From Streptomyces showdoensis (lineage in GTDB: Bacteria; Actinomycetota; Actinomycetes; Streptomycetales; Streptomycetaceae): a stretch of DNA of 64,000 nucleotides. Of the stretch, positions 1-64,000 are shown piece after piece (positions within the stretch are counted from its first letter, which is position 1; each line of letters starts with the position of its first letter). The position numbers were made by a program, and so were the translations under genes. Below the pieces are notes generated by a model. The model was not told the origin of the DNA. It made no database searches and worked only from the letters and a program-made list of their open reading frames with translations. The stretch is taken from contig NZ_BAAAXG010000012.1 of NCBI RefSeq assembly GCF_039535475.1, positions 186,001-250,000 of the forward strand. Reading direction: 5' to 3'.

Positions 1-1
1 C

Positions 2-430
2 GACGCGCTCACCATCTGCGTCGCCGCGCCCGCGTACGTCACCGCCGACGACTCGCCCGAGGCCCTGGCCCACGCCCGCGACCAGTGCCGCTGGTTCGGC
101 GGCATGGTCGGCAACCACGTCGCCGACCTCGTCGCCAAGTACGGCGAGCACTCCTCGATGGTCCCGGAGGAGCTGACCGCCTACATCAAGGACCGGCAGG
201 GCTACGACTACTCCCACCACGGGCGGGCCGACAACCCCGACACCGCGTTCGTCCCCGACGAGATCGTCGACCGCTTCTGCCTCCTCGGCCCGGCGGAGAC
301 CCACATCGCCAAGCTCCGCCACCTCAGGGACCTGGGCGTCGACCAGTTCGCCGTCTACGACATGCACGACAACCGGGAGGGCACCATCGACGCGTACGGC
401 TCCACGGTGATCCCCGCCCTCGCCGGCTGA
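2..430 (+). CDS. LLM-class F420-dependent oxidoreductase, C-terminal part
   Basis: The window opens inside this gene; 142 residues up to the TGA stop are visible, in the frame that starts at base 2. The fragment contains the C-terminal helices of the luciferase-like TIM barrel, with a segment reading RFCLLGPAETHIAKLRHL, the usual region where these enzymes select N-terminal cofactor and substrate contacts (G-P-A-E and H). It ends with DQFAVYD, a typical last barrel strand. Enzymes of this family use F420 or FMN to oxidise or reduce small molecules in the cytosol. The next gene, 90 bases downstream on the same strand, is an NCS1 permease. This pairing suggests a pyrimidine or hydantoin catabolism operon extending to the left, but the substrate cannot be read from this piece. 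Confidence 0.75.
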   Translation, partial: DALTICVAAPAYVTADDSPEALAHARDQCRWFGGMVGNHVADLVAKYGEHSSMVPEELTAYIKDRQGYDYSHHGRADNPDTAFVPDEIVDRFCLLGPAETHIAKLRHLRDLGVDQFAVYDMHDNREGTIDAYGSTVIPALAG

Positions 431-520
431 CGCCCCGCCCCGCCCGGGCCGCCGAACCCCCGCCGGCCCCGCACGGCTCGTTCCTTCCCCCGCCGGAGAC
501 GAACGAAGGGTTCCACCGCC

Positions 521-2026
<1,506 letters not shown>

Positions 2027-2027
2027 A

Positions 2028-2080
2028 GTGCAACCCTTCGGTTGCGGATGGGGGAGTGAAGTGCAACCCTTGAGTTGCAC
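2028..2080. promoter_or_regulatory. Two related inverted repeats, candidate ArsR operator
   Basis: Two copies of one motif lie between the NCS1 stop and the SRPBCC start. Copy one (2030-2045) is GCAACC-CTTC-GGTTGC. Copy two (2061-2080) is GTGCAAC-CCTTGA-GTTGCAC. Both share GTGCAACCCTT and a GTTGC arm and start 33 bases apart. Their position just upstream of an SRPBCC/ArsR operon makes them the likely autoregulatory binding sites of the ArsR-type repressor encoded by that operon. Confidence 0.6.
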
Positions 2081-2116
2081 GTGAGAGTATGGCGCGAAGC
2101 TCAAGGAGTGTTTCCC

Positions 2117-2563
2117 ATGAACGCGAACCTCATCGAACGAGAGACCCTGATCGAGGCCCCGGTGGACCGGGTCTGGCCGCTGGTGGCCGAGCCCGGCTTC
2201 TGGGTGGCCGACGACGGGAGCACCGCCGGCACCGTGGCCCGGGAGGGCGAGACGACGGTCGCGAAGAACGAGCGGTACGGGGACTTCCCGGTACGGGTCG
2301 AGAAGGTGCAGCCGCCGACCTACCTCGCGTACCGCTGGGCCAGTGCCTTCCCCGGCGAGGAGCTGCGCGAGGGCAACAGCACCCTCATCGAGTTCACCCT
2401 CACCGCCGAGGGCGACAGAACCCGGCTGCGGGTGGTGGAGAGCGGCTTCGCCGCGCTGGACGGCTCGGACGAGCTGCGCGGCGGGGCGTTCAAGGACAAC
2501 ACCGACGGCTGGGCCCAGGTCATGGCCTCGTTCAAGACCCGCGCCGAAGCGCCGTCCGTGTGA
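2117..2563 (+). CDS. SRPBCC (AHSA1-like) domain protein
   Basis: 148 residues, a single START/SRPBCC fold domain of the activator-of-Hsp90 ATPase type. The N-terminal IERETLIEAPVDRVWPLV is the typical first strand and helix, the middle carries PPTYLAYRW, and the C-terminal helix is DGWAQVMASFK. Such proteins form a hydrophobic ligand pocket in the cytosol. The ATG at 2117 is preferred because AAGGAG lies 8 bases upstream; an upstream in-frame start has no ribosome site. The stop overlaps the GTG of the following ArsR gene by four bases, so the two are translationally coupled. SRPBCC/ArsR pairs are common in actinomycetes; the ligand sensed or bound is unknown. Confidence 0.85.
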   Translation: MNANLIERETLIEAPVDRVWPLVAEPGFWVADDGSTAGTVAREGETTVAKNERYGDFPVRVEKVQPPTYLAYRWASAFPGEELREGNSTLIEFTLTAEGDRTRLRVVESGFAALDGSDELRGGAFKDNTDGWAQVMASFKTRAEAPSV

Positions 2564-2916
2564 CCGAGGAACAGCCGCAGGGCGTCGGGCCGACCGTGGA
2601 CGCCGTCCTCGCGGCGCTCGCCGAGCCGACCCGGCGCCGGCTGCTCGACCTGCTCGCCGCGCGGGGCGCCGTCACCGCGACGGCGCTGGCCGAGGAGCTC
2701 CCGGTCTCCCGGCAGGCGGTCGTCAAGCACCTCGCCGTCCTGGAGTCCGCCCAGTTGGTGACCGGTACGCGGGCCGGCCGCGAGGTGCGGTACGCGGTGC
2801 GGCCCGCGGCGCTGGACGTCACGGCGCGGTGGATGGCCGAGCTCGCGGCGGACTGGGACCGGCGCCTGGCGCGGGTCAAGCGCCTCGCCGAGGCGGCGGA
2901 GCGCGACGGGCGGTAG
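2560..2916 (+). CDS. ArsR-family winged-helix transcriptional regulator
   Basis: 118 residues. The region LAALAEPTRRRLLDLLAARG (about 18-37) followed by TALAEELPVSRQAVVKHLAVLESAQLV is the classic ArsR helix-turn-helix with its recognition helix SRQAVVKHL. No metal-binding cysteines are present, so this is not a metal sensor of the ArsR/SmtB type. It belongs to the non-metal group that travels with SRPBCC proteins. The GTG start overlaps the upstream stop (GTGA). It probably represses its own operon through the two inverted repeats at 2028-2080. The C-terminal helix is rich in Arg and Glu. Confidence 0.85.
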   Translation: MTEEQPQGVGPTVDAVLAALAEPTRRRLLDLLAARGAVTATALAEELPVSRQAVVKHLAVLESAQLVTGTRAGREVRYAVRPAALDVTARWMAELAADWDRRLARVKRLAEAAERDGR

Positions 2917-2943
2917 GCCGGGGCGGGGGAGGCCGGAGTCGGG

Positions 2944-3543
2944 TCAGGCGTCCGCCGCCCAGGTCCGGCGCAGGTGGCCGAGCTCCACGGCGACGGCCTC
3001 CCGCATCAGGGTGCGGGCGTGGGCCACGGACAGGCCGTCGGTCAGCCAGCGCGTGCTCAGGCCCTCCAGGAGGGCCGTCAGCCGCTCCGCGGACGCGGTG
3101 AGGGTCGGGGCGGGGGCCGCGGGGCAGGCCTGGGCCAGCAGGGACGCGACCTCGTGCACCCAGGTGAGGCCGGCCCTGGCCAGGTCCGCGCGCAGCTCCG
3201 GCTCGAAGACCGCGCTGGCGCGCAGCTCGCCCCAGGCCGTGCTGTTCTCCCGGACCTCGGGGAGGTCCTGGAACTCCAGCAGCAGCGATCGCTCCAGCTC
3301 CTGGTGGGGGTCGAACGGCCCGTCCGTCCCCTCCGCGTCGGCGGTGTAGCGGTCGGCGCGGTCGCTGATGAACTCGAGCGTGTGGCGCAGGATGCCCGCC
3401 CGGTCCTTGAAGTGGTAGTAGATCAGCGCGGTGGACACCCCCGCCTCGGCCGCCAGTTCCTCCACCCGCAGTCCGCGCACTCCCCGCCGGGCTATCACCC
3501 GGGCGGCCCCCTCCAAGATTGCCGTTCGGCGGTCCGTGGCCAA
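2944..3543 (-). CDS. TetR-family regulator 1, paired with agmatine deiminase 1
   Basis: 199 residues, a normal TetR length. The DNA-binding domain occupies residues 1-55, with the recognition helix STALIYYHFKDRAG. The ligand domain contains HTLEFISDRADRY and a conserved block AWGELRASAVFEPELR that also occurs in the TetR proteins at 11753 and 14263, showing that the three are paralogs. The start is a TTG preceded by GAGGAGGAAG. It is divergent from the deiminase gene at 3668; the 124-base gap holds two ACTGAAnnTTCAGT operators, which it probably binds to control both genes. The inducer is unknown; agmatine or a related guanidine is inferred from context. Confidence 0.87.
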   Translation of the reverse strand: MATDRRTAILEGAARVIARRGVRGLRVEELAAEAGVSTALIYYHFKDRAGILRHTLEFISDRADRYTADAEGTDGPFDPHQELERSLLLEFQDLPEVRENSTAWGELRASAVFEPELRADLARAGLTWVHEVASLLAQACPAAPAPTLTASAERLTALLEGLSTRWLTDGLSVAHARTLMREAVAVELGHLRRTWAADA

Positions 3544-3581
3544 CTCTTCCTCCTCGTGGTCCGGACGATTGTCTCATGCTG

Positions 3582-3595
3582 ACTGAATCTTCAGT
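3582..3595. promoter_or_regulatory. TetR operator O1a
   Basis: ACTGAA-TC-TTCAGT, a perfect 6-base inverted repeat with a 2-base centre, nearer to the regulator gene. It is one of six copies of the same operator between 3.5 and 15.2 kb and lies 10 bases from O1b, so two dimers could bind side by side. Confidence 0.75.
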
Positions 3596-3602
3596 TGGCA
3601 TG

Positions 3603-3631
3603 TTGACTGAAAATTCAGTCCGGGCCAGGAT
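3603..3631 (+). promoter_or_regulatory. Promoter of deiminase 1 with embedded TetR operator O1b
   Basis: TTGACT (3603-3608), 17 bases, CAGGAT (3626-3631) fits a streptomycete housekeeping promoter. The operator ACTGAAAATTCAGT (3606-3619) starts inside the -35 hexamer, so repressor binding would block polymerase. The 17 bases TTGACTGAAAATTCAGT recur exactly at 15088-15104. Confidence 0.7.
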
Positions 3632-3667
3632 GACGGGCGTCCTCCCGTCCCTCATCAGGGGAGTCCC

Positions 3668-4831
3668 ATGAACACGCCCGTCACCTCCCGGCGCCGCCTG
3701 CTCCGGTTCGGCGCCGCCGCAGTGCCCCTCGCCGCTCTCGGGGCCGCACTGCCGACGGCCGCCCGCGCGGCCACCGCGCCGTCCGGCGCCACCCTCCGGA
3801 TGCCCGCGGAGACCGACCCGCACGTCCGCACCTTCATGGCCTGGCCCGCCCTCTCGTCGGTCTGGCCCCGGTCCCTCGGCGCGGTCCGCCGGGACATCGC
3901 CGACGTCGCGTACGCCCTCTCGCGCTTCGAGCCGGTCGTGATGCTGGCCCGCCCGAGCCAGGCCGCCGAGGCCCGCTACCAGTGCGGCAGCGGCGCCTAC
4001 TACGGCATCGAGGTCGTCGAGATCCCCAACGACGACCTGTGGATCCGGGACTTCGGCCCGACCTTCGTGGTCGCCCCCGGCGCCGTCGCGGGCGTCGACA
4101 CCAACTTCAACGGCTGGGGCAAGGCCGGCACGAAGTACGCGCAGCCCTACGCGAACGACGCCGCCGCGGCCGCGACCCTGCTCGGCCAGTACGGCGTCGA
4201 CCGCGTCCAGGCCTCCTTCGTCGGCGAGGGCGGCTCCCTGGAGACCGACGGCCAGGGCACCCTGCTCGCCACGGTCAGCTCGCTCGTCAACCCCAACCGC
4301 AACCCCGGCACGTCCCAGGACCAGGTCGAGCAGGCCATGAAGTCCGCGCTCGGCATCGACAAGGTCATCTGGGTGCCCGGCCTGGCCGGCCAGGACATCA
4401 CCGACTGCCACATCGACTGTCTGGCCCGCTTCGTCGCGCCCGGGCGGGTCATCCTGGACAAGCCGGGCTCCAAGACCGACGCGCAGTGGGTCGCCGTCTA
4501 CGAGGAGACCAAGCGGGTGCTGCAGAGCGCCACCGACGCGCAGGGCCGCCGGCTCACCGTCACCGAGCTCCCCGGCCCCGACCGCGCCGCCATCCGCCGC
4601 AAGGACGAGGACGGCTTCCTGTCCAGCTACACCAACTACTACACCGCCAACGGCGCCGTCCTGGTGCCGCAGTTCGGCGACGCCTACGCCGACGGCGTGG
4701 CCTACGCGATCCTGCAGGCCGCGTACCCCGACCGGACCGTCGTCCAGCTGAACATCGACAACATCGCGAGCGGCGGCGGGGGCATCCACTGCGCCACCCA
4801 GTCGCAGCCGGTCGTCCCGCCGGCCGTCTGA
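3668..4831 (+). CDS. Agmatine deiminase-family protein 1, Tat-exported
   Basis: 387 residues of the PF04371 family (agmatine deiminase and Porphyromonas-type peptidylarginine deiminase). Residues 8-13 (RRRLLR), the hydrophobic stretch to about 30 and AARA form a Tat signal peptide with a likely cut near residue 34. Catalytic features are intact: NDDLWIRDFGP (121-131), EGG with Glu187, His248 and Asp250 in DCHIDCLARF, and the nucleophile Cys375 in GGGGIHC. Deimination hydrolyses a guanidine to a ureido group and ammonia. GGGGAG precedes the ATG. A sensor kinase begins 5 bases after the stop, so the two may be cotranscribed. Export is atypical for a polyamine-synthesis enzyme, so the substrate may be extracellular agmatine or arginine in peptides. 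Confidence 0.85.
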   Translation: MNTPVTSRRRLLRFGAAAVPLAALGAALPTAARAATAPSGATLRMPAETDPHVRTFMAWPALSSVWPRSLGAVRRDIADVAYALSRFEPVVMLARPSQAAEARYQCGSGAYYGIEVVEIPNDDLWIRDFGPTFVVAPGAVAGVDTNFNGWGKAGTKYAQPYANDAAAAATLLGQYGVDRVQASFVGEGGSLETDGQGTLLATVSSLVNPNRNPGTSQDQVEQAMKSALGIDKVIWVPGLAGQDITDCHIDCLARFVAPGRVILDKPGSKTDAQWVAVYEETKRVLQSATDAQGRRLTVTELPGPDRAAIRRKDEDGFLSSYTNYYTANGAVLVPQFGDAYADGVAYAILQAAYPDRTVVQLNIDNIASGGGGIHCATQSQPVVPPAV

Positions 4832-4836
4832 GCGAC

Positions 4837-6342
4837 ATGAGAGAACGCGTGTTCCGCACGGTCTCCGACGCCGTCCTGATCGCCGTGACCGCGGCGACGG
4901 TCGGCGCGCTCCTCGACTGGGACAGCTGGAGCTCCGAGCAGGACGCGCTCTTCGGCACCACCGGCCAGCTCGCGACCGCCGCCGGCGCGGCGGTCGCGGT
5001 GCTGGCCCGCCGGGCGGCACCCGCGACGGCCCTCGCGGGTGCCGCGCTGCTGGTGGCCCTGGAGCCGCTCACCGGCGGGGCCCTGGCCGCCGTGGCGTAC
5101 ACGGCCGGTCTGCGCTGGGCCCGGCTCCGCGGCCGGGTCCCGCTGCTGGCCGCGTGCACGACGCTGCCCCTGGCGGTGACGGCGGCCGAATCGGCGGCGG
5201 AGCCGACCCCGATCCTGGAGTACGACGTCATGGTCGTCCTGGTCACCGGCATGGTGTGCGGGGTGCTCCCCGGCCTCGTCGGCGCGCTGGCCGGACAGCG
5301 CGAACGACTGGTCCACGCCCTGGCGGAACGCAACGCCTTCCTGGAGGAGGCCCACCACTCCGCGGAGGAACAGGCCCGGGCGCGGGAACGCTCCCGCATC
5401 GCGGGCGAGATGCACGACCTGCTCGGCCACCGGCTGAGCCTCATCGCCCTGCACTCGGGAGGGCTCGGGATGGCCACCGAGGGCGGCGACCCCGACGTCC
5501 ACCGCAGCGCGCTGCTGGTGCACAGCACCGTGCGGCGCGCGATGGCCGAACTCCGCGACATCCTGGGCGTCCTGCGCGCCGGGGACCCGGTGGCCGGACC
5601 CGAGCCGCTCACCGCCCGGACCGGGACGCACGCCGAGCTCGTCGCGATGGTGGCCCAGTCCCGCACCGCCGGCATCGCCGTGGACCTGGAGTGGACCGGC
5701 GCCGACCTGGCGGGGGAGAGCCCCACCGCGCGGCGGGCCGTGGACCGGGTGGTCCGCGAGGCGCTCACCAACGTGCACAAGCACGCGGCCGCCGCCGACG
5801 TCCGGGTGGTCGTGCGCCGGGAGGCCCGCGAGGTGCGGATCGACGTGCGCAACGGGCCCGAGACGGACGACGCGCGCCCGTACCGCCTGCCCGGCAGCGA
5901 CCTCGGCCTGGTCGGCCTGCACGAGCGGATCCGCCTCCTCGGCGGCACGCTGCGCGCCGAACCCGCCGACGGCGGCGGGTACGCCGTGGCCGCGCGCATC
6001 CCCCTGGGAGCCGGCCCGGCGCCGGCGAGCACGCCCCGGCCTCCCGGGCACCGGGCCGTGTCGGCGGAGCGGACCTGGGGGGACCGGGCGGCGGCCGCCG
6101 CGGCCATGGTGCTCGGGGTCGTCGGCGTGGTCGCCCTGCAGTTCGTCACCCTCGCGTTCGTCCCCTATCCGGAAGGGGACGCCCGCACCGTCGTCGAGGA
6201 ACCGGTCGTCGAGGAGTCCGTGGTCGACGAGCCCTTCGTCGAGGGGCCCTTCGTCGAGGAGCCCGGCGCCGAGGAATCCGCGCGTGCCTTCCGTACGCCA
6301 CCCGTCAGAGCCGTCCCCCACACCCCGAGGCTTCCGCAGTGA
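4837..6342 (+). CDS. NarL-type sensor histidine kinase with C-terminal membrane anchor and acidic tail
   Basis: 501 residues. Four or five hydrophobic segments fill residues 11-150, then a short linker leads to the HisKA_3 dimerisation motif RSRIAGEMHDLLGHRLSLIA with phosphoacceptor His193. The ATPase domain has the N-box EALTNVHKHA (308-317) and GLVGLHERI. Unusually, after the kinase core there is another transmembrane helix (about 419-442) followed by a tail of repeated acidic VVEEP/VVDEP-like units (452-480). It probably phosphorylates the response regulator that overlaps its stop by four bases. It sits directly after deiminase 1, hinting that it may sense conditions tied to that enzyme, but this is inference. 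Confidence 0.87.
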   Translation: MRERVFRTVSDAVLIAVTAATVGALLDWDSWSSEQDALFGTTGQLATAAGAAVAVLARRAAPATALAGAALLVALEPLTGGALAAVAYTAGLRWARLRGRVPLLAACTTLPLAVTAAESAAEPTPILEYDVMVVLVTGMVCGVLPGLVGALAGQRERLVHALAERNAFLEEAHHSAEEQARARERSRIAGEMHDLLGHRLSLIALHSGGLGMATEGGDPDVHRSALLVHSTVRRAMAELRDILGVLRAGDPVAGPEPLTARTGTHAELVAMVAQSRTAGIAVDLEWTGADLAGESPTARRAVDRVVREALTNVHKHAAAADVRVVVRREAREVRIDVRNGPETDDARPYRLPGSDLGLVGLHERIRLLGGTLRAEPADGGGYAVAARIPLGAGPAPASTPRPPGHRAVSAERTWGDRAAAAAAMVLGVVGVVALQFVTLAFVPYPEGDARTVVEEPVVEESVVDEPFVEGPFVEEPGAEESARAFRTPPVRAVPHTPRLPQ

Positions 6343-7001
6343 TACGTGTTCTCCTCGCCGACGACCAGGACCTGGTCCGCGCCGGCATCCGACTGGTCCT
6401 CAAGCACGCCGACGACATCGAGGTCGTGGCGGAGGCGTCCGACGGACCCGAGGCGGCCCGGCTCGCCGGACGGCACCGCGTCGACGTGGCCATGCTCGAC
6501 ATCCAGATGCGGGGCACCGAGGACGGACTGGAGGCGGCGGAACGGATCGCCGCGACGGCCCCCTCCGTACGGGTCGTCATGCTCACCACCTTCGGCGAAC
6601 ACACCTACGTGGCCCGCGCCCTGAAGGCGGGGGCGATGGGCTTCCTCCTCAAGGACAGCACGCCGCAGGAGCTGATCCAGGCGGTCCGCAGGGTCGCCAC
6701 CGGCGCACCGGTCGTCTCCCCGCCGATCACCCGTCACCTGATCGACCACTACCTCGGCAGCGGCGAGCCGCCCGCCGATCCGCGCCTCGGCCGGATCGCC
6801 GGCCTCACCGACCGCGAGCGGGACGTGCTCGCGATGGTGGGGACCGGCGCCTCGAACGCGGAGATCGGCAAGCGGCTGCACCTGGGGGAGGGGACGGTCA
6901 AGGCGTACGTGAGCCGGATGCTCACCAAGCTGGGCTGCGCCAACCGCGTGCAGGCCGCCCTCCTGGCCCACGACGCCCGGCTCAGCCGGGGGACGCGCTG
7001 A
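6339..7001 (+). CDS. LuxR/NarL-family response regulator
   Basis: 220 residues. The receiver domain starts VIRVLLADDQ with the acidic pair at 8-9 and phosphorylation site Asp54 in AMLDIQM; the conserved Lys lies in LLKDST. The C-terminal LuxR helix-turn-helix reads LTDRERDVLAMVGTGASNAEI and continues with GTVKAYVSRMLTKLG. The GTG start overlaps the kinase stop (GTGA), so the pair is translationally coupled. Targets cannot be deduced. The stop lies inside the 3' end of the small convergent gene at 6982-7203. Confidence 0.92.
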   Translation: MIRVLLADDQDLVRAGIRLVLKHADDIEVVAEASDGPEAARLAGRHRVDVAMLDIQMRGTEDGLEAAERIAATAPSVRVVMLTTFGEHTYVARALKAGAMGFLLKDSTPQELIQAVRRVATGAPVVSPPITRHLIDHYLGSGEPPADPRLGRIAGLTDRERDVLAMVGTGASNAEIGKRLHLGEGTVKAYVSRMLTKLGCANRVQAALLAHDARLSRGTR

Positions 7002-7203
7002 CGGTCGGCGCCGGCGTCTGCGTCGGCGGCAGCGTCTGCGTGCGTGTCGGTGTCGGCGCCGGTGCCGTGTCCGCGGGCGGCGTCGGCCCCAGGGGCGGCG
7101 ACGGGGCCGGCCGGGCGCCCGCCGCGCTGAACGCCAGAAAGGCGCCGGCCGCCCCGGCGACGACGGTCTTGGTCACGAGCGCGGTCCACGCGGTCCGGTG
7201 CAT
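6982..7203 (-). CDS. Small secreted or anchored Pro/Thr-rich protein
   Basis: 73 residues: a basic start (MHRTAWTALVTK), one hydrophobic segment (about 13-29, VVAGAAGAFLAFSAAGA), then a low-complexity tail of Pro, Thr, Ala and Gln. No family recognised. It is supported as real because its ATG overlaps the stop of the upstream ATP-grasp gene (TGATG on the minus strand), making it the last member of the retropepsin/ATP-grasp operon. Its last 20 bases overlap the convergent response-regulator gene. It could be a membrane-anchored acceptor or accessory peptide for the operon's ligase, which is speculation. Confidence 0.55.
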   Translation of the reverse strand: MHRTAWTALVTKTVVAGAAGAFLAFSAAGARPAPSPPLGPTPPADTAPAPTPTRTQTLPPTQTPAPTVSASPG

Positions 7204-8066
7204 CAGTGGCTCCTCGGGGTTTCGACCGCGGCGATCAGACCGCGCCCGGTGACGTTCTGGATCTGCAGTCCCGGGCGGGCGTTGACCTCCAGGACCAGCG
7301 GCCCGCGGTCGGCGTCGACGACGATGTCCGCGCCGAGATAGCGCAGTCCGGTGGCCCCCGCGCAGCGCCGCGCCGCGTCGAGCACCTCCGGCCAGTGCGG
7401 GACGGTCGCCCCGATCAGGAGCGCCCCGGTGTCGGGGTGGGTGTCGGTGGACTCCTTCCCGACCAGGGCGTGGGTGATCCGGCCGGTGGGCAGGTCCACG
7501 GCGGCGCCGATCGCCTTCTGGTGCAGGTTGGCCCGGCCGCCGCTGAACCGGGTGGGCAGCCGCAGCATCGCCAGCTGCGGCCGGTCCCGTTCGCAGATGA
7601 CGCGGATGTCGGGCAGGCCCTGGTGGGAGAGTCGGGCGAGCCCGGGGTGGGCCCGGATCAGGGGCTCGAACAGGGCCCAGTCGCTGGGCCGCGGGGAGAA
7701 CTCCCCGTCCACGATGCGGCGCAGCTGGTCGGCGACCAGCGCCCGGGTGATCCGCTTCCCGGAGGAGGACGTCCAGTGCGCGCGGCGCCGGCCGAAGGCC
7801 AGCAGGATGCCGTTGCCGCCCAGGCTCTGGTTCGGCTTGAGCGCCCAGGAACCGGGCAGGGCGTCCCAGTCGAGGCCGGCGATCTCGCGCCGGGAGCGCA
7901 GCACGGCGAGGGTGGGCGAGGTGGGGGCGCCGACCGCGGCCAGCGCCTCCTTGGTGGCGTACTTGTCGTTGACGAGCCGGATGGCGGCGGTCGAGTTCTG
8001 CCGGGAGATCCGGGCGTTGCGCAGGTTCATGCCCATGACGGGGTCCCAGCCCCGGAGCCGGATCAC
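7203..8066 (-). CDS. Alpha-L-glutamate ligase-like (RimK-type) ATP-grasp protein
   Basis: 287 residues of the RimK/LysX-like ATP-grasp group. Visible: an N-terminal region MGMNLRNARISRQN, a nucleotide-binding lysine and Gly-rich loop in WALKPNQSLGGNGI, DIRVICERD, and the C-terminal metal and nucleotide motif ADIVVDADRGPLVLEVNARP with Glu and Asn. Enzymes of this fold join an acid to an amine using ATP, often adding glutamate to a peptide or protein. Its GTG start overlaps the stop of the retropepsin-7TM gene (GTGA) and its stop overlaps the small gene at 7203, so the three form a coupled operon. The substrate is unknown. Confidence 0.8.
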   Translation of the reverse strand: MIRLRGWDPVMGMNLRNARISRQNSTAAIRLVNDKYATKEALAAVGAPTSPTLAVLRSRREIAGLDWDALPGSWALKPNQSLGGNGILLAFGRRRAHWTSSSGKRITRALVADQLRRIVDGEFSPRPSDWALFEPLIRAHPGLARLSHQGLPDIRVICERDRPQLAMLRLPTRFSGGRANLHQKAIGAAVDLPTGRITHALVGKESTDTHPDTGALLIGATVPHWPEVLDAARRCAGATGLRYLGADIVVDADRGPLVLEVNARPGLQIQNVTGRGLIAAVETPRSH

Positions 8067-9238
8067 GACGCGCCCTCCTGGGCCCGGGCGGCGGGGGCGA
8101 ACCGGAAGAGTTCGCTCAGCCGCAGGCCGCGGTAGGTGCCGACGACCGCCGTCCAGACGGCGCAGACGACCGCGAGCTGGAGCGGGACCGCTTCGGCGAG
8201 CTCCCTCACGTACGGGGTGAGCAGGAGCGACGCCACCAGGACGGCCGTGCCCATGGTGAGGGCGGCGCCGGTGGCGGCGGCCCGGACGCCGTCGAGGTCC
8301 CAGGCCTCCCAGAGGCGTTCGGTCACGATCGCCGTGACGACGATGGGCAGGGACATGCCCCAGGAGTCGGAGAGTCCGAAGCTGCCCAGGCCGAGCTGGG
8401 CGGCGATCAGTCCGGACGTGACGATGGCGATCAGCACGCCGAGCCGGGCGACCCGCGGCAGGTGGAGCCCGCGCAGCAGGGGCTGCAGCGCGAACCCGAG
8501 CGCGAACATCGCCAGGGTCAGGGGGACGCCCAGGGGCAGGCCCGACTGCGCGTACGCGAGGGCCAGCAGCACCGGGCTGAACGTGCCGAGCGTGTTGAGC
8601 CCGACGACGACCCGGAGCAGCACGATCAGCAGGGCGGCCAGCGGCAGCAGGGCCATCATCGAGACCGGGTCGATCGCGGGCGCCTTGGCGAAGAGGATCC
8701 GCAGGGCCGAGGGCGCTGCCGTCGCGTCGGGCTGGGTGAGCAGCCGCTTCCCGACGGCGACGTGCAGGCCCTGGACGTCCTGGCGGCCCAGCAGGACCGG
8801 GGTCTCGCGCTTGGACCGGTTGTTGACGCTCGTCTTCGCGACGAACGAGCGGCCGGCCAGGCGCACCGTCGTGTCGACCACCGGGCGCCGCTCGCGGCCG
8901 AGCGCCGAACCCACGGTGATCTCGGGCGCCGCCGCCAGGTCGAAGCCGAGCTCCCGGGCGAGGCCGGTGTCCAGCGAGGACGCCGAGGCGCCGGTGTCGA
9001 TCAGGGCGAGCACCTCGGCCGACTTGCCGGTGGGGCCGCTGACGCGGACCATCTCCCGCTCGCCGATGACCTCGGGGCCGGGGCCGAGGGGGCGGTCCGG
9101 GGAGCCGAGCACCGCGAGGAGGAGGACGCCCAGGCCGGCCACGGCCGCGAGCACCTTCACGAGGGCGGGTGCCTTGCGGCGCCCGCGCCGGTGGCCCCTG
9201 CCGTCCGTATACGTTTCGTTCTTCAGGAGGTCTTGCAC
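8063..9238 (-). CDS. Membrane protein: retropepsin-like (RimB/PF05618-type) domain fused to 7TM domain
   Basis: 391 residues from the GTG at 9238, which has GAAGG 8 bases upstream. One transmembrane helix (about 28-46) is followed by an extracytoplasmic retropepsin-like domain with the aspartic-protease motif LIDTGASASSLD (80-90; catalytic Asp81). It closes with TPVLLGRQDVQGLHV. From about residue 170 there are roughly seven hydrophobic helices, matching the 7TM module that in other bacteria is joined to inactive transglutaminase domains and is encoded next to glutamate-ligase-like ATP-grasp proteins. The overlapping ATP-grasp partner fits that pattern. It may process or sense a peptide product of the ligase; this is inference. 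Confidence 0.75.
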   Translation of the reverse strand: MQDLLKNETYTDGRGHRRGRRKAPALVKVLAAVAGLGVLLLAVLGSPDRPLGPGPEVIGEREMVRVSGPTGKSAEVLALIDTGASASSLDTGLARELGFDLAAAPEITVGSALGRERRPVVDTTVRLAGRSFVAKTSVNNRSKRETPVLLGRQDVQGLHVAVGKRLLTQPDATAAPSALRILFAKAPAIDPVSMMALLPLAALLIVLLRVVVGLNTLGTFSPVLLALAYAQSGLPLGVPLTLAMFALGFALQPLLRGLHLPRVARLGVLIAIVTSGLIAAQLGLGSFGLSDSWGMSLPIVVTAIVTERLWEAWDLDGVRAAATGAALTMGTAVLVASLLLTPYVRELAEAVPLQLAVVCAVWTAVVGTYRGLRLSELFRFAPAARAQEGAS

Positions 9239-9350
9239 GTCGACAGCCTTCAACGGCGGGCCGGGCGGCCGAAACTGCCGATCGGCCACGGCGGGGCAAC
9301 GAAAGTTGTGCCGCACGGGTGCACCGACGTCCGGACGCACGGACGCACGG

Positions 9351-9395
9351 ACGCGACGGCCCGCCCGGTACGGGGTACCGGGCGGGCCGTCGCGT
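9351..9395 (-). terminator. Perfect 21-bp hairpin
   Basis: The arms 9351-9371 and 9375-9395 are perfect reverse complements (ACGCGACGGCCCGCCCGGTA at the left edge) around a GGG loop. It lies between the DUF4436 gene and the retropepsin-7TM gene, both read leftward, so it most likely ends DUF4436 transcription. There is no T-run, as is normal in streptomycetes. Confidence 0.8.
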
Positions 9396-9418
9396 CGGGG
9401 CAGTGTGCCGTGCGGGAC

Positions 9419-10330
9419 TCAGGGAGCGGGTGTGGCCGCGGGCGCGTCCGCGGGGGCGTCCGGGCCGGGGCCCGTGGCGGGCGGCTCGGCCCGCATCCCC
9501 GCCACGACCACCGTGACGAGGCAGAACGCGACGATCGTCTCCGCCCAGAGGAAGGCGAGGTAGTCGAGCAGGGAGCCGATCGGCGGGGCGCCGGGGGCCG
9601 TGTTGCGGAAGGCGGCCAGGGCGAAGAGCGTGGCGGCCATCCAGCCGAGGGCCGGCCAGGTCAGGCCCTTGCGCCGGGTGACCAGGTACCAGGCGCCGAT
9701 CAGTACGGACACCGCCAGGGCCCACATCGCCACCATCATGAAGACGGCGAACACCAGGACGCTGTTGGAGCGCGCCAGCCCGACCTCGAAGACCGCGACG
9801 CCGTCGCTGTCGGAGGCGTCCACCGAGGCCGAGAACAGGGCGTCGTTGTTGGAGAGGCGCATGTGGACCGGGACCTTCTCACCGCCCTGCGTGGCACCGA
9901 ACTCCAGGGCCGTCTCGTACGCGTCGAAGGGGTAGTCGGTGATGGGGCCGCCGGTGAGGGCGACCGGCACGTCCCGGGTGGAGATCCGGCTGTGGGCCTT
10001 GAAGGTCAGATCACCCCCGGTGGAGGCCGAGGTCTGCACGACCAGGTCCTCGGCGGGGGAGATCCCGCCGGCCTCGGCGAGCTCCCCGCGCGGGGTCACC
10101 AGGACCCGCAGCACCAGCTCCCGGCCGGCGGCGTCGACGCGCTGGACGGTGGCGTCGACGTCCACCCGGTCGGGCTCCGCACCGCCCGCCGAGTACACCG
10201 TGTCCAGGGCCTGGCGTTCGCCGAACTGCAGCCACGCGCCCACGGCGACGGCCGACACCACGGCGACCAGGAGCAGCCCGGGGACCAGCGTTCTCCTGCG
10301 GGTGCGCGGTTGGCGCCGGTTCTTGGACAC
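9419..10330 (-). CDS. DUF4436 family membrane protein
   Basis: 303 residues. A basic N-terminus (RRQPRTRRRTLVPG) precedes a first helix (about 15-32), then an extracytoplasmic beta-rich domain up to about residue 180 with PITDYPFDAYETALEF, and three C-terminal hydrophobic helices (VLVFAVFMMVAMWALAVSVL and two more). The tail is Pro/Ala-rich. This arrangement is that of DUF4436 proteins, whose function is not established. The GTG start has GGAG upstream. It is followed by the strong hairpin at 9351-9395, so it is probably its own transcription unit rather than part of the retropepsin operon. Confidence 0.78.
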   Translation of the reverse strand: MSKNRRQPRTRRRTLVPGLLLVAVVSAVAVGAWLQFGERQALDTVYSAGGAEPDRVDVDATVQRVDAAGRELVLRVLVTPRGELAEAGGISPAEDLVVQTSASTGGDLTFKAHSRISTRDVPVALTGGPITDYPFDAYETALEFGATQGGEKVPVHMRLSNNDALFSASVDASDSDGVAVFEVGLARSNSVLVFAVFMMVAMWALAVSVLIGAWYLVTRRKGLTWPALGWMAATLFALAAFRNTAPGAPPIGSLLDYLAFLWAETIVAFCLVTVVVAGMRAEPPATGPGPDAPADAPAATPAP

Positions 10331-10407
10331 GGTGACTCCGGGGGTGCTCGTGGTGCGTGCGGTGCGGATGGTGCGGGCAGTGCGTGTGAGGCGCGTGGTG
10401 CGCGGGG

Positions 10408-11565
10408 TCAGGCGGCGGGCTTGCCGGGCTGGTCGTGGGTGGAGCAGTGGATGCCGCCGCCGCCCGAGGCGATCGTGTCGATCGGGACCGGGACGACGTC
10501 CCGCTTGGGGAAGTGCTCCTGGAGGATGCTCTTCGCCCGGTTGTCGGCCTTGCGGTCGCCGAACCTGGGCATGAAGACGGCGTCGTTGGCGATGTAGAAG
10601 TTGGCGTAGGTCGACACGAAGTCGTCGCCCTCACCGGTGATCCTGTTCAGGTCGGGCTGCGGCAGGTCGATGATCTCGAAGCGCCGGCCGCGCGCGTCGG
10701 TGGCCCGGGACAGGACGGACTTCGCCTGGTCGGCGGAGCGGGACCAGGAGTCGGCGGGGGTGCCGGGGTACGCCCGGTCCAGGAGGACGACGCCGGGGGC
10801 GGTGAAGCGGACGAGGCTGTCGACGTGCGCGTCGGTGATGTCCTCGCCGCGGACGCCCGCGAGCCAGACCACCTTCTCGATGCCGAGGGTCTCCTTGAGC
10901 TCGGCCTCGATGCGGTCGCGGCTCTTGCCCCGGTTGCGGTTGTCGTTGACGATCGAGCTCTCGGTGATGAGCAGCGTGCCCTCGCCGTCGGTCTCGAAGG
11001 AGCCGCCCTCGGCCACCAGCGGCGCCTCGACCCGCGGGATCCGGTACTTCCCGAGCAGGGTCTCGCCGACCAGGGCGTCGTTGTCGTGCCGCTGCTTGTT
11101 GCCCCAGCCGTTGAAGTTGAAGTCGACGCCGGTGACGACGCCGTCCTCCTCGACGAAGACGGGCACCGTGTCGCGGGCCCACAGGTCGTCGACCTCCAGG
11201 GGGATGACCTCGACCTGGGAACCGCACGCCCGCTGGGCGGCCTTCAGCTGGTCGGGCCGGGCCATCATCACGACGGCCTCGTACTCGCCGACGGCCCGCG
11301 CGATCCGCGCGATGTCCTCGCGCACGTAGCGCAGGTCGTCCTCCCAGACCGCCTCCAGGGCCGGCCAGGACATGAAGGTGCGGGTGTGGCTCTCCCACTC
11401 GGCGCCCAGCCGGCGCCCCCCGTCCGCACCGGAGTCCGTGCCGGCGCTGCCGGCGGCGCCGACCAGGCCGGGGTCGGAGGGGCCGCAGGCCGAGACGCCG
11501 AGGACGAGTGCGCCGATGCCGGCGAAGGAACGGAGGGCGGAGCGGCGGGAGGGGAGGAAGGTCAC
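10408..11565 (-). CDS. Agmatine deiminase-family protein 2, predicted Tat lipoprotein
   Basis: 385 residues from the GTG at 11565, chosen because GGAG lies 6 bases upstream and a signal peptide follows directly. The N-terminus has twin arginines (RRSALRSF, 7-14), a hydrophobic stretch and the lipobox VSAC with Cys27, so the enzyme should be exported and lipid-anchored. The catalytic set is complete: EVDDLWARD (124-132), Glu186 in AEGG, His247 and Asp249 in AHVDSLVRF, nucleophile Cys374 in GGGGIHC. It is read leftward behind its TetR regulator, with a promoter and operator between them. The substrate, agmatine or another guanidine, is inferred only from family. Confidence 0.83.
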   Translation of the reverse strand: MTFLPSRRSALRSFAGIGALVLGVSACGPSDPGLVGAAGSAGTDSGADGGRRLGAEWESHTRTFMSWPALEAVWEDDLRYVREDIARIARAVGEYEAVVMMARPDQLKAAQRACGSQVEVIPLEVDDLWARDTVPVFVEEDGVVTGVDFNFNGWGNKQRHDNDALVGETLLGKYRIPRVEAPLVAEGGSFETDGEGTLLITESSIVNDNRNRGKSRDRIEAELKETLGIEKVVWLAGVRGEDITDAHVDSLVRFTAPGVVLLDRAYPGTPADSWSRSADQAKSVLSRATDARGRRFEIIDLPQPDLNRITGEGDDFVSTYANFYIANDAVFMPRFGDRKADNRAKSILQEHFPKRDVVPVPIDTIASGGGGIHCSTHDQPGKPAA

Positions 11566-11727
11566 GGTGGACTCCGATCGTGGACTGACGGGAGGGAGGC
11601 GTCCGGCCGAGGTGGGGGGCACGGGGAGAGGGGGCGCGAGAGCGCCGTGCGAGTCCTGCTTCAAGAGTGCGTGATGCGGACCCCGAGCGCCGGTTGCCGC
11701 GACGGCGGGTACGGCCTCATGGTCCAC

Positions 11728-11756
11728 ACTGTGACACTGACTGGAATTTCAGTCAA
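11728..11756 (-). promoter_or_regulatory. Promoter of deiminase 2 with embedded TetR operator O2
   Basis: Read on the minus strand: TTGACT (11756-11751), 17 bases, CACAGT (11733-11728). The operator ACTGGAATTTCAGT (11740-11753, plus-strand reading) again starts in the -35 hexamer, and the longer palindrome TGACTG-N6-CAGTCA spans 11738-11755. It overlaps the last codons of the TetR gene at 11753. The predicted leader to the GTG is about 155 bases. Confidence 0.65.
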
Positions 11757-12409
11757 ACGCCGGGAGAGGCGTGGGCGGCGGGGGTGACGCGGGGCGCACC
11801 GGCGGTGCGGGTGCCGCCGGAGTCATGGGCGGCGTGGGCGAGATGGGAGAGTTCCACCCCGATCGCCTCCCGCATCAGCGCGCGGGCGTGTCCCATGTGC
11901 AGGACGCCGCCGAGCCGCCGCGCGTTGAGCCCCTCGCGCAGGGCGGTCAGGCGCTCGGCCGAGGAAGCCAGCCGCTCGGGGCCCGCGGCCGGGCGGGCGA
12001 GGGCCAGCAGCTCCGTGACCTCCCGGATCCAGGCCTCGCCCGCCTTGGCCAGCGCCTCCCGGAGCCCGGGCTCGAAGATCGCGCCGGCGCGCAGCTCGCT
12101 CCAGGCGGTGCTGTCGGCGCGCACGTCCGGGAGCTCCTGGAACTCCCACAGCAAGGCGAATTCCAGCAGGCCCCGCGGGTCGGTGGGGGCCTCGGTGCCG
12201 CTCTGTCCCGCGGTGTACTGTCGTGCCCGGTCGGTCATGAACTCCAGGGTGCGTCCCAGGAGGCCGGCCCGGTCCTTGAAGTGGTAGTAGACCAGCGCGG
12301 TCGACACTCCGGCCTCGCTCGCGAGCTCGTCCACGCGGAGTCCGCGGACCCCCCGCCGGGCCAGGGTGCGGGCTGCCGCCTCCAGGATGGCCGTTCTGCG
12401 ATCCGTCAC
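11753..12409 (-). CDS. TetR-family regulator 2
   Basis: 218 residues from the GTG at 12409 (VTDRRTAILEAAARTLARRG); an upstream in-frame ATG would place the operator inside the coding region and is less likely. The recognition helix STALVYYHFKDRAG is nearly identical to those of the regulators at 2944 and 14263, and the ligand domain repeats AWSELRAGAIFEPGLR. It lies upstream of deiminase 2 on the same strand and divergent from the Ser/Thr kinase at 12520. The intergenic operator at 12456-12469 suggests it controls itself and the kinase, and the operator at its 3' end suggests it controls deiminase 2. Confidence 0.83.
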   Translation of the reverse strand: MTDRRTAILEAAARTLARRGVRGLRVDELASEAGVSTALVYYHFKDRAGLLGRTLEFMTDRARQYTAGQSGTEAPTDPRGLLEFALLWEFQELPDVRADSTAWSELRAGAIFEPGLREALAKAGEAWIREVTELLALARPAAGPERLASSAERLTALREGLNARRLGGVLHMGHARALMREAIGVELSHLAHAAHDSGGTRTAGAPRVTPAAHASPGV

Positions 12410-12452
12410 CCCATCGTCCCTTCCGGTGGTCTCCGGCCACCATCGTCTCATA

Positions 12453-12481
12453 TTGACTGAAACTTTAGTTAGGGGCACGAT
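12453..12481 (+). promoter_or_regulatory. Promoter toward the Ser/Thr kinase with TetR operator
   Basis: TTGACT (12453-12458), 17 bases, CACGAT (12476-12481) points at the kinase gene. The operator variant ACTGAAACTTTAGT (12456-12469) sits at the same offset as at the deiminase promoters, with one arm degenerate. It lies between the divergent TetR gene and the kinase. Confidence 0.62.
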
Positions 12482-12519
12482 GCGGGGGCCTCACGCCCCC
12501 TCGCCGAAAGAGCCGCCGC

Positions 12520-14193
12520 ATGTCCGCTCAGCCCCCCGGTGCCCAGCCCGCCCGCACGGCTCTGTCTCCCGACGACCCCCGCGAGATCGGCGGCTACCGC
12601 CTGCACGCCCGGCTGGGCGCCGGCGGCATGGGCGTCGTCTACCTGGCGTACACCCCGGGCGGCCGCCCCATCGCGCTGAAGGCCGTACGGGAGGAGTTCG
12701 CCGCGGATCCCGAGTTCCGCGAGCGGTTCGCCCAGGAGGTGGCCAGCGCGCGCCGCATCCACGGCCTGTTCACCGCGCAGGTGGTCGACTACGGCGTGGA
12801 CGCCAGGACGCCGTGGCTGGCGACCGCGTACGTCCCCGGCCCCACCCTCCAGCAGGTCGTCCAGCGGCACGGCCCGCTGCCGGTCCGCACGGTGCTGCCG
12901 CTCGTCGCGGGCATCGCCGAGGCCCTCCAGGGGATCCACGGGGTGGGCGTCGTGCACCGGGACCTCAAGCCCGCCAACGTGCTGATCGCCGCCGACGGTC
13001 CGCGCGTGATCGACTTCGGGATCGCGCGGGCCGCCGACGAGGCCGCGCTCACCGGCACGGGGCTGCGGATCGGCACCGCCGCGTACATGGCTCCCGAGCA
13101 GGCGCTGGGGCACCCGGTCACCCCCGCGACGGACGTGTTCGCGCTCGGCGCCCTCGCCGCCTACGTGTCCTGCGGCACGGCGCCGTTCGGCAACGGGCCG
13201 GAGGCCGCCGCGCTCTACCGCGTGGTCCACGAGGGGCCCGACCTCGGCCGCGTGCCGGCCGGGCTGCGGGAGCTGATCGGGCACTGCCTCGCCAAGAACC
13301 CCCAGGACCGGCCCACCACCGTCGAACTGATCGCGGCCGTCCACGCCCACCCGGCCGTGGGTCCCCGCCCCGGCTTCGCCGACGACTGGCTGCCCCACCC
13401 GGTCAGCGACGACATCGAGGGGTACGGGGCCGGCCCGACGCCCCCGCCCCTCCCGGCGCCGGGCCCCGCCTCCGCGCCGACGCCGTTCCCCACCCCGACG
13501 CACGTGCAGGCCACCGTCACGGCCTCGGCGGCCACCCCGTACGGGCGGCCGCACCCGCGAGGCGACGGCACGGGAACCGGGAGCACGGGAACCGGCGCGC
13601 CGGGGCCGCTCCCCGCGGACGGCTCCCGGGCGTCGCGCCGCGCGCCCCGCCGGGGCCGCCGACTCCTGGTCACCGCCCTGGTGGCGCTGCTCGCCCTCCT
13701 CGCGGGAGGGGCCGTCGTCTCCTACCTCGACCACCCGCCGGAGGAGGGGACGGGGGCGGGGACGGCCGGGAGCTCCGGCGCGCCGTCGGTTCGGCCGACC
13801 GCTCCTTCCGCCGCGGCCGGGTACGCGCCCGCGTACGCGAACACCGAGCTCACCTCGCCCGACGCGAGCTACGAGTTCGACCTCCGGGCCGGCAAGGTCG
13901 TCCCCGAGGAGACGGCCGCCTGGTACCTCGCCCGCAACGCCGGGGCCTTCGTCGTGTCCGAGGAGAGCGACGCCTTCATCGCGGCCGGGGACGACCTGAG
14001 CGTCGCCGACTGCGTCAAGGGCATCGAGACGCAGCCGGTGACGACGCTGCCCTTCGCCGAGCTCGCGGACGAACGGCCGTTCTGCGTACGGAGCGCCGAC
14101 CAGAAGGACGTCGCGATCGTGCGCCTGGTCGAGGCCGCCGCGGGCGGCGGGTCCGTCACGGTCACCGTCGACCGCCACCACCGGGAGGGGTGA
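12520..14193 (+). CDS. Membrane Ser/Thr protein kinase (Hanks type)
   Basis: 557 residues. The kinase domain covers about 26-275 with GAGGMGVVY (33-41), ATP lysine Lys54, the catalytic loop HRDLKPANVL (146-155), DFG (165-167) and APEQ. A Pro/Thr-rich linker (about 280-380) leads to a single transmembrane helix (383-403). A roughly 150-residue extracytoplasmic domain follows, containing two cysteines and no PASTA repeats. The kinase should sense an external signal and phosphorylate cytosolic targets. Its promoter carries a variant of the operator used by the deiminase regulators, which ties it to that regulon. The ATG follows a GAAAGAG site 6-7 bases upstream. Confidence 0.9.
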   Translation: MSAQPPGAQPARTALSPDDPREIGGYRLHARLGAGGMGVVYLAYTPGGRPIALKAVREEFAADPEFRERFAQEVASARRIHGLFTAQVVDYGVDARTPWLATAYVPGPTLQQVVQRHGPLPVRTVLPLVAGIAEALQGIHGVGVVHRDLKPANVLIAADGPRVIDFGIARAADEAALTGTGLRIGTAAYMAPEQALGHPVTPATDVFALGALAAYVSCGTAPFGNGPEAAALYRVVHEGPDLGRVPAGLRELIGHCLAKNPQDRPTTVELIAAVHAHPAVGPRPGFADDWLPHPVSDDIEGYGAGPTPPPLPAPGPASAPTPFPTPTHVQATVTASAATPYGRPHPRGDGTGTGSTGTGAPGPLPADGSRASRRAPRRGRRLLVTALVALLALLAGGAVVSYLDHPPEEGTGAGTAGSSGAPSVRPTAPSAAAGYAPAYANTELTSPDASYEFDLRAGKVVPEETAAWYLARNAGAFVVSEESDAFIAAGDDLSVADCVKGIETQPVTTLPFAELADERPFCVRSADQKDVAIVRLVEAAAGGGSVTVTVDRHHREG

Positions 14194-14262
14194 GCGGGGA
14201 CGGGCGGCCGGGCCCCGACCGGGTGCGCGCGGGGCCGCGAGGCCGCCAGGTAGGGTTCGGGC

Positions 14263-14838
14263 ATGGCGACTCGTAGTACTCAGATCCTGGAAGCCGCCGC
14301 GCGGGTGATCGCCCGCCGCGGGATCCGCGGGCTGCGGGTGGAGGAACTCGCGGCCGAGGCGGGCGTGTCCACGGCGCTGATCTACTACTACTTCAAGGAC
14401 CGCGCCGGGATCCTGCGTCACACGCTGGAGTTCATCAACGACCGCGCCGAGCGCTACACGACCGACCGCGACCCGGACGCCCCGCCGCTGAGCCCGCGCG
14501 AGGAGCTGGAGGAGACGCTGCTCCTGGAGCTCCAGGACACCGTCGAGGTGCGGGAGAACAGCGCGGCCTGGGGTGAGTTGCGGGCGAGCGCCGTCTTCGA
14601 CGAGCTGCTGCGCGAGGACCTCGCCCGGGCCACCCTGGTGTGGACCCAGGAGGTGGCCGCGCTGCTCGGCCAGGTGCTGCCGATGGCGCCCGCCTCGGCG
14701 CTCGCGGCCGCGGGGGAGCGGCTCACCGCCCTGCTGGAGGGGCTGAGCATGCGCTGGCTCGGCGGCGGCATCCAGATCGACCACGCTCGCGGCCTGCTGC
14801 TCGGCGCCATCGAGGCGGAGCTCGCCGGCCTCCGCTGA
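14263..14838 (+). CDS. TetR-family regulator 3, next to cytosolic agmatine deiminase
   Basis: 191 residues. DNA-binding domain ARVIARRGIRGLRVEELAAE with recognition helix STALIYYYFKDRAG, almost the same as in regulators 1 and 2; the ligand domain has AWGELRASAVFDELLR. It lies directly upstream of deiminase 3 on the same strand, 304 bases away, and two operators of the shared type occupy that gap. No operator of this type is visible in front of the regulator itself, so it may not be strongly autoregulated. It is followed by a small hairpin at 14864-14878. Confidence 0.87.
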   Translation: MATRSTQILEAAARVIARRGIRGLRVEELAAEAGVSTALIYYYFKDRAGILRHTLEFINDRAERYTTDRDPDAPPLSPREELEETLLLELQDTVEVRENSAAWGELRASAVFDELLREDLARATLVWTQEVAALLGQVLPMAPASALAAAGERLTALLEGLSMRWLGGGIQIDHARGLLLGAIEAELAGLR

Positions 14839-14863
14839 GCCCCCGCTGAGCCCTCGCACCCGT

Positions 14864-14878
14864 CCCCACCTGGTGGGG
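14864..14878 (+). terminator. Short hairpin after TetR 3
   Basis: CCCCACC-T-GGTGGGG, 7-base arms around one base (effectively a 3- to 5-base loop). It lies 26 bases after the stop of the regulator and before the deiminase 3 promoters, so it may separate the two transcripts. Confidence 0.45.
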
Positions 14879-14897
14879 TGGTGCCTCGCCCGAAACC

Positions 14898-14926
14898 TTG
14901 ACTGTCTTTTCAGTCAATGTCACAGT
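14898..14926 (+). promoter_or_regulatory. Promoter-like element with TetR operator O3a
   Basis: TTGACT (14898-14903), 17 bases, CACAGT (14921-14926), with operator variant ACTGTCTTTTCAGT and outer arms TTGACTG/CAGTCAA (14898-14917). The segment CAGTCAATGTCACAGTG closely matches the deiminase 2 promoter. It lies about 220 bases before deiminase 3. Between here and 15087 I see no convincing gene, so it may be a second, distal promoter. Confidence 0.55.
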
Positions 14927-15087
14927 GAGTCCACGCCGAGCTCGGATCCGCCCTCGCAGCCGCCGGCTCCCGGGCCTTCGGGGCCCTTCGCGGGACCCCG
15001 CCGCCCTCCCTGCTCCCTCTGACGCCCCCGCGTCCCCCTTGACGTACCCGCACCGTGGATTCGCTTCGGCCCTGTCATGACGCACTC

Positions 15088-15116
15088 TTGACTGAAAATT
15101 CAGTTGAGAGGAAGAT
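15088..15116 (+). promoter_or_regulatory. Promoter of deiminase 3 with TetR operator O3b
   Basis: TTGACT (15088-15093), 17 bases, GAAGAT (15111-15116), with the perfect operator ACTGAAAATTCAGT at 15091-15104. The predicted transcript start is about 20 bases before the ATG, leaving room for the AGAGAG ribosome site. The 17-base core is identical to O1b at 3603. Confidence 0.7.
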
Positions 15117-15142
15117 TCCAGCCACCCAAGAGAGAGCTTCAG

Positions 15143-16156
15143 ATGACCGCATTCCGTATGCCCGCCGAGTGGTCCGCGCACGAGGGCTGTCTGATGGCCT
15201 GGCCCACCCGCCCCGACCTGTGGGGCAGTGTGCTGAACGACGTCAAGGAGGAGTACGCGAACGTCGCCAAGGCCATCGCCGAGTTCGAGCCGGTGACCAT
15301 GGTCGCCCCGCCCGGTCACGGCGACGACGCCCGCACCTGGTGCGGCCCGGAGATCACCGTCGTGGAGCTCCCGGTGGACGACTCCTGGTTCCGCGACTCC
15401 GCCCCGCTGTTCGTCCTCGACGCCGAGGGCCGCCGGGCCGGCGTCGACTTCCGCTTCAACGCCTGGGGCCGCAAGCACCACCCCTACGACGCCGACGACC
15501 GGATCAGCTCCCTGCTCCTCGACCACCTCGGCGTGGAGCGCATCGGCTCCGAGATGATCCTCGAAGGCGGCGCGATCACCGTCGACGGCGAGGGCACGCT
15601 GATCACGACCGAGCAGTGCCTTCTGCATCCCAACCGGAATCCCGGCATGAACCGGGACGAGATCGAGGCCGAGCTGAAATCCCGGCTGGGCGTCCGTAAG
15701 GTTGTCTGGCTTCCGTACGGTGGTCTGCTCGACACCGAGACCGACGGCCACGTGGACGGGGTGTGTGCCTTCGCCGCCCCCGGCAAGGTCGTCGTCTCCC
15801 TCCCCGAGGACCCCGCGCACCCCGACTACGCCCGGATGCGGGCCAACCGCGCGGTACTGGAGGTCACCACCGACGCACAGGGCCGCCGCCTGGAGATCGT
15901 CGACGTGCCGCAGGCCGCGTTCGTCGACGTCGCCGACGGCGAGGTCGAGGTGTCGTACCTGAACTACTACGTCGCCAACGGCGGTGTCGTCGTGCCCGTG
16001 GCCGGTCTGCCCCAGGACGACGCGGCCCTCGCGGTGATCGCCGCGGCCTACCCCGGCCGCAAGGTGGTCGGCGTGCGGGCGCTCGCGATCGCGTTCGGCG
16101 GCGGGGGAGTGCACTGCATCACGCAGCAGATCCCCGTCGCCCAGCCCCTGCCGTAA
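15143..16156 (+). CDS. aguA: Agmatine deiminase, cytosolic
   Basis: 337 residues without signal peptide, the canonical cytosolic form. It should convert agmatine to N-carbamoylputrescine and ammonia, a step of putrescine synthesis from arginine. Family motifs: MPAEWSAHEGCLMAWP at the start, PVDDSWFRDSAP (77-88), Glu141 in LEGG, TETDGHVDGV with His203 and Asp205, LNYYVANGGV, and nucleophile Cys325 in GGGGVHCITQQ. The ATG at 15143 is chosen because the conserved N-terminus begins there and AGAGAGAG lies upstream. No N-carbamoylputrescine amidase or transcarbamylase gene is in the window. A 10-bp hairpin separates it from the ABC importer genes that follow. Confidence 0.9.
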   Translation: MTAFRMPAEWSAHEGCLMAWPTRPDLWGSVLNDVKEEYANVAKAIAEFEPVTMVAPPGHGDDARTWCGPEITVVELPVDDSWFRDSAPLFVLDAEGRRAGVDFRFNAWGRKHHPYDADDRISSLLLDHLGVERIGSEMILEGGAITVDGEGTLITTEQCLLHPNRNPGMNRDEIEAELKSRLGVRKVVWLPYGGLLDTETDGHVDGVCAFAAPGKVVVSLPEDPAHPDYARMRANRAVLEVTTDAQGRRLEIVDVPQAAFVDVADGEVEVSYLNYYVANGGVVVPVAGLPQDDAALAVIAAAYPGRKVVGVRALAIAFGGGGVHCITQQIPVAQPLP

Positions 16157-16178
16157 CCGGACCGGCCCCCGACCGCTC

Positions 16179-16207
16179 CTGCCGGACCGTCCGCCGCGGT
16201 CCGGCAG
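16179..16207 (+). terminator. Hairpin after deiminase 3
   Basis: CTGCCGGACC (16179-16188), 9-base loop, GGTCCGGCAG (16198-16207): 10-bp perfect arms 22 bases after the stop. Probably ends the deiminase 3 transcript before the ABC operon, or attenuates read-through into it. Confidence 0.65.
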
Positions 16208-16254
16208 CCTCCCCCATCGCGTACGCACAGACCGTACGGAAAGAGAGCGCGACG

Positions 16255-17928
16255 ATGATCACACCCGTACTGCGCGCCAGCAGACGCGCGGGCACCCGAC
16301 GCGGCCGTGCGTCCGGCCGCCCGCTCGCGGCCGCGGCCGTCCTCCTGACGGCCACGGCCCTGGTCGCGGCCTGCGCGGGACCGCCCAAGGGCGGAGGCGA
16401 CGCGGGCGACGTGTCCCTGTCGAAGACCACGCCCGCCGCGAAGGGCGAGATCGACTCCTTCACCTGGGCCGTCTACGCCGAGCCGCCCACGCTCGACTAC
16501 ACGGTGGCGTTCGACTACCCGCAGAACACCATCCTGTCCAACGTGTGCGAGAGCCTGATGCGCTGGACCCCGGGCCTCACCCTCGAGCCGGGCCTCGCCC
16601 GCAAGGCCTCGAACCCGGACCCCACCACCTGGGTCTACGACCTGCGCGCCGGGGTGAGGTTCCACGACGGCGGGACGATGACCGCCGACGACGTGGTCTA
16701 CAGCCTCGGCCGGCAGACGGACCCCGACAACGCCGCCGCCTGGGCCCAGAACTTTCAGAACGTCGCCACCGTCCGGAAGACCGGACCGCTCCAGGTCACC
16801 GTCAAGCTGAAGAAGCCCGACTCCCAGTTCCCCCAGTACATGGCCACCGCCGCCGGGGTCGTGGCGTCCAAGGCCGGGGTCGAGAAGGCCGGCAAGGACT
16901 ACGGCACCTCCGGCGGCCTCGCCTGCACCGGTCCGTTCGAGCTCGGCACCTGGAACAAGGGACAGTCCGTCGAGCTCGACCGCTTCGACGGCTACTGGGG
17001 CCGCAAGGCCAAGTCCGGCAAGGTCGTCTTCCGCTTCATGACCGATCCCTCGGCCCGCACCAACGCCCTGCTCAGCGGCGAGGCCGACGGCGGCTACCTC
17101 ATCCCGACCGAGAGCTACGGCCGGCTCAAGGGCAGCGGCGTCGGCACCCTCTACTTCGGCGAGGGACTCAGCACGGTCAACGTCAACATCACGAACATGA
17201 AGGGCCCGCTCGGCGACGTCCGGGTCCGCCGTGCGCTCTCCCTCGCGCTCGACCGCTCCGGCTTCGTCGAGGCCGGCCTCGGCGGCGCGGGCACCGTCAC
17301 CCACTCGCTCACCACCCGGGCCGCCTGGGCCGCGGGTTCACCGGAGACCCGGAAGGCCGCGCTCGACGGCCTGCCGCCCACGGCACCCGACCTGGCGAAG
17401 GCCAAGGCGCTCATCAAGGAAGCCGGCGCCACCGGCAGGACCCTCACCGTCGCCACCAGCTCGATCGGCCAGGACGTCTCGCTGCTCGCCACCGCCGTCC
17501 AGTCGGCCGGCGCCCAGATCGGCCTCGACATCCGGCTCAAGACCATCGCGCCGAACGCGTTCACCGCCCTGTTCACCGATCCCAAGGCGCGCGAGGGCAT
17601 CGACATGTTCCCGCTCACCTACTACGACTCGATCACCGACCCGCTGGACCTGCTCCAGAGCTTCAAGACCGGCGCGTACCTGAACTTCGCCGGCTACAGC
17701 GACAGGGCGTACGACGAGGGCGTCGACCGGGCCACCGCCGAGTACGACCCCGACAAGCGCCTGACGATCGAGACGCAGCTGCAGAAGCACGCCGCCGAGC
17801 GGCTGCTGTGGATCCCGGTGGCCGAGTGGCCCACCGCCGTCTTCCTCAACAAGCGGATCACCGGCGCCCCCACCACCATCGCGTACATGTACTACCCGTG
17901 GGCCGCCGATGTGGGGGCCGCACGGTGA
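16255..17928 (+). CDS. ABC importer substrate-binding lipoprotein, oligopeptide type (SBP_bac_5)
   Basis: 557 residues. A long basic N-region, hydrophobic stretch and lipobox LVAAC give a lipoprotein anchored outside the membrane. The mature part has the cluster C binding-protein pattern: DSFTWAVYAEPPTLDYT, VYDLRAGVRFHDGGTMTADDVVYSL, GTGPF-like CTGPFELG, and VRRALSLALDRSGFV. Such proteins bind peptides, opines, nickel or polyamine-like cations. The ATG at 16255 follows GGAAAGAGAG. It starts a five-gene operon with two permeases and two ATPases in which every junction overlaps. Placed right after the cytosolic deiminase, the importer may bring in its guanidino substrate or deiminated peptides; this is inference. 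Confidence 0.88.
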   Translation: MITPVLRASRRAGTRRGRASGRPLAAAAVLLTATALVAACAGPPKGGGDAGDVSLSKTTPAAKGEIDSFTWAVYAEPPTLDYTVAFDYPQNTILSNVCESLMRWTPGLTLEPGLARKASNPDPTTWVYDLRAGVRFHDGGTMTADDVVYSLGRQTDPDNAAAWAQNFQNVATVRKTGPLQVTVKLKKPDSQFPQYMATAAGVVASKAGVEKAGKDYGTSGGLACTGPFELGTWNKGQSVELDRFDGYWGRKAKSGKVVFRFMTDPSARTNALLSGEADGGYLIPTESYGRLKGSGVGTLYFGEGLSTVNVNITNMKGPLGDVRVRRALSLALDRSGFVEAGLGGAGTVTHSLTTRAAWAAGSPETRKAALDGLPPTAPDLAKAKALIKEAGATGRTLTVATSSIGQDVSLLATAVQSAGAQIGLDIRLKTIAPNAFTALFTDPKAREGIDMFPLTYYDSITDPLDLLQSFKTGAYLNFAGYSDRAYDEGVDRATAEYDPDKRLTIETQLQKHAAERLLWIPVAEWPTAVFLNKRITGAPTTIAYMYYPWAADVGAAR

Positions 17929-18884
17929 GCTTCACGAGATTCGCCGTCCGACGGCTCGCCGAGATGGCCGCCACGCTGCTGTGCGCGTCGTTCGTCGTCT
18001 TCGGCGCGATGTACCTGGCGCCGGGCAGCCCCGCGAGCTTCCTGCTCTCGGGCCGCTCGGCCTCGCCCGAGGCGCTCGCCGCGATCAACGCCCAGTACCA
18101 CCTGGACGACCCCTTCCTGGTCCGGTACCTGCGCTGGCTCGGCGACATGCTCCAGGGCGACTTCGGGCGGTCCATCACCTACCGGACCGACGTCTCCCGG
18201 CTGCTGGCCGACCGCCTCCCCACCACCCTGCTGCTCGTCCTGATGGCGCTGCTCGTGGTCGTGGCCGTCGGCCTGGTGCTCGGCCGGGTGGCCGCCGTGC
18301 GCGGCGGCGCCACCGACTCCGCCGTGCTCGTCACCACCACCTTCGCCGTGGGCACCCCGTCGTTCGTCGCGGCCGTCCTGCTCCAGGCGCTGTTCGCCGT
18401 CAAGCTGGGCTGGTTCCCCAGCGGCGGCGCCGGCGAGGGCTTCCTCGACCAGGTCTGGCACCTGACCCTCCCCGCGATCGCCCTCGCCCTCTACCTGATC
18501 GGCATGCTGGCCCGGGTCACCCGCTCGGCGATGCTCGAAGCCCTCGACAGCGAGCACGTCACCGTGGCCCGCAGCCGGGGCGTGCCCGAGCGCCAGGTCA
18601 TCCGCCGCCATGTGTTCCGCAACTCGCTGGGCACCGTCCTGACCACCGGCGGCCTGATCGTCTCGACCCTGCTGGTCTGCACGATCCTGGTCGAGACCGC
18701 GTTCAGCATCGGCGGCATCGGCCAGCTCCTGGAACTGTCCACCTCCACCAAGGACTTCCCGACCGTCCAGGCCATCTCCCTGATCATCGTCGCCCTGTTC
18801 ATGATCGTGAACCTCATCGTCGACCTCCTGCTCCCCCTGGTCGACCCGCGGATCACCCTCGGATCGAGGAGGTCCTCCGCATGA
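17925..18884 (+). CDS. ABC importer permease (DppB type)
   Basis: 319 residues with six hydrophobic segments. N-terminal FAVRRLAEMAATLLCASFVVFGAMYLAPG and the GRS/GRSITYRTDVSRLLADRLPTTLLLV segment are typical of DppB/OppB proteins. The EAA loop lies in EALDSEHVTVARSRGVPERQVIRRH (about residues 206-230) and contacts the ATPases. The GTG start overlaps the binding-protein stop by four bases and its own stop overlaps the next permease (ATGA). Confidence 0.9.
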   Translation: MSFTRFAVRRLAEMAATLLCASFVVFGAMYLAPGSPASFLLSGRSASPEALAAINAQYHLDDPFLVRYLRWLGDMLQGDFGRSITYRTDVSRLLADRLPTTLLLVLMALLVVVAVGLVLGRVAAVRGGATDSAVLVTTTFAVGTPSFVAAVLLQALFAVKLGWFPSGGAGEGFLDQVWHLTLPAIALALYLIGMLARVTRSAMLEALDSEHVTVARSRGVPERQVIRRHVFRNSLGTVLTTGGLIVSTLLVCTILVETAFSIGGIGQLLELSTSTKDFPTVQAISLIIVALFMIVNLIVDLLLPLVDPRITLGSRRSSA

Positions 18885-19735
18885 CCGCCGTCCTCACCCG
18901 CCGGCCGGGCCTCGCCCGGATCCGTACGGCCGGCTCGCCGCTGCACCTGGTCTGTCTGGGCTTCGTCCTGCTGGTCGTGGCCGCGGCGCTGTTCGCCCCG
19001 CTCCTCGTGCCGTACGACCCGAACGCCGTCGACCTCGGCAACGCGCTCGCGGGACCCTCGCCCGAGCACCTGCTCGGCGTGGACGCGGCGGGTCGCGACA
19101 CCCTCTCCCGGCTGCTCCTGGGAGCCCGCACCTCGCTGCTCGGCCCGCTCGGGGTGGTCCTCTTCTCGACCGTCGCCGGCGTCGTCGTCGGCATGGCCGC
19201 GGCCTGGCGGGGCGGCTGGCTGGACTCGCTGCTCTCGCGCAGCACCGAGCTGGTCTTCGCCTTCCCCGGCATGCTGCTGGCGATCCTCATCATCTCGATC
19301 TACGGCGAGGGGCTGCTGGCCCCGGTCCTCGCCCTCGCCGTCGCCTACCTGCCCTACGTCAGCCGGCTGACCCGCTCCCTGGTCCTCGCCGAACGCGCCC
19401 GCCCCTACGTCAGCGCCTACCAGGTCCAGGGCCACTCGGCGCTCCAGATCTGCCTGCGCCACGTGCTGCCCAACATCGCCCCCGTCGTCCTCGCCCAGTC
19501 CACCATCAACTTCGGCTACGCCCTCATGGACCTCGCCGGCCTCTCCTTCCTCGGACTCGGCGTCCCGGCGCTCACCCCCGACTGGGGCCGCATGGTCTTC
19601 GACGGCCAGACCGCCGTCCAGCACGGCTACCCGCTGTCCGCGATCCTGCCCTGCGCCCTCATCGTGCTGACGGTGGTCGCGTTCAACGTGGTCGGAGAGC
19701 GCTGGGCCGACCGCGTCGCCAGGAGAGACCGATGA
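18881..19735 (+). CDS. ABC importer permease (DppC type)
   Basis: 284 residues with the N-terminal domain typical of DppC proteins: a first helix, then LLVPYDPNAVDLGNALAGPSPEHLLGVDAAGRDTLSRLL, where GVDAAGRD is the family signature. The EAA loop reads SLVLAERARPYVSAYQVQGHS. It pairs with the preceding DppB-type permease to form the membrane channel. It starts within the ATGA overlap with that gene and its stop overlaps the ATPase start at 19732. Confidence 0.9.
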   Translation: MTAVLTRRPGLARIRTAGSPLHLVCLGFVLLVVAAALFAPLLVPYDPNAVDLGNALAGPSPEHLLGVDAAGRDTLSRLLLGARTSLLGPLGVVLFSTVAGVVVGMAAAWRGGWLDSLLSRSTELVFAFPGMLLAILIISIYGEGLLAPVLALAVAYLPYVSRLTRSLVLAERARPYVSAYQVQGHSALQICLRHVLPNIAPVVLAQSTINFGYALMDLAGLSFLGLGVPALTPDWGRMVFDGQTAVQHGYPLSAILPCALIVLTVVAFNVVGERWADRVARRDR

Positions 19736-20725
19736 ACACGACCGACCGGCCCGCACTCGACGTCCGAGGGCTCCGGATCACCCTGCCCGGCACGGCCCGC
19801 CCCGTCCTCGACGGGATCGACCTCACCGTCGGGGCCGGCGAGACCGTCGCGCTCGTCGGCGAGTCCGGCTCGGGCAAGAGCCTCACCTCGCGCAGCGCCC
19901 TGCGCCTGCTGCCCCCCCGGCGCCGTCACCGAGGGCTCCGTCCTCGTCGACGGCGAGGACGTCCTCACCCTGGACGCCGACCGGCTGCGCACGCTGCGCA
20001 CCGGCACCGCGGCCATGATCTTCCAGGACCCGCGGGCGGCCATCAACCCGCTCCGGCGCATCGGCGACTTCCTCACCGAGAGCGTCCGCCTGACGAGGAC
20101 GATGACGGCGGACCGGGCCCGGGCCCGCGCCGTCGAACTCCTGGAGGCGGTGGGCCTGGACGACACCGCCCTGGCCAAGTACCCCGGCCAGGTCTCCGGC
20201 GGCATGCTCCAGCGCGTCATGATCGCCGCGGCCCTGATGGGCGACCCGGCCCTGCTGCTCGCCGACGAGCCCACCACCGCCCTGGACGTCACCACCCAGG
20301 CGGAGGTCGTCGCCCTCCTCGGCCGGCTGCGCGAGCGCTTCGGCACCGGGCTGCTGTTCGTCACCCACGACCTGGACCTCGCCGCCGCCATCAGCGACCG
20401 GGTGTACGTGATGTACGCCGGGCGGATCGCCGAGAGCGGGCCCGCGCGGGAGATCTTCGCGCACCCCCGCCACCCCTACACGGCCGCCCTCCTGGCCTCC
20501 ACCCCCCGGATGGAGGGCCCGCGCGGCCGGCTCGCCGCCATCGACGGGCAGCCCCCGGACCTCCGGGCTGAGCTGCCGGGCTGCGCCTTCGCCGCCCGCT
20601 GCCCGCTGGCGACCGAGGTGTGCGACCTGCGGGCGCCCGCGCCGCTCTCCGCCCCTGGCCGGCCCGCGCACCGGGCCGCCTGCCACCACAGCGACCGGCT
20701 CGAAGGGAGCGCAGTCGATGTCTGA
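19732..20725 (+). pseudogene. ABC importer ATPase (DppD type), frameshifted at a C7 run
   Basis: The ATG at 19732 overlaps the permease stop. The first frame encodes the start of an ATPase with Walker A GESGSGKS, but it leaves the family at a run of seven C (19912-19918). Removing one C restores LLPPGAVTEGSVLVDGEDV and joins the frame that holds the Q-loop FQDPRAAINPL, the signature VSGGMLQRV, Walker B LLLADEP and the switch HDLDLAAAI. The repaired protein would be 330 residues, normal for DppD with its C-terminal CAFAARCPLA Cys motif. As written, the gene is split and the operon would lack one ATPase. A sequencing error in the homopolymer is as likely as a true mutation. Confidence 0.85.
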
Positions 20726-21560
20726 GAACCCCGGTGGGCCCGACGAGCCGGACGGTCCGGACCGTCCCGGGCCCGTGCTGGCCGTCGAGGGCCTGCGCCG
20801 CAGCTACGGAGCCGTCAAGGCCGTGGACGACGTGTCGTTCACGCTGCCGCACGGCGGATCACTGGGCATCGTGGGGGAGTCGGGCTCCGGCAAGACCACC
20901 ACGGCGCGGATCGTCGTCGGTCTGGAGTACGCGGACGAGGGCGAGGTGCACGTCCGCGGCCGGTCCCGGACCGAACGGGGCCGCGGCCGGGCGCGGCGGC
21001 TGGCCCGGGCCCGCGAGGTCCAGATGGTCTTCCAGGACCCCTACTCCTCGCTCGATCCGCGGACCAGCGTCGAGGCGGCCCTGCGCGAGACGCTGAAGCT
21101 GCACTTCCCGGAGCGGGACCACGCCCGGCGGGTGCGGGAGCTGCTCGACCAGGTCGGGCTGGGGACGCGCGCGGCCGACGCGCTGCCGCGCCGGCTGTCC
21201 GGCGGGCAGCGGCAGCGGGTGGCCATCGCGCGGGCCCTGGCCGTGGAACCGGCGGTGCTCGTGCTGGACGAGGCGGTGGCGGCGCTGGACGTGTCCGTGC
21301 AGGCGCAGATCCTCAACCTGCTCGCCGACATCCGGGAGGAGACCTCGATCGGCTACCTCTTCATCACCCACGACCTCGGCGTGGTCCGCTGCGTCACCGA
21401 CGAGGTCATCGTGATGCGGCACGGAGCCGTCGTCGAGGCCGGGCGCACCGAGGAGGTGCTGGCCGACCCGCAGCACCCGTACACCCGGCTCCTGCTGGAG
21501 TCCGTGCCGCGCCCGGGCTGGGACCCGGAGCGGATCGCGGCCGCCCGCCGGGCGCTGTAG
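20718..21560 (+). CDS. ABC importer ATPase (DppF type)
   Basis: 280 residues. Walker A GESGSGKTTTA (about residues 53-63), Q-loop MVFQDPYSSLDPR, signature RLSGGQRQRVAIARAL, Walker B VLVLDEAVAALD (Glu replaced context: DEAV instead of the more common DEPT), and switch His in FITHDLGVVR. It overlaps the previous gene by eight bases and is the last gene of the importer operon. The protein is shorter than many DppF proteins because it lacks most of the C-terminal oligopeptide extension. It converges on the TetR gene at 21582 with a 21-base gap. Confidence 0.88.
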   Translation: MSENPGGPDEPDGPDRPGPVLAVEGLRRSYGAVKAVDDVSFTLPHGGSLGIVGESGSGKTTTARIVVGLEYADEGEVHVRGRSRTERGRGRARRLARAREVQMVFQDPYSSLDPRTSVEAALRETLKLHFPERDHARRVRELLDQVGLGTRAADALPRRLSGGQRQRVAIARALAVEPAVLVLDEAVAALDVSVQAQILNLLADIREETSIGYLFITHDLGVVRCVTDEVIVMRHGAVVEAGRTEEVLADPQHPYTRLLLESVPRPGWDPERIAAARRAL

Positions 21561-21581
21561 GGGCGGCGGGAAGCGGGCGGC

Positions 21582-22226
21582 TCAGACGCCGGCCGCGAGG
21601 GTGCGGACCAGGGTCCGCAGCACCGCCCCGTCCTCGATCCCGGCCTCCAGCGACTCCACCGCCGCCAGTCCGTCGACGGCCGCGGCGACCGCCTCGCCGA
21701 GCGGGCGGGGGTCGATCCCGCCGCCGCGCTCGTCGGCCAGCACCTGGAAGAGGGCGACGAAACAGGCGCGCCAGCGCCGGTACTCCGCCGCCAGGGACTC
21801 CCGTACCCGCTCGTCGTTCAGGGCGTGCCAGTGCAGCGCGGAGTGGAGGTGGGCGAGGTCCGTGCTCTCGGGCCCGTCGAGCAGGGCGAGGACGCGTTCC
21901 GCGCGCTCGGCGAAGGTGCCGGGGGCGGCGACGGCCTCCTCCAGCGGCAGCACCCACTCGGGGCGGATGTCCTCGACGACGGCCAGCACGAGGTCGGTGC
22001 GGTCCTGGAAGTGGTAGTGGCACATCCCGTGCGAAACCCCGCACAGCGCGGCCACGTTGCGGGTGGTGAACCGCTCGCCCAGCTCGCCGGCCAGCAGGGT
22101 GCGGGCGGCCGCGATCAGGCGCGCACGGGTCTGCTCGCCCTTCGCCGAGGCCCGCGACCGCGGTGTCGCGGGCCTCGGGGGCGGGGGAGCGGTGAGGTTC
22201 CGGGAGTCCTTCGCGGATGCGGCCAT
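21582..22226 (-). CDS. TetR-family regulator 4, divergent from deiminase 4
   Basis: 214 residues with an extended basic N-terminus (about 30 residues). The DNA-binding domain reads GEQTRARLIAAARTLLAGELGERFTTRNVAALCGVSHGMCHYHFQDRTDL. The recognition helix (SHGMCHYHF) differs from that of regulators 1-3, matching the fact that the operator in its divergent gap is also different. It probably represses deiminase 4 through the 18-base palindrome at 22348-22365. Ligand unknown. Confidence 0.87.
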   Translation of the reverse strand: MAASAKDSRNLTAPPPPRPATPRSRASAKGEQTRARLIAAARTLLAGELGERFTTRNVAALCGVSHGMCHYHFQDRTDLVLAVVEDIRPEWVLPLEEAVAAPGTFAERAERVLALLDGPESTDLAHLHSALHWHALNDERVRESLAAEYRRWRACFVALFQVLADERGGGIDPRPLGEAVAAAVDGLAAVESLEAGIEDGAVLRTLVRTLAAGV

Positions 22227-22346
22227 GGGCTCACTCTAGCCAGGGCCCCCGGCCGTCACCTGCGGCTTCCGCGGCTTCGGCGGCCGATCCGCGGGGCGAC
22301 GGGCGCGGTGCGGGCCGGGGTGGCCGAAGAAGGCCGTCCGAAAATA

Positions 22347-22375
22347 TTGACCGAGCGCTCGGTCAGTTCTACGTT
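22347..22375 (+). promoter_or_regulatory. Promoter of deiminase 4 with an 18-bp perfect palindrome
   Basis: TTGACC (22347-22352), 17 bases, TACGTT (22370-22375) is a good housekeeping promoter. The perfect palindrome TGACCGAGCGCTCGGTCA (22348-22365) covers the -35 and most of the spacer and is a typical TetR operator. It differs from the ACTGAA-type operators but occupies the same position. Confidence 0.8.
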
Positions 22376-22425
22376 TCCGAAGCAACCGCGGGCGTTCCGC
22401 GGGGAGTTGACAGCTGGAGGCAGCA

Positions 22426-23586
22426 ATGAACGATCACGCCGAGAGCGGCCCGCGCGGCGCCGGAGGCCTGGGCAGGCGCCGGTTCCTGAAGGCCGCCGGA
22501 CTCGCGGCCGTCGGCACGGCCCTGGCCGGCACCGAGGCCTACGCGGGCGTCCGCTCGCTCGCCGCCCGGGCCGCGGCCGGCACGTTCGCCGTCCCGATCG
22601 AGGACGTCCGCCACACCCGTACCTGGATGGCCTTCCCCGACAGCACCTCGATCTGGGGCAGCAAGCTGAGCGGGGTCCAGGCGGACATCGCGCTGATCGC
22701 CCGCACCATCGCGAAGTACGAGCCGGTCATCGTGTGCGCCAACTCGGGCAGCGCCGCCAAGGCCCGCTCGCTGTGCGGCTCCACGGTCACCGTCATCAGC
22801 TCCATCCCCGTCGACGACTGCTGGATGCGCGACACCGGCCCGGTCTTCCGCACCGACGGGGCCGGCGGCCTCGACGCGGTCGGCCTCAACTTCAACGGGT
22901 GGGGCAACCGGCAGACCCACGCCAGGGACGAGCTCGTCGCCGAGCGGATCGCCGCCTACGTCGGGGTCCCCTTCACCTACGCCGACCTCGTCGGCGAGGG
23001 CGGCGCCATCGAACAGGACGGCGCCGGCACGCTGATGGCCACCCGCAGCAGCATCGTGAACAACAACCGCAACCCCGGGATGACGGAGCGCCAGATCGAG
23101 GCGGCCATGTGTGCCGCCTACGGCGCCTCCAAGGTCATCTGGTTCGACGGCGTCCGCAACCAGGACATCACCGACGACCACGTCGACGCGACCTCGCGCT
23201 TCCTCGCCCCCGGCAAGGCGCTGGTGCAGATGCCGCTGTCCACCGACACCGACGTCTACGCGAAGGACGCCCGCCAGCAGTACCAGATCCTGTCCTCGGC
23301 CACGACGGCCGGCGGCGCCCCGATGGCCGTCAGCAAGCTCCAGGGCCCCGACTACTACAAGATCCGCTCCACCAACAAGGACTTCCTCGCCTCCTACGCC
23401 AACTACTACGTCTGCAACGGGGCGATCATCTCCGGCCAGTTCGGCGACACCGCGGCCGACACCGCCGCCAAGGCCACCCTCGCCCGGCTCTACCCGGGCC
23501 GTGTGATCGAGCAGCTCAACATCGACCGGCTCGGCACCGGCGGCGGCGGCATCCACTGCGTCACCCAGCAGCAGCCCGTCCGCTGA
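22426..23586 (+). CDS. Agmatine deiminase-family protein 4, Tat-exported
   Basis: 386 residues. A textbook Tat motif GRRRFLKAAGL (16-26) is followed by a hydrophobic stretch and a likely cut around residue 40-50. Catalytic residues are intact: SIPVDDCWMRDTGP (126-139), Glu191 in GEGG, His252 and Asp254 in DHVDATSRF, Cys378 in GGGGIHC. The segment NRNPGMTERQIE is shared with the other deiminases. GGAGG lies upstream of the ATG. Regulated by the divergent TetR 4 by inference. It is followed by a 13-bp hairpin and then an APC transporter on the same strand. Substrate specificity (agmatine against peptidyl-arginine) cannot be told from the sequence. Confidence 0.85.
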   Translation: MNDHAESGPRGAGGLGRRRFLKAAGLAAVGTALAGTEAYAGVRSLAARAAAGTFAVPIEDVRHTRTWMAFPDSTSIWGSKLSGVQADIALIARTIAKYEPVIVCANSGSAAKARSLCGSTVTVISSIPVDDCWMRDTGPVFRTDGAGGLDAVGLNFNGWGNRQTHARDELVAERIAAYVGVPFTYADLVGEGGAIEQDGAGTLMATRSSIVNNNRNPGMTERQIEAAMCAAYGASKVIWFDGVRNQDITDDHVDATSRFLAPGKALVQMPLSTDTDVYAKDARQQYQILSSATTAGGAPMAVSKLQGPDYYKIRSTNKDFLASYANYYVCNGAIISGQFGDTAADTAAKATLARLYPGRVIEQLNIDRLGTGGGGIHCVTQQQPVR

Positions 23587-23593
23587 CGGACCC

Positions 23594-23639
23594 GCGTCCG
23601 GCCGGGATCGGGCGAACCGCTCCCGCCCCGGCCGGACGC
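23594..23639 (+). terminator. Hairpin after deiminase 4
   Basis: GCGTCCGGCCGGG (23594-23606) and CCCGGCCGGACGC (23627-23639) are 13-bp perfect arms around a 20-base loop, starting 8 bases after the stop. It may end or attenuate transcription before the APC transporter gene. Confidence 0.65.
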
Positions 23640-23678
23640 CACCCCTCTCGTCCCGCACAGCCGAGGAAAGGCGCACAG

Positions 23679-25175
23679 GTGAGCGACAAGTCAGGCAACA
23701 ACGGCGGGGGCGGCCTCCGGGCCGGCGGCCTCGGCACCTTCGACTCCGTGGTCATGGCGGTCGCGGGCTGCGGCCCCGCGTACACCGTGGTGGCCCTGAT
23801 CCCCGCCCTCGTCGCGGCGGTCGGCCTCGCCGCCCCCGCCGCGCTGCTCTACGGCGCGGTCCCGATGGTCGGCATCGCCCTCGCCTTCCGGTACCTGGGG
23901 CGGCTGGACGTCAGCTCCGGCGCCACCTACTCCTGGGCCGCCAGGGCGCTGCACCCCGCCCTCGGCTTCCTCGGCGGGTGGGCCGTGGTCGCCGCGACCA
24001 CGCTCTTCGTCATCGCCTCCACGACCCCCACCGGCGCGGCCACCCTGTCCCTGCTGGGCGCGCGCCCGGCGGAGGACGGCCTCCTCGCCACGGCGGTCGG
24101 CCTCGGCCTGTTCCTCCTGACGGCCGCCCTCACGGGCTCGGGCGTACGGATCGCCGCCGGGGTACGCGCCGTCGCCGTCGCCGCCCAACTGGCCGTCCTG
24201 CTCGTGGTGGCCGGGGCGGCGCTGACCCGGGACGCGCACGCCGCGTCCTTCTCCCTCTCGTGGTTCGGCCTCGGCCACTTCGACGCCGGCCACTCCTTCA
24301 CCGCCGGCGCGCTGATCGTCGGAGCCCTCTACTGGGGCTGGGACGTGACGGCCAACCTCAGCGAGGAGACCCGCGGCGGCCGCGGCGGCTCGGGCCTCGG
24401 CGGACTGATCGGCCTCCTGGTCGTCGCCGCCACCCTGATCACCCTGACCGTCAGCGCGAACGTGCTCCTCGGCCCCGACGCCACGACCTGGGCGGACGGC
24501 GGCTTCCTGCGCCGGCTCGGCGAGGCCGCCTGGCCGGGCACCGGCGGGAACCTGCTCGCCCTCGCCGTACCGCTCGCCATGGTCGCGACGCTGGAGACCA
24601 CCCTCCTCCAGGCCACCCGCACCCTGTTCGCCATGGGCCGCGACCGCACCGTCCCCGCCTTCCTCGGCCGCGTCCATCCCCGGCGCAGGACCCCCGTGGC
24701 CGCCACCCTGGCCGTCACCGCGGTCACCGTGACGAGCCTGGCCCTGGTCGCGCTCACCGACCGCGGGGTCGCCCTCCTCGACGACGCCCTCATGGGCATC
24801 GGCCTGCTGATCGCCTTCTACTACGCGCTGGCCGGCCTCGCCGTCGCCGTGGCCTGCCGCGGCGTGCTCCTCACCTCGCCCGGCCGCTTCGTCCTGCTGG
24901 GACTGTGGCCGCTCCTCGGCACGGCCTTCAACGTCTGGATCCTCGAAGCCTCGGTCCGCACGCTCACCGCCACCCAGCTCGCCATCGGCCTCGGCGCGCT
25001 GGCGACCGGCCTCGTCCCCCTGGGCACGGCGTGGTTCCAGGGCGGGCGGTCCTACTTCCGCCCCCGGCCGCTCGGCCCGTACGGCACGGGCACCGCCGAG
25101 GACCGCCTCACCGAACCGCTCCCGGCGCCCGGCCGGGCCGACGGCCGGCGCGACGGGCTCCTCTCGGACTTCTGA
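23679..25175 (+). CDS. APC-superfamily amino acid/polyamine transporter
   Basis: 498 residues, about 12 hydrophobic segments. The first helix region reads FDSVVMAVAGCGPAYTVVALIP, and the helix 6 region GALYWGWDVTANLSEETRGG is the typical substrate-binding unwound helix of APC proteins, often with a Trp-Asp pair in polyamine or amino acid exchangers. GTG start with GAGGAAAG upstream. It lies 92 bases after deiminase 4 on the same strand and may be cotranscribed despite the hairpin. A plausible role is uptake or exchange of agmatine, arginine or citrulline-like products, inferred from position only. Confidence 0.85.
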   Translation: MSDKSGNNGGGGLRAGGLGTFDSVVMAVAGCGPAYTVVALIPALVAAVGLAAPAALLYGAVPMVGIALAFRYLGRLDVSSGATYSWAARALHPALGFLGGWAVVAATTLFVIASTTPTGAATLSLLGARPAEDGLLATAVGLGLFLLTAALTGSGVRIAAGVRAVAVAAQLAVLLVVAGAALTRDAHAASFSLSWFGLGHFDAGHSFTAGALIVGALYWGWDVTANLSEETRGGRGGSGLGGLIGLLVVAATLITLTVSANVLLGPDATTWADGGFLRRLGEAAWPGTGGNLLALAVPLAMVATLETTLLQATRTLFAMGRDRTVPAFLGRVHPRRRTPVAATLAVTAVTVTSLALVALTDRGVALLDDALMGIGLLIAFYYALAGLAVAVACRGVLLTSPGRFVLLGLWPLLGTAFNVWILEASVRTLTATQLAIGLGALATGLVPLGTAWFQGGRSYFRPRPLGPYGTGTAEDRLTEPLPAPGRADGRRDGLLSDF

Positions 25176-25215
25176 ACCGCGCCGCCCCGCACCACGCGAG
25201 GGGAGAACCGACCCG

Positions 25216-26169
25216 ATGAGGGAGCACCGCATGTCCGCATGGCTGCGCCGGGGCCCGGCGGCCCCCGACTACGACCCCGCCTTCGGCGACACCGAACTCG
25301 CCGAGGGACGCGAGGACGTGCTCCTCGGCCGCTGGGAGGGCGCCCGCGACCTGCTCGCGCGGACACCCGGCGACTGGGACCGGCGGGCCCACCGCATCCG
25401 GCTGCTCGCCGACGCCGCCGCCGGGCGCCGCACGGTGGACCTGTGGCAGGCGTCGGAGCCCGGCAACCCCGACGCCGCCGTGCTCCGCGCGGAGACCGAG
25501 GTGATGCGGATGTTCGCCGCCGCCCGCTCCGGACGCGCCCCGGACGCCGGACGGCTGGGCCGGGCGGCCCGGTTCTGCCACCGGGCGGCCGAGCTCGCCC
25601 CCGCCGACCCGCACCCCTGGGTCTCGCTGCTCGCCCTCGGCCGGCTCCACCCGGACGGGCACTCCGCGATGTCCGCGTGGTGGCGCGAGCTCCTCGCCCG
25701 CGACCCGTACCACCGGGAGGGGCACCACCAGGCGCTGCGCCACCTCTCCGCCCGCTGGCACGGCTCGTACGGAGCGGCGCTCAACTTCGCCTGGGACGCG
25801 GCCGGCTGCGCCCCGCAGGGCTCGCCGCTCGCGATCCTCGCGCAGGTGGCGCGGGCCGAGCACTACCGCCACCGGGTCCGTACGGAGGGGCGGGCGGCGC
25901 TCGGCCTGGCGCACCACTGGAGCGACGAGCGGGCCCGCGGGGACCTGCTGCACGCCCTCGACGCGTGGATCGTCCACCGGCGTCCGCACGCGCAGGACGT
26001 CGCCGACCTCAACCATCTGGCGCACGGCCTGGTCAAGGCCGGCATGACCGACCGCGCGGGCGAAGTCTTCCGGCTGCTCGGCAACCGGGCCACCGAGGTG
26101 CCCTGGGACTGCTCCGGGGACCCCGAGCGGCTGTTCACCCGCTGGCGGGACGCGACGGCGTCCGGCTGA
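25216..26169 (+). CDS. Hypothetical protein with TPR-like helical region
   Basis: 317 residues (302 if the ATG at 25231, preceded by GGGAG, is used). Rich in Arg, Ala and Trp, predicted mostly helical, with pairs of helices like ARDLLARTPGDWDRRAHRIRLLAD and RAARFCHRAAELAPADPHPW that resemble tetratricopeptide or SEL1-like repeats. No signal peptide, no membrane segment, no catalytic motif. Located 40 bases after the APC transporter on the same strand, so possibly its operon partner. I do not recognise a family with known function. Confidence 0.7.
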   Translation: MREHRMSAWLRRGPAAPDYDPAFGDTELAEGREDVLLGRWEGARDLLARTPGDWDRRAHRIRLLADAAAGRRTVDLWQASEPGNPDAAVLRAETEVMRMFAAARSGRAPDAGRLGRAARFCHRAAELAPADPHPWVSLLALGRLHPDGHSAMSAWWRELLARDPYHREGHHQALRHLSARWHGSYGAALNFAWDAAGCAPQGSPLAILAQVARAEHYRHRVRTEGRAALGLAHHWSDERARGDLLHALDAWIVHRRPHAQDVADLNHLAHGLVKAGMTDRAGEVFRLLGNRATEVPWDCSGDPERLFTRWRDATASG

Positions 26170-26232
26170 ACACCGGCCCCCGCCGCGCCCCGCCGGTCAG
26201 GCGGAACACCGGCCCCCGCCCCGCCGGTCAGG
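26168..26232. repeat. Direct duplication of about 30 bp
   Basis: The sequence GAACACCGGCCCCCGCC plus CCCGCCGGTCAGG occurs twice, at 26168-26201 (with an extra GCGCC) and 26204-26232. The second copy contains the stop codon of the FtsX fragment. It borders the rearranged segment 26228-26801. Confidence 0.7.
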
Positions 26233-26523
26233 CCGACCGCAGCGCGTCCGTCGGGGACGAGCCGGCGGCGCGCAGTGCCGGGTAGATCCCGGCGAGCGCG
26301 GCCACCAGGACGGAGACCACCGGGCCCGCGACGCCCATGGCGAGCGGGACGGCGGCGGGCCACCCCTGGGCGAAGGCGTACCCGTACACGGTCAGCCCGC
26401 CCATGACGAGCCCGGCGACCCCGCCGACGAAGCCCATCAGCACCGCCTCCAGCAGGAACTGGGCGGCGATCTGCCCGCCCCGCGCGCCGAGCGCGCGGCG
26501 CAGCCCGATCTCGCCGCGGCCCT
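26228..26523 (-). pseudogene. C-terminal fragment of an FtsX/MacB-type ABC permease
   Basis: About 98 codons encode GEIGLRRALGARGGQIAAQF, a helix pair (LLEAVLMGFVGGVAGLVMGG and a second hydrophobic segment) and the typical end GIYPALRAAGSSPTDALRSA. This is the C-terminal third of a MacB-like permease: the EIGLRRALGA motif normally follows about 250 residues of upstream sequence that is missing. The homology stops abruptly near 26523, where the opposite strand becomes the end of a histidine kinase gene. It has no start of its own and is not expected to work. Confidence 0.8.
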
Positions 26524-26801
26524 GGACGGCGACGGTCGCCACCGGCACCGTGGGCGACCGGGCCTTCATCGAGGTCGGCAACACCGGACCCGTCGTCGAC
26601 CCCGAGGAGCTCCCCGAGCTGTTCGAACCGTTCCGGCGCGGAGCCGAGCGCCGCGCCGACGGCGCCGGCCTCGGCCTCGCCGTCGTCCGGGCGATCACGG
26701 CCACCCACCACGGCGAGATCACCGCCGGTCCCCGGCCCGGGGGCGGCCTCACGGTCCGGGTCGAACTGCCCCGCAGGTCCGGGGAGACCGCCGGCTCGTG
26801 A
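26524..26801 (+). pseudogene. C-terminal fragment of a histidine kinase ATPase domain
   Basis: About 92 codons encode the end of a HATPase domain: FIEVGNTGPVVDPEELPELF (G1 box region), EPFRRG (F box), GAGLGLAVVRAI (G2 box), and the terminal strand GGGLTVRVELP. The dimerisation helix, phosphoacceptor His and N-box are missing. It points away from the FtsX fragment, head to head, without any intergenic space, so both genes were cut at the same place. In streptomycetes such kinases often sit beside FtsX-type transporters, so both pieces may come from one deleted locus. Confidence 0.8.
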
Positions 26802-26890
26802 CGACGCGCCGTGAACCCTGGACCAGGGCCCGCCCGTTGTCATAGCCTCCCCGTACCGAGACACGAAGGCCGTGCACCGGTCCGGCCCCT

Positions 26891-26914
26891 GCCCGTGTCC
26901 GGACGGACACGGGC
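26891..26914. terminator. Hairpin upstream of methyltransferase gene
   Basis: GCCCGTGTCC-GGAC-GGACACGGGC, 10-bp perfect arms with a 4-base loop, 63 bases before the methyltransferase ATG. It may be a terminator for read-through from the left or a leader structure. Confidence 0.5.
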
Positions 26915-26977
26915 CTCCGTAACTCGTTTCCCACGGTGTCGTTCTGCGTTCATACGACGCAACGAAGGCGGTCCTCA

Positions 26978-27565
26978 ATGTCCGGCACGGAGTCCTCCGA
27001 CTACACCCAGCGGCTCGCGCGGCTCGAGACCTCGGGCATCAAGCGGCTGTTGCCGACCCAGGCGCCGTACCGGTGGAACCTGAAGCGCCTGGGCCTGGGC
27101 CGGGTGCTCGACGTGGGCTGCGGACTCGGGCGCAACCTGCTGAACTGCGGCCCCGACAGCGTCGGCGTCGACCACAACGCGACCTCGGTCGCCACCTGCC
27201 GCGAGCGCGGCCTGACCGCCTACACGCCGGACGAGCTCGCCGGGGCCGAGGACTGCGGACCCGGCTCCTTCGATTCGCTGCTCTGCGCCCACGTGCTGGA
27301 GCACATGGACGAGGCGCTGGGGAACTCGATCCTGGAGCAGTACCTGCCGCTGGTGAAGCCGGGCGGCTCGGTGGTCCTGATCTGTCCGCAGGAGGCGGGC
27401 TACAAGACGGACGCCACCCACGTGCGCTTCGTCGACTTCGAGGGCCTGCGCGGGCACGCGGAGAAGGTGGGCCTGACCATCGACCGCACCTACTCCTTCC
27501 CCTTCGCGCGCTCGGTCGGCAAGGTCTTCCCCTACAACGAGTTCATCCTGGTCGCCCGCACCTAG
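26978..27565 (+). CDS. Class I SAM-dependent methyltransferase
   Basis: 195 residues, one Rossmann-fold domain. Motif I is VLDVGCGLGRNLLN, followed by the acidic residue in VGVDHN, motif II DSLLCAHVLEHMDE, and VKPGGSVVLICPQEAGY as motif III. It should transfer a methyl group from S-adenosylmethionine in the cytosol; the acceptor is not evident. The ATG at 26978 is preferred over an upstream ATG because GAAGGCGG precedes it and the homologous start SDYTQRLARLE follows. It stands alone between the kinase fragment and the convergent lipoate-ligase gene. Confidence 0.85.
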   Translation: MSGTESSDYTQRLARLETSGIKRLLPTQAPYRWNLKRLGLGRVLDVGCGLGRNLLNCGPDSVGVDHNATSVATCRERGLTAYTPDELAGAEDCGPGSFDSLLCAHVLEHMDEALGNSILEQYLPLVKPGGSVVLICPQEAGYKTDATHVRFVDFEGLRGHAEKVGLTIDRTYSFPFARSVGKVFPYNEFILVART

Positions 27566-27597
27566 CCCGTGTCTTCCGGATCGGGCCCGGCCCCGCC

Positions 27598-28653
27598 TCA
27601 CGGCACCCGGGCGGTCCACTCCGGGGTGGCGAACTTCGTCTCCGCGAGCTCCTTCGCCCGGGCCAGCTCCTCCTCCGTGACCGTGCCCTCGGACAGGCCG
27701 TAACGGGAGCGGAAGGAGGCGACCATCCGCTCGATGACCGCCTCCCGGGGCAGCCCGGTCTGGCGGCGCAGCGGGTCCACGCGCTTCTTGGCGCTCTTGG
27801 TGCCCTTGTCGGAGAGCTTCTCCCGGCCGATGCGCAGCACCTCGGTCATCTTGTCGGCGTCGATGTCGTACGCCATGGTCACGTGGTGCAGCACCGCACC
27901 GCCGCCCGTGACCATGCGCTTCTGCGCGGCGCCCGCGATCTTGCCCGCCTCGGTCGCGATGTCGTTGAGCGGCTGGTACCACGCCTTGACGCCCATGTCG
28001 CCGAGGGCGCCCAGCACCCAGTCGTCCAGATACGCGTAGCTGTCGGTGAAGGACAGGCCCTGGACCAGGGCGTCGGGGACCGAGAGCGAGTACGTGATGG
28101 TGTTGCCCGGCTCGATGAACATCGCCCCGCCGCCGCTGATCCGGCGCACCACCTCGATGCCGTGCCGCTCCGCCGCCTCCGGGTCCACCTCGTTGCGCAG
28201 CGACTGGAAGCTGCCGATGACGACGGCGGGGGAGCCCCACTCCCACACCCGCAGGGTCGGCGGCCGGCGGCCCGCGGCGACCTCGGCGGTCAGCACCTCG
28301 TCGAGCGCCATGTGCAGGGCGGGGGACTGCGGCGGCTCGTGGATCAGCTGCCAGGCGTAGTCCGTCCAGTCCGTGGCGTGCGCCAGGGCCCGGCGGACCG
28401 CCACCCCGATGCCCTCCGTGGTCAGCCCGTACATCTGCGTCCCCGGCGGCAGCGCCGCGTCGATCCGGGCGGCGAGACCGGCCGCGTCCGTGTCGGCCGC
28501 TGCGCCCTCCAGCGCGCGGTCGATCGCCAGGATCGCCTCGTCGGGTTCCAGGAAGAAGTCGCCCGCGACCCGGACCCGGCGCAGCGCGCCGTCCTCCACG
28601 TCGAGGTCGACGACGACCAGCTTGCCGCCCGGAACCTTGTACTCGCCGTGCAC
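27598..28653 (-). CDS. Lipoate/biotin protein ligase-family protein
   Basis: 351 residues with a BPL/LplA catalytic domain. A preceding N-terminal region resembles the small accessory domain (VDLDVEDGALRRVRVAGDFF, the LplA C-terminal-like fold placed first). The catalytic part shows ALHMALDEVL, LRVWEWGSPAVVIGSFQS, VVRRISGGGAMFI (lipoyl-AMP binding R-x-x-G-G-G) and KIAGAAQKR with the conserved Lys. It should attach lipoate or a related acid to carrier domains. The GTG start follows AGGGAGGG. It converges with the methyltransferase and is divergent from the inositol-phosphatase-like gene. Confidence 0.83.
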   Translation of the reverse strand: MHGEYKVPGGKLVVVDLDVEDGALRRVRVAGDFFLEPDEAILAIDRALEGAAADTDAAGLAARIDAALPPGTQMYGLTTEGIGVAVRRALAHATDWTDYAWQLIHEPPQSPALHMALDEVLTAEVAAGRRPPTLRVWEWGSPAVVIGSFQSLRNEVDPEAAERHGIEVVRRISGGGAMFIEPGNTITYSLSVPDALVQGLSFTDSYAYLDDWVLGALGDMGVKAWYQPLNDIATEAGKIAGAAQKRMVTGGGAVLHHVTMAYDIDADKMTEVLRIGREKLSDKGTKSAKKRVDPLRRQTGLPREAVIERMVASFRSRYGLSEGTVTEEELARAKELAETKFATPEWTARVP

Positions 28654-28781
28654 GGGACCCTCCCTGGATGTAAGGGGTGAACTCGATCAAAGCGTACTCG
28701 GGGCCCGCCGGTCGTCCCCCGGTTGTCCACAGGTCGTCGCGGGGCCTCCGGAATGTCAGCCGGTTGTGCTTGGCTGGTCAC

Positions 28782-29666
28782 ATGACCGGACACAGCGAGC
28801 TCACGGACCCGACCGCCCCCTCCGCCGACGCCTTCGGCGCCTTCCTCGCCCACGTCCTCGCCGGCGGCACGAGCGAGGTGGAGGAGGCGGTCCGCAAGGC
28901 GGCGGCCGCCGAGATCATGCCGCGCTTCCGGCAGCTCGGCGCGGAGGAGATCGTCGAGAAGAACGGGCCGCACGACCTGGTCACCGTCGCCGACCGGGCC
29001 GCCGAGGCCCACCTGACCGCCTCCCTCACCGCCCTGCTTCCCGGCTCCGTCGTCGTCGGCGAGGAGGCCGTGCACGCCGACCCCGCGGTGTACGAGGCGC
29101 TCAAGGGCGACGCCCCCGTCTGGATCGTCGACCCCGTGGACGGCACCCGCCAGTTCGTGCACGGTGAGGCGGGCTTCTGCACCCTGGTCGCCCTCGCCCG
29201 GCACGGCGAGCTCCTGGCCTCCTGGACCTACGCGCCCGTCCTGGAGGAGCTGGCCGTCGCCGTGCGCGGCGGCGGGGCCACGGTCAACGGGGAGGTCATA
29301 CGGTCGGGCTCGCCCGCCCCGGGAGCGGCCCTCGCCATCGCCACCTCGCACCCCGACTACACCACCCCCGACCAGAAGCGCGCCCTGCTCGGACTGCGCA
29401 CCGAGGGCGTCCGCCCCCGCCCCTGCGGCTCGGCGGGCCTGGAGTACCTGGCCGTCGCCAAGGGCGAGCTCGACGCCGTCGCCTTCTCCTGGGAGTACGC
29501 CTGGGACCACGCCGCCGGACTGCTCCTGGTCGCGGAGGCGGGCGGCACGGACCGCACCCTCACCGGCGAGCGGTACCGCATCACCGGGGGCAACGCGCTG
29601 CCCTTCACCGCGGCCCGGGACGCGGCCACCGCGGAGTGGGTCCGGTCACTGCTCGGGGCCGGGTAA
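28782..29666 (+). CDS. Inositol monophosphatase-family phosphatase
   Basis: 294 residues. Metal-binding motifs are present: GEEAV after the first helix-strand unit, WIVDPVDGTRQF (D-P-x-D-G-T), and the C-terminal WDHAAGLLLVAEAGG (W-D-x-A-A-G). Members hydrolyse inositol phosphate, histidinol phosphate, fructose bisphosphate or PAP with Mg2+. The ATG at 28782 gives the expected start; no strong ribosome site is seen, so it may be leaderless. Precise substrate unknown. A phytoene-desaturase-like oxidoreductase follows 62 bases later. Confidence 0.85.
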   Translation: MTGHSELTDPTAPSADAFGAFLAHVLAGGTSEVEEAVRKAAAAEIMPRFRQLGAEEIVEKNGPHDLVTVADRAAEAHLTASLTALLPGSVVVGEEAVHADPAVYEALKGDAPVWIVDPVDGTRQFVHGEAGFCTLVALARHGELLASWTYAPVLEELAVAVRGGGATVNGEVIRSGSPAPGAALAIATSHPDYTTPDQKRALLGLRTEGVRPRPCGSAGLEYLAVAKGELDAVAFSWEYAWDHAAGLLLVAEAGGTDRTLTGERYRITGGNALPFTAARDAATAEWVRSLLGAG

Positions 29667-29728
29667 GTCCCTTACGGAGCCGCACCTATGCTGGGATCCT
29701 GGCCATCGGCTGACGAAGGAGTCCGAAG

Positions 29729-31150
29729 GTGACGTCGATGCTCGATGCCGTCGTCGTGGGGGCGGGACCCAACGGACTGACCGCCGCCGTGGAGCTCTCC
29801 CGGCGCGGCTTCTCCGTGGCGGTCTTCGAGGCGAAGTCCACCGTGGGCGGCGGAGCGCGGACCGAGGAGCTCACGCTCCCCGGCTTCCGCCACGACCCCT
29901 GCTCGGCGGTCCACCCGCTGGGCGCCGGATCGCCGGTCTTCAAGACGATGCCGCTGGACCGCCACGGCCTGGAGTGGCTGCACCCCGCGCTGCCCATGGC
30001 CCACCCCTGGGACGACGGCACCGCGGCCGTCCTCTCCCGCTCCGTCGCCGAGACCGCCGCCTCCTTCGGCCCGCGCGACGCCGGCACCTACCGGCGGCTC
30101 GTCGCGCCCTTCCTCGGCAGGTGGGACACCCTCAGCGCGGACTTCATGCAGCTGCCGCTCACGGCGCTGCCCCGCGACCCGGTCACCCTCGCCCGCTTCG
30201 GACTCGCCGGCGTCCCGCCGTCGACCTGGCTGACCCGCCGCTTCCGCGACGAGAAGGCGCGCGCCCTGTTCGCCGGGCTCGTCGGCCATGTCATCGCCCC
30301 GCTCGACGGCTTCGCGACCAGCGCCGTCGGCCTGGTCTTCGCGCTGGCCGCGCACGCGGGCGGCTGGCCGCTGCCCCGCGGCGGCTCCCAGTCCATCTCC
30401 GACGCCCTCGCCGCGTACCTCAAGGAGCTCGGCGGCGCCGTCCACACCGACTACGAGGTCAAGCGGCTGGACGACCTCCCGCCGGCCCGCGCGTACGTCT
30501 TCGACACCTCGCCCACCGCCCTCGCCCGGATCGCCGGCCTCGGCGGCCACTACGACTCCTACCGCTACGGCGCCAGCGCGTTCAAGATCGACTACGCGCT
30601 CTCGGGGCCCGTGCCGTGGACCGCCGAGGCCGCGCGCCGGGCCGGCACCGTCCAGATCGGTCCCACCGCGGGGGAGATCGGCACCGCCCTGCGCCAGGCC
30701 TCCTCCGGCACGGCCCCCGACACCCCCTTCCTCATCGCCGCCCAGCCCAGCCTCGTCGACCCCGGCCGCGCCCCCGAGGGCAAGCACGTCTTCTGGGTCT
30801 ACGGCCACGTCCCCAACGGCTGGCGGGGCGACCTCACCGACGCGATCGAGCGGCAGATCGAGCGCTTCGCCCCCGGCTTCCGCGACCTCGTCCTGGCCCG
30901 CGCCACCGCCGGCCCGCCCGAACTCGCTGAGCGCAACGCGAACTACGTCGGCGGCGACATCGCCTGCGGTGCCGCCCGCGGCCTCCAGCTGGTGCTGCGC
31001 CCCAAGCTGTCCCTCTTCCCCTACTCCACCCCGCACCCGGCGGTCTTCCTCTGCTCCTCCGCCACCCCGCCGGGCCCCGGGGTCCACGGCATGTCCGGGC
31101 ACAACGCGGCCAAGGCGGTCTGGCGCCGACTGCGCGCCCTCGTCCGGTAG
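29729..31150 (+). CDS. FAD-dependent NAD(P)/FAD oxidoreductase (phytoene desaturase-like)
   Basis: 473 residues. N-terminal dinucleotide fold [22 protein letters not shown] followed by [18 protein letters not shown], and the C-terminal FAD motif [18 protein letters not shown]. It resembles the carotenoid/retinol dehydrogenase-like group of NAD(P)/FAD proteins that is common in actinomycetes and mostly uncharacterised. GTG start with AAGGAG 7 bases upstream; an ATG three codons later is an alternative. No carotenoid genes are nearby. Confidence 0.85.
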
Positions 31151-31253
31151 GCCGCCGCCGGGACCTCCGCCCGCCCCCGGGCCGACCCGGCCCGCCCCGC
31201 TCCGTCCGGTAAAGCCCGTGCGGGACCGGGGCGGGTGGCGGGAGGATGGAGAG

Positions 31254-31796
31254 ATGACCAGCAGGCCCTCGATCGTCCTCGTCCTGGGCGACATCACGTA
31301 CCAGCACGCCGACGTCATCGTGAACGCCGCCAACTCCTCGCTGCTCGGCGGCGGAGGGGTGGACGGCGCGATCCACCGCAAGGGCGGACCCGCGATCCTC
31401 GCCGAGTGCCGCGCCCTGCGCGCCGGCCACTACGGCCGCGGCCTGCCCACCGGCCGCGCCGTCGCCACCACCGCGGGCGAGCTCGCCGCCCGCTGGGTCG
31501 TCCACACCGTCGGCCCCGTGTACAGCCGGGAGGAGGACCGCTCCGAGCTGCTGGCCTCCTGCTACGGGGAATCCCTGCGGGTGGCCGCCGAGCTCGGGGC
31601 CGAGACCGTCGCCTTCCCCGCCGTCTCCACCGGGATCTTCGGCTGGCCCATGGACGACGGCGCGCGCATCGCGATCCGCACCGTCCGCGAGGAGGCCGCC
31701 GCCCCCGTCAAGGAGGTCCGCTTCGTGCTCTTCGACCGGGAGGCGTACGAGGTCTTCGTCACGGCGCTCGCGGAGGCCGACGCCGGCGGACGTTGA
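31254..31796 (+). CDS. Macrodomain protein, probable O-acetyl-ADP-ribose deacetylase
   Basis: 180 residues, a single MacroD-type macrodomain. Diagnostic motifs are DVIVNAANSSLLGGGGVDGAIHRKGG near residues 21-45, TTAGELAARWVVHTVGP, and FPAVSTGIFGWP. It should hydrolyse O-acetyl-ADP-ribose made by sirtuins or remove ADP-ribose from acidic residues in the cytosol. GGAGG lies just upstream of the ATG. Sirtuin, Nudix and ADP-ribosylglycohydrolase genes follow within 5 kb. Confidence 0.9.
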   Translation: MTSRPSIVLVLGDITYQHADVIVNAANSSLLGGGGVDGAIHRKGGPAILAECRALRAGHYGRGLPTGRAVATTAGELAARWVVHTVGPVYSREEDRSELLASCYGESLRVAAELGAETVAFPAVSTGIFGWPMDDGARIAIRTVREEAAAPVKEVRFVLFDREAYEVFVTALAEADAGGR

Positions 31797-31845
31797 TGTC
31801 GTTTTCTCGCCAGCCGGGCCGCCGCCGATCACGGATCCTTGAGCC

Positions 31846-33321
31846 ATGCACACCGACACCGAGCGCTGCGTGCGGGCCGTCCGCTCGAAGGACGCCCGCT
31901 TCGACGGCGTCTTCTTCACCGCCGTCCGCACCACTCGGATCTACTGCCGGCCCAGCTGCCCGGCCGTCCCGCCCAAGGACGAGAACATGGAGTTCCACCC
32001 CAGCGCCGCCTCCTGCCAGCGGGCCGGGTTCCGGGCCTGCAAGCGCTGCCGCCCCGACACCAGCCCCGGCTCGCCGCAGTGGGACGTGCGCGCCGACGCC
32101 GTCGCCCGTGCCATGCGCCTGATCCGGGACGGGGTCGTGGACCGGGAGGGCGTGCCGGGGCTCGCCGCCCGGCTCGGCTACTCCGCCCGCCAGATCGAGC
32201 GGCAGCTGCTCGCCGAGCTCGGCGCCGGGCCGCTCGCGCTCGCCCGCGCCCAGCGCGCCCAGACCGCCCGGCTGCTCATCGAGACCACCCCGCTGCCGAT
32301 GGCCGAGATCGCCTTCGCGGCCGGCTTCTCCTCCATCCGCACCTTCAACGACACCGTCCGCGAGGTCTTCGCCCTCGCCCCCGGCGAACTCCGCTCCCGC
32401 GCCGGCGGACCCCGCACCGCCCCCGCCGCGACCCCCGGCACGATCGCCCTCCGGCTGCCGTTCCGCGCCCCGCTCAACCCCTCCAACCTCTTCGGCCACC
32501 TCGCCGCGACCGCCGTCCCCGGCGTCGAGGAGTGGCGCGACGGCGCCTACCGCAGGACCCTCGCCCTCCCGTACGGGCACGGCATCGTCGCCCTCGCGCC
32601 CCGCGCCGACCACGTCCTGTGCCGGCTCTCCCTCACCGACCCCCGCGACCTCACCCACGCCATTAGCCGCTGCCGCTGGCTGCTCGACCTGGACGCTGAC
32701 CCCGTCGCCGTCGACGGGCAGCTGCGCGCCGACCCGCTGCTCGCGCCGCTGGTCGACGCGGCGCCCGGACGACGGGTGCCGCGCACCGTGGACGCCGCCG
32801 AGTTCGCCGTCCGGGCCGTGCTCGGCCAGCAGGTCTCCACGGCCGCCGCCCGCACCCACGCGGCCCGCCTGGTCACCGCGCACGGCGTCCCCGTCGACGA
32901 CCCCGAGGGCGGTCTCACCCACCTCTTCCCGGCCCCCGCGGCCCTCGCCGGGCTCGACCCGGAGACCCTCGCGCTGCCCCGCAGCCGCCGCACCACCCTG
33001 CTCACCCTCGTCCGGGCCCTCGCCGACGGCGCCCTCACCCTGGGCCCGGAGAGCGACTGGGACGAGGCCCGTGCCCGGCTGCGGGACCTGCCCGGCTTCG
33101 GCCCGTGGACCACCGAGGTCATCGCGATGCGCGCGCTCGGCGACCCCGACGCCTTCCTCCCCGGCGACCTCGGCGTCCGCCGTGCCGCCGAAGGCCTCGG
33201 CCTGCCCGGCACCCCCGCCGCGCTCACCGCCCGCGCCGCCCACTGGCGGCCCTGGCGGGCCTACGCGGTCCAGTACCTCTGGGCCACCGACGCCCACCCG
33301 ATCAACCACCTCCCCGCCTAA
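31846..33321 (+). CDS. Ada-like regulator fused to DNA-3-methyladenine glycosylase II (AlkA)
   Basis: 491 residues in three parts. The Ada Cys-cluster domain (about 1-80) has [13 protein letters not shown] and [13 protein letters not shown], the four zinc cysteines with the methyl acceptor. An AraC-type helix-turn-helix follows (about 90-175; [19 protein letters not shown]). The AlkA glycosylase (about 190-490) has [17 protein letters not shown] and the helix-hairpin-helix [26 protein letters not shown] with catalytic Asp. It should sense methylated DNA and excise alkylated bases. The Ogt gene follows 14 bases later, so the two form an adaptive-response operon. Confidence 0.92.
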
Positions 33322-33335
33322 GGAAGCGCCGCCCC

Positions 33336-33839
33336 ATGCCCACCCTCCAGCACACGGTCGTGGACAGCCCCTACGACCCGCTGACCCTGGTAGCCGTCGA
33401 CGGCGTCCTCAGCCGCATCCACATGACCGGCCAGCGCCACCGCCCGCCGGAGGACACCTTCGGCACGCCCGACCCCCGCCCCTTCGACGAGGCGGTCCGC
33501 CAGCTCGACGCCTACTTCGCCGGCGAACTCACCGCGTTCGACCTGCCGTTGCACCTCGTCGGCACCCCGTTCCAGCTGCGCGTCTGGGAGCAGCTGAGGC
33601 TCATCCCGTACGGGGAGACCCGGACGTACGGCGAACTCGCCGAGGCCCTCGGCAACCCCGGCGCCTCCCGCGCGGTCGGCCTGGCCAACGGCAAGAACCC
33701 GGTCTCCATCGTCGTCCCCTGCCACCGCGTCATCGGCGCCGGCGGCTCCCTCACCGGCTACGGCGGCGGCCTGGACCGCAAGCAGCGCCTGCTCGCCTTC
33801 GAGTCGGGCGCCGGAGCCGCCGGGGACACCCTCTTCTAG
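33336..33839 (+). CDS. ogt: Methylated-DNA-[protein]-cysteine S-methyltransferase
   Basis: 167 residues. The active-site motif [21 protein letters not shown] with the acceptor Cys is intact, preceded by the helix-turn-helix [26 protein letters not shown]. It repairs O6-methylguanine by transferring the methyl group to itself once. It starts 14 bases after the Ada-AlkA gene with AAGGAAG upstream, so they are cotranscribed. It converges with the SIR2 gene, leaving seven bases between stops. Confidence 0.93.
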
Positions 33840-33846
33840 GCGGTGT

Positions 33847-34563
33847 CTAGCGCAGCCGCTCCAGCAGCGCGGGCAGCGCCGTCCCGATCGGCTCGCGCAC
33901 GACCTCGTCCGCCAGCGGATCGTACGGCGTGGGCTCGGCGTTCACGATGATCAGCCGGGCCCCGTGCTCGGCCGCGATCCCCGCGAGCGAGGCGGCCGGC
34001 TGCGCCTGCAGGCTCGTGCCGACGGCGACGAACACCTCGGCCGCCTTGGCGATGGACATCGCGTTCCCCAGCACCACCGGGTCCAGCCGCTGGCCGAACA
34101 TCACCGTCGCCGTCTTGAGGATCCCGCCGCACTCCGCACAGGCCGGGTCGTCCTCGCCGGCCCGCACCCGGTCCAGGGCCTCGGCCGTCGACGAGCGGGC
34201 GTGGCACGCGGTGCAGACCACCGAGCGCGCGGAGCCGTGCAGTTCGAGCACCTTGCGCTCGGGGACCCCGGCGGCCTGGTGCAGCCCGTCCACGTTCTGC
34301 GTCACCACCCGCAGCGCGTGCCCGCTCTTCTCGAAGGCCGCGACCGCGTGGTGCGCCACGTTCGGCTCGGCGCTCAGGACCGGACCGTCGAGCCGCATCC
34401 GCCAGGAGCGGCGGCGGACGTCCGGGTCGGCCATGTACGGCCCGTAGGTGACGAGCCGCTCGGCCTCCGGGTCGCGCCGCCAGAGCCCGTCGGGGCCCCG
34501 GTAGTCGGGGATGCCCGAGTCGGTGGAGATTCCGGCTCCGCTGAGGATCGCGACCATGCTCAT
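33847..34563 (-). CDS. SIR2-family NAD-dependent protein deacylase
   Basis: 238 residues. Motifs: ILSGAGISTDSGIPDYRGPDG, TQNVDGLHQAAG with the catalytic His region (ELHGS), two CxxC pairs for zinc (CTACH and CAECGG), VMFGQRLD, and the C-terminal GTSLQAQPAASLAG. It removes acyl groups from lysines using NAD and forms O-acetyl-ADP-ribose, a substrate of the macrodomain protein encoded at 31254. The start is ATG with no ribosome site; a TACGCT -10-like element just upstream suggests a leaderless transcript. Confidence 0.92.
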   Translation of the reverse strand: MSMVAILSGAGISTDSGIPDYRGPDGLWRRDPEAERLVTYGPYMADPDVRRRSWRMRLDGPVLSAEPNVAHHAVAAFEKSGHALRVVTQNVDGLHQAAGVPERKVLELHGSARSVVCTACHARSSTAEALDRVRAGEDDPACAECGGILKTATVMFGQRLDPVVLGNAMSIAKAAEVFVAVGTSLQAQPAASLAGIAAEHGARLIIVNAEPTPYDPLADEVVREPIGTALPALLERLR

Positions 34564-34640
34564 GCCGCGAGCGTAGAGCGGCCCGAACGCCCCGCGCGAG
34601 CCGATAATCCGGTCGGCGTCCCTGCCCGTGGCCGCACGGC

Positions 34641-35141
34641 TCAGCGGGCCGGGCGGCCGTCCTCCAGCTCCGCCGGGCCGTTGCCGGCCGCCAGGGCGTC
34701 GAGGGCCGCCAGCACCCGCGGGCCCAGACTGCCCGGCAGGTGGGCCGTGGCCTCGGCCGGGTCGATCAGCTTCCAGGAGACCAGCTCCTTCTCCTGGAGC
34801 CGGATCGCCGCGCACTGCGCGTCCGACAGCACCCCGCCGTCGTACAGGTACGCCACGATCGGCGGCCGTCCCGTCCGCTGCGCCCAGTCGACCGCCAGGA
34901 GCGGGCCCAGCGGCACGTCCAGGCCGATCTCCTCGGCGGTCTCCCGGCGGGCCGCCTGGCGGGGCGTCTCGCCCGTGTCGGACTCGACCGTGCCGCCCGG
35001 CAGCGCCCAGCCCTCCCGGTAGTTCGGCTCCACGATCAGGATCCGGCCGGCGGCGTCCCGGAAGAGCGCGGCGGCCGCGGCCAGCACACGGGGCAGGCCC
35101 GCGATGTACGTGGCGTAGTCGGCGGGTTCGGAGGTCGTCAT
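34641..35141 (-). CDS. Nudix hydrolase
   Basis: 166 residues. The Nudix box GTVESDTGETPRQAARRETAEEIG is close to consensus G-x5-E-x7-R-E-U-x-E-E-x-G-U. The preceding REGWALPGG is typical. It should cleave a nucleoside diphosphate linked to another moiety; ADP-ribose or NAD derivatives are suggested by its overlap (ATGA) with the ADP-ribosylglycohydrolase gene directly upstream. Confidence 0.88.
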   Translation of the reverse strand: MTTSEPADYATYIAGLPRVLAAAAALFRDAAGRILIVEPNYREGWALPGGTVESDTGETPRQAARRETAEEIGLDVPLGPLLAVDWAQRTGRPPIVAYLYDGGVLSDAQCAAIRLQEKELVSWKLIDPAEATAHLPGSLGPRVLAALDALAAGNGPAELEDGRPAR

Positions 35142-36211
35142 CCCGTCAGCGTAGCGAGCCGCAGGGTCCGTTCGGCGAGTTCGCCGATCCGCACGCCGTC
35201 GTAGCCGGACACCGCGCTGCGCACCCGGTCGCGCAGCGGCTCCGACCACTGCGGCGGGATGGCCGCCGCCCCGCACAGCACGCCGGCCACCGAGCCGGCG
35301 GTCGCCCCGTTGGAGTCGGTGTCCAGCCCGCCGCGCACGGTGAGCGTGATGGTACGGGTGAAGTCGCCCTCCCCGTACAGGAGTCCGGCGGTCAGCACCG
35401 CCGCGTTGGGGACGGTGTGGATCCAGCCGAGGCCGCCGGTCTCCTTCCGCAGCTCGGCGAGGGTCTCGGACCACTCCAGGCCCGCCTCGTGCAGGGTCAT
35501 GGTGTGCCGCACCGCCCTGGCGAGCCGGCTGCTCGCCGGGACGCGCTCCAGGGCGGTCTCCAGGGCGGCGCGCGGGCCGGGCGCGGTGAAGGCCGCGGCG
35601 ACCAGGGCGGCCGCCCACATCGCCCCGTACACCCCGTTGCCCGTGTGCGACAGGACCGCGTCCCGGCGGGCCAGCGAGGCGGCCCGGCGCGGGTCGCCGG
35701 GGGAGGTCCAGCCGTAGACGTCCGCACGGATCAGCGCCCCGATCCACTCCTGGTGCGGATTGTCGTACGTGGCCGTCAGCGGGGGCTTCAGCCCGTTGGC
35801 GAGGTTGCGGTAGGCGACCCGCTCGGCGGTGAAGGTCTGCAGATAGGGCAGCCGCAGCAGCCACAGCTCGCCGACCTGCTCGGTGGTGAAGGCGAAGCCC
35901 CGTGTCTCCAGGAGGTGCAGGACCAGGATCGAGTAGTCGATGTCGTCGTCCCGGCAGCTGCCGTGGATCCGGCCGCGCACGCACTGCGGCCACTCGGGCC
36001 GCAGCTCGAAGCCGTCCGCGTCGGCGGTGGGGGGCGGGGGCAGGTAGTCGGTGAGCGGGAGGGCGTCGGTGAGCCGCAGGTAGGCGTCGATCCGCTCGGG
36101 CGTCCAGTGGTCGCCGCGCTCGACCGGCTTGCCGAGCATGTTCCCCGCGATCCGCCCCGTCCAGCCGCCGAGGATCCGGTCGGCGAGTTCGCCGTGCTTG
36201 AGGAGGCCCAT
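35138..36211 (-). CDS. ADP-ribosylglycohydrolase-family protein
   Basis: 357 residues of the DraG/ARH fold. Seen: ADRILGGWTGRIAGNMLGKPVE at the start, RDDDIDYSILVLHLLE as the first metal-binding acidic cluster, HTGNGVYGAMWAAALVAAAF, and GGLDTDSNGATAGSVAGVLCGA, the second Mg2+ motif D-T-D-x-x-x-x-x-G. It should cleave ADP-ribose from protein or small molecules. The ATG at 36211 has GAGG upstream. Its stop overlaps the Nudix start, so the two products could act in sequence, one releasing ADP-ribose and the other hydrolysing it. Confidence 0.9.
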   Translation of the reverse strand: MGLLKHGELADRILGGWTGRIAGNMLGKPVERGDHWTPERIDAYLRLTDALPLTDYLPPPPTADADGFELRPEWPQCVRGRIHGSCRDDDIDYSILVLHLLETRGFAFTTEQVGELWLLRLPYLQTFTAERVAYRNLANGLKPPLTATYDNPHQEWIGALIRADVYGWTSPGDPRRAASLARRDAVLSHTGNGVYGAMWAAALVAAAFTAPGPRAALETALERVPASSRLARAVRHTMTLHEAGLEWSETLAELRKETGGLGWIHTVPNAAVLTAGLLYGEGDFTRTITLTVRGGLDTDSNGATAGSVAGVLCGAAAIPPQWSEPLRDRVRSAVSGYDGVRIGELAERTLRLATLTG

Positions 36212-36353
36212 GCGTCCGGTGTACCGAACGCGCCGGCGCCGCGCGCGCCGACGCACCCGCGCGGCCCAGCGCGCCCGGTCCGACCGGTGGCCCGGGCGGC
36301 GGGTCCGGCCCGGCCGGCCGGTTCCCCCCCCCGGGCCGATGCCCGGCGCCCGC

Positions 36354-36415
36354 TCCGGGCCCGCGCGGCCCGATCCCGCGCCGGTCCGGGCCCGCGCGGC
36401 CCGATCCCGCGCCGG
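36354..36415. repeat. Tandem duplication of a 31-bp unit
   Basis: Two adjacent identical 31-bp copies (36354-36384 and 36385-36415), each starting TCCGGGCCCGCGCGGCCCGA. They lie in the 244-base GC-rich gap between the BCCT transporter stop and the ADP-ribosylglycohydrolase start. The unit is rich in CCGG and GCGC and could form hairpins, but no clear terminator is seen. Confidence 0.8.
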
Positions 36416-36455
36416 TCCGGCCCCGTCGCCCTGATCCGGCACCCGGTCCCGCCGC

Positions 36456-38144
36456 TCAGCCGTCCTCGCCGCCGGTACGGGACTTCGCCGCCCGGCGCAG
36501 CCGGTGGTGCCGGGACGGACCCTGCTCGGTGATCGCCTCGCCGACCGCCGCCCGGACCGCGTCCCGCACCCCGTGCAGCGCCTGGTGCCGGGCCGGGCCC
36601 GCGCCCGGGTCCTCGCGGAGCTCCTTCAGGAGGGCCCAGCACAGGCCCAGCATCACCAGTACGAAGGGCAGCGCGACCAGGATGGTCGCCGTCTGCAGCG
36701 AGCTGAGTCCGCCCGCCACCAGCAGCACCGCCGCGACCGCGGCCATCAGCACGCCCCAGGCCACCACCAGCCAGGTCGGCGGGTCCAGCGCGCCCCTGCT
36801 GGTCAGCGAGCCCATCACCAGGGAGGCCGAGTCGGCGCTGGTCACGAAGTAGGTCATCACCAGGAGCATCGCCAGGTACGAGGTGACCGTGCCGATCGGC
36901 AGCGCGTCGAGCATCGCGAACAGCGAGGCCTCCGGGCCGTCCTTGACCGCGCTCGCCAGGTCCGCCTCGCCGGTGGACTGCAGCCGGATCGCGGTGCCGC
37001 CCATCACGCAGAACCAGATGACCGTCGCCCCCGAGGGCACGAGCAGCACCCCGAAGAGGAACTCCCGCACGGTCCGGCCGCGCGAGATGCGGGCGATGAA
37101 GGTGCCGACGAAGGGGGCCCAGGACAGCCACCACGCCCAGTAGAAGATCGTCCAGGCGCCCAGCCAGGCCCGGTCCGTGAACGCCCCGGTGCGGCTGGCC
37201 ATCGGCAGCAGCTGGTGCAGGTAGCCGCCGACCGAGGCCGGGATGGTGTCGAGGACGTAGACGGTGGGGCCGATCAGGAAGACGAAGAGCGCCATGCAGC
37301 CGGCGAGCACGATGTTCAGCGTGGAGAGCCACTTCACGCCCTTGTGCAGGCCGGAGAAGGCCGAGAGGACGAAGGCCGCCGACAGCGAGACGATGATGAT
37401 CAGCTCGGTGGCCGTGGAGTCCTTCACCCCCATCGTCAGGTTCAGGCCCTCGGCGACCTGGAGCGCGCCGAGCCCCAGGCTGGTCGCCGTGCCGAAGACC
37501 GTCGCGAAGACCGCGAGCAGGTCGATCGCCTTGCCCGGCCAGGACCGGGCCCTGCGCTCGCCCATCAGCGGGACGAAGGCGGCGCTGAGGGTGTTGCCGC
37601 GCCCCTTGCGGAAGCCCGCGTAGGCCAGGGCGAGGCCCGCGATGCCGTAGATCGCCCACGGGGTGAGCGTCCAGTGGAAGAACGAGTACTCCAGGGCCGT
37701 CCGGGCCGCCTCCCCGGACTGCGGCGGCACCCCGCTCGCCGGTGGCGGGCTCAGGAAGTGCTGGAGCGGTTCGCCCACGCCGTAGAACATCAGGCCGATG
37801 CCCATTCCGGCGCTGAACATCATCGCGATCCAGGCGAGATTGGTGAATTCCGGCTCCGAATCGTCGGCGCCGAGCCGGATACGGCCGTAACGGCTCAGCG
37901 CGATCACCACGCACAGCACCAGGAAGACGTCGGCGGCGGTCACGAAGAGCCAGGCGAAATTCGACAGGACCCAGTTCAGGGCGGAGGAGGAGGCGCTGTC
38001 GAAGGAGTCCTTGCCGAGGGCCGCCCAGCCGACCACGCCGACGACGACCGCCATGCCGAGGGCGATGACTTTCGCGTCGGGGCCGGGGGAGGGGGCCGGA
38101 CCAGGGCCTTCTCCTGATGTTTGATCGATCGGTTCCGTACTCAT
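36456..38144 (-). CDS. BCCT-family glycine betaine/choline/carnitine transporter
   Basis: 562 residues with about 12 hydrophobic helices. Family signatures: MMFSAGMGIGLMFYGVGEPL near helix 3, YSFFHWTLTPWAIYG, and the Trp-rich IFYWAWWLSWAPFVGTFIARISRGRT region that forms the betaine-binding aromatic box. A basic C-terminal tail (RHHRLRRAAKSR) may sense osmotic conditions, as in other BCCT proteins. Imports quaternary amines with Na+ or H+ in osmoprotection. ATG start; divergent from glycerate kinase. Confidence 0.92.
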   Translation of the reverse strand: MSTEPIDQTSGEGPGPAPSPGPDAKVIALGMAVVVGVVGWAALGKDSFDSASSSALNWVLSNFAWLFVTAADVFLVLCVVIALSRYGRIRLGADDSEPEFTNLAWIAMMFSAGMGIGLMFYGVGEPLQHFLSPPPASGVPPQSGEAARTALEYSFFHWTLTPWAIYGIAGLALAYAGFRKGRGNTLSAAFVPLMGERRARSWPGKAIDLLAVFATVFGTATSLGLGALQVAEGLNLTMGVKDSTATELIIIVSLSAAFVLSAFSGLHKGVKWLSTLNIVLAGCMALFVFLIGPTVYVLDTIPASVGGYLHQLLPMASRTGAFTDRAWLGAWTIFYWAWWLSWAPFVGTFIARISRGRTVREFLFGVLLVPSGATVIWFCVMGGTAIRLQSTGEADLASAVKDGPEASLFAMLDALPIGTVTSYLAMLLVMTYFVTSADSASLVMGSLTSRGALDPPTWLVVAWGVLMAAVAAVLLVAGGLSSLQTATILVALPFVLVMLGLCWALLKELREDPGAGPARHQALHGVRDAVRAAVGEAITEQGPSRHHRLRRAAKSRTGGEDG

Positions 38145-38256
38145 GATGGCCCACTATGGTGCGGAATATCGCTTTATCAGGGGGTGGCACGCCGTCTTGC
38201 CGTGCGGATAAGGTCGGCCTCGGCGCGACTGCACGTTCGAAAGCAAGGGATGCAAG

Positions 38257-39408
38257 GTGACGGACGGAGCAGTAACTGAGGTCGCACGCGTACTGGTCGC
38301 GGCCGACAAGTTCAAGGGTTCGCTCACGGCCGTACAGGTCGCGGAGCGGGTCACGGCCGGCCTGCGACAGGTCGTCCCGGAGCTCGAAGTGGAGACACTG
38401 CCCGTCGCGGACGGCGGCGACGGCACCGTCGCGGCCGCGGTCGCGGCCGGGTTCGAGCGCCATGAGGTCACCGTGACCGGGCCGCTCGGCGAGCCCGTCA
38501 CAGCGGCGTTCGCGCTGCGCGGGACCACGGCGGTGGTGGAGATGGCGGAGGCCTCCGGCCTCCAGCTCCTGCCGGCCGGAGTCTTCGCGCCGCTCACCGC
38601 CACGACCTACGGCTCCGGCGAGCTGCTGCGCGCGGCCCTCGACGCCGGTGCCGACACGATCGTCTTCGGCGTGGGCGGCAGCGCCACCACGGACGGCGGC
38701 GCCGGCATGCTCGCCGCGCTCGGCGCGGTCTTCCTGGACGCGGACGGCGCCCCGGTCGGCCCCGGCGGCGGCGCCCTCGCGGGCCTGGCCTCCGCCGACC
38801 TGTCCGGAGTCGACCCCCGCTTCGCCGCCGTGGACCTGGTCCTCGCCAGCGACGTGGACAACCCGCTGACCGGTCCGAAGGGCTGCGCCGCGGTGTACGG
38901 CCCGCAGAAGGGCGCCACCCCGGAGGACGTGGCCGCCCTCGACGCGGCCCTCGCGCACTACGCGCGGATCCTGGAGAAGGCCATCGGCCCCAAGGCCGCC
39001 GAGCTGGCCGCCTCCCCGGGCGCCGGCGGCGCCGGCGGCATCGGCTACGGTGCCCTGCTCCTCGACGCGAGCTTCCGTCCCGGCATCGAGCTGATGCTGG
39101 AGGTGCTGGGCTTCGCCCCGGCCCTGGAGCGCGCCACCCTCGTCATCACCGGCGAGGGCTCTCTCGACGAGCAGACCCTGCACGGCAAGGCCCCGGCGGG
39201 CGTCGCCGCGGCGGCCCGGGCGGCGGGCAAGGAGGTCGTCGCGGTCTGCGGGCGGCTCGCCCTGCCTCCCGAGGCCCTGGGGTCCGCCGGGATCCGGCGC
39301 GCCTACCCGCTGACCGACCTGGAGCCGGAGCCCGCGAAGTCCATGGCCGACGCGGGACCGCTCCTGGAACGGGTCGCGGCGAACATCGCACGGGACTTCC
39401 TCCGCTAG
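38257..39408 (+). CDS. Glycerate kinase
   Basis: 383 residues of the GlxK/GarK type. Starts VLVAADKFKGSLTAVQVAERVTAGL with the conserved D-K-F-K-G-S, then LPVADGGDGTVAA, GVGGSATTDGGAGMLAALG, DVDNPLTGPKGCAAVYGPQKGA and GEGSLDEQTLHGKAPAGVA, all strongly conserved. It phosphorylates D-glycerate with ATP in the cytosol. GTG start with AAGG nearby. It stands alone and is divergent from the BCCT transporter; the 112-base gap holds both promoters. Confidence 0.93.
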   Translation: MTDGAVTEVARVLVAADKFKGSLTAVQVAERVTAGLRQVVPELEVETLPVADGGDGTVAAAVAAGFERHEVTVTGPLGEPVTAAFALRGTTAVVEMAEASGLQLLPAGVFAPLTATTYGSGELLRAALDAGADTIVFGVGGSATTDGGAGMLAALGAVFLDADGAPVGPGGGALAGLASADLSGVDPRFAAVDLVLASDVDNPLTGPKGCAAVYGPQKGATPEDVAALDAALAHYARILEKAIGPKAAELAASPGAGGAGGIGYGALLLDASFRPGIELMLEVLGFAPALERATLVITGEGSLDEQTLHGKAPAGVAAAARAAGKEVVAVCGRLALPPEALGSAGIRRAYPLTDLEPEPAKSMADAGPLLERVAANIARDFLR

Positions 39409-39423
39409 GCGGCGTCTTCCGGA

Positions 39424-39451
39424 CCGGGCCGGATCAGGAGTCACGGCCCGG
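39424..39451 (+). terminator. Hairpin after glycerate kinase
   Basis: CCGGGCCG (39424-39431) pairs with CGGCCCGG (39444-39451) around a 12-base loop, 16 bases after the stop codon. Likely ends the glycerate kinase transcript. Confidence 0.5.
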
Positions 39452-39505
39452 CCCCCGGAGCCGCCGGACACGTGTACGTAACACGCACATGTGAAGCTCG
39501 GCCGC

Positions 39506-40027
39506 ATGAACGCACGTATCGACAGCATCCGGCCACTGACCGCCGAGGATGTCCTCCAGGAGGCCCCTGACGGGCTCGCGGAGCTCCTGGTGGACGCGGT
39601 GGCCGGCGGGGCCTCCATCGGCTTCCTGGCGCCCCTGGACGCCGCGGAGGCCGCCGCCTGGTGGGCCGCGGTGGCCGGCACCCGGGCGGTCTGGGCGGCG
39701 TACGGCCCGGAGGGCGAGGTGCTCGGGGCCGTCACCCTGGTCCGGGACGACAAGGCCAACGGGCGGCACCGCGGCGAGATCGCCAGGCTGGTGGTGCACC
39801 GCGCGGCCCGCGGCCGGGGCCTCGGGCCGCGGCTCCTGGCCACCGCCGAGGCCCACGCGGCCGCCACCGGGCTCACCCTGCTGGTCCTCGACACCGAGAC
39901 GGGCAGCCCCGCCGAGCGCCTCTACCGGGCGGCGGGCTGGACCGAGGCGGGCACGATCCCGGACTTCGCCGCCGCCCCGGACGGCACGCTCCGGGCCACC
40001 ACCCTCTTCTACAAGCGGCTGGGCTGA
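39506..40027 (+). CDS. GNAT-family N-acetyltransferase
   Basis: 173 residues from the ATG at 39506; a GTG five codons earlier is an alternative. The acetyl-CoA site is VVHRAARGRGLGPRLLATAE (R/Q-x-x-G-x-G/A pattern), preceded by EVLGAVTLVRDD and followed by GLTLLVLDTETGSPAERLYRAAGW. The substrate cannot be read from the sequence. The gene is followed by a strong hairpin shared with the convergent pssA gene. Confidence 0.85.
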   Translation: MNARIDSIRPLTAEDVLQEAPDGLAELLVDAVAGGASIGFLAPLDAAEAAAWWAAVAGTRAVWAAYGPEGEVLGAVTLVRDDKANGRHRGEIARLVVHRAARGRGLGPRLLATAEAHAAATGLTLLVLDTETGSPAERLYRAAGWTEAGTIPDFAAAPDGTLRATTLFYKRLG

Positions 40028-40056
40028 CCTGGAGGCGGCCGAGCCGCGGACGTACG

Positions 40057-40096
40057 CGGAAGGGCCCCGGACGCTCTCACGTCCGGGGCCCTTCCG
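40057..40096. terminator. Bidirectional terminator between GNAT gene and pssA
   Basis: CGGAAGGGCCCCGGACG (40057-40073) and its perfect complement (40080-40096) form a 17-bp stem with a CTCTCA loop. It lies between the two convergent genes. Confidence 0.85.
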
Positions 40097-40113
40097 TATG
40101 TCCTGCGGTCCCG

Positions 40114-40995
40114 CTACGGCAGCTGCGCCGCCTGCGCCTGCCGCGCCTCCCGGCTCTCACGCCGGTTGTCGCGGAAGGTGTTCACTCGCCGGGCCGTCGC
40201 GAAGAGGGGGATCACGGCGCCCAGCACCACCTGCAGTGCGCAGCCGGTCTGGAGCAGGAAGGCTCCGCCCGGTGCGTCGAACGCCCACGCCGCGAGCATC
40301 GCCATCGCGCCGACGATCCAGCTGAGCATCGCCACCGCGAGGACGCCCCGCGGCTTCGGGTACTCGACCCGGCTCACCATCAGCCAGGCGACCCCGATGA
40401 TCGCGAGCAGCGTCGGGATGAACGGCAGCTCCAGCAGGATGATCGACACGACGGTCAGCGCGCCGAAGGGGCTCGGCATGCCCTGGAACATGCCGTCCTT
40501 CATCGTCACGCAGGAGAACCGGGCGAGTCTCAGCACCACCGCGAGCAGCACCACGATCGCGGCGAGCGCCGAGACCTTCTGCTGCGCGTCGTCCGCGACC
40601 ATCCCGTACACGAGCACGAAGTAGGCCGGGGCGAGGCCGAAGCTGATCAGGTCCGACAGGTTGTCGAGCTCGGCGCCCATCGGCGAGCTGCGGAGCTTGC
40701 GCGCCACGATGCCGTCGAAGAGGTCGAAGATCGCCGCGGCCAGCATCAGGATCACGGCGGTGGCGGCGCTGTTGCGCGCCATGCCGGTCTCGCTGCTGCC
40801 GGTCAGGTGCGGGATGAGGATGCCGGTGGTGGTGAAGTACACCGCCATGAAGCCGCACGTGGCGTTACCGAGCGTGAGGGCGTCCGCTATGGACAGCCTC
40901 AGCGACAGCGGCATCTCCTCGGCGTCCTCGGCGGCCTCCGCCTCCGCGTCGGCGACCCAGTCGGCCGCCCGTGTGTCGGGATCAATCACGGTCAA
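40114..40995 (-). CDS. pssA: CDP-diacylglycerol--serine O-phosphatidyltransferase
   Basis: 293 residues with about eight hydrophobic segments. The CDP-alcohol phosphatidyltransferase motif is complete: DLFDGIVARKL then GAELDNLSD (D-x2-D-G-x2-A-R-x8-G-x3-D-x3-D). It makes phosphatidylserine in the membrane, which the product of the upstream gene decarboxylates. The start is a TTG overlapping the psd stop by 14 bases; a GTG two codons later is an alternative. The C-terminal tail is basic and charged. Confidence 0.92.
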   Translation of the reverse strand: MTVIDPDTRAADWVADAEAEAAEDAEEMPLSLRLSIADALTLGNATCGFMAVYFTTTGILIPHLTGSSETGMARNSAATAVILMLAAAIFDLFDGIVARKLRSSPMGAELDNLSDLISFGLAPAYFVLVYGMVADDAQQKVSALAAIVVLLAVVLRLARFSCVTMKDGMFQGMPSPFGALTVVSIILLELPFIPTLLAIIGVAWLMVSRVEYPKPRGVLAVAMLSWIVGAMAMLAAWAFDAPGGAFLLQTGCALQVVLGAVIPLFATARRVNTFRDNRRESREARQAQAAQLP

Positions 40996-41638
40996 TGCGA
41001 GTCACCCCCGCGGTCGTGGTCTGTCCGACCTCGACGGCGACCTCGACACCCTCCGGAAGGTAGATGTCGACGCGCGACCCGAAGCGGATCAGACCGATGC
41101 GGTCACCCTGCTCGACCTTCGTCCCCTGGGGGATGTACGGCACGATGCGCCGGGCGACGGCACCCGCGATCTGGACCATCTCGATGTCGCCGAGCTCGGT
41201 GTCGAAGTGCCAGACAACGCGCTCGTTGTTCTCGCTCTCCTTGTTGAACGCCGGCACGAAGCCGCCGGGGACGTGCTCCACGGACGTCACCGTGCCGGCC
41301 AGCGGCGCCCGGTTGACGTGGACGTTCAGCGGGCTCATGAAGATGGCGACGCGGGTGCGCCCGTCCTTCCACGGCATGATGCTCTGCACCACGCCGTCGG
41401 CGGGCGAGATGACCCGGCCCTGAGCGATCTCGCGCTCGGGGTCGCGGAAGAACCACAGCATGCCGGCCGCGAGAGCGGTGGTCGGCACGGCGATCGCCGC
41501 GGCGCGCTTCGACTTGCGGGAGCGCGCGAGGCTGAGCGCCGCGGTGGCGACGGTCGGCAGAAGCCACGGCGATGCTCCGCGTGCGATGCGAACGCCCTTG
41601 CGGCTGTCGCGAGGTGCAGAGGTTTGGCTGTGGGGCAT
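40982..41638 (-). CDS. psd: Phosphatidylserine decarboxylase proenzyme
   Basis: 218 residues, the short form found in actinomycetes and archaea. The self-cleavage site is the Gly-Ser in IRFGSRVDIYLP near the C-terminus, where the pyruvoyl group forms from Ser. Other motifs are FFRDPEREI, VISPADGVVQ and FMSPLNVHVNRAP. It converts phosphatidylserine to phosphatidylethanolamine. The ATG at 41638 has GAAGG upstream. It forms an operon with pssA, and lies 170 bases downstream of the acyl-CoA dehydrogenase gene. Confidence 0.93.
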   Translation of the reverse strand: MPHSQTSAPRDSRKGVRIARGASPWLLPTVATAALSLARSRKSKRAAAIAVPTTALAAGMLWFFRDPEREIAQGRVISPADGVVQSIMPWKDGRTRVAIFMSPLNVHVNRAPLAGTVTSVEHVPGGFVPAFNKESENNERVVWHFDTELGDIEMVQIAGAVARRIVPYIPQGTKVEQGDRIGLIRFGSRVDIYLPEGVEVAVEVGQTTTAGVTRIDRD

Positions 41639-41808
41639 GGATGACCTTCGTAGCGGATGATGCCGCGCTGGCAACAGGGGGACGGCGGCTTTCCGGCGAT
41701 GCTATCGGTTGCGGGGCGCAACTGGGCAAGCCAGGAACCGAGTCGGCGGCCGGAAGGCGAACACGGGGTGTGATCTTCTTCGCGGCCGAACCGACTCAAA
41801 AGCGACAA

Positions 41809-43014
41809 TCAGCCCTGGAATCGGTACTCCTCCAGGAGGCGGCGGCCAATGATCATTTTCTGGATCTCGGCGGTACCTTCACCGATGAGCAGCATCGGGG
41901 CCTCGCGGTAGAGGCGCTCGATCTCGTACTCCTTCGAGAACCCGTAGCCACCGTGAATGCGGAACGCATCCTCGACGACCTCCTTGCAGTATTCGGAGGC
42001 GAGGTACTTCGCCATCCCCGCTTCGAGGTCGTTTCGTTCCCCGGAGTCCTTTTTGCGTGCTGCGTTCACCATCATCGCATGAGCGGCCTCGACCTTGGTA
42101 GCCATCTCGGCCAGCTTGAACTGAATCGCCTGGTGCTGGGCGATCGGCTTACCGAAAGTATGACGCTGCTGGGCATACTGGACGCCGAGTTCGAAAGCAC
42201 GCTGCGCGACGCCGCAACCACGGGCCGCCACGTTGACGCGGCCGACCTCCACGCCGTCCATCATTTGGTAAAACCCTCGTCCGGTCTCGCCGCCGAGGAC
42301 CCGATTGGCCGGAATGCGCAGTCCGTCCATGATGAGTTCGGTCGTGTCGACGCCCTTGTAACCCATCTTCTCGATCTTGCCGGGAATGGTGAGTCCGGGC
42401 CGGACCTCTCCGAATCCGGGCTCCTTCTCGACGAGGAAGGTCGTCATCGACTTGTGGGGGGCCGTCCCCTCGGGGTGTCCTTCGTCACTTCGGACGAGAA
42501 CGGCGACCAGCGTTGACGTGCCGCCGTTCGTCAGCCACATCTTCTGGCCGTTGAGGACGTACTCGTCGCCGTCCCTGACCGCCTTGGACGTGATCGCCGA
42601 CACGTCCGAGCCCAGGCCCGGCTCCGACATCGAGAACGCGCCCCGCGTCTCGCCGGCGGCCATCCGCGGGAGGAAGTAGTCCTTCTGCTCCTGGGTGCCG
42701 TGCTGCTTGAGCATGTACGCCACGATGAAGTGGGTGTTGATGATGCCGGAGACCGACATCCAGCCGCGCGCGATCTCCTCCACGCACAGCGCGTAGGTGA
42801 GCAGCGACTCACCCAGGCCCCCGTACTCCTCGGGGATCATCAGACCGAAGACGCCGAGCTCCTTGAGCCCGTCGACGATCTGCTGGGGGTACTCGTCACG
42901 GTGCTCCAGCTCCGTCGCGACCGGGATGATCTCCTTGTCGACGAAGTCCCGGACGGTGGCGAGGATCTCCTGCTGGACGTCGGTCAGACCGTGGGTCTGG
43001 GCGAGTCGCGCCAT
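41809..43014 (-). CDS. mcd: Acyl-CoA dehydrogenase, probable methylsuccinyl-CoA dehydrogenase
   Basis: 401 residues, full ACAD fold. Seen: FGLMIPEEYGGLGESLLTYAL, FSMSEPGLGSDVSAITSKA (flavin and CoA binding), the segment HTFGKPIAQHQAIQFKLAEMAT, and the C-terminal IHGGYGFSKEYEIERLYREA with catalytic Glu environment, then IGEGTAEIQKMIIGRRLL. In the ethylmalonyl-CoA pathway this step oxidises methylsuccinyl-CoA to mesaconyl-CoA. The assignment to that substrate rests on its position as last gene in the ccr-mutase-lyase-hydratase set. Its ATG lies two bases after the stop of the MaoC gene. Confidence 0.85.
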   Translation of the reverse strand: MARLAQTHGLTDVQQEILATVRDFVDKEIIPVATELEHRDEYPQQIVDGLKELGVFGLMIPEEYGGLGESLLTYALCVEEIARGWMSVSGIINTHFIVAYMLKQHGTQEQKDYFLPRMAAGETRGAFSMSEPGLGSDVSAITSKAVRDGDEYVLNGQKMWLTNGGTSTLVAVLVRSDEGHPEGTAPHKSMTTFLVEKEPGFGEVRPGLTIPGKIEKMGYKGVDTTELIMDGLRIPANRVLGGETGRGFYQMMDGVEVGRVNVAARGCGVAQRAFELGVQYAQQRHTFGKPIAQHQAIQFKLAEMATKVEAAHAMMVNAARKKDSGERNDLEAGMAKYLASEYCKEVVEDAFRIHGGYGFSKEYEIERLYREAPMLLIGEGTAEIQKMIIGRRLLEEYRFQG

Positions 43015-43016
43015 GA

Positions 43017-43529
43017 CTACTTCCCCTGTTCCTTGAGCTGGGGGCGGCCGGGCTGCTCGCCGCCGCGCGCTTCGATGTACTCGGCGGTCGGGACCATCAC
43101 CTTGCGGCGGAAGACGCACACCAGGGTGCCGTCCTGCTTGTAGCCCTTGGTCTCGACGTAGACGATGCCCCGGTCGGTCTTCGACTTCGACGGCGTCTTG
43201 TCCAGGACGGTCGTCTCGCCGTAGATCGTGTCGCCGTGGAAGGTCGGCGCGACGTGGCGCAGCGACTCGATCTCCAGGTTGGCGATCGCCTTGCCCGAGA
43301 CGTCCGGGACGGACATGCCGAGCAGCAGCGAGTAGATGTAGTTGCCGACGACGACGTTCCGCTTGAAATCGGTCGTGTTCTCCGCGTAATTCACGTCCAT
43401 GTGCAGCGGATGGTGGTTCATCGTCAGCAGGCAGAAGAGATGGTCGTCGTACTCGGTGACCGTCTTCCCGGGCCAGTGCTTGTAGACGGCGCCGATCTCG
43501 AATTCTTCGTAGGTGCGGCCGAACTGCAT
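43017..43529 (-). CDS. MaoC-family hydratase, probable mesaconyl-CoA hydratase
   Basis: 170 residues, a single hot-dog fold. Motifs: YEEFEIGAVYKHWPGKTVTEYDDHLF, the hydratase 2 region NHHPLHMDVNYAENTTDF, and VVGNYIYSLLLGMSVPDVSG. In the ethylmalonyl-CoA pathway mesaconyl-CoA hydratase forms beta-methylmalyl-CoA. Position between the CitE-like lyase and the acyl-CoA dehydrogenase supports this. The known alphaproteobacterial enzyme is about twice as long, with two hot-dog domains, so the single domain must act as a dimer or be a different hydratase. Confidence 0.83.
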   Translation of the reverse strand: MQFGRTYEEFEIGAVYKHWPGKTVTEYDDHLFCLLTMNHHPLHMDVNYAENTTDFKRNVVVGNYIYSLLLGMSVPDVSGKAIANLEIESLRHVAPTFHGDTIYGETTVLDKTPSKSKTDRGIVYVETKGYKQDGTLVCVFRRKVMVPTAEYIEARGGEQPGRPQLKEQGK

Positions 43530-43534
43530 GGAAC

Positions 43535-44503
43535 TCAGGCCTCCGGGATCTCGAACTTGGTGGTGCGCTGCATTCCGGCGGCCCGGCCCTTGCCGGAGAT
43601 GACCAGGGCCATCTTGCGGGAGGCCTCGTCGATCATCTCGTCGCCGAGCATGGCCGAGCCCTTCTTCCCGCCGGCCTCGGACGTGTAGTAGTCGTACGCG
43701 TCGAGGATCAGCTCCGCGTGGTCGAAGTCCTCCTGCGCGGGGGAGAAGATCTCGTTCGCCGCGGCGACCTGGTCCGGGTGCAGCACCCACTTGCCGTCGA
43801 AGCCGAGGGCGGCGGCGCGCTGGGCGACCGCGCGGTAGCCCTCCTGGTTCCGGATCTGGAGGTACGGGCCGTCGATCGCCTGCAGGTTGTTGGCGCGGGC
43901 GGCCATCAGGATGCTCATCAGGATGTGGTGGTACGCGTCCGCCGGGTAGCCGGGCGGCTGCTCGCCGACGACCAGGGACTTCATGTTGATGGAGGCCATG
44001 AAGTCGGCCGGGCCGAAGATGATGGTCTCCACGCGCTGCGAGGCCTGGGCGATCGCGTTGACCTGGGTGAGGCCCTGGGCGTTCTCGATCTGCGCCTCGA
44101 TGCCGATCTTGCCGACCTCGAAGCCCATGGTCTTCTCGATCTGGGTGAGCAGCAGGTCGAGCGCGACGATCTGCTCGGCGTTCTGGACCTTCGGCAGCAT
44201 GATGCAGTCGAGGTTCTGGCCGGCGCCCTCGACGACCGTGACGACGTCCCGGTAGGTCCAGTGGGTCGTCCAGTCGTTGACGCGCACGACCCGGGTCTTG
44301 CCGGTCCAGTCGCCCTCGTTGAGGAACTTCACGATGGTGTGCCGGGCCTCGGGCTTGGCCAGCGGCGCGCAGGCGTCCTCCAGGTCGAGGAAGACCTGGT
44401 CGGCCGCGAGCCCCTGGGCCTTCTCCAGGAAGCGCGGGTTCGAGCCGGGCACCGCGAGGCAGGAGCGACGGGGGCGCAGCCGGTTCACGGGCGTGCTGGT
44501 CAT
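43535..44503 (-). CDS. HpcH/HpaI aldolase / CitE-like CoA lyase, probable malyl-CoA/beta-methylmalyl-CoA lyase
   Basis: 322 residues, CitE-type TIM barrel. Seen: RRSCLAVPGSNPRFLEKAQG, DQVFLDLEDACAP with metal-binding acidic residues, VRVNDW, IMLPKVQNAEQI, EAQIENAQGLTQVNAIA and IIFGPADFMASINM, and GFDGKWVLHPDQVAAANEIFSP. It should cleave beta-methylmalyl-CoA to glyoxylate and propionyl-CoA, and malyl-CoA to glyoxylate and acetyl-CoA. Its ATG overlaps the stop of the upstream mutase gene; five bases separate its stop from the MaoC start. Confidence 0.87.
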   Translation of the reverse strand: MTSTPVNRLRPRRSCLAVPGSNPRFLEKAQGLAADQVFLDLEDACAPLAKPEARHTIVKFLNEGDWTGKTRVVRVNDWTTHWTYRDVVTVVEGAGQNLDCIMLPKVQNAEQIVALDLLLTQIEKTMGFEVGKIGIEAQIENAQGLTQVNAIAQASQRVETIIFGPADFMASINMKSLVVGEQPPGYPADAYHHILMSILMAARANNLQAIDGPYLQIRNQEGYRAVAQRAAALGFDGKWVLHPDQVAAANEIFSPAQEDFDHAELILDAYDYYTSEAGGKKGSAMLGDEMIDEASRKMALVISGKGRAAGMQRTTKFEIPEA

Positions 44504-46551
44504 GCGGGAACCTCCAGGGGGTCGAGCTTGTTCGCTTTCCGGATCTCGTCGACGATACGGCCGATGATCCCGGTGATACCGAAGTCCTTCGGGGTGAAGA
44601 CGGCGGCCACTCCCGCGGCCCTGAGCTCCTCGGCGTCGGCGTTCGGGATGATCCCGCCGACGACCACCGGGATGTCGGCCGCGCCGGCCACCTTGAGGCG
44701 GTCCAGGACGTCCGGCACGAGCTGGGCGTGCGAGCCGGAGAGGATCGACAGGCCGACGGCGTGCACGTCCTCCTCCAGGGCCGCGTCCACGATCTGCTCC
44801 GGGGTGAGCCGGATGCCCTGGTAGACCACCTCGAAGCCGGCGTCGCGGGCCCGCACGGCGATCTGCTCGGCGCCGTTGGAGTGCCCGTCCAGGCCCGGCT
44901 TGCCGACCAGGAAGCGCAGCTTGCCGACGCCCATGTCCTCGGCCGTGCGGTCCACCTTGCGGCGCACCTCGGCCAGCGGGGAGCCCGCCTCGGCCGGGAC
45001 GGCCACCGGGGCGGAGGAGACGCCGGTCGGGGCCCGGAACTCGCCGAAGACCTCGCGCAGCGCCCCGGACCACTCGCCCGTGGTGACGCCGGCCCTGGCG
45101 CACTCCAGGGTCGCCTCCATCAGGTTCCCGGTGCCCTTCGCGGCCTCCTTGAGCTGCTCCAGGGCCTGCTGGGTGGTGGGGAAGACGAAGGGGTCGCCGT
45201 TGCCCTGCCGGTCCGTGGACTCCTGGCGCTCGGCGCGCCAGCGGCCGAGGGCGGCCACGACCCGGGCCTCGACGGCCGGGTCGACCGTCTGGATCGCGGT
45301 GTCCAGGTCGGAGGTGAGCGGGTTGGGCTCGGTCGTCTCGAAGATGTTGACGCCGATGATCTTCTCCTCGCCCGACTCGATGCGGGCGCGCCGCTCGGCG
45401 TGCGAGGAGACCAGCTGGGCCTTGAGGTAGCCGGACTCGACGGCGGCCATGGCGCCGCCCATCTCCTGGATCCGCTCGATCTCGGCCAGGCACTCGGCGA
45501 CCAGGGACTCCACCTTGGCCTCGATGACGTGCGAGCCGGCGAAGATGTCCTCGTACTCCAGCAGGTCGGACTCGTGGGCGAGGACCTGCTGGATGCGCAG
45601 CGACCACTGCTGGTCCCAGGGGCGCGGCAGGCCGAGCGCCTCGTTCCAGGCGGGCAGCTGCACCGCGCGGGCGCGGGCGTCCTTGGAGAGGGTGACGGCC
45701 AGCATCTCCAGGACGATGCGCTGGACGTTGTTCTCCGGCTGGGCCTCGGTCAGGCCCAGCGAGTTGACCTGCACGCCGTAGCGGAAGCGGCGCTGCTTGG
45801 CGTCCTCGATGCCGTACCGCTCGCGGGTGATTGTGTCCCAGATGCGGCCGAAGGCGCGCATCTTGCACATCTCCTCGATGAACCGGACCCCGGCGTTGAC
45901 GAAGAAGGAGATGCGGGCGACGACCTCGCCGAACCGCTCCTCGGGGACCTGCCCCGAGTCGCGGACGGCGTCGAGGACGGCGATCGCCGTGGACATCGCG
46001 TACGCGATCTCCTGGACCGGAGTGGCTCCCGCCTCCTGCAGGTGGTAGCTGCAGATGTTGATCGGGTTCCACTTCGGGATGTGGTTGACCGTGTAGCAGA
46101 TCATGTCCGTCGTGAGGCGGAGCGAGGGGCCGGGCGGGAAGACGTGCGTCCCGCGCGACAGGTACTCCTTCACGATGTCGTTCTGGGTGGTGCCCTGGAG
46201 CTTGGTGATGTCCGCGCCCTGCTCCTCCGCCACCACCTGGTAGAGCGCCAGCAGCCACATCGCGGTGGCGTTGATGGTCATCGAGGTGTTCATCTGCTCC
46301 AGGGGGATGTCCTGGAACAGCCGCCGCATGTCACCGAGGTGCGAGACGGGCACCCCGACCCGGCCGACCTCGCCGCGGGCGAGGATGTGGTCGGGGTCGT
46401 AGCCGGTCTGCGTGGGCAGGTCGAACGCGACCGAGAGGCCGGTCTGGCCCTTGGCGAGGTTCCGCCGGTAGAGCTCGTTCGACGCCTCGGCGGTCGAGTG
46501 GCCGGCGTAGGTCCGCATGAGCCACGGCCGGTCCTTCTGACGCTCTGTCAT
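44500..46551 (-). CDS. meaA: Ethylmalonyl-CoA mutase (MeaA-type, B12-dependent)
   Basis: 683 residues with both modules in one chain. The methylmalonyl-CoA mutase-like barrel (about 1-530) begins RPWLMRTYAGHSTAEASNELYRRN and has LSVAFDLPTQTGYD, TTDMICYTVNHIPKWNPINIC and SYHLQEAGA. The C-terminal cobalamin domain (about 550-680) has the base-on motif GLDGHSNGAEQ (D-x-H-x-x-G), SILSGSH and VVGGIIPNADAEEL. MeaA-type proteins convert ethylmalonyl-CoA to methylsuccinyl-CoA. The neighbouring ccr, which makes ethylmalonyl-CoA, supports this over methylmalonyl-CoA mutase activity. Confidence 0.92.
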   Translation of the reverse strand: MTERQKDRPWLMRTYAGHSTAEASNELYRRNLAKGQTGLSVAFDLPTQTGYDPDHILARGEVGRVGVPVSHLGDMRRLFQDIPLEQMNTSMTINATAMWLLALYQVVAEEQGADITKLQGTTQNDIVKEYLSRGTHVFPPGPSLRLTTDMICYTVNHIPKWNPINICSYHLQEAGATPVQEIAYAMSTAIAVLDAVRDSGQVPEERFGEVVARISFFVNAGVRFIEEMCKMRAFGRIWDTITRERYGIEDAKQRRFRYGVQVNSLGLTEAQPENNVQRIVLEMLAVTLSKDARARAVQLPAWNEALGLPRPWDQQWSLRIQQVLAHESDLLEYEDIFAGSHVIEAKVESLVAECLAEIERIQEMGGAMAAVESGYLKAQLVSSHAERRARIESGEEKIIGVNIFETTEPNPLTSDLDTAIQTVDPAVEARVVAALGRWRAERQESTDRQGNGDPFVFPTTQQALEQLKEAAKGTGNLMEATLECARAGVTTGEWSGALREVFGEFRAPTGVSSAPVAVPAEAGSPLAEVRRKVDRTAEDMGVGKLRFLVGKPGLDGHSNGAEQIAVRARDAGFEVVYQGIRLTPEQIVDAALEEDVHAVGLSILSGSHAQLVPDVLDRLKVAGAADIPVVVGGIIPNADAEELRAAGVAAVFTPKDFGITGIIGRIVDEIRKANKLDPLEVPA

Positions 46552-46565
46552 CTGTGGTCCCGGGG

Positions 46566-47903
46566 TCAGATGTTACGGAAGCGGTTGATGGCGTCGAGGT
46601 GCTCGGCACGCATCTCCGGGTCGCGGACGCCGAGGCCCTCCTCCGGGGCGAGGGCGAGGACGCCGACCTTGCCCTGGTGCAGGTTGCGGTGGACGTCGTA
46701 CGCGGCCTGGCCGGTCTCCTCCAGGGAGTAGACCTTGGAGAGGGTCGGGTGGATCTTGCCCTTGGCGATCAGGCGGTTGGCCTCCCACGCCTCGCGGTAG
46801 TTGGCGAAGTGCGAGCCGATGATCCGCTTCAGCGACATCCACAGGTAGCGGTTGTCGTACTGGTGCATGTAGCCCGAGGTGGAGGCGCAGGTGGTGATGG
46901 TGCCGCCCTTGCGGGTGACGTAGACCGAGGCGCCGAAGGTCTCGCGGCCCGGGTGCTCGAAGACGATGTCGATGTCCTCGCCGCCGGTCAGCTCGCGGAT
47001 CTTGGAGCCGAAGCGCTTCCACTCGCGCGGGTCCTGGGTGTTCTCGTCCTTCCAGAACTTGTAGCCCTCGGCGTTGCGGTCGATCACCGCGTCGGCGCCC
47101 ATGGACCGGCAGATGTCGGCCTTCTCGGGGGAGGAGACGACACAGATCGGGTTGGCGCCGCCGGCCAGCGCGAACTGCGTGGCGTACGAGCCGAGTCCGC
47201 CGCTCGCGCCCCAGATGAGGACGTTGTCGCCCTGCTTCATGCCGGCGCCGTTGCGGGAGACCAGCTGGCGGTACGCGGTGGAGTTGACCAGGCCGGGGGC
47301 CGCCGCCTCCTCCCAGCTGAGGTGGCCGGGCTTCGGCATCAGCTGGTTGGACTTGACCAGCGCGATCTCGGCGAGGCCGCCGAAGTTGGTCTCGAAGCCC
47401 CAGATGCGCTGCTCGGGGTCGAGCATCGTGTCGTTGTGGCCGTCCGAGGACTCCAGCTCGACGCTCAGGCAGTGCGCGACGACCTCGTCGCCGGGCTTCC
47501 AGGAGTTGACGCCCGGGCCGGTGCGCAGGACGACGCCCGCGAGGTCGGAGCCGATGACGTGGTACGGCAGGTCGTGGCGCTTGGTGAGCTCGGACAGGCG
47601 GCCGTAGCGCTCCAGGAAGCCGAAGGTCGAGACGGGCTCGAAGATCGAGGTCCAGACCGAGTTGTAGTTGACCGAGCTGGCCATGACCGCGACCAGGGCC
47701 TCGCCCGGACCGAGCTCCGGGAGGGCGACGTCGTCGAGGTGGAGCGACTTGCGCGGGTCCTTGTCGCGGCTCGCGAGCCCGGCGAACATCTCGGCCTCGT
47801 CCTTGTGGACGGTGACGGCGCGGTACGACTCGGGGAGCTTGATGTTGGCGAAGTCGGCCGACGTGGAGTCGGGCGACTGGATCGCGTCCAGGATGTCCTT
47901 CAC
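46566..47903 (-). CDS. ccr: Crotonyl-CoA carboxylase/reductase
   Basis: 445 residues, medium-chain reductase fold. Seen: SSVNYNSVWTSIFEPVSTFGFLERYG, HVIGSDLAGVVLRTGPGV, GFETNFGGLAEIA, and the NADPH-binding VLIWGASGGLGSYATQFALAGGA. Also FEHPGRETFGASVYVTRKGG, where F-E-H-P is typical of the reductive carboxylating group. It converts crotonyl-CoA, CO2 and NADPH to ethylmalonyl-CoA in the cytosol, supplying the C2-assimilation pathway and polyketide extender units. The GTG start follows GGAGG. It is the first gene of the leftward five-gene set; a promoter is predicted about 225 bases upstream. Confidence 0.93.
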   Translation of the reverse strand: MKDILDAIQSPDSTSADFANIKLPESYRAVTVHKDEAEMFAGLASRDKDPRKSLHLDDVALPELGPGEALVAVMASSVNYNSVWTSIFEPVSTFGFLERYGRLSELTKRHDLPYHVIGSDLAGVVLRTGPGVNSWKPGDEVVAHCLSVELESSDGHNDTMLDPEQRIWGFETNFGGLAEIALVKSNQLMPKPGHLSWEEAAAPGLVNSTAYRQLVSRNGAGMKQGDNVLIWGASGGLGSYATQFALAGGANPICVVSSPEKADICRSMGADAVIDRNAEGYKFWKDENTQDPREWKRFGSKIRELTGGEDIDIVFEHPGRETFGASVYVTRKGGTITTCASTSGYMHQYDNRYLWMSLKRIIGSHFANYREAWEANRLIAKGKIHPTLSKVYSLEETGQAAYDVHRNLHQGKVGVLALAPEEGLGVRDPEMRAEHLDAINRFRNI

Positions 47904-48131
47904 GGGATGCCTCCGGCGGTGCGGCGTCCGATGCGGGACGCGCTGAGGGTTACGTCGGGGTGTGCTGCTGTGGAGGTGTGCCGTCGGTTCGGCTCGGTGG
48001 TGCGGTGGCGGCGCCGGGTGGGGCGCGAGGGTGCCTGTGACGCAGGCGTCCGGGCGCACCGAGCGGGATCGCCGGTGGGGACAGCCGGCGAGCGAGGAGT
48101 TCCTCTGCGCGCCGGCCGCCCGGACAACATC

Positions 48132-48173
48132 AACGTATGGCACGCCGTGTCACCTGACAAGGCACTGCGTGCC
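48132..48173 (-). promoter_or_regulatory. Predicted ccr promoter with two related near-palindromes
   Basis: On the minus strand TTGTCA (48160-48155), 17 bases, TACGTT (48137-48132). Two elements of form GGCAC-NNN-GTGCC lie around it: a perfect one just upstream of the -35 (48161-48173) and an imperfect one, GGCACGCCGTGTC, in the spacer (48139-48151). They start 22 bases apart, two helix turns, and look like operators for a dimeric repressor, perhaps the TetR at 48334. The rest of the 430-base gap 47904-48333 holds a leader of about 220 bases without a recognisable gene, plus the hairpin at 48256. Confidence 0.6.
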
Positions 48174-48255
48174 AACAATTTCACTCAGATGCAATCTGGT
48201 GCTCACGGATGAGCGATGATCGATCGAAAGCCGGGCTGAGCTGCGCAAACGCGAC

Positions 48256-48289
48256 ATGGGCCGCCCCCGGAAAACCGGGAACGGCCCAT
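48256..48289 (-). terminator. Terminator after TetR 5
   Basis: ATGGGCCG...CGGCCCAT outer arms (48256-48263 and 48282-48289) and CCCGG-AAAA-CCGGG inner stem give a long hairpin, 45 bases after the regulator stop codon on the minus strand. Confidence 0.7.
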
Positions 48290-48333
48290 GCCTGAGGGTG
48301 CCGAAGGGGCCCCGAGGGGCCCGCGAGGGGCGC

Positions 48334-49173
48334 TCAGCCCTGCTTGAGTGCCTTCTGGATCGTCCGCATGACCTCGTCGAGCGGTGCGTCCGTCCGGGCG
48401 ACCGCGATGACCACGTCACCCGCCGCCGAGGCGGTCGCGACGGGTGCCGGCTCGGCGGACGGGGAGGCCGCCTGCGTCCCCGCGGGCGTCGCCGGACGGC
48501 CCGCGCCTATGCCCGTGCCGAAGGTCTCCCGCACGATCGCGAAGGCGTGGTCGAGCTGCGTCTCGACGTCGCCCTGGCCGCCCGCCCGCAGCCACCGCCG
48601 CAGCACGTGGTTGTGGGCGGTGACCACCGCGGAGGCGGCCACCTCGGCGAGCAGCGGGTCGTCGTTGCCGTCGTGGTGGTCGCGCTCGTCGAAGTGCCCC
48701 AGCAGATAGCGCGTGAACAGGCGCTCGTACCGGGCCACCGACGCGATCTCGCGCTCCCGCAGGGTCGGCACCTCGCGGGTGAGCCGGTAGCGCTCCACGG
48801 AGACCGCGGGCGAACCGGCGTACATCTTCATGACTTCCTTGATGCCCCGGCACACCGTGTCCAGCGGGTGCTCGTGCGGCGGGGCCGCGTTCAGGACCGC
48901 CTCGGCGCGCACCAGGGTGTCGTCGTGGTCCGGGAAGATCGCCTCTTCCTTGGAGCGGAAGTGCCGGAAGAAGGTCCGCCGGGCCACCCCGGCCGCCGCG
49001 GCGATCTCGTCGACCGTGGTGGCCTCGTACCCCTTGGTCGCGAAGAGCTCCATGGCCGCGGCCGCGAGCTCCCGGCGCATCTTGAGCCGCTGTGCGGCGG
49101 CTCGGGTCCCCGCCGCGCTCTCCTGAGCGTCGGGCGTGGACGTGGCACGGGGTGTCTTCGCGACCTTGGACAT
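48334..49173 (-). CDS. TetR-family regulator 5, next to the ethylmalonyl-CoA genes
   Basis: 279 residues, longer than usual because of an N-terminal extension of about 30 residues and a C-terminal extension of about 60. DNA-binding domain: KMRRELAAAAMELFATKGYEATTVDEIAAAAGVARRTFFRHFRSKEEA. The C-terminal extension contains an Ala/Pro/Thr-rich stretch followed by VARTDAPLDEVMRTIQKALKQG. The start MSKVAKTPRATS is taken as ATG at 49173; an ATG six codons earlier is possible. Upstream of ccr on the same strand, it may control that operon through the sites at 48139-48173; this is inference. Confidence 0.83.
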   Translation of the reverse strand: MSKVAKTPRATSTPDAQESAAGTRAAAQRLKMRRELAAAAMELFATKGYEATTVDEIAAAAGVARRTFFRHFRSKEEAIFPDHDDTLVRAEAVLNAAPPHEHPLDTVCRGIKEVMKMYAGSPAVSVERYRLTREVPTLREREIASVARYERLFTRYLLGHFDERDHHDGNDDPLLAEVAASAVVTAHNHVLRRWLRAGGQGDVETQLDHAFAIVRETFGTGIGAGRPATPAGTQAASPSAEPAPVATASAAGDVVIAVARTDAPLDEVMRTIQKALKQG

Positions 49174-49297
49174 GTCCCGAACGTACTGCATCGGAGCGGG
49201 AGTGTGCCCAGGTGGGGGAGGGGCGCCGGCCCCGGCACCCGGGGTGCCCGAGGGGCTCAGCAGCCCTCCCCACTGCCCGTACGGCTCGGTGTGGGCC

Positions 49298-51079
49298 TCA
49301 GCGGCGGGCATATTCGCGGAAGCCGCGCCCGGTCTTGCGGCCCAGGCAGCCCGCGGCCACCAGGTGCTCCAGGAGCGGGGCGGGGGCGAGGCCCGGGTCG
49401 CGGAACTCGCGGTGCAGCACCTGCTCGATGGCGAGCGAGACGTCGAGGCCGACCACGTCGAGGAGCTCGAAGGGCCCCATCGGGTAGCCGCCGCCCAGCT
49501 TCATCGCGGCGTCGATGTCGTCCAGGGTCGCGTAGTGCTCCTGGACCATCTTGATCGCGTTGTTCAGGTAGGGGAAGAGCAGCGCGTTCACGATGAAGCC
49601 GGCCCGGTCGCCGCAGTCCACCGGGTGCTTGCGGATCTTCGCGGTGACCTCGCGGACGGTGGCGTGGACGTCGTCGGCGGTCAGGACCGTACGGACGATC
49701 TCCACCAGCTTCATCGCGGGCGCCGGGTTGAAGAAGTGCATCCCGATGACGTCCTGCGGGCGGCTCGTCGCCTTCGCGCAGGCGACGACCGGCAGCGAGG
49801 AGGTGGTGGTGGCGAGCACCGCGCCCGGCTTGCAGATCTTGTCCAGGCGGGCGAACAGCTCCTGCTTGACCGCCAGGTCCTCGGCGACCGCCTCGACCGC
49901 CAGGTCGACCTCGGCGAAGGCGTCCACCGAGCCGGCCGGGACGATCCGGGCCAGCGTCTCGTCGCGCGCCTCGCCCGTCATCCGGCCCTTGTCCACGGAG
50001 CGGGCCAGGGACTTGGCGATCCGGGCCTTCGCGGTGTCCGCCTTCTCCTGCGAGCGGGCGGCCAGGACCACCTCGTAGCCGGCCTTGGCGAAGACCTCGG
50101 CGATGCCGGAGGCCATGGTGCCGGAGCCGGCGACGCCCACCGAGCGGACCTCGCGGCCCTCGCCCGCGGCGGCGGCGTCGCCCGGGGTCAGCGCGTCCGG
50201 GACCACCTCGGCCGAGCCGGGCGCCGCGTAGCTGTAGAAGCCGCGGCCCGCCTTGCGGCCGGTCAGGCCCGCCTCGCTGAGCTGCTTGAGGATCGGGGCG
50301 GGGGCGTGCAGCCGGTCCTGCGAGGAGGCGTACATGGCCTCCAGGACGGTACGGGCGGTGTCGACGCCGATCAGGTCGAGCAGCGCCAGCGGCCCCATCG
50401 GCAGACCGCAGCCGAACCGCATGGCCGCGTCGATGTCCTCCCGGGAGGCGTACTTGGACTCGTACATCGCGGCGGCCTGGTTCAGGTAGCCGAAGAGCAG
50501 TCCGTCGGCGACGAAGCCGGGCCGGTCGCCGACCGCGACGGGCTCCTTGCCGAGCTCCTGCGCGAAGACGGTGACGGCGTCGACCGCCTGCGGGGAGGTC
50601 AGCACCGAGGAGACCACCTCGACCAGCTTCATCGCCTGGACCGGGGTGAAGAAGTGCAGGCCGAGGACCCGCTCCGGGTGGGCGGAGTCGGCCGCGAGCC
50701 GGGTCACGGAGAGCGCGTTGGTGCCGGTGGCGAGGATCGCGTCGGGGCGGACGATGCCGTCCAGGGCCCGGAACACCTCCTGCTTCGTCTCGTACGACTC
50801 GGGCACGACCTCGATGACGAGGTCGGCGTCGGCCGCCGCGTGCAGGTCCGAGTACGTGCGGAAGCGGGCCAGGACGTCCTGCCGCTCCTCCTCGGTGATC
50901 CGGCCGCGCTCCACCGCGCGGGCGGTGGAGGCTTCCAGGGCGGCGACGGCCTTGGCGGAGGCGTTCTCGCTGATGTCGATGCCGATGACCTCGCGGCCGG
51001 CCCGGGCGAGGACGTCGGCGATGCCGGTGCCCATGGTGCCGAGGCCGACGACGGCGATGGTGGAGAGAGGGGTGTCCAT
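49298..51079 (-). CDS. 3-hydroxyacyl-CoA dehydrogenase with two fused copies
   Basis: 593 residues made of two homologous units, each about 285 residues. Unit 1 has VGLGTMGTGIADVLARAG, LHFFTPVQAMKLVEV, GDRPGFVADGLLFGYLNQA and GCGLPMGPLALLDLIGVD. Unit 2 has VAGSGTMASGIAEVFAKAG, MHFFNPAPAMKLVEI, GDRAGFIVNALLFPYLNNA and GGGYPMGPFELLDVVGLD. Both keep the NAD site and the catalytic His. Single units are the usual form; this tandem form is known in actinomycetes. It should oxidise 3-hydroxyacyl-CoA (probably 3-hydroxybutyryl-CoA, supplying crotonyl-CoA precursors for ccr). ATG start; its stop is 124 bases from TetR 5. Confidence 0.9.
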   Translation of the reverse strand: MDTPLSTIAVVGLGTMGTGIADVLARAGREVIGIDISENASAKAVAALEASTARAVERGRITEEERQDVLARFRTYSDLHAAADADLVIEVVPESYETKQEVFRALDGIVRPDAILATGTNALSVTRLAADSAHPERVLGLHFFTPVQAMKLVEVVSSVLTSPQAVDAVTVFAQELGKEPVAVGDRPGFVADGLLFGYLNQAAAMYESKYASREDIDAAMRFGCGLPMGPLALLDLIGVDTARTVLEAMYASSQDRLHAPAPILKQLSEAGLTGRKAGRGFYSYAAPGSAEVVPDALTPGDAAAAGEGREVRSVGVAGSGTMASGIAEVFAKAGYEVVLAARSQEKADTAKARIAKSLARSVDKGRMTGEARDETLARIVPAGSVDAFAEVDLAVEAVAEDLAVKQELFARLDKICKPGAVLATTTSSLPVVACAKATSRPQDVIGMHFFNPAPAMKLVEIVRTVLTADDVHATVREVTAKIRKHPVDCGDRAGFIVNALLFPYLNNAIKMVQEHYATLDDIDAAMKLGGGYPMGPFELLDVVGLDVSLAIEQVLHREFRDPGLAPAPLLEHLVAAGCLGRKTGRGFREYARR

Positions 51080-51336
51080 CAGGGGACTCCTGGGAGGAAG
51101 AGTGACGACTGAAGGCAGTGCGCGGAGAAGGGGCGCGAGAAAAGGGCGACGGACCCTGTCCCGGAGTCACGTCGAAACTGCCGAACCGAAAGACCACACA
51201 CAACGGCTGCGTCACCAGGCCGTTGTGAAAGCGCGGGGGGTGGCCCGCTCACCTGAGACTAACTGCCCGGTAACGAGCGCACCAGTCCTCGGAAGTTGAG
51301 GAAAGTGTGATCTGGGTCGCGGATAGGCTGCGGAAT

Positions 51337-51933
51337 ATGAATTTCGCTGCGGACCCCGAATTCTGCTCGATGATCGATCGTTTGCGTGAAGAGATCGAGA
51401 ATGGGGACGGGGAAGTCCCCGCCGCATTCGAAGAACTCGCCGGGCCAGTGGCGGCGGAGGAACTGCACCGCGCCCTCACCGCCCCCGGACAGCCGCTGTG
51501 GGCCCGCGAGATCGCCGCCTTCCGGCTCGGCCTCGCGGGGGACCCGAGGTCTTTCGAGGCGCTGGTCCTCCTCCTCAACCACCGCGACCCCGAGCGCTGC
51601 GTCTCCGCCGCCTACGCGCTGGCCCGGCTCGGCGACCCGCGCACCGCCCGGGCCGCCGCGGCGCTCGCCACCAACGAACTGCGCGTCGGTTACGCCCTGT
51701 CGCCGGTCCGCCTGCTCGCCGAACTGCGCGCCCCGGAGAGCGTGCCCGCCCTCGTCGCGGTCCTGGAGCGGCGGCTGGCGGCCGGCGACCCGCACTGGCG
51801 GGTCGGGCTCGCGTGTGTCGAGGGGCTCGGCTCGCTCGCCGACGGCCGCGCGCGCGGGGTCCTGGAGGCGGCGCTGCCGCACCCGCGGTTCGGGGGAGCG
51901 GCGCGGGAGGCGCTGGGGCGGCTCGACGGGTAG
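51337..51933 (+). CDS. HEAT-repeat domain protein
   Basis: 198 residues from the ATG at 51337. GATAGGCT sits 7 bases before it, so the transcript is probably leaderless; a GTG ten codons upstream is an alternative. From about residue 50 it consists of helical pairs such as LWAREIAAFRLGLAGDPRSFEALVLLLNHRDPERCVSAAYALARLGDPRTARAA, typical of HEAT or PBS-lyase repeats, which mediate protein contacts. No catalytic motif, signal or membrane segment. Function unknown. Confidence 0.8.
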   Translation: MNFAADPEFCSMIDRLREEIENGDGEVPAAFEELAGPVAAEELHRALTAPGQPLWAREIAAFRLGLAGDPRSFEALVLLLNHRDPERCVSAAYALARLGDPRTARAAAALATNELRVGYALSPVRLLAELRAPESVPALVAVLERRLAAGDPHWRVGLACVEGLGSLADGRARGVLEAALPHPRFGGAAREALGRLDG

Positions 51934-51984
51934 CGCGGCGGCGAAGGGGCTGCGCGCACTTGACAGTTCTCATTAGAGTGTCGG

Positions 51985-52383
51985 ATGTCGTCCACTCTCA
52001 TGTGTTCTGTCAGGCCGAGGAAGCGGAGGCGCGCCATGCCCCTTCTGAGCACCGCCGGTCCGGCGGTCAGCGCCCACCGGGTGCGGCGGATGATCGGCGC
52101 CGCCCTCGCCGACGGTCCCGTCCCCCCGCCCGAGGAGCTCGCCCGGCGACTGGCCGTCAGTCCGCAGACCCTGCGCCGCCGGCTGGCCGCCGAGGGGACC
52201 ACGTACCGGCTGCTGCGCGACCAGGCCCGGCGCGACCACGCCCTCGCCGCGCTCGCCCGCGGCCCGCAGTCGATCGAGGGCCTCTCGCGGCGGCTCGGCT
52301 TCTCCGAACCCAGCGCGTTCCACCGGGCGTTCCGACGCTGGACGGGAGTGACCCCGGGGGCCTACCAGCGGCACGGGGGCTGA
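51985..52383 (+). CDS. AraC-type helix-turn-helix protein lacking an effector domain
   Basis: 132 residues (115 from the internal ATG at 52036). It holds a complete AraC DNA-binding domain: LARRLAVSPQTLRRRLAAEGTTYRLL and IEGLSRRLGFSEPSAFHRAFRRWTGVTPGAYQRHGG. Members with this C-terminal sequence normally carry an effector-binding N-terminal domain of about 200 residues, which is absent here; upstream bases do not encode it in any frame I checked. It is either a stand-alone DNA-binding protein or a remnant after 5' deletion. Confidence 0.75.
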   Translation: MSSTLMCSVRPRKRRRAMPLLSTAGPAVSAHRVRRMIGAALADGPVPPPEELARRLAVSPQTLRRRLAAEGTTYRLLRDQARRDHALAALARGPQSIEGLSRRLGFSEPSAFHRAFRRWTGVTPGAYQRHGG

Positions 52384-52536
52384 GGGGCGGGGGGAGTGGT
52401 GAGGCTGAGCCCTGATGCTGAGTCGTGAGGCTGAGCGCGGTGGGGTCGAGGGGTGGGGCCGGCGGTCGGGCTGAGCGGCGAGGCTGAGCGGTACGGTCAC
52501 GGCGGGCGGCCGCCGGGCCGTCCTACCGTCCCGGCC
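52384..52536. repeat. Low-complexity GCTGAG-rich gap
   Basis: The 153 bases contain imperfect repeats of GTGAGGCTGAGC-like units (for example at about 52398, 52427 and 52478). At the right end lies a -10-like TACCGT eight bases before the signal peptidase ATG. No gene seen. Confidence 0.5.
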
Positions 52537-53169
52537 ATGGAAGCGATCCCCCGGCCCCGCCGGCTCCCCCGGGCGGCGGCGGCCGTCCTCGGCTGCCTGG
52601 TCGTGCTCCTCCTGCTCGCGGGCGTCGCGGTGACGGTGCTGAGCGTGCGGGTCGAGGGGGCCAGCATGACCCCCACCCTCCACGACGGCGACCGGCTCCT
52701 CCCCGTGCCCGGCTCGGCGGGCGAGGTGCGCCGCTTCGACGTGGTCCTGCTGCGCTCGCGCCACCAGGACGCCCTGCTCGTGAAGCGGGTGATCGCGGTG
52801 CCGGGCGACCGGATCGCGATCGTGTCCACCGCGGACGAACCCTTCCGCGTCCTGCTCCAGGAGCACGGCGCCGGGCCCGTCCGCCGGGTGACGGCCCCTC
52901 AGTGGGCCGACCGGGCCCGGCGCACCGGCAACTGCTGCGGGCCGGACGGCACCCGCTCGGCGCGGCCCGCGCTGCGGACCGTACCGGCGGGCTTCTTCTT
53001 CTACCTCGGGGACAACCCGGACCTCTCCGACGACTCCCGCACCTACGGCTGGGGCGAGATCGCCCGGGTCGAGGGGCGGGTGGGGCTGAGCGGCGGTCCG
53101 CTGCCGACCTCGTCGCGGCTGGGCGGCCGGCCGGCCCTGGAGGAGGACCACCGGGGGGTGCGGCCGTGA
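52537..53169 (+). CDS. Signal peptidase I (S26 family)
   Basis: 210 residues. One N-terminal transmembrane helix (about 13-35), then the catalytic Ser in VRVEGASMTPTLHDGDRLL and the catalytic Lys in LLVKRVIAVPGDRI. The C-terminal box is FFYLGDNPDLSDDSRTYG. Two adjacent cysteines (NCCGPDG) in the middle are unusual. It would cleave signal peptides outside the membrane. A TACCGT element just before the ATG suggests leaderless expression. Many actinomycetes have several type I peptidases; this may be an accessory one. Confidence 0.85.
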   Translation: MEAIPRPRRLPRAAAAVLGCLVVLLLLAGVAVTVLSVRVEGASMTPTLHDGDRLLPVPGSAGEVRRFDVVLLRSRHQDALLVKRVIAVPGDRIAIVSTADEPFRVLLQEHGAGPVRRVTAPQWADRARRTGNCCGPDGTRSARPALRTVPAGFFFYLGDNPDLSDDSRTYGWGEIARVEGRVGLSGGPLPTSSRLGGRPALEEDHRGVRP

Positions 53170-53234
53170 GGGGCGGGGTGCCTCCCTGACTCGTGTCCGG
53201 AAGGGAGCGCCGGGCGGGACGTTCCGGATGCGAG

Positions 53235-53837
53235 CTAGGAGGCGGGGACCGGGTCCCCGGGGCTGCGCGCGATCCGCAGGAAGGTGTCCGCCACGCGGCG
53301 GGCCGACTCCTCGGGCGAGCCCGCGGCCTGGACCATGTGGCTGGCGGTCAGGCGCACGGCGGCGTCGACCGCCAGGTCCCGCGCGACCGGGTCGACGGCC
53401 GGCCAGGCCTCGGCCACGTAGGCGTCGGCCATCGCCGTGGCGGTGGCGAAGGCCGAGGTGGAGCGGGTGGTCAGATAGGGGAGCAGTCCGTCGTCCCCGG
53501 CGCTGGTGAGCGCCGCCTTCACCAGCGGGTTGCGGGCGGCGAGCGTCAGGGTGAAGCAGACGGCGGCCGACACGGCCGCCCGCAGGTCGTCCCGGTGCTC
53601 GTCGAGGGCTGCCTGGACGCCGACCAGGCAGCGTTCCAGCTCGCGTTGGAGCAGCGCCCGGCCGACCGCCTCCTTGGACGGGAACTCCGAGTACAGCGTC
53701 TGCCGGCTCACGCCCACGGCGGCGGCCACGTGCGCCATGCGCAGCTTCTCGAAGCCCCGCTCGGTGACGAGCTCGTACGCGGCGTCCAACAGGCGCTCGC
53801 GCAGCAGCGTGCGCACCGTCTCCCTGAACCTGGCCAT
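53235..53837 (-). CDS. TetR-family regulator 6, divergent from the DUF6230/DUF6114 operon
   Basis: 200 residues. DNA-binding domain LRERLLDAAYELVTERGFEKLRMAHVAAAVGVSRQTLYSEFPSKEAV; the ligand domain is Ala-rich. It faces the DUF6230 gene at 53975 across a 137-base gap with a promoter and inverted repeats, so it most likely controls that operon and itself. Confidence 0.87.
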   Translation of the reverse strand: MARFRETVRTLLRERLLDAAYELVTERGFEKLRMAHVAAAVGVSRQTLYSEFPSKEAVGRALLQRELERCLVGVQAALDEHRDDLRAAVSAAVCFTLTLAARNPLVKAALTSAGDDGLLPYLTTRSTSAFATATAMADAYVAEAWPAVDPVARDLAVDAAVRLTASHMVQAAGSPEESARRVADTFLRIARSPGDPVPAS

Positions 53838-53873
53838 CGGCCCAGCCTAGTCCAGCAGGAATTCAGGTCGAGA

Positions 53874-53915
53874 GTGTCCAGACTGTTGACACATCCTCTA
53901 ATACTGTCCAATTCT
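53874..53915 (+). promoter_or_regulatory. Promoter and inverted repeat before the DUF6230 operon
   Basis: TTGACA (53886-53891), 18 bases, AATTCT (53910-53915) is a plausible promoter with a consensus -35. GTGTC-N9-GACAC (53874-53892) overlaps the -35 and is a candidate TetR 6 site. ACTGTC or GACAGT half-sites recur at 53903, 53933 and 53957. Confidence 0.55.
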
Positions 53916-53974
53916 CGAACGAGTGGCCACGCACTGTCACATCCCCTCGACACCACGACAGTTGGAGAAGGCAC

Positions 53975-54676
53975 ATGACCGAAGAGACGAGACGGACGGC
54001 TCCGGAGCCGCGCGGCGTCACCCGCTGGCGCAGGTCCGTGTTCCTGGCCCTGCCGGCCGGTGCGGCCGTCGCCGGGATGGCCACGGCCATGGTGCAGGGC
54101 GCGCTCGCCGCGAACCTCTCGCTGACCAGCGTCCCCTTCACCCTCAGCTCCCGGACGGTCGCCGCGCCCACGGGCATCGGCGCCGTCATGCACACCGTCG
54201 ACGCGGGCGGACCCAAGGGCGCGGCCGAGGTCGGCATCGCCCAGGCCGGCCTCGACGGGCTCTGCGTCCACGCCACCCAGTCCGTCAACCTGCCGGTGAT
54301 CGGGAGCCTCGGCACCTGGTCGCTGAACATCTCCTCGCCGGCCGCGGCGACCCCGCTCACCTCCGACCAGCTCGCCGGGGGCGAGGGCCTCCAGGCGCGC
54401 AAGCTCATCCTCGACGCCCAGGCCCTCAAGACCTCCAAGGCCACCCTCACCGCGAGCGACGCCACGCCCAACGTGATCGGCGCCGCCGCCGACGGCAACG
54501 GCATCAAGGGGAGCGGCATCAACGACGGCACCCCGGGCCAGTTCGGCCTCGACGCCACCGGCGGCCGCACCACGATCGAGGGCCTCAAGGCCGACGCCAA
54601 CGGCGCGACCATCGCGGGCGCGATCACCCTGCCGGACCTCACCATCGGCATCGCCCACGGCACCACCAGCTGCTGA
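53975..54676 (+). CDS. DUF6230 family protein (first copy)
   Basis: 233 residues. A basic N-terminus with WRRSVFLALPAGAAVAGMATAMVQGALAANLS acts as signal peptide or anchor; the rest is a beta-rich extracytoplasmic domain with two cysteines (LDGLCVHATQSVNLP and the last residue Cys). These proteins are often labelled cholesterol esterase in databases, but I see no GxSxG nucleophile motif or other hydrolase signature, so that label is doubtful. GGAGAAGG precedes the ATG. First gene of an operon with alternating DUF6114 and DUF6230 genes. Confidence 0.82.
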   Translation: MTEETRRTAPEPRGVTRWRRSVFLALPAGAAVAGMATAMVQGALAANLSLTSVPFTLSSRTVAAPTGIGAVMHTVDAGGPKGAAEVGIAQAGLDGLCVHATQSVNLPVIGSLGTWSLNISSPAAATPLTSDQLAGGEGLQARKLILDAQALKTSKATLTASDATPNVIGAAADGNGIKGSGINDGTPGQFGLDATGGRTTIEGLKADANGATIAGAITLPDLTIGIAHGTTSC

Positions 54677-54818
54677 CCGGAGCCACCCGCACCACGAACC
54701 CCCCACCGGTCCGGGGCGCCGCACGGGACGCGGCGCCCCGGACCACCCGCCCTCCCCGGCTCCCCGGACCACCCCGTACGCACCCATCGACCGCCGCATC
54801 GACCGTTGCGAGGCCCCC

Positions 54819-55328
54819 ATGCCCCCGACCGACGACCAGACCGCCGCCCCGACCGCCACCCCGCCCTCCGGTCCCTCCGGTCCCTCCGGTCCTACCGGGC
54901 TCCGCCCCGGCCCCGGAGCCTCCGCCCCGCTGCGGGCCCGGCTAGCCTTCCGGCGCTGGCGCCGCACCCGGCCCTTCTGGGCGGGGATCTGGACCGGGCT
55001 CGGCGGCTTCGTGATCTTCTTCCTGCCGCTGGCCCCGCTCGGCAAGATCCTGCAGATCGGCGTCGGCGGCATCGCGGGCATGGCCGGCGGGGTCGTCCTG
55101 ATGGCGATGGCCCTGCTGATCCTGCTGCTGCCCGGCCAGCGGCACACGGCGGGCGTCATCGCCGTGATCGCCGGAGTCGCCTCGTTCCCGCTCTCCAACC
55201 TCGGCGGCCTGTTCCTGGGCATGTTCCTCGCCGTGCTCGGCGGCTCGATGGCCTTCTCCTGGCTGCCCGGCAAGCCGGCCGGACGCCCGCGGCGCCGCCG
55301 CGCCCACGAGGGGAGCGCGACCGCATGA
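54819..55328 (+). CDS. DUF6114 family membrane protein (first copy)
   Basis: 169 residues. A Pro/Gly/Ser-rich start containing three GPSGP-like units, then FRRWRRTRPFWAGIWTGLGGFVIFFLPLAPL and three further hydrophobic segments, with FPLSNLGGLFLGMFLAVLGGSMAFSW as the conserved end. Function unknown. It lies 142 bases after the first DUF6230 gene and overlaps the second (ATGA). Confidence 0.82.
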   Translation: MPPTDDQTAAPTATPPSGPSGPSGPTGLRPGPGASAPLRARLAFRRWRRTRPFWAGIWTGLGGFVIFFLPLAPLGKILQIGVGGIAGMAGGVVLMAMALLILLLPGQRHTAGVIAVIAGVASFPLSNLGGLFLGMFLAVLGGSMAFSWLPGKPAGRPRRRRAHEGSATA

Positions 55329-56086
55329 GTCCCCTGCCCGGCCCCCGCGAGGCCGCCCGCTCCCTGGCCCGCGCCGCCGCCGCGTGGAACACCGCCATGC
55401 TCGCCGAGGCGGCGGACGGCACCCGCCGCGGCACCCGGTGGGGGCGCGGCGCGTTCGCCTTCGTCCCCTCCGCGCTCGCCGTCGGCGCGCTCGGCGCCGC
55501 CCTGGCCCAAGGGGCCCTCGCCGCCAACTTCAGCGTCACGGGCCAGCCCTTCTCGCTCACCTCCAACGGCATCTCGGGCACCGGCTTCGGGGCCATCGTG
55601 AACACCCCGCCGGTCGGGCGCCCCGACGGCGGTACGACGACCGACACCGGCATGGCCCGGGTCGGCTTCGCCAGCGCGGGCCTCGCCGGACTGTGCGGGA
55701 TCGTCCACCAGTCGATCGCCGGGGTGCCGTACTCCCTGCTCCTGACGGCCGGCCAGAAGGTGACCGCGACCCCGCCCGGCACCTTCACCACCGACATCGA
55801 CGCCTCGAACCTGTTCATCCAGGCCACCGAACTGAAGTCGTACGGCCCCACCACCCTCCAGAACGCGGTGATCGGCCAGTCCGCCGACCAGGTCCTCGTG
55901 GACGGCAAGCCGCTCACCGGCGCCGTCCCCGGCGGCTTCGGGCTCGGCTCGGCCGGCGGACCGGGCGGCAGCTCGGTCACCCTGCACGGCCTGAACGCCA
56001 CGGCCTACGACGCCGAGATCGCGGGCGCCCTGGTGCTGCCCCAGCTCGACATCCGGATCGTCGGCGGATCGGCGGCGACGTGCTGA
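55325..56086 (+). CDS. DUF6230 family protein (second copy)
   Basis: 253 residues. A longer cytosolic N-region (about 45 residues) precedes RWGRGAFAFVPSALAVGALGAALAQGALAANFSVTGQPF, the signal or anchor. The beta-rich domain again has a cysteine after the conserved SAGLAGLCG and ends in Cys. It starts in the ATGA overlap with the DUF6114 gene, and its 3' end overlaps the second DUF6114 gene by seven bases. Confidence 0.82.
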   Translation: MSPLPGPREAARSLARAAAAWNTAMLAEAADGTRRGTRWGRGAFAFVPSALAVGALGAALAQGALAANFSVTGQPFSLTSNGISGTGFGAIVNTPPVGRPDGGTTTDTGMARVGFASAGLAGLCGIVHQSIAGVPYSLLLTAGQKVTATPPGTFTTDIDASNLFIQATELKSYGPTTLQNAVIGQSADQVLVDGKPLTGAVPGGFGLGSAGGPGGSSVTLHGLNATAYDAEIAGALVLPQLDIRIVGGSAATC

Positions 56087-56484
56087 GCGCGGCGGCCTCG
56101 CGCGCGGCCCTCGCGCGCGCCTGGTTCCGGGCCTTCCGGCGGACCCGGCCGTTCTGGGGCGCGGTGTGGCTGGTGGCGGGCGGGTGGACCGTGCTGCGCC
56201 TCTCCCTCAGCTCGGTCCAGCTGATCGTCAGCACCGGCTTCGGCGCGCTGGCCGGCTACCTCACCGGCGGCGGGATGATCCTGTGCGGCCTCGTCCCGCT
56301 GGTGGCCCCCCGGCAGCGCTACACCTTCGGCCTGATCGGCAGCGTGCTGGCCGTCGTCTCGCTCGTCGTGTCCAACCTGGGCGGCTTCCTCCTCGGCATG
56401 GCGCTGGGGGTGCTCGGCGGCGCGATGCTGGTCGGCTGGGGCCCGAAGCGGCCGCGCCGGAGCCGGCTCCAGGAGGCGCGATGA
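56080..56484 (+). CDS. DUF6114 family membrane protein (second copy)
   Basis: 134 residues from the GTG at 56080. WFRAFRRTRPFWGAVWLVAGGWTVLRL and the end VVSNLGGFLLGMALGVLGGAMLVGWGPKRPRRSR match the first DUF6114 copy; four hydrophobic segments. It overlaps the stop of the upstream gene and the ATG of the next, so it is translationally coupled on both sides. Confidence 0.78.
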   Translation: MLSAAASRAALARAWFRAFRRTRPFWGAVWLVAGGWTVLRLSLSSVQLIVSTGFGALAGYLTGGGMILCGLVPLVAPRQRYTFGLIGSVLAVVSLVVSNLGGFLLGMALGVLGGAMLVGWGPKRPRRSRLQEAR

Positions 56485-57092
56485 GCGGGATGCGGGCCTG
56501 GCGCCGGGCCCTCGTCGTCGGCGCCGTCCTCCTGGTCGCCGTCGCCACCGCGATCGGGCCCCGGCAGCTCAGCGGCGCCGCGCCCCGGGCCGCCGCGCCC
56601 GTGCCGATGGGGGTGCCGTTCCTGCCCTCGCCCGACCCCCTGGACGTGCGGATCGACAGCCTGCTCGCCGTCTCCCTCACGGTCGAGAAGGACGTGACGA
56701 TCCGGCTCTCCGACGGCAGCGAGGTGCGGACCAACAAGTACACCTTCACCAAACTGAGGATCCGCCGCCACATGAACGTGACCCAGCGCGCGGCGGGTCA
56801 CACCCTCACCATCGACGTGCCGGACGAGGGCTCGCTCGGCGGCTACGACAGCGCGGGCAAGGCCGAGACGACCGTGATGTGGGGCCGCATCGACCGCATC
56901 TGCGTCCTGCTCATCGCCTGCAACGTCCAGGGACTGCTCGACTGGTTCGGCCAGTTCATCCCCCTCACCGCGGGCGCCACCGAGTTCGCGGGCACGATCT
57001 ACGCGATCCGCACCGTCGACGACCACGCCGCCCTCGGCAGCACCGACAACCCCGTCCACCTGCCCGGCACGATCACGGTGACGAGCCCGTGA
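56481..57092 (+). CDS. Exported hypothetical protein of the DUF6230/DUF6114 operon
   Basis: 203 residues. An N-terminal hydrophobic segment (WRRALVVGAVLLVAVATAIG) indicates export; the rest is an extracytoplasmic domain with two cysteines (RICVLLIACNVQGLLDWFGQFIPL) and many beta strands. No similarity that I recognise to the DUF6230 proteins in detail, though length and topology are alike. It starts at ATG in an ATGA overlap and overlaps the following gene in the same way. Confidence 0.75.
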   Translation: MSGMRAWRRALVVGAVLLVAVATAIGPRQLSGAAPRAAAPVPMGVPFLPSPDPLDVRIDSLLAVSLTVEKDVTIRLSDGSEVRTNKYTFTKLRIRRHMNVTQRAAGHTLTIDVPDEGSLGGYDSAGKAETTVMWGRIDRICVLLIACNVQGLLDWFGQFIPLTAGATEFAGTIYAIRTVDDHAALGSTDNPVHLPGTITVTSP

Positions 57093-57799
57093 GCGGCGCC
57101 CCGGCCCCCGTGGAGGGGCGCACCCACTGGCGCCGCTCGCTCGCCGTCGCGCTGCCCGCCCTGCTCGTGGCGGGCGCCCTCGCCGGCGCGATGGCCCGGG
57201 GCGCGCTCGCCGTCGGGCTGCGGATGCAGGACCGGCCCGTCGACTTCACCACCAGCAGCCTGTACGGCACGCAGTACGGCGCCGCCGTCGTCGACCAGGC
57301 CGTCGCCCGGCCCGACGGCACCACCGGCACCGTGCGCGTACTGCGGATGGGCTTCGCCGACGGAGTCCTCAACGGGCTGTGCCTGAGCCAGCGCCAGCAG
57401 ATCGCGGGACTCACGTACACCCTGCTGCTGACCCTCGGCGACGGCGACCCCGGGACCTGGGAGATCAGGACCAGGAACACCGTCCTCGACCTGCGGACCG
57501 CCACCGGCACGCTCGACATGGACGGGATCGTCGACCTCAACGTCAACGGCGCCGACGTGCGGACCGTGAAGGACGCCTCGGGCGGCTACGTCGTCAACCC
57601 GCTGGACAGCCCGCAGCACCGCTTCGGGATCCAGGCCCGCTACGCCAAGTTCGACGCGATCACCGGCACCGCCCAGGACATGCAGATCCCCGGCCTGCTG
57701 ACCACCCCGCGGCTGAGCCTGTCGGTGAAGCGCGGCACGGTCGCCTGCCCGGGACCGGCCGAACCGACGGGCACGCCGGGGACGCCCGGGATGCCCTAG
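57089..57799 (+). CDS. DUF6230 family protein (third copy)
   Basis: 236 residues. HWRRSLAVALPALLVAGALAGAMARGALAVGLRMQDRPVDF is the export segment; the domain contains the family-like GFADGVLNGLCLSQRQQIAGLTYTLLLTLGDG and RFGIQARYAKFDAITGTAQDM. It ends in a short Pro/Gly/Thr tail. The GTG overlaps the previous stop. It is the last gene of the operon and converges on ridA with seven bases between stops. Confidence 0.8.
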   Translation: MSGAPAPVEGRTHWRRSLAVALPALLVAGALAGAMARGALAVGLRMQDRPVDFTTSSLYGTQYGAAVVDQAVARPDGTTGTVRVLRMGFADGVLNGLCLSQRQQIAGLTYTLLLTLGDGDPGTWEIRTRNTVLDLRTATGTLDMDGIVDLNVNGADVRTVKDASGGYVVNPLDSPQHRFGIQARYAKFDAITGTAQDMQIPGLLTTPRLSLSVKRGTVACPGPAEPTGTPGTPGMP

Positions 57800-57806
57800 C
57801 GGGTGG

Positions 57807-58217
57807 CTAGCCCCGGTCCTCCGGTATAAGCGCGAACGCCTCGATCTCGAGGAGGAGTTCGGGCCGGACCAGGGCGCTCACCTGCACCGCCGAGCTCGCC
57901 GGGAGCGGCGCCGCGCCGAAGGCGGCGTCACGGGCGGCGCGGACCGCGGGCAGGTGCGCCACGTCCGTCACGAAGTACGTCAGCTTCACGACGTCCCCGA
58001 AACCCGCGTCGGCCGAGGCCAGGCAGCGGCGCAGGTTGTCGAAGACCTGATGGGCCTGCGCCGCCGGGTCGCCGACGCCGACGACCGCCCCCGAGGCGTC
58101 GAAGGCGCACTGCCCGGACACGGCCACGAACCGGCCGGTGCCCCACACCACATGGCTGTACTGGGGGCTCGGCGCGAGGCCCTCGGGCGCGGGCACATGG
58201 GTCAGGTGCGTGCTCAT
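57807..58217 (-). CDS. RidA family protein
   Basis: 136 residues, the usual length for the YjgF/YER057c/UK114 fold. Seen: SHVVWGTGRFVAVSGQCAFD, QAHQVFDNLRRCLASADAGFGDVVKLTYFVTD, and LLLEIEAFALIP where the Glu of the deaminase site is kept. The Arg that normally binds carboxylate is probably in ALVRPELLLEIEAF. It hydrolyses reactive enamines or imines or has a related role. An inverted repeat overlaps its start codon. Confidence 0.88.
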   Translation of the reverse strand: MSTHLTHVPAPEGLAPSPQYSHVVWGTGRFVAVSGQCAFDASGAVVGVGDPAAQAHQVFDNLRRCLASADAGFGDVVKLTYFVTDVAHLPAVRAARDAAFGAAPLPASSAVQVSALVRPELLLEIEAFALIPEDRG

Positions 58218-58235
58218 GCGTCACATCCTGACGCA
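58217..58235 (-). promoter_or_regulatory. Inverted repeat at the ridA start
   Basis: TGCGTCA-CATCC-TGACGCA, 7-base perfect arms, beginning at the A of the ridA ATG (58217). It spans the region where the ribosome site lies and could be an operator or a leader hairpin. Confidence 0.45.
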
Positions 58236-58251
58236 CGCCACTGACAGTCCG

Positions 58252-58267
58252 GCCGGGCGGGCCCGGC
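58252..58267 (-). terminator. Hairpin after the secreted hydrolase gene
   Basis: GCCGGGC-GG-GCCCGGC directly downstream of the hydrolase stop on the minus strand. Compact GC-rich stem, likely terminator. Confidence 0.5.
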
Positions 58268-59872
58268 TCAGTGCCGGTGGCCGAGCAGCCCGTGCAGCGC
58301 GGTGCCGGCCGACGGGGCGCCCTCGCGCTTCGCCGCGGCCTTCACCGCCCGGGGCTCCGGCAGCGCCTCGCAGACCGCGTCCGTCTCCGAGCCGGCCGCG
58401 CCGCGCGGCACCGTGCCGGTGGCCAGGTACGCGTCGAGGTGGGTGTCGAGGCAGTCGTTGCCGGCCAGGGTCACCCCGTGGTTGCCGCCGCCCTGCTCGA
58501 CCACGAGGCTGGAGCCGCCCATCATCCGGTGCAGGGCGACCCCGCCCTCGTACGGGGTGGCCGCGTCGTCGGTCGCCTGGAGGATCAGCACCGGGGGGAG
58601 CCGGTCGTTGGTGACGTCCGGCGGGGTCAGCGACGCCACCGGCCAGAAGGCGCACGGCGCGTTGTACCAGGCGTTGTTCCAGGTGGAGAACGGCGCCTTG
58701 GCGTGCGCCTCCCAGTTGTCCTTGCGCCACACGTTCCAGTCGCGGGGCCAGGCGGCGTCGCGGCACTGGACGCTCGTGTAGACCGAGTAGCCGTTGTCCG
58801 CGGCGGCGTCCGCGGCGCCGTAGGTCTCGTAGGCCTTCACCAGCGGCGCGGGGTCGGCGTCGTTGACGTAGGCGGCGAACGCGGCCGCGAGCGGCGGCCA
58901 GTAGCCGTCGTAGTAGCCGCCCGGCAGGAAGGTGTCCTCCAGCTCGGCCGGACCGACCTTGCCGCCGGCCGGCTCGGCGCGCAGCGCCTCGCGCATCCGG
59001 TACCAGGCCGCGTCGACCTCGGCGGGGTCGGTGCCGAGCCCGTACGTGGCGTCGTTGCGGGCCACCCAGGCGGTGAAGTCCTTGTGCCGGGTGTCGAAGG
59101 CGTAGTCCTGCGCGAGGTTGTCCTCGTACCAGACGCCGTGCGGGTTGACGACGGAGTCGAGGGCCATGCGGCGGACCCGCTCGGGGAACAGCCGGGCGTA
59201 CACGGCGCCCAGGTAGGTGCCGTAGGAGTAGCCGAGGTAGTTGACCTTCGGCGCGCCGAGCGCCGCGCGGATCGCGTCGAGGTCCCGGGCGGTGGAGACG
59301 GTGTCGATGTACGGCAGGACGTCGGCGTACTTGTCGCCGCAGGCCTTGGCGAAGGCCTGGGCGCGCTCCATGCCGGCCCGCTCCTCCTCGGCGCCGCGCG
59401 GGACGGAGTCGGGGCGGACGGGGGCGAAGTGGCCGGGGCGGCAGTCCAGGGCGGGCTCGCTCCCGCCGACCCCGCGCGGGTCGAAGCCGATGACGTCGTA
59501 CTGCGCGGCCACCTCCGGCTTGAGCGAGGCCGCCACGTAGCCGGCCATCCCGCGGCCGCTGCCGCCCGGACCGCCCGGGTTGACGAGCAGCGGCCCCTGG
59601 TAGGCCTTGGCCGTGTGCGCGACCCGGGTGAGCGCCAGCCGGATCGTCCGGCCGGTGGGGCGGTCGTGGTTCAGCGGCACCTTGAGGGTGGCGCACTGGA
59701 GCCTCGGGTAGGCCTTGGTGCCGCAGCCGGTCCAGAGCAGCGGGGCGGCGGGACGGGCGGCCGGGGCGGGCCCGTCGGGGGTGGTGCCGGTGGCTGCGGA
59801 CGCGGGCAGGACGGTGACCGTCCCGGCGACCAGCGCCCCAGCGGCGATCAGCGTTCCTGCGCGTGGTTTCAT
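58268..59872 (-). CDS. Secreted alpha/beta hydrolase, tripeptidyl-aminopeptidase-like
   Basis: 534 residues. Signal peptide MKPRAGTLIAAGALVAGTVTVLPASAATG. Alpha/beta hydrolase with oxyanion region LLVNPGGPGGSG, strand and turn YDVIGFDPRGVGGSEP, nucleophile Ser in NYLGYSYGTYLGA, acid Asp in ILQATDDAATPYEGG, and catalytic His in QGGGNHGVT. Three or more cysteine pairs suit an exported protein. It matches the Streptomyces mycelium-associated proteinase and tripeptidyl-aminopeptidase group, which cleaves N-terminal tripeptides. ATG start. Confidence 0.88.
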   Translation of the reverse strand: MKPRAGTLIAAGALVAGTVTVLPASAATGTTPDGPAPAARPAAPLLWTGCGTKAYPRLQCATLKVPLNHDRPTGRTIRLALTRVAHTAKAYQGPLLVNPGGPGGSGRGMAGYVAASLKPEVAAQYDVIGFDPRGVGGSEPALDCRPGHFAPVRPDSVPRGAEEERAGMERAQAFAKACGDKYADVLPYIDTVSTARDLDAIRAALGAPKVNYLGYSYGTYLGAVYARLFPERVRRMALDSVVNPHGVWYEDNLAQDYAFDTRHKDFTAWVARNDATYGLGTDPAEVDAAWYRMREALRAEPAGGKVGPAELEDTFLPGGYYDGYWPPLAAAFAAYVNDADPAPLVKAYETYGAADAAADNGYSVYTSVQCRDAAWPRDWNVWRKDNWEAHAKAPFSTWNNAWYNAPCAFWPVASLTPPDVTNDRLPPVLILQATDDAATPYEGGVALHRMMGGSSLVVEQGGGNHGVTLAGNDCLDTHLDAYLATGTVPRGAAGSETDAVCEALPEPRAVKAAAKREGAPSAGTALHGLLGHRH

Positions 59873-59965
59873 ACGGCGTCCGTGCCCCGAACACGGTCCG
59901 GAAGGACCGGTTCCGGCCAGAGTTGACCCGATCAGAGGACGTTCCGGCGCCCCCGGTACGTCGAT

Positions 59966-61015
59966 TCAGAGCAGGGTCAGCTGTTCGGCGGTCGCAGGCG
60001 GCGCGTGGTGGTCGGGCACCGGGATGCGGCGCGGGGCGCCCCGGTGGGCCGGGCCGATGCCGAACTCGGCGGCCAGCTCGTGCACCTGACGGGTGATCCG
60101 GCGCTGGTACCAGGTCGGCGCGTACGCCCCGGTCCCGTACATCCGCTCGTACCGCCCCACCAGTTCCGGATGGTGGTGCCGCAGCCAGCCGAAGAACCAC
60201 TCGCGGGCGCCGGGCCGCAGATGGAGCACGAGCGGGGTGACGGAGGAGGCGCCGGCCTCGGCGATGGCGCGGACCGTGGCGCGCAGCTGCTCGGGGCGGT
60301 CGCCCAGGAAGGGCACGACCGGGGCCATCAGGACCCCGCAGTCGATGCCGTGCCCGGCGAAGGCGCGGACGACGTCGAGGCGCCGCTCGGGGGAGGGGGT
60401 GCCGGGCTCGATCGTGCGCCAGAGCTCGCGGTCGGTGAAGCCGACGGAGACGGACACGCCGACCTCCGTCACCTCGGCGGCCTGCCGGATGAGCTCCTGG
60501 TCGCGCAGGATCAGCGTCCCCTTGGTGAGGACGGAGAACGGGTTGGCGCGGTCCCGCAGCGCCTCGATGATGCCGGGCATCAGCCGGTAGCGGCCCTCGG
60601 CGCGCTGGTAGCAGTCCACGTTGGTGCCCATCGCGATGTGGGCGCCCTGCCAGCTCCGGGAGGACAGCCGGGCGCGGAGCAGTTCCGGGGCGTTGACCTT
60701 GACCACGATCTGGGAGTCGAAGCCGATCCCGGTGTCGAGGTCCAGATAGGCGTGGGTCTTGCGGGCGAAGCAGTACACGCAGGCGTGCGTGCAGCCCCGG
60801 TACGGGTTCACCGTCCATTCGAACGGCATCCGGGAGGCGCCGGGCACCCGGTTGACGATCGACCGGGCCCGCACCTCGTGGAAGGTGATGCCGCGGAACT
60901 CGGGCGTGTCGAACGTGCGGGTGGTGACCGCGTCCGTACCGAACAGGGCGATGTCGGCGGGCGCGGCCGGCGTGGCGGCGGTGGCGGGGCTGTCGGCCAG
61001 ACGGTCCCATCGCAT
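59966..61015 (-). CDS. Rv2578c-type radical SAM protein
   Basis: 349 residues. The iron-sulfur motif is CTHACVYCFARKTH (C-x3-C-x2-C) within WTVNPYRGCTHACVYC; TNVDCYQRAEGRYRLMPGIIEAL and SVLTKGTLILRDQELI follow. The group resembles spore photoproduct lyase-like radical SAM proteins and is widespread in actinobacteria, with no established reaction. The ATG at 61015 follows GAGGAGGCGCC. A LexA-like box lies 37 bases upstream, suggesting DNA-damage control. Confidence 0.88.
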   Translation of the reverse strand: MRWDRLADSPATAATPAAPADIALFGTDAVTTRTFDTPEFRGITFHEVRARSIVNRVPGASRMPFEWTVNPYRGCTHACVYCFARKTHAYLDLDTGIGFDSQIVVKVNAPELLRARLSSRSWQGAHIAMGTNVDCYQRAEGRYRLMPGIIEALRDRANPFSVLTKGTLILRDQELIRQAAEVTEVGVSVSVGFTDRELWRTIEPGTPSPERRLDVVRAFAGHGIDCGVLMAPVVPFLGDRPEQLRATVRAIAEAGASSVTPLVLHLRPGAREWFFGWLRHHHPELVGRYERMYGTGAYAPTWYQRRITRQVHELAAEFGIGPAHRGAPRRIPVPDHHAPPATAEQLTLL

Positions 61016-61051
61016 GGCGCCTCCTCGGTGGCGGGGGTGGGAACCAGAATA

Positions 61052-61063
61052 GAACACATGTTC
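61052..61063 (-). promoter_or_regulatory. LexA-like box
   Basis: GAAC-ACAT-GTTC, a perfect GAAC-N4-GTTC palindrome, the core of actinobacterial SOS boxes (CGAAC-N4-GTTCG); the outermost base is A on one side and C on the other. It lies 37 bases before the radical SAM start. A TATTCT -10-like hexamer overlaps its downstream side. Confidence 0.6.
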
Positions 61064-61161
61064 CCTTGATCGCCGCAACCCGGATTTCGCACCCCGGCGC
61101 GCAGGTGGTTGGCTTGGCCCGCACCTTCGAGAAACCCCGAGAACCAAGCTGGAGGACCCCC

Positions 61162-61605
61162 ATGGCGCAGGTCGAGGCCACGACGGAGCGGATCATCGCC
61201 GCCGGCCCGGAGGACGTGTTCGACGCCCTGGCCGACTACAGCGGCACCCGGCCGAAGCTGCTCCCCGAGCACTTCAGCGAGTACGAGGTGCGCGAGGGCG
61301 GCGACGGCCAGGGCACCCTCGTCCACTGGAAGCTGCAGGCCACCAGCAAGCGCGTCCGCGACTGCCTCCTGGAGGTCAGCGAGCCCACCGACGGGCAGCT
61401 CGTCGAGAAGGACCGCAACTCCTCCATGGTCACGACCTGGACCGTCACCCCGGCCGGCGAGGGCAAGGCGAAGGTCGTCGTCAGCACCGTCTGGAACGGC
61501 GCGGGCGGCATCGGCGGCTTCTTCGAGAAGACCTTCGCCCCCAAGGGCCTCGGCCGCATCTACGACGCCGTGCTCGACAAGCTGGCGGCCGAGGTCGGCA
61601 AGTAG
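61162..61605 (+). CDS. SRPBCC family protein (polyketide cyclase/dehydrase type)
   Basis: 147 residues, one START-like domain. VEATTERIIAAGPEDVFDALADYSGTRPKLLPEHFSEYEV is the first strand and helix; GGFFEKTFAPKGLGRIYDAVLDKL is the C-terminal helix that closes the ligand pocket. Ligand unknown. The ATG at 61162 has GGAGG upstream. It is divergent from the radical SAM gene, so the LexA-like box could affect both. Confidence 0.85.
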   Translation: MAQVEATTERIIAAGPEDVFDALADYSGTRPKLLPEHFSEYEVREGGDGQGTLVHWKLQATSKRVRDCLLEVSEPTDGQLVEKDRNSSMVTTWTVTPAGEGKAKVVVSTVWNGAGGIGGFFEKTFAPKGLGRIYDAVLDKLAAEVGK

Positions 61606-61613
61606 ACCCGGGA

Positions 61614-61636
61614 GGGAGCCGCCGAGCGGCGCTCCC
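61614..61636 (+). terminator. Hairpin after the SRPBCC gene
   Basis: GGGAGC-C-GCCG-AG-CGGC-GCTCCC with one bulged base, 8 bases after the stop. Probable terminator. Confidence 0.5.
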
Positions 61637-61702
61637 GAGAAGTAGCCTCGGGAAACGGTCGGGGAAGTAACGCCCCGATCCGTCACCGATTCGAGTGGTT
61701 TC

Positions 61703-61747
61703 CCCGCGACCCCCGCACGAGCGCCCGGCGCACCCAGGGGTCGCGGG
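61703..61747 (+). promoter_or_regulatory. Structured leader upstream of the MFS gene
   Basis: Arms CCCGCGACCCC (61703-61713) and GGGGTCGCGGG (61737-61747) pair perfectly over 11 bp, with an inner GCGC-CCG-GCGC hairpin. It is 160 bases before the GTG of the MFS exporter. It could be a terminator, an attenuator or an operator. The rest of the 302-base gap 61606-61907 shows no gene. Confidence 0.5.
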
Positions 61748-61907
61748 AAGCCCCGTAAACGCCCTGATGAGCGCCCCAAGTGCGCCGTCCTCCAGGGGGG
61801 TTAGGGCCCCGTCGCCCCACCTCCCTCCCGTCCCGCCCGACTTGCTCCCGCTTCGCGCGCAATGCGAAGAATGGCGCGCGCAGACGCCGTGACGAGGGGA
61901 GCAGCAC

Positions 61908-64000
61908 GTGGGTGCGATCACGCTGGCGAAGCACGCCCGGGGGCCCGAAGCCGCCCGGGCCGCCCTGGAGAGCGGCGAAACGGTCCCGCTCCTCGCCGAA
62001 GGCGCCGAAGGCGGCGACGCCCCGCCCGCCGGCCAGGAACCGCCGTCCGGACCGCAGCCGGGCCTCGACCCCCGACGGGTCCGGCTGGTCTTCTGCGGAC
62101 TCATGCTCGCGCTGCTGCTCGCCGCGCTGGAGCAGATGATCGTCGCCACCGCCCTGCCGAAGATCGTCGGCGAACTCCAGGGCCTGGACCGGATGTCCTG
62201 GGCGATCACCGCCTACCTGCTCACCGCCACCATCAGCCTGCCCGTCTACGGGAAGCTCGGCGATCTCCTCGGCCGCAAGGGCGTCTTCCTCTTCGCCATC
62301 GTCGTCTTCGTGATCGGCTCGGGCCTGGCCGGCTGGTCGCGCAGCATGGACGAGCTCATCGCCTTCCGCGCCCTCCAGGGGGCCGGAGCGGGCGGGCTGA
62401 TGATCGGCGTCCAGGCGATCATCGCCGACATCGTCCCCGCCCGGGAACGCGGCCGCTACATGGGTCTGATCGGCGCCGCCTTCGGACTCGCCTCCGTCGC
62501 CGGACCGCTGCTCGGCGGCTTCTTCACCGACCACGTCTCCTGGCGCTGGTGCTTCTACTTCAACGTGCCCTTCGGCCTGGTCACCCTCGCCGTCGTCGCC
62601 GTCGTCCTCAAACTCCCCAAGCCCGCGGCCCGGGCCCGCTTCGACGTCCTCGGCGCCCTGCTGCTCGCCGCCGCCTCCACCTGCCTGGTCCTGCTGACCA
62701 GTTGGGGCGGCACCCGCTACGCCTGGGACTCCCGGGCCGTCCTCGGCCTCGGCTGCGGCGCCCTCGTGGCCGCCGCCCTCTTCCTCGTGGTCGAGCGCTT
62801 CGCCCCCGAACCGCTCATCCCCCTCCGCCTGTTCCGCGACCCCGTCTTCACCGTCACCAGCCTCATCGGCATCGTGGTCGGCATCGCGCTCTTCGGCGCC
62901 GCCAGCTACCTGCCCACCTTCCTGCAGATGGTCGAGGGCGCCTCCGCCACCGAGTCCGGCCTGCTCATGCTCCCGCTCATGGGGGGCATCGTGGCCGCCT
63001 CCGTCGTCTCCGGCCGGCTCATCAGCCGCACCGGCCGCTACAAGATCCACCCCCTGCTCGGCGGCGCCGTCGCCGCCCTCGGCATGTGGCTGCTCTCCCG
63101 CATGGACACCGACACCCCCCGCCTCCAGCACAGCCTCTGGCAGGCCGTGCTCGGCACCGGCATCGGCCTGATCATGCCGGTCCTGGTGCTCGCCGTGCAG
63201 AACTCCGTGCGCCCCGCCGACCTCGGCACCGCCACCAGCGCCCACACCTACTTCCGGCAGATCGGCGGCAGCGTCGGCGCCGCGGTCTTCGGCACCCTCG
63301 TCGCCTCCCGCCTGGACCACGCCCTCGCCGAACGGCTCCCCGCGGACGGCGCCGCCGCGCTGCCGCCCGCCGACTCGATCACCCCGCAGGCGGTCCACGC
63401 GCTGCCGCCCGCCCTGCGCGACGCCTTCGTCCAGGCGTACGCCGACGCGATGCCCCGGATCTTCCTCTACCTCGTGCCGGTCCTCGTGCTCGGCCTCGCC
63501 CTCGCCTTCTTCCTCAAGGAGAAACCGCTGGTGTCCCACCACACCCCCGCCCCCGAGGCCCCCGCCACCGACCCGGTCACCCACGCCACCCACGCCGGCA
63601 CGGTCCCTCCGGCCCGGACGGCGTTCGCCTCCGGGGTGCCGGTCTGCGGCCACGTGCAGCACCCGGACGGGAGCAGCGTCCCGCGAGCGGCCCTCACCCT
63701 CATCGACGTCGCGGGCCGGCAGATCGGCCGCGGAGCGAGCGGCGAGGACGGGCGGTACGCCCTCGCCGTACCGGGCTCCGGCGCGTACGTCCTGATCGCG
63801 GCCGCAGGCGGCCACCAGCCGCAGGCCGTCTCGGTGACCGTCGGCGAGCGCCCGGTCGACCTGGACGTGGTCCTCGGCGGCGCCGGCCGCCTCGCGGGCA
63901 GCGTCCTCACCGCCGACGGCGCCCCCGTGCGGGACGCCGCCGTCACCCTCACCGACGTGCGCGGCGAGGTGGTCGCCAGCACGCGCAGCGGACGCGAGGG
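61908..64000 (+). CDS. DHA2/EmrB-type MFS exporter fused to carboxypeptidase-regulatory-like domains (3' end missing)
   Basis: The gene starts at the GTG at 61908 (GAGGGGAG 6 bases upstream) and stays open to the window end, giving 697 residues so far. After a cytosolic N-region of about 55 residues come 14 hydrophobic segments (about 60-535). They include [18 protein letters not shown] (motif D1) and the loop [13 protein letters not shown] (motif A), typical of drug:H+ antiporters. From about residue 575 two extracytoplasmic beta domains appear, [25 protein letters not shown]...[21 protein letters not shown] and the beginning of a second ([23 protein letters not shown]). The substrate is unknown. 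Such fusions occur in streptomycetes. Confidence 0.9.

Follow-up and report, generated by a model that had tools for sequence, protein, structure and literature searches.

Gene content of the island

The window, a 64,000-nucleotide stretch of a Streptomyces showdoensis contig, carries four intact genes for deiminases of the PF04371 family within less than 20 kb, at 3668 (PAD-A), 10408 (PAD-B), 15143 (PAD-C) and 22426 (PAD-D), each with the full domain open. A TetR gene adjoins every one of them. Both points bear out an earlier note on this DNA. The 8.50 Mb genome has six PF04371 genes in total, four of them in this island. The features are as follows:

2944..3543, minus strand: TetR1 (TetR_N + TetR_C_6 by Pfam), divergent from PAD-A; same family as TetR2 and TetR3
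3582..3595: operator-like palindrome, 0 mismatches to ACTGAANNTTCAGT
3606..3619: second palindrome of this kind, again without mismatch to ACTGAANNTTCAGT
3668..4831, plus strand: PAD-A, PF04371 deiminase with Tat-type signal peptide (Pfam, signal motif, AlphaFold model)
9419..10330, minus strand: DUF4436 membrane protein (Pfam), recurrent island neighbour, also at L070, L072, L075 and L079
10408..11565, minus strand: PAD-B, PF04371 deiminase whose signal, RR...GVSAC, is of Tat lipoprotein type (Pfam, signal motif)
11740..11753: operator-like palindrome upstream of PAD-B, 1 mismatch
11753..12406, minus strand: TetR2, start uncertain, reading frame open to 12478
12456..12469: operator-like palindrome with 1 mismatch, in the gap separating TetR2 from the kinase gene
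12520..14193, plus strand: serine/threonine protein kinase, recurrent island neighbour, with relatives at L070, L072, L078, L079, L080 and L085
14263..14838, plus strand: TetR3
14901..14914: operator-like site, 2 mismatches; its counterpart at L069 precedes ureAB'
14928..15084: 157 bp, probable deletion scar; L069 has 2.79 kb with ureAB'-ureC' there
15091..15104: operator-like palindrome upstream of PAD-C, 0 mismatches
15143..16156, plus strand: PAD-C, signal-less PF04371 deiminase with Glu at the agmatine-amine position
16255..17928, plus strand: SBP_bac_5 substrate-binding protein of the importer
17925..18884, plus strand: ABC permease 1
18881..19735, plus strand: ABC permease 2
19732..20725, plus strand: OppD-like ATPase, first ATPase gene of the importer; two reading frames in this assembly, break at about 19900-19912
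20718..21560, plus strand: OppF-like ATPase
21582..22226, minus strand: TetR4, outside the TetR1-3 family (25% identity to TetR1)
22347..22365: palindrome TTGACCGAGCGCTCGGTCA between TetR4 and PAD-D, a separate operator candidate
22426..23586, plus strand: PAD-D, PF04371 deiminase with Tat-type signal
23679..25175, plus strand: APC-family amino acid permease

PAD-B probably starts at 11565 rather than at 11727, and it is this start that gives the protein its Tat lipoprotein-type signal. The claim that no carbamoylputrescine-processing gene is present stands for the island itself, which has no AguB-grade amidohydrolase, but has to be qualified by a CN-hydrolase (C12:181772-182581) about 7 kb upstream of PAD-A and 3.4 kb outside the window, which falls short of the AguB cut-off (262 vs 410 bits). 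This gene sits within an apparent dihydropyrimidinase cluster. A complete AguBA route in this genome was considered and set aside: in the five genomes searched, this one (G000) included, no CN-hydrolase scored above the AguB cut-off, and the gene just described is the best that G000 offers.

Export signals and substrate pocket of the deiminases

Tat-type signals, scored by motif only, are carried by PAD-A, PAD-B and PAD-D, and PAD-C has none. Across the relatives, the same motif-only rule found a signal in 28 of the 34 proteins of exported type and in none of the 24 of cytosolic type; the rule had been rewritten after its first version missed the D-type proteins (0/8) because of a mis-set domain start. 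A Tat-type signal was looked for in the B-type proteins of L067, L068 and L071, and none was found. In the deiminase tree, cytosolic and exported clades are separated with 100/98 support, and PAD-C falls in the cytosolic one. For the tree and the site counts, one of 58 rows was set aside as a fragment of less than 200 aa; for the site counts, each row was grouped with its nearest reference, except that six B-type rows were separated by hand after the tree.

The catalytic and guanidine-binding residues Asp94, His224, Asp226, Cys366, Trp91 and Trp125 (MtAIH positions) are kept in every group (57 rows), the exceptions being gaps where rows are incomplete and a single Cys-to-Ala change in a divergent B-type relative. 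The groups differ at position 220, Asp in MtAIH, where the residue is described as binding the agmatine amine in the plant enzyme (PMC6447857). Solved plant, Enterococcus and Streptococcus agmatine deiminases have Asp or Glu at this position. Glu is found in 10/10 C-type rows, PAD-C included, and Gly in 14/14 core rows. Of the 33 exported-type rows, the 32 with a letter there have Ile (31 rows) or Val (1 row). Thus, the acidic residue that would hold the amine is present in PAD-C and absent in PAD-A, PAD-B, PAD-D and the core enzyme. At position 230, Ala in the cytosolic type (24/24) is replaced by Arg in the exported type (32/32). From the Ile or Val in place of the amine-anchoring acid, together with the new conserved Arg, we infer that PAD-A, PAD-B and PAD-D would act on guanidino compounds other than agmatine. 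Because of its Gly at position 220, the core locus may likewise act on something other than agmatine.

None of the six deiminases reaches the cut-off of the AguA equivalog model (NCBIfam TIGR03380, 381.8 bits): PAD-A scores 282, PAD-B 262, PAD-C 347, PAD-D 230, the core enzyme 312 and the C2 copy 258 bits. In the AlphaFold model of PAD-A (pLDDT 91.4), the nearest folds are plant and bacterial agmatine deiminases. The extracellular function proposed earlier is supported for PAD-A, PAD-B and PAD-D, whose Tat-type signals predict export. It is not supported for PAD-C, a signal-less member of the cytosolic clade that retains an acid where agmatine is anchored.

Regulators, palindromes and conservation

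TetR1, TetR2 and TetR3 form one family, with pairwise identities of 66, 69 and 56% over 187-189 residues, and their helix-turn-helix stretch VSTAL[IV]YY[HY]FKDRAG is almost invariant, as expected from the earlier observation of near-identical recognition helices. The best match to TetR1 outside the island in the same genome is 29% identical. TetR4 is a different regulator, with a palindrome of its own. A palindrome, TTGACTGAANNTTCAGTCAA, lies beside PAD-A/TetR1, PAD-B, TetR2 and PAD-C and is almost restricted to the island. It was first spotted by eye and was tested by its distribution alone. Six sites matching ACTGAANNTTCAGT with at most two mismatches occur in the window, against 0.22 expected from shuffles. 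In the whole 8.5 Mb genome, a longer form of the pattern gave 12 strand-matches, ten of them (on six sites) in the island and two elsewhere with two mismatches, and its reversed-pattern control gave three. With at most one mismatch, 59 sites were found in 27 loci (517 kb), compared with none in each of five mononucleotide shuffles. An AguR-type layout, in which a TetR gene lies beside a deiminase gene with a palindrome at the promoter, is present; binding of the regulators to these sites is predicted.

The TetR1-3 family was detected in 23 of 101 Streptomyces genomes and was missing, at the threshold used, from the other 78, so the island is an accessory trait. A PF04371 gene lies within 3 kb of 35 of 40 TetR relatives (5/40 have none), and 27 of the 40 carry an operator-like site no more than 500 bp from their start (13 have none). 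The operator was found at 0 of 26 core deiminase loci, which use another TetR; island and core are thus not one regulon. Overall, the common operator-like palindrome and the conservation beyond this strain support a dedicated, putatively co-regulated system.

The proposed duplication of a regulator-enzyme module fares less well. PAD-A and PAD-C are 45% identical and lie on either side of the 100/98 clade split, whereas TetR1 and TetR3 are 69% identical, and the regulator family therefore looks younger than the enzyme split. We rejected a simple module duplication for PAD-A and PAD-C with their regulators, since the enzymes split far deeper than the regulators and TetR and deiminase partners differ between species. 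Duplication fits PAD-A/PAD-B with TetR1/TetR2 at best, and TetR4/PAD-D stand separate. More probably, judging from these sequences, the TetR family was recruited to enzymes that were already different. The condition under which the earlier note would have given up a co-evolved system is borne out in part: the enzymes do fall on separate branches, but the island also occurs outside this strain.

A urease relative and the role of the island

In relatives, genes for a variant urease, UreAB'-UreC', lie between TetR3 and PAD-C or nearby, several of them beside the same operator-like site, and a second copy lies beside the conserved (core) deiminase at another locus. In this genome, UreAB'-UreC' is absent from both loci where relatives carry it. 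UreC' was paired with a deiminase at 30/30 loci and at 80/80 named loci (the best 80 of 571), as opposed to 0/12 canonical ureases, and some distant UreC' loci adjoin polyamine-type importer genes. In Klebsiella numbering, the nickel ligands, His219, Asp221, His320 and Arg336 are kept in 87/87 UreC' sequences and Lys217 in 86/87. The flap Cys of the VCHH motif is replaced in all 87 (Val in 84, Ala in 3), the substrate loop of the pocket (GGGTGP...TPGPW) has 18 residues in 87/87 compared with 22 in 12/12 canonical sequences, and UreC' carries A363G. At the distant loci L278-L288, the loop deletion is found in 11/11 and the flap Cys is kept in 1/11 (L285). UreAB' scores above the NCBIfam urease gamma/beta models NF009671, TIGR00193 and TIGR00192; UreC' scores above the broad urease alpha subfamily NF009686 (744 vs 354 bits) and below the equivalog TIGR01792 (636 vs 680). 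At least one further UreC match is present in 59 of 60 UreC' genomes; some of these matches may be a second UreC'.

These features raise the possibility, which we hold tentatively and at less than even odds, that UreAB'-UreC' is not a urease for urea and would instead catalyse the second step in a route of guanidino degradation. In the first step, the deiminase would yield a ureido compound (N-carbamoylputrescine or a relative), from which UreABC' would release amine, ammonia and CO2, replacing the CN-hydrolase AguB; the exported deiminases of the island, with their changed pocket, would feed the route, and the strain studied here would have shed UreABC' at both loci. From SCO numbers and gene order, we take our core locus to be the SCO5525-5526 cluster. 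The latter is described as a Streptomyces ure(AB)C cluster without accessory genes (PMC2492869), it is called urea-utilising in a paper that also lists SCO5527 among arginine decarboxylase pathway homologues (PMC3293853), and another paper gives SCO5526-SCO5524 as nrdABS, in conflict with the numbering of the other two (PMC4991794). The constant PF04371 pairing, the modified active site and the further copy within a TetR island go beyond the accessory-less clusters as these passages describe them.

The closest known cases are AguR-AguBA and the Tat-exported Agu2A' of Pseudomonas. In P. aeruginosa, AguR is a TetR-family repressor of the agmatine deiminase gene that leaves the promoter upon binding agmatine, and strain PA14 has an additional, accessory operon for agmatine, agu2ABCA' (PMC4287709); Agu2A' appears in a list of Tat substrates identified by experiment (PMC6085387). 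By analogy, the island resembles AguR-AguBA in placing a TetR-family gene with a deiminase gene, but it has three related TetRs, several deiminases and one common palindrome, and no AguB-grade amidohydrolase. PAD-A, PAD-B and PAD-D share a twin-arginine signal motif with Agu2A'; unlike agu2ABCA', the island has three deiminase types with export signals, one of them lipoprotein-like, together with an SBP_bac_5 importer and a TetR family of its own, and relatives add a urease relative.

On balance, we favour the view that the island is an inducible regulon through which guanidino nitrogen is salvaged, divided between the exterior and the interior of the cell. TetR1-3 would, by analogy with AguR, repress until a guanidino or polyamine-type ligand binds. 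PAD-A, PAD-B and PAD-D would work outside the cell, freeing ammonia from guanidino compounds that are not agmatine, and the importer would take in an agmatine-like substrate or product. PAD-C, which keeps the agmatine-binding residues and is first in the gene row with the peptide-type importer, would deiminate the imported compound to a ureido compound. In relatives, the carbamoyl group would be taken off by UreABC', which probably hydrolysed the ureido product, or in one genome (G054) by a CN-hydrolase encoded between PAD-C and the importer; in this strain, another amidohydrolase may carry out this step, or it may be missing. Among the observations that speak against this reading are the interrupted first ATPase gene of the importer in this assembly, the scores of all six deiminases below the AguA cut-off, the Gly at position 220 of the core enzyme, the core loci without the operator, the B-type proteins without a signal, the TetR relatives that have no operator-like site or deiminase gene nearby, the absence of the TetR family from most of the genomes, and the passing of general urease models by UreAB' and UreC'.

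Other functions would account for parts of the same evidence. In Porphyromonas peptidylarginine deiminase (PPAD), the specificity residues Arg152 and Arg154 grip a C-terminal carboxylate. The loss of the amine-binding acid and the gain of a conserved Arg would suit a carboxylate-bearing substrate, and the exported enzymes could be peptidylarginine deiminases acting on secreted or foreign proteins by citrullination; their role would then lie in signalling or interaction and not in nutrition. It is the Porphyromonas enzyme that gave PF04371 its name. PAD-A, PAD-B and PAD-D share with it the family and the catalytic Asp/His/Asp/Cys, and it is exported, as their signals predict for them. Nevertheless, they are nearer to agmatine deiminases both in sequence (PDB E 1.5e-65 vs 1.2e-7) and, in the predicted model, in fold (TM-score 0.89-0.90 to plant enzymes vs 0.76-0.77). 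They also lack an Ig-like domain such as PPAD has C-terminal to its deiminase domain (PMC4893104), being 385-387 aa long and ending 2-6 residues from the Pfam domain. Membership among the peptidylarginine deiminases was set aside on these three grounds, and a PPAD-like function seems unlikely.

Alternatively, the deiminases could turn free guanidine or simple guanidines into urea or ureas, with UreABC' as the urease for that product. Deimination of free guanidine would yield urea, and both the tight pairing with a urease-family enzyme and the model scores above fit this idea, which we nonetheless consider improbable given the missing flap Cys, the shortened loop and A363G; moreover, most UreC' genomes seem to have a normal urease too, so a second urea-acting urease would not be needed. 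It is a little less probable still that the system serves to make ammonia outside the cell, raising pH or acting as a volatile signal, with the substrate incidental. Several exported deiminases and, in relatives, a urease relative at the same operator would all yield ammonia, but the gene row includes an importer and a signal-less deiminase, the UreC' active site is unlike that of canonical ureases, and further UreC matches (some perhaps second UreC' copies) accompany it in nearly every genome. Inactivation of competitors' guanidino-bearing antibiotics would suit export signals, TetR regulation and a patchy distribution in the genus; however, the import operon recurs, and an overview of 26 island neighbourhoods revealed no recurring resistance or biosynthetic gene, making this very unlikely.

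Among the matches listed, no title or abstract opening of an open-licence PMC paper dealt with exported Streptomyces deiminases or the deiminase-urease pair, and the pairing hints at an undescribed nitrogen-salvage route. In the Streptomyces literature, accessory-less urease genes are treated as urea-utilising, and genes of the PF04371 family are taken for agmatine deiminases; their pairing indicates that the two belong together and that neither label can be relied on. The exported deiminases provide a clean case for asking which guanidino compounds soil bacteria process extracellularly. Should UreABC' act on ureido products, a class of enzymes regarded as having a single substrate would gain another, and a missing step in polyamine or guanidine salvage in actinobacteria would become directly testable.

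Deiminases, regulators and a shared operator-like site

The 8.50 Mb genome of this strain (G000; 29 contigs, with the window at G000:C12:186001-250000) contains six PF04371 genes. Pfam finds the domain in four genes of the window, as the earlier note had said: PAD-A, PAD-B, PAD-C and PAD-D (at 3668, 10408, 15143 and 22426). Beyond the window are a B-like copy on contig C2 and a "core" copy, meaning one at a deiminase locus outside the island (2944..25175), on contig C28. PAD-A's top-scoring relatives belong to named Streptomyces. The three related TetR regulators of the earlier note were also borne out: TetR1, TetR2 and TetR3, beside PAD-A, PAD-B and PAD-C, are 66, 69 and 56% identical in pairs, and a genome search returned no close kin elsewhere in G000, the next match being at 29% identity. 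TetR4, beside PAD-D, is a different protein (25% identity to TetR1).

Inspection of the TetR1-PAD-A gap by eye revealed two palindromes. Allowing up to two mismatches, ACTGAANNTTCAGT occurs at six sites in the window versus 0.22 expected: a pair at TetR1/PAD-A, a second pair between TetR3 and PAD-C, and single sites before PAD-B and before TetR2. A longer pattern gives 12 strand-matches in the whole genome: the island accounts for 10, which represent six sites, and the remaining two lie outside it; a reversed-pattern control gives three. TetR4 and PAD-D carry another palindrome, at 22347-22365. Over 517 kb, comprising the window plus 26 relative loci (a non-random sample, chosen for holding TetR relatives), there are 59 operator-like sites with at most one mismatch. 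Five mononucleotide shuffles gave zero, and the sites share a consensus that extends to TTGACTGAANNTTCAGTCAA. We conclude with high confidence that the island is a co-regulated deiminase system.

Relatives of TetR1 (E <= 1e-25) number 40 proteins in 23 of 101 genus genomes, G000 included; a PF04371 gene lies within 3 kb of 35 of the 40, and an operator-like site no more than 500 bp from the start in 27. Island gene order is variable among relatives, and the 22 genomes counted have from zero (two genomes) to nine PF04371 genes. In a tree of 57 deiminases, the cytosolic proteins (C and core, 24 rows) separate from the exported types (A, B and D, 33 rows) with support of 100/98. Support for joining A with B is moderate (85/68), and one group contains both TetR1 and TetR2 (96/92). 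PAD-C is sister to the core enzymes, and thus its regulator was probably a separate acquisition.

Several observations concern neighbours and relatives. The B-like sixth deiminase is of the Tat lipoprotein type and divergent from a penicillin-amidase-family gene (locus L032, 8823-12663); no copy of the island operator turned up on its contig. A B-like deiminase in a relative (G004:C2:6498669-6499652) has an internal TAG and is a possible pseudogene. In two genomes, a glyoxylate-carboligase-like protein, recognized by eye, adjoins a TetR relative (L066 9692-11449, L086 9866-11623); the L086 stretch examined contains no deiminase. A serine/threonine kinase gene (window 12520-14193), here preceded by an operator-like site, recurs in several relatives' islands. 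The OppD-like ATPase of the island's importer (19732-20725) reads in two frames compared with an intact relative in L075, which may be a sequencing error or a true break. Also inside the island, an ATP-grasp protein lies beside a 7TM-transglutaminase-type membrane protein (7203-9340); the former has no match among the compared relative island loci.

Export signals and substrate pockets

Tat-type signals, scored as a sequence motif, are present in 28 of 34 exported-type proteins and in none of 24 cytosolic-type proteins. Among the 20 B-type proteins, 16 have a signal and 14 a lipobox. Residue roles were taken from the Medicago enzyme, in which position 220 is the acid that binds agmatine's amine, as described in PMC6447857; by these roles, the catalytic residues are retained in the deiminases. 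In the plant, Enterococcus and Streptococcus enzymes with solved structures, position 220 is Asp or Glu. Among the aligned rows it is Glu in 10/10 C-type and Gly in 14/14 core rows, and each of the 32 exported-type rows with a residue at that position has Ile or Val. At position 230, cytosolic rows have Ala (24/24) and exported rows Arg (32/32). Based upon these two positions, PAD-C looks like an agmatine deiminase, and the exported enzymes appear to be deiminases with some other substrate. A model of PAD-A (pLDDT 91.4) is nearest to agmatine deiminases (plant TM-score 0.89-0.90), with the Porphyromonas peptidylarginine deiminase more distant (0.76-0.77).

A variant urease paired with deiminases

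In relatives, two extra genes adjoin PAD-C: a UreA-UreB fusion (UreAB') and a UreC (UreC'), assigned by PF00547, PF00699 and PF00449. UreC' homologues (at least 78% identity) occur in 60 of 101 genus genomes, the remaining UreC matches being at 46-50%. In an initial set of 30 loci, four of them island copies and 26 core loci, UreC' always has an adjoining PF04371 gene; core loci contain ureAB', ureC', a deiminase, a TetR and usually a divergent NCS1 permease. A set of 80 loci from named Streptomyces (the top 80 of 571 relatives) has a deiminase in 80, UreAB' in 79, the core TetR in 78, the permease in 60, an MFS transporter in 17 and a TetR1 relative in none. No PF04371 gene lies within ~5 kb of canonical urease at any of 12 loci, one of which (G013) comes from a genome without any PF04371 gene and so could not show such a neighbour. 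Across 101 genomes, 58 have both core deiminase and UreC', two only UreC', nine only the deiminase and 32 neither, counts that are inflated by shared ancestry. In two of the nine deiminase-only genomes (G039 and G042), UreAB' lies at a contig end, and thus UreC' may be hidden by assembly.

Among 87 UreC' rows, the nickel ligands are retained (Lys217 in 86; Klebsiella urease numbering), as are His219, Asp221, His320, Arg336 and Asp360. In place of the flap Cys, 84 rows have Val and three have Ala. All 87 carry Gly instead of Ala363 and a substrate loop of 18 residues, versus 22 in 12/12 canonical proteins. Both proteins, UreAB' and UreC', satisfy general urease models, which counts against a new name; UreC' fails the equivalog cut-off.

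Matches at E <= 1e-165 occur in 38 of 296 class genomes, 19 of them non-Streptomyces, including one that is canonical-like (G474). Among 14 non-Streptomyces UreC' loci, five have a PF04371 neighbour (L267, L268, L269, L275/L283, L288) and nine have none within the stretch examined. Polyamine-type importer genes (Pot families) adjoin UreC' in L279, L282 and L285, with PotA of L279 and L285 above the TIGR01187 cut-off and the PotD-like proteins below theirs; L281 has such genes by likeness only. A PF07969 amidohydrolase is near UreAB'-UreC' in six non-Streptomyces loci (L280, L281, L282, L285, L286, L287). Taken as a group, these neighbours suggest a polyamine derivative of the ureido or guanidino type.

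Probable loss of UreABC' and a proposed working

The shared operator-like site, related TetRs, signals, pocket residues, deiminase pairing and absence of UreABC' from this strain are features of the sequences themselves. In the working that we propose, a guanidino or polyamine ligand would lift repression, the exported enzymes would act on a guanidino compound other than agmatine, PAD-C would act on an imported substrate, and UreABC' would hydrolyse the ureido product.

In the window, 14897-14927 and 15085-15400 match two stretches of locus L069 that are separated by 2.79 kb holding ureAB'-ureC', where the window has only 157 bp. The core locus shows the same absence (L239 versus L240), and the single UreC match in G000 is canonical-like. 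Another genome, G015, likewise lacks UreC' at both loci. Given the wide spread of the UreABC'-deiminase pair, we infer loss here rather than gain in others; the last step must then be served by something else in this strain or be missing. The best candidate in G000 for an AguB-grade protein (a CN-hydrolase) is below cut-off and lies within the neighbouring dihydropyrimidinase-like cluster. That row of CN-hydrolase, aminotransferase-like, dihydropyrimidinase-like and LLM-like genes with an NCS1 permease spans window 521-2026 and, immediately to the left of the window, L033 13740-19001. It borders the island and is probably a cluster for degrading pyrimidines or hydantoins; the Pfam check covered its first and last genes, the CN-hydrolase and the permease.

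Regulation of the island has a precedent in AguR-AguBA, with the TetR repressor of Pseudomonas aeruginosa (PMC4287709), and export of the deiminases has one in Tat-exported Agu2A' (PMC6085387). What would be new here is the role proposed for UreABC'.
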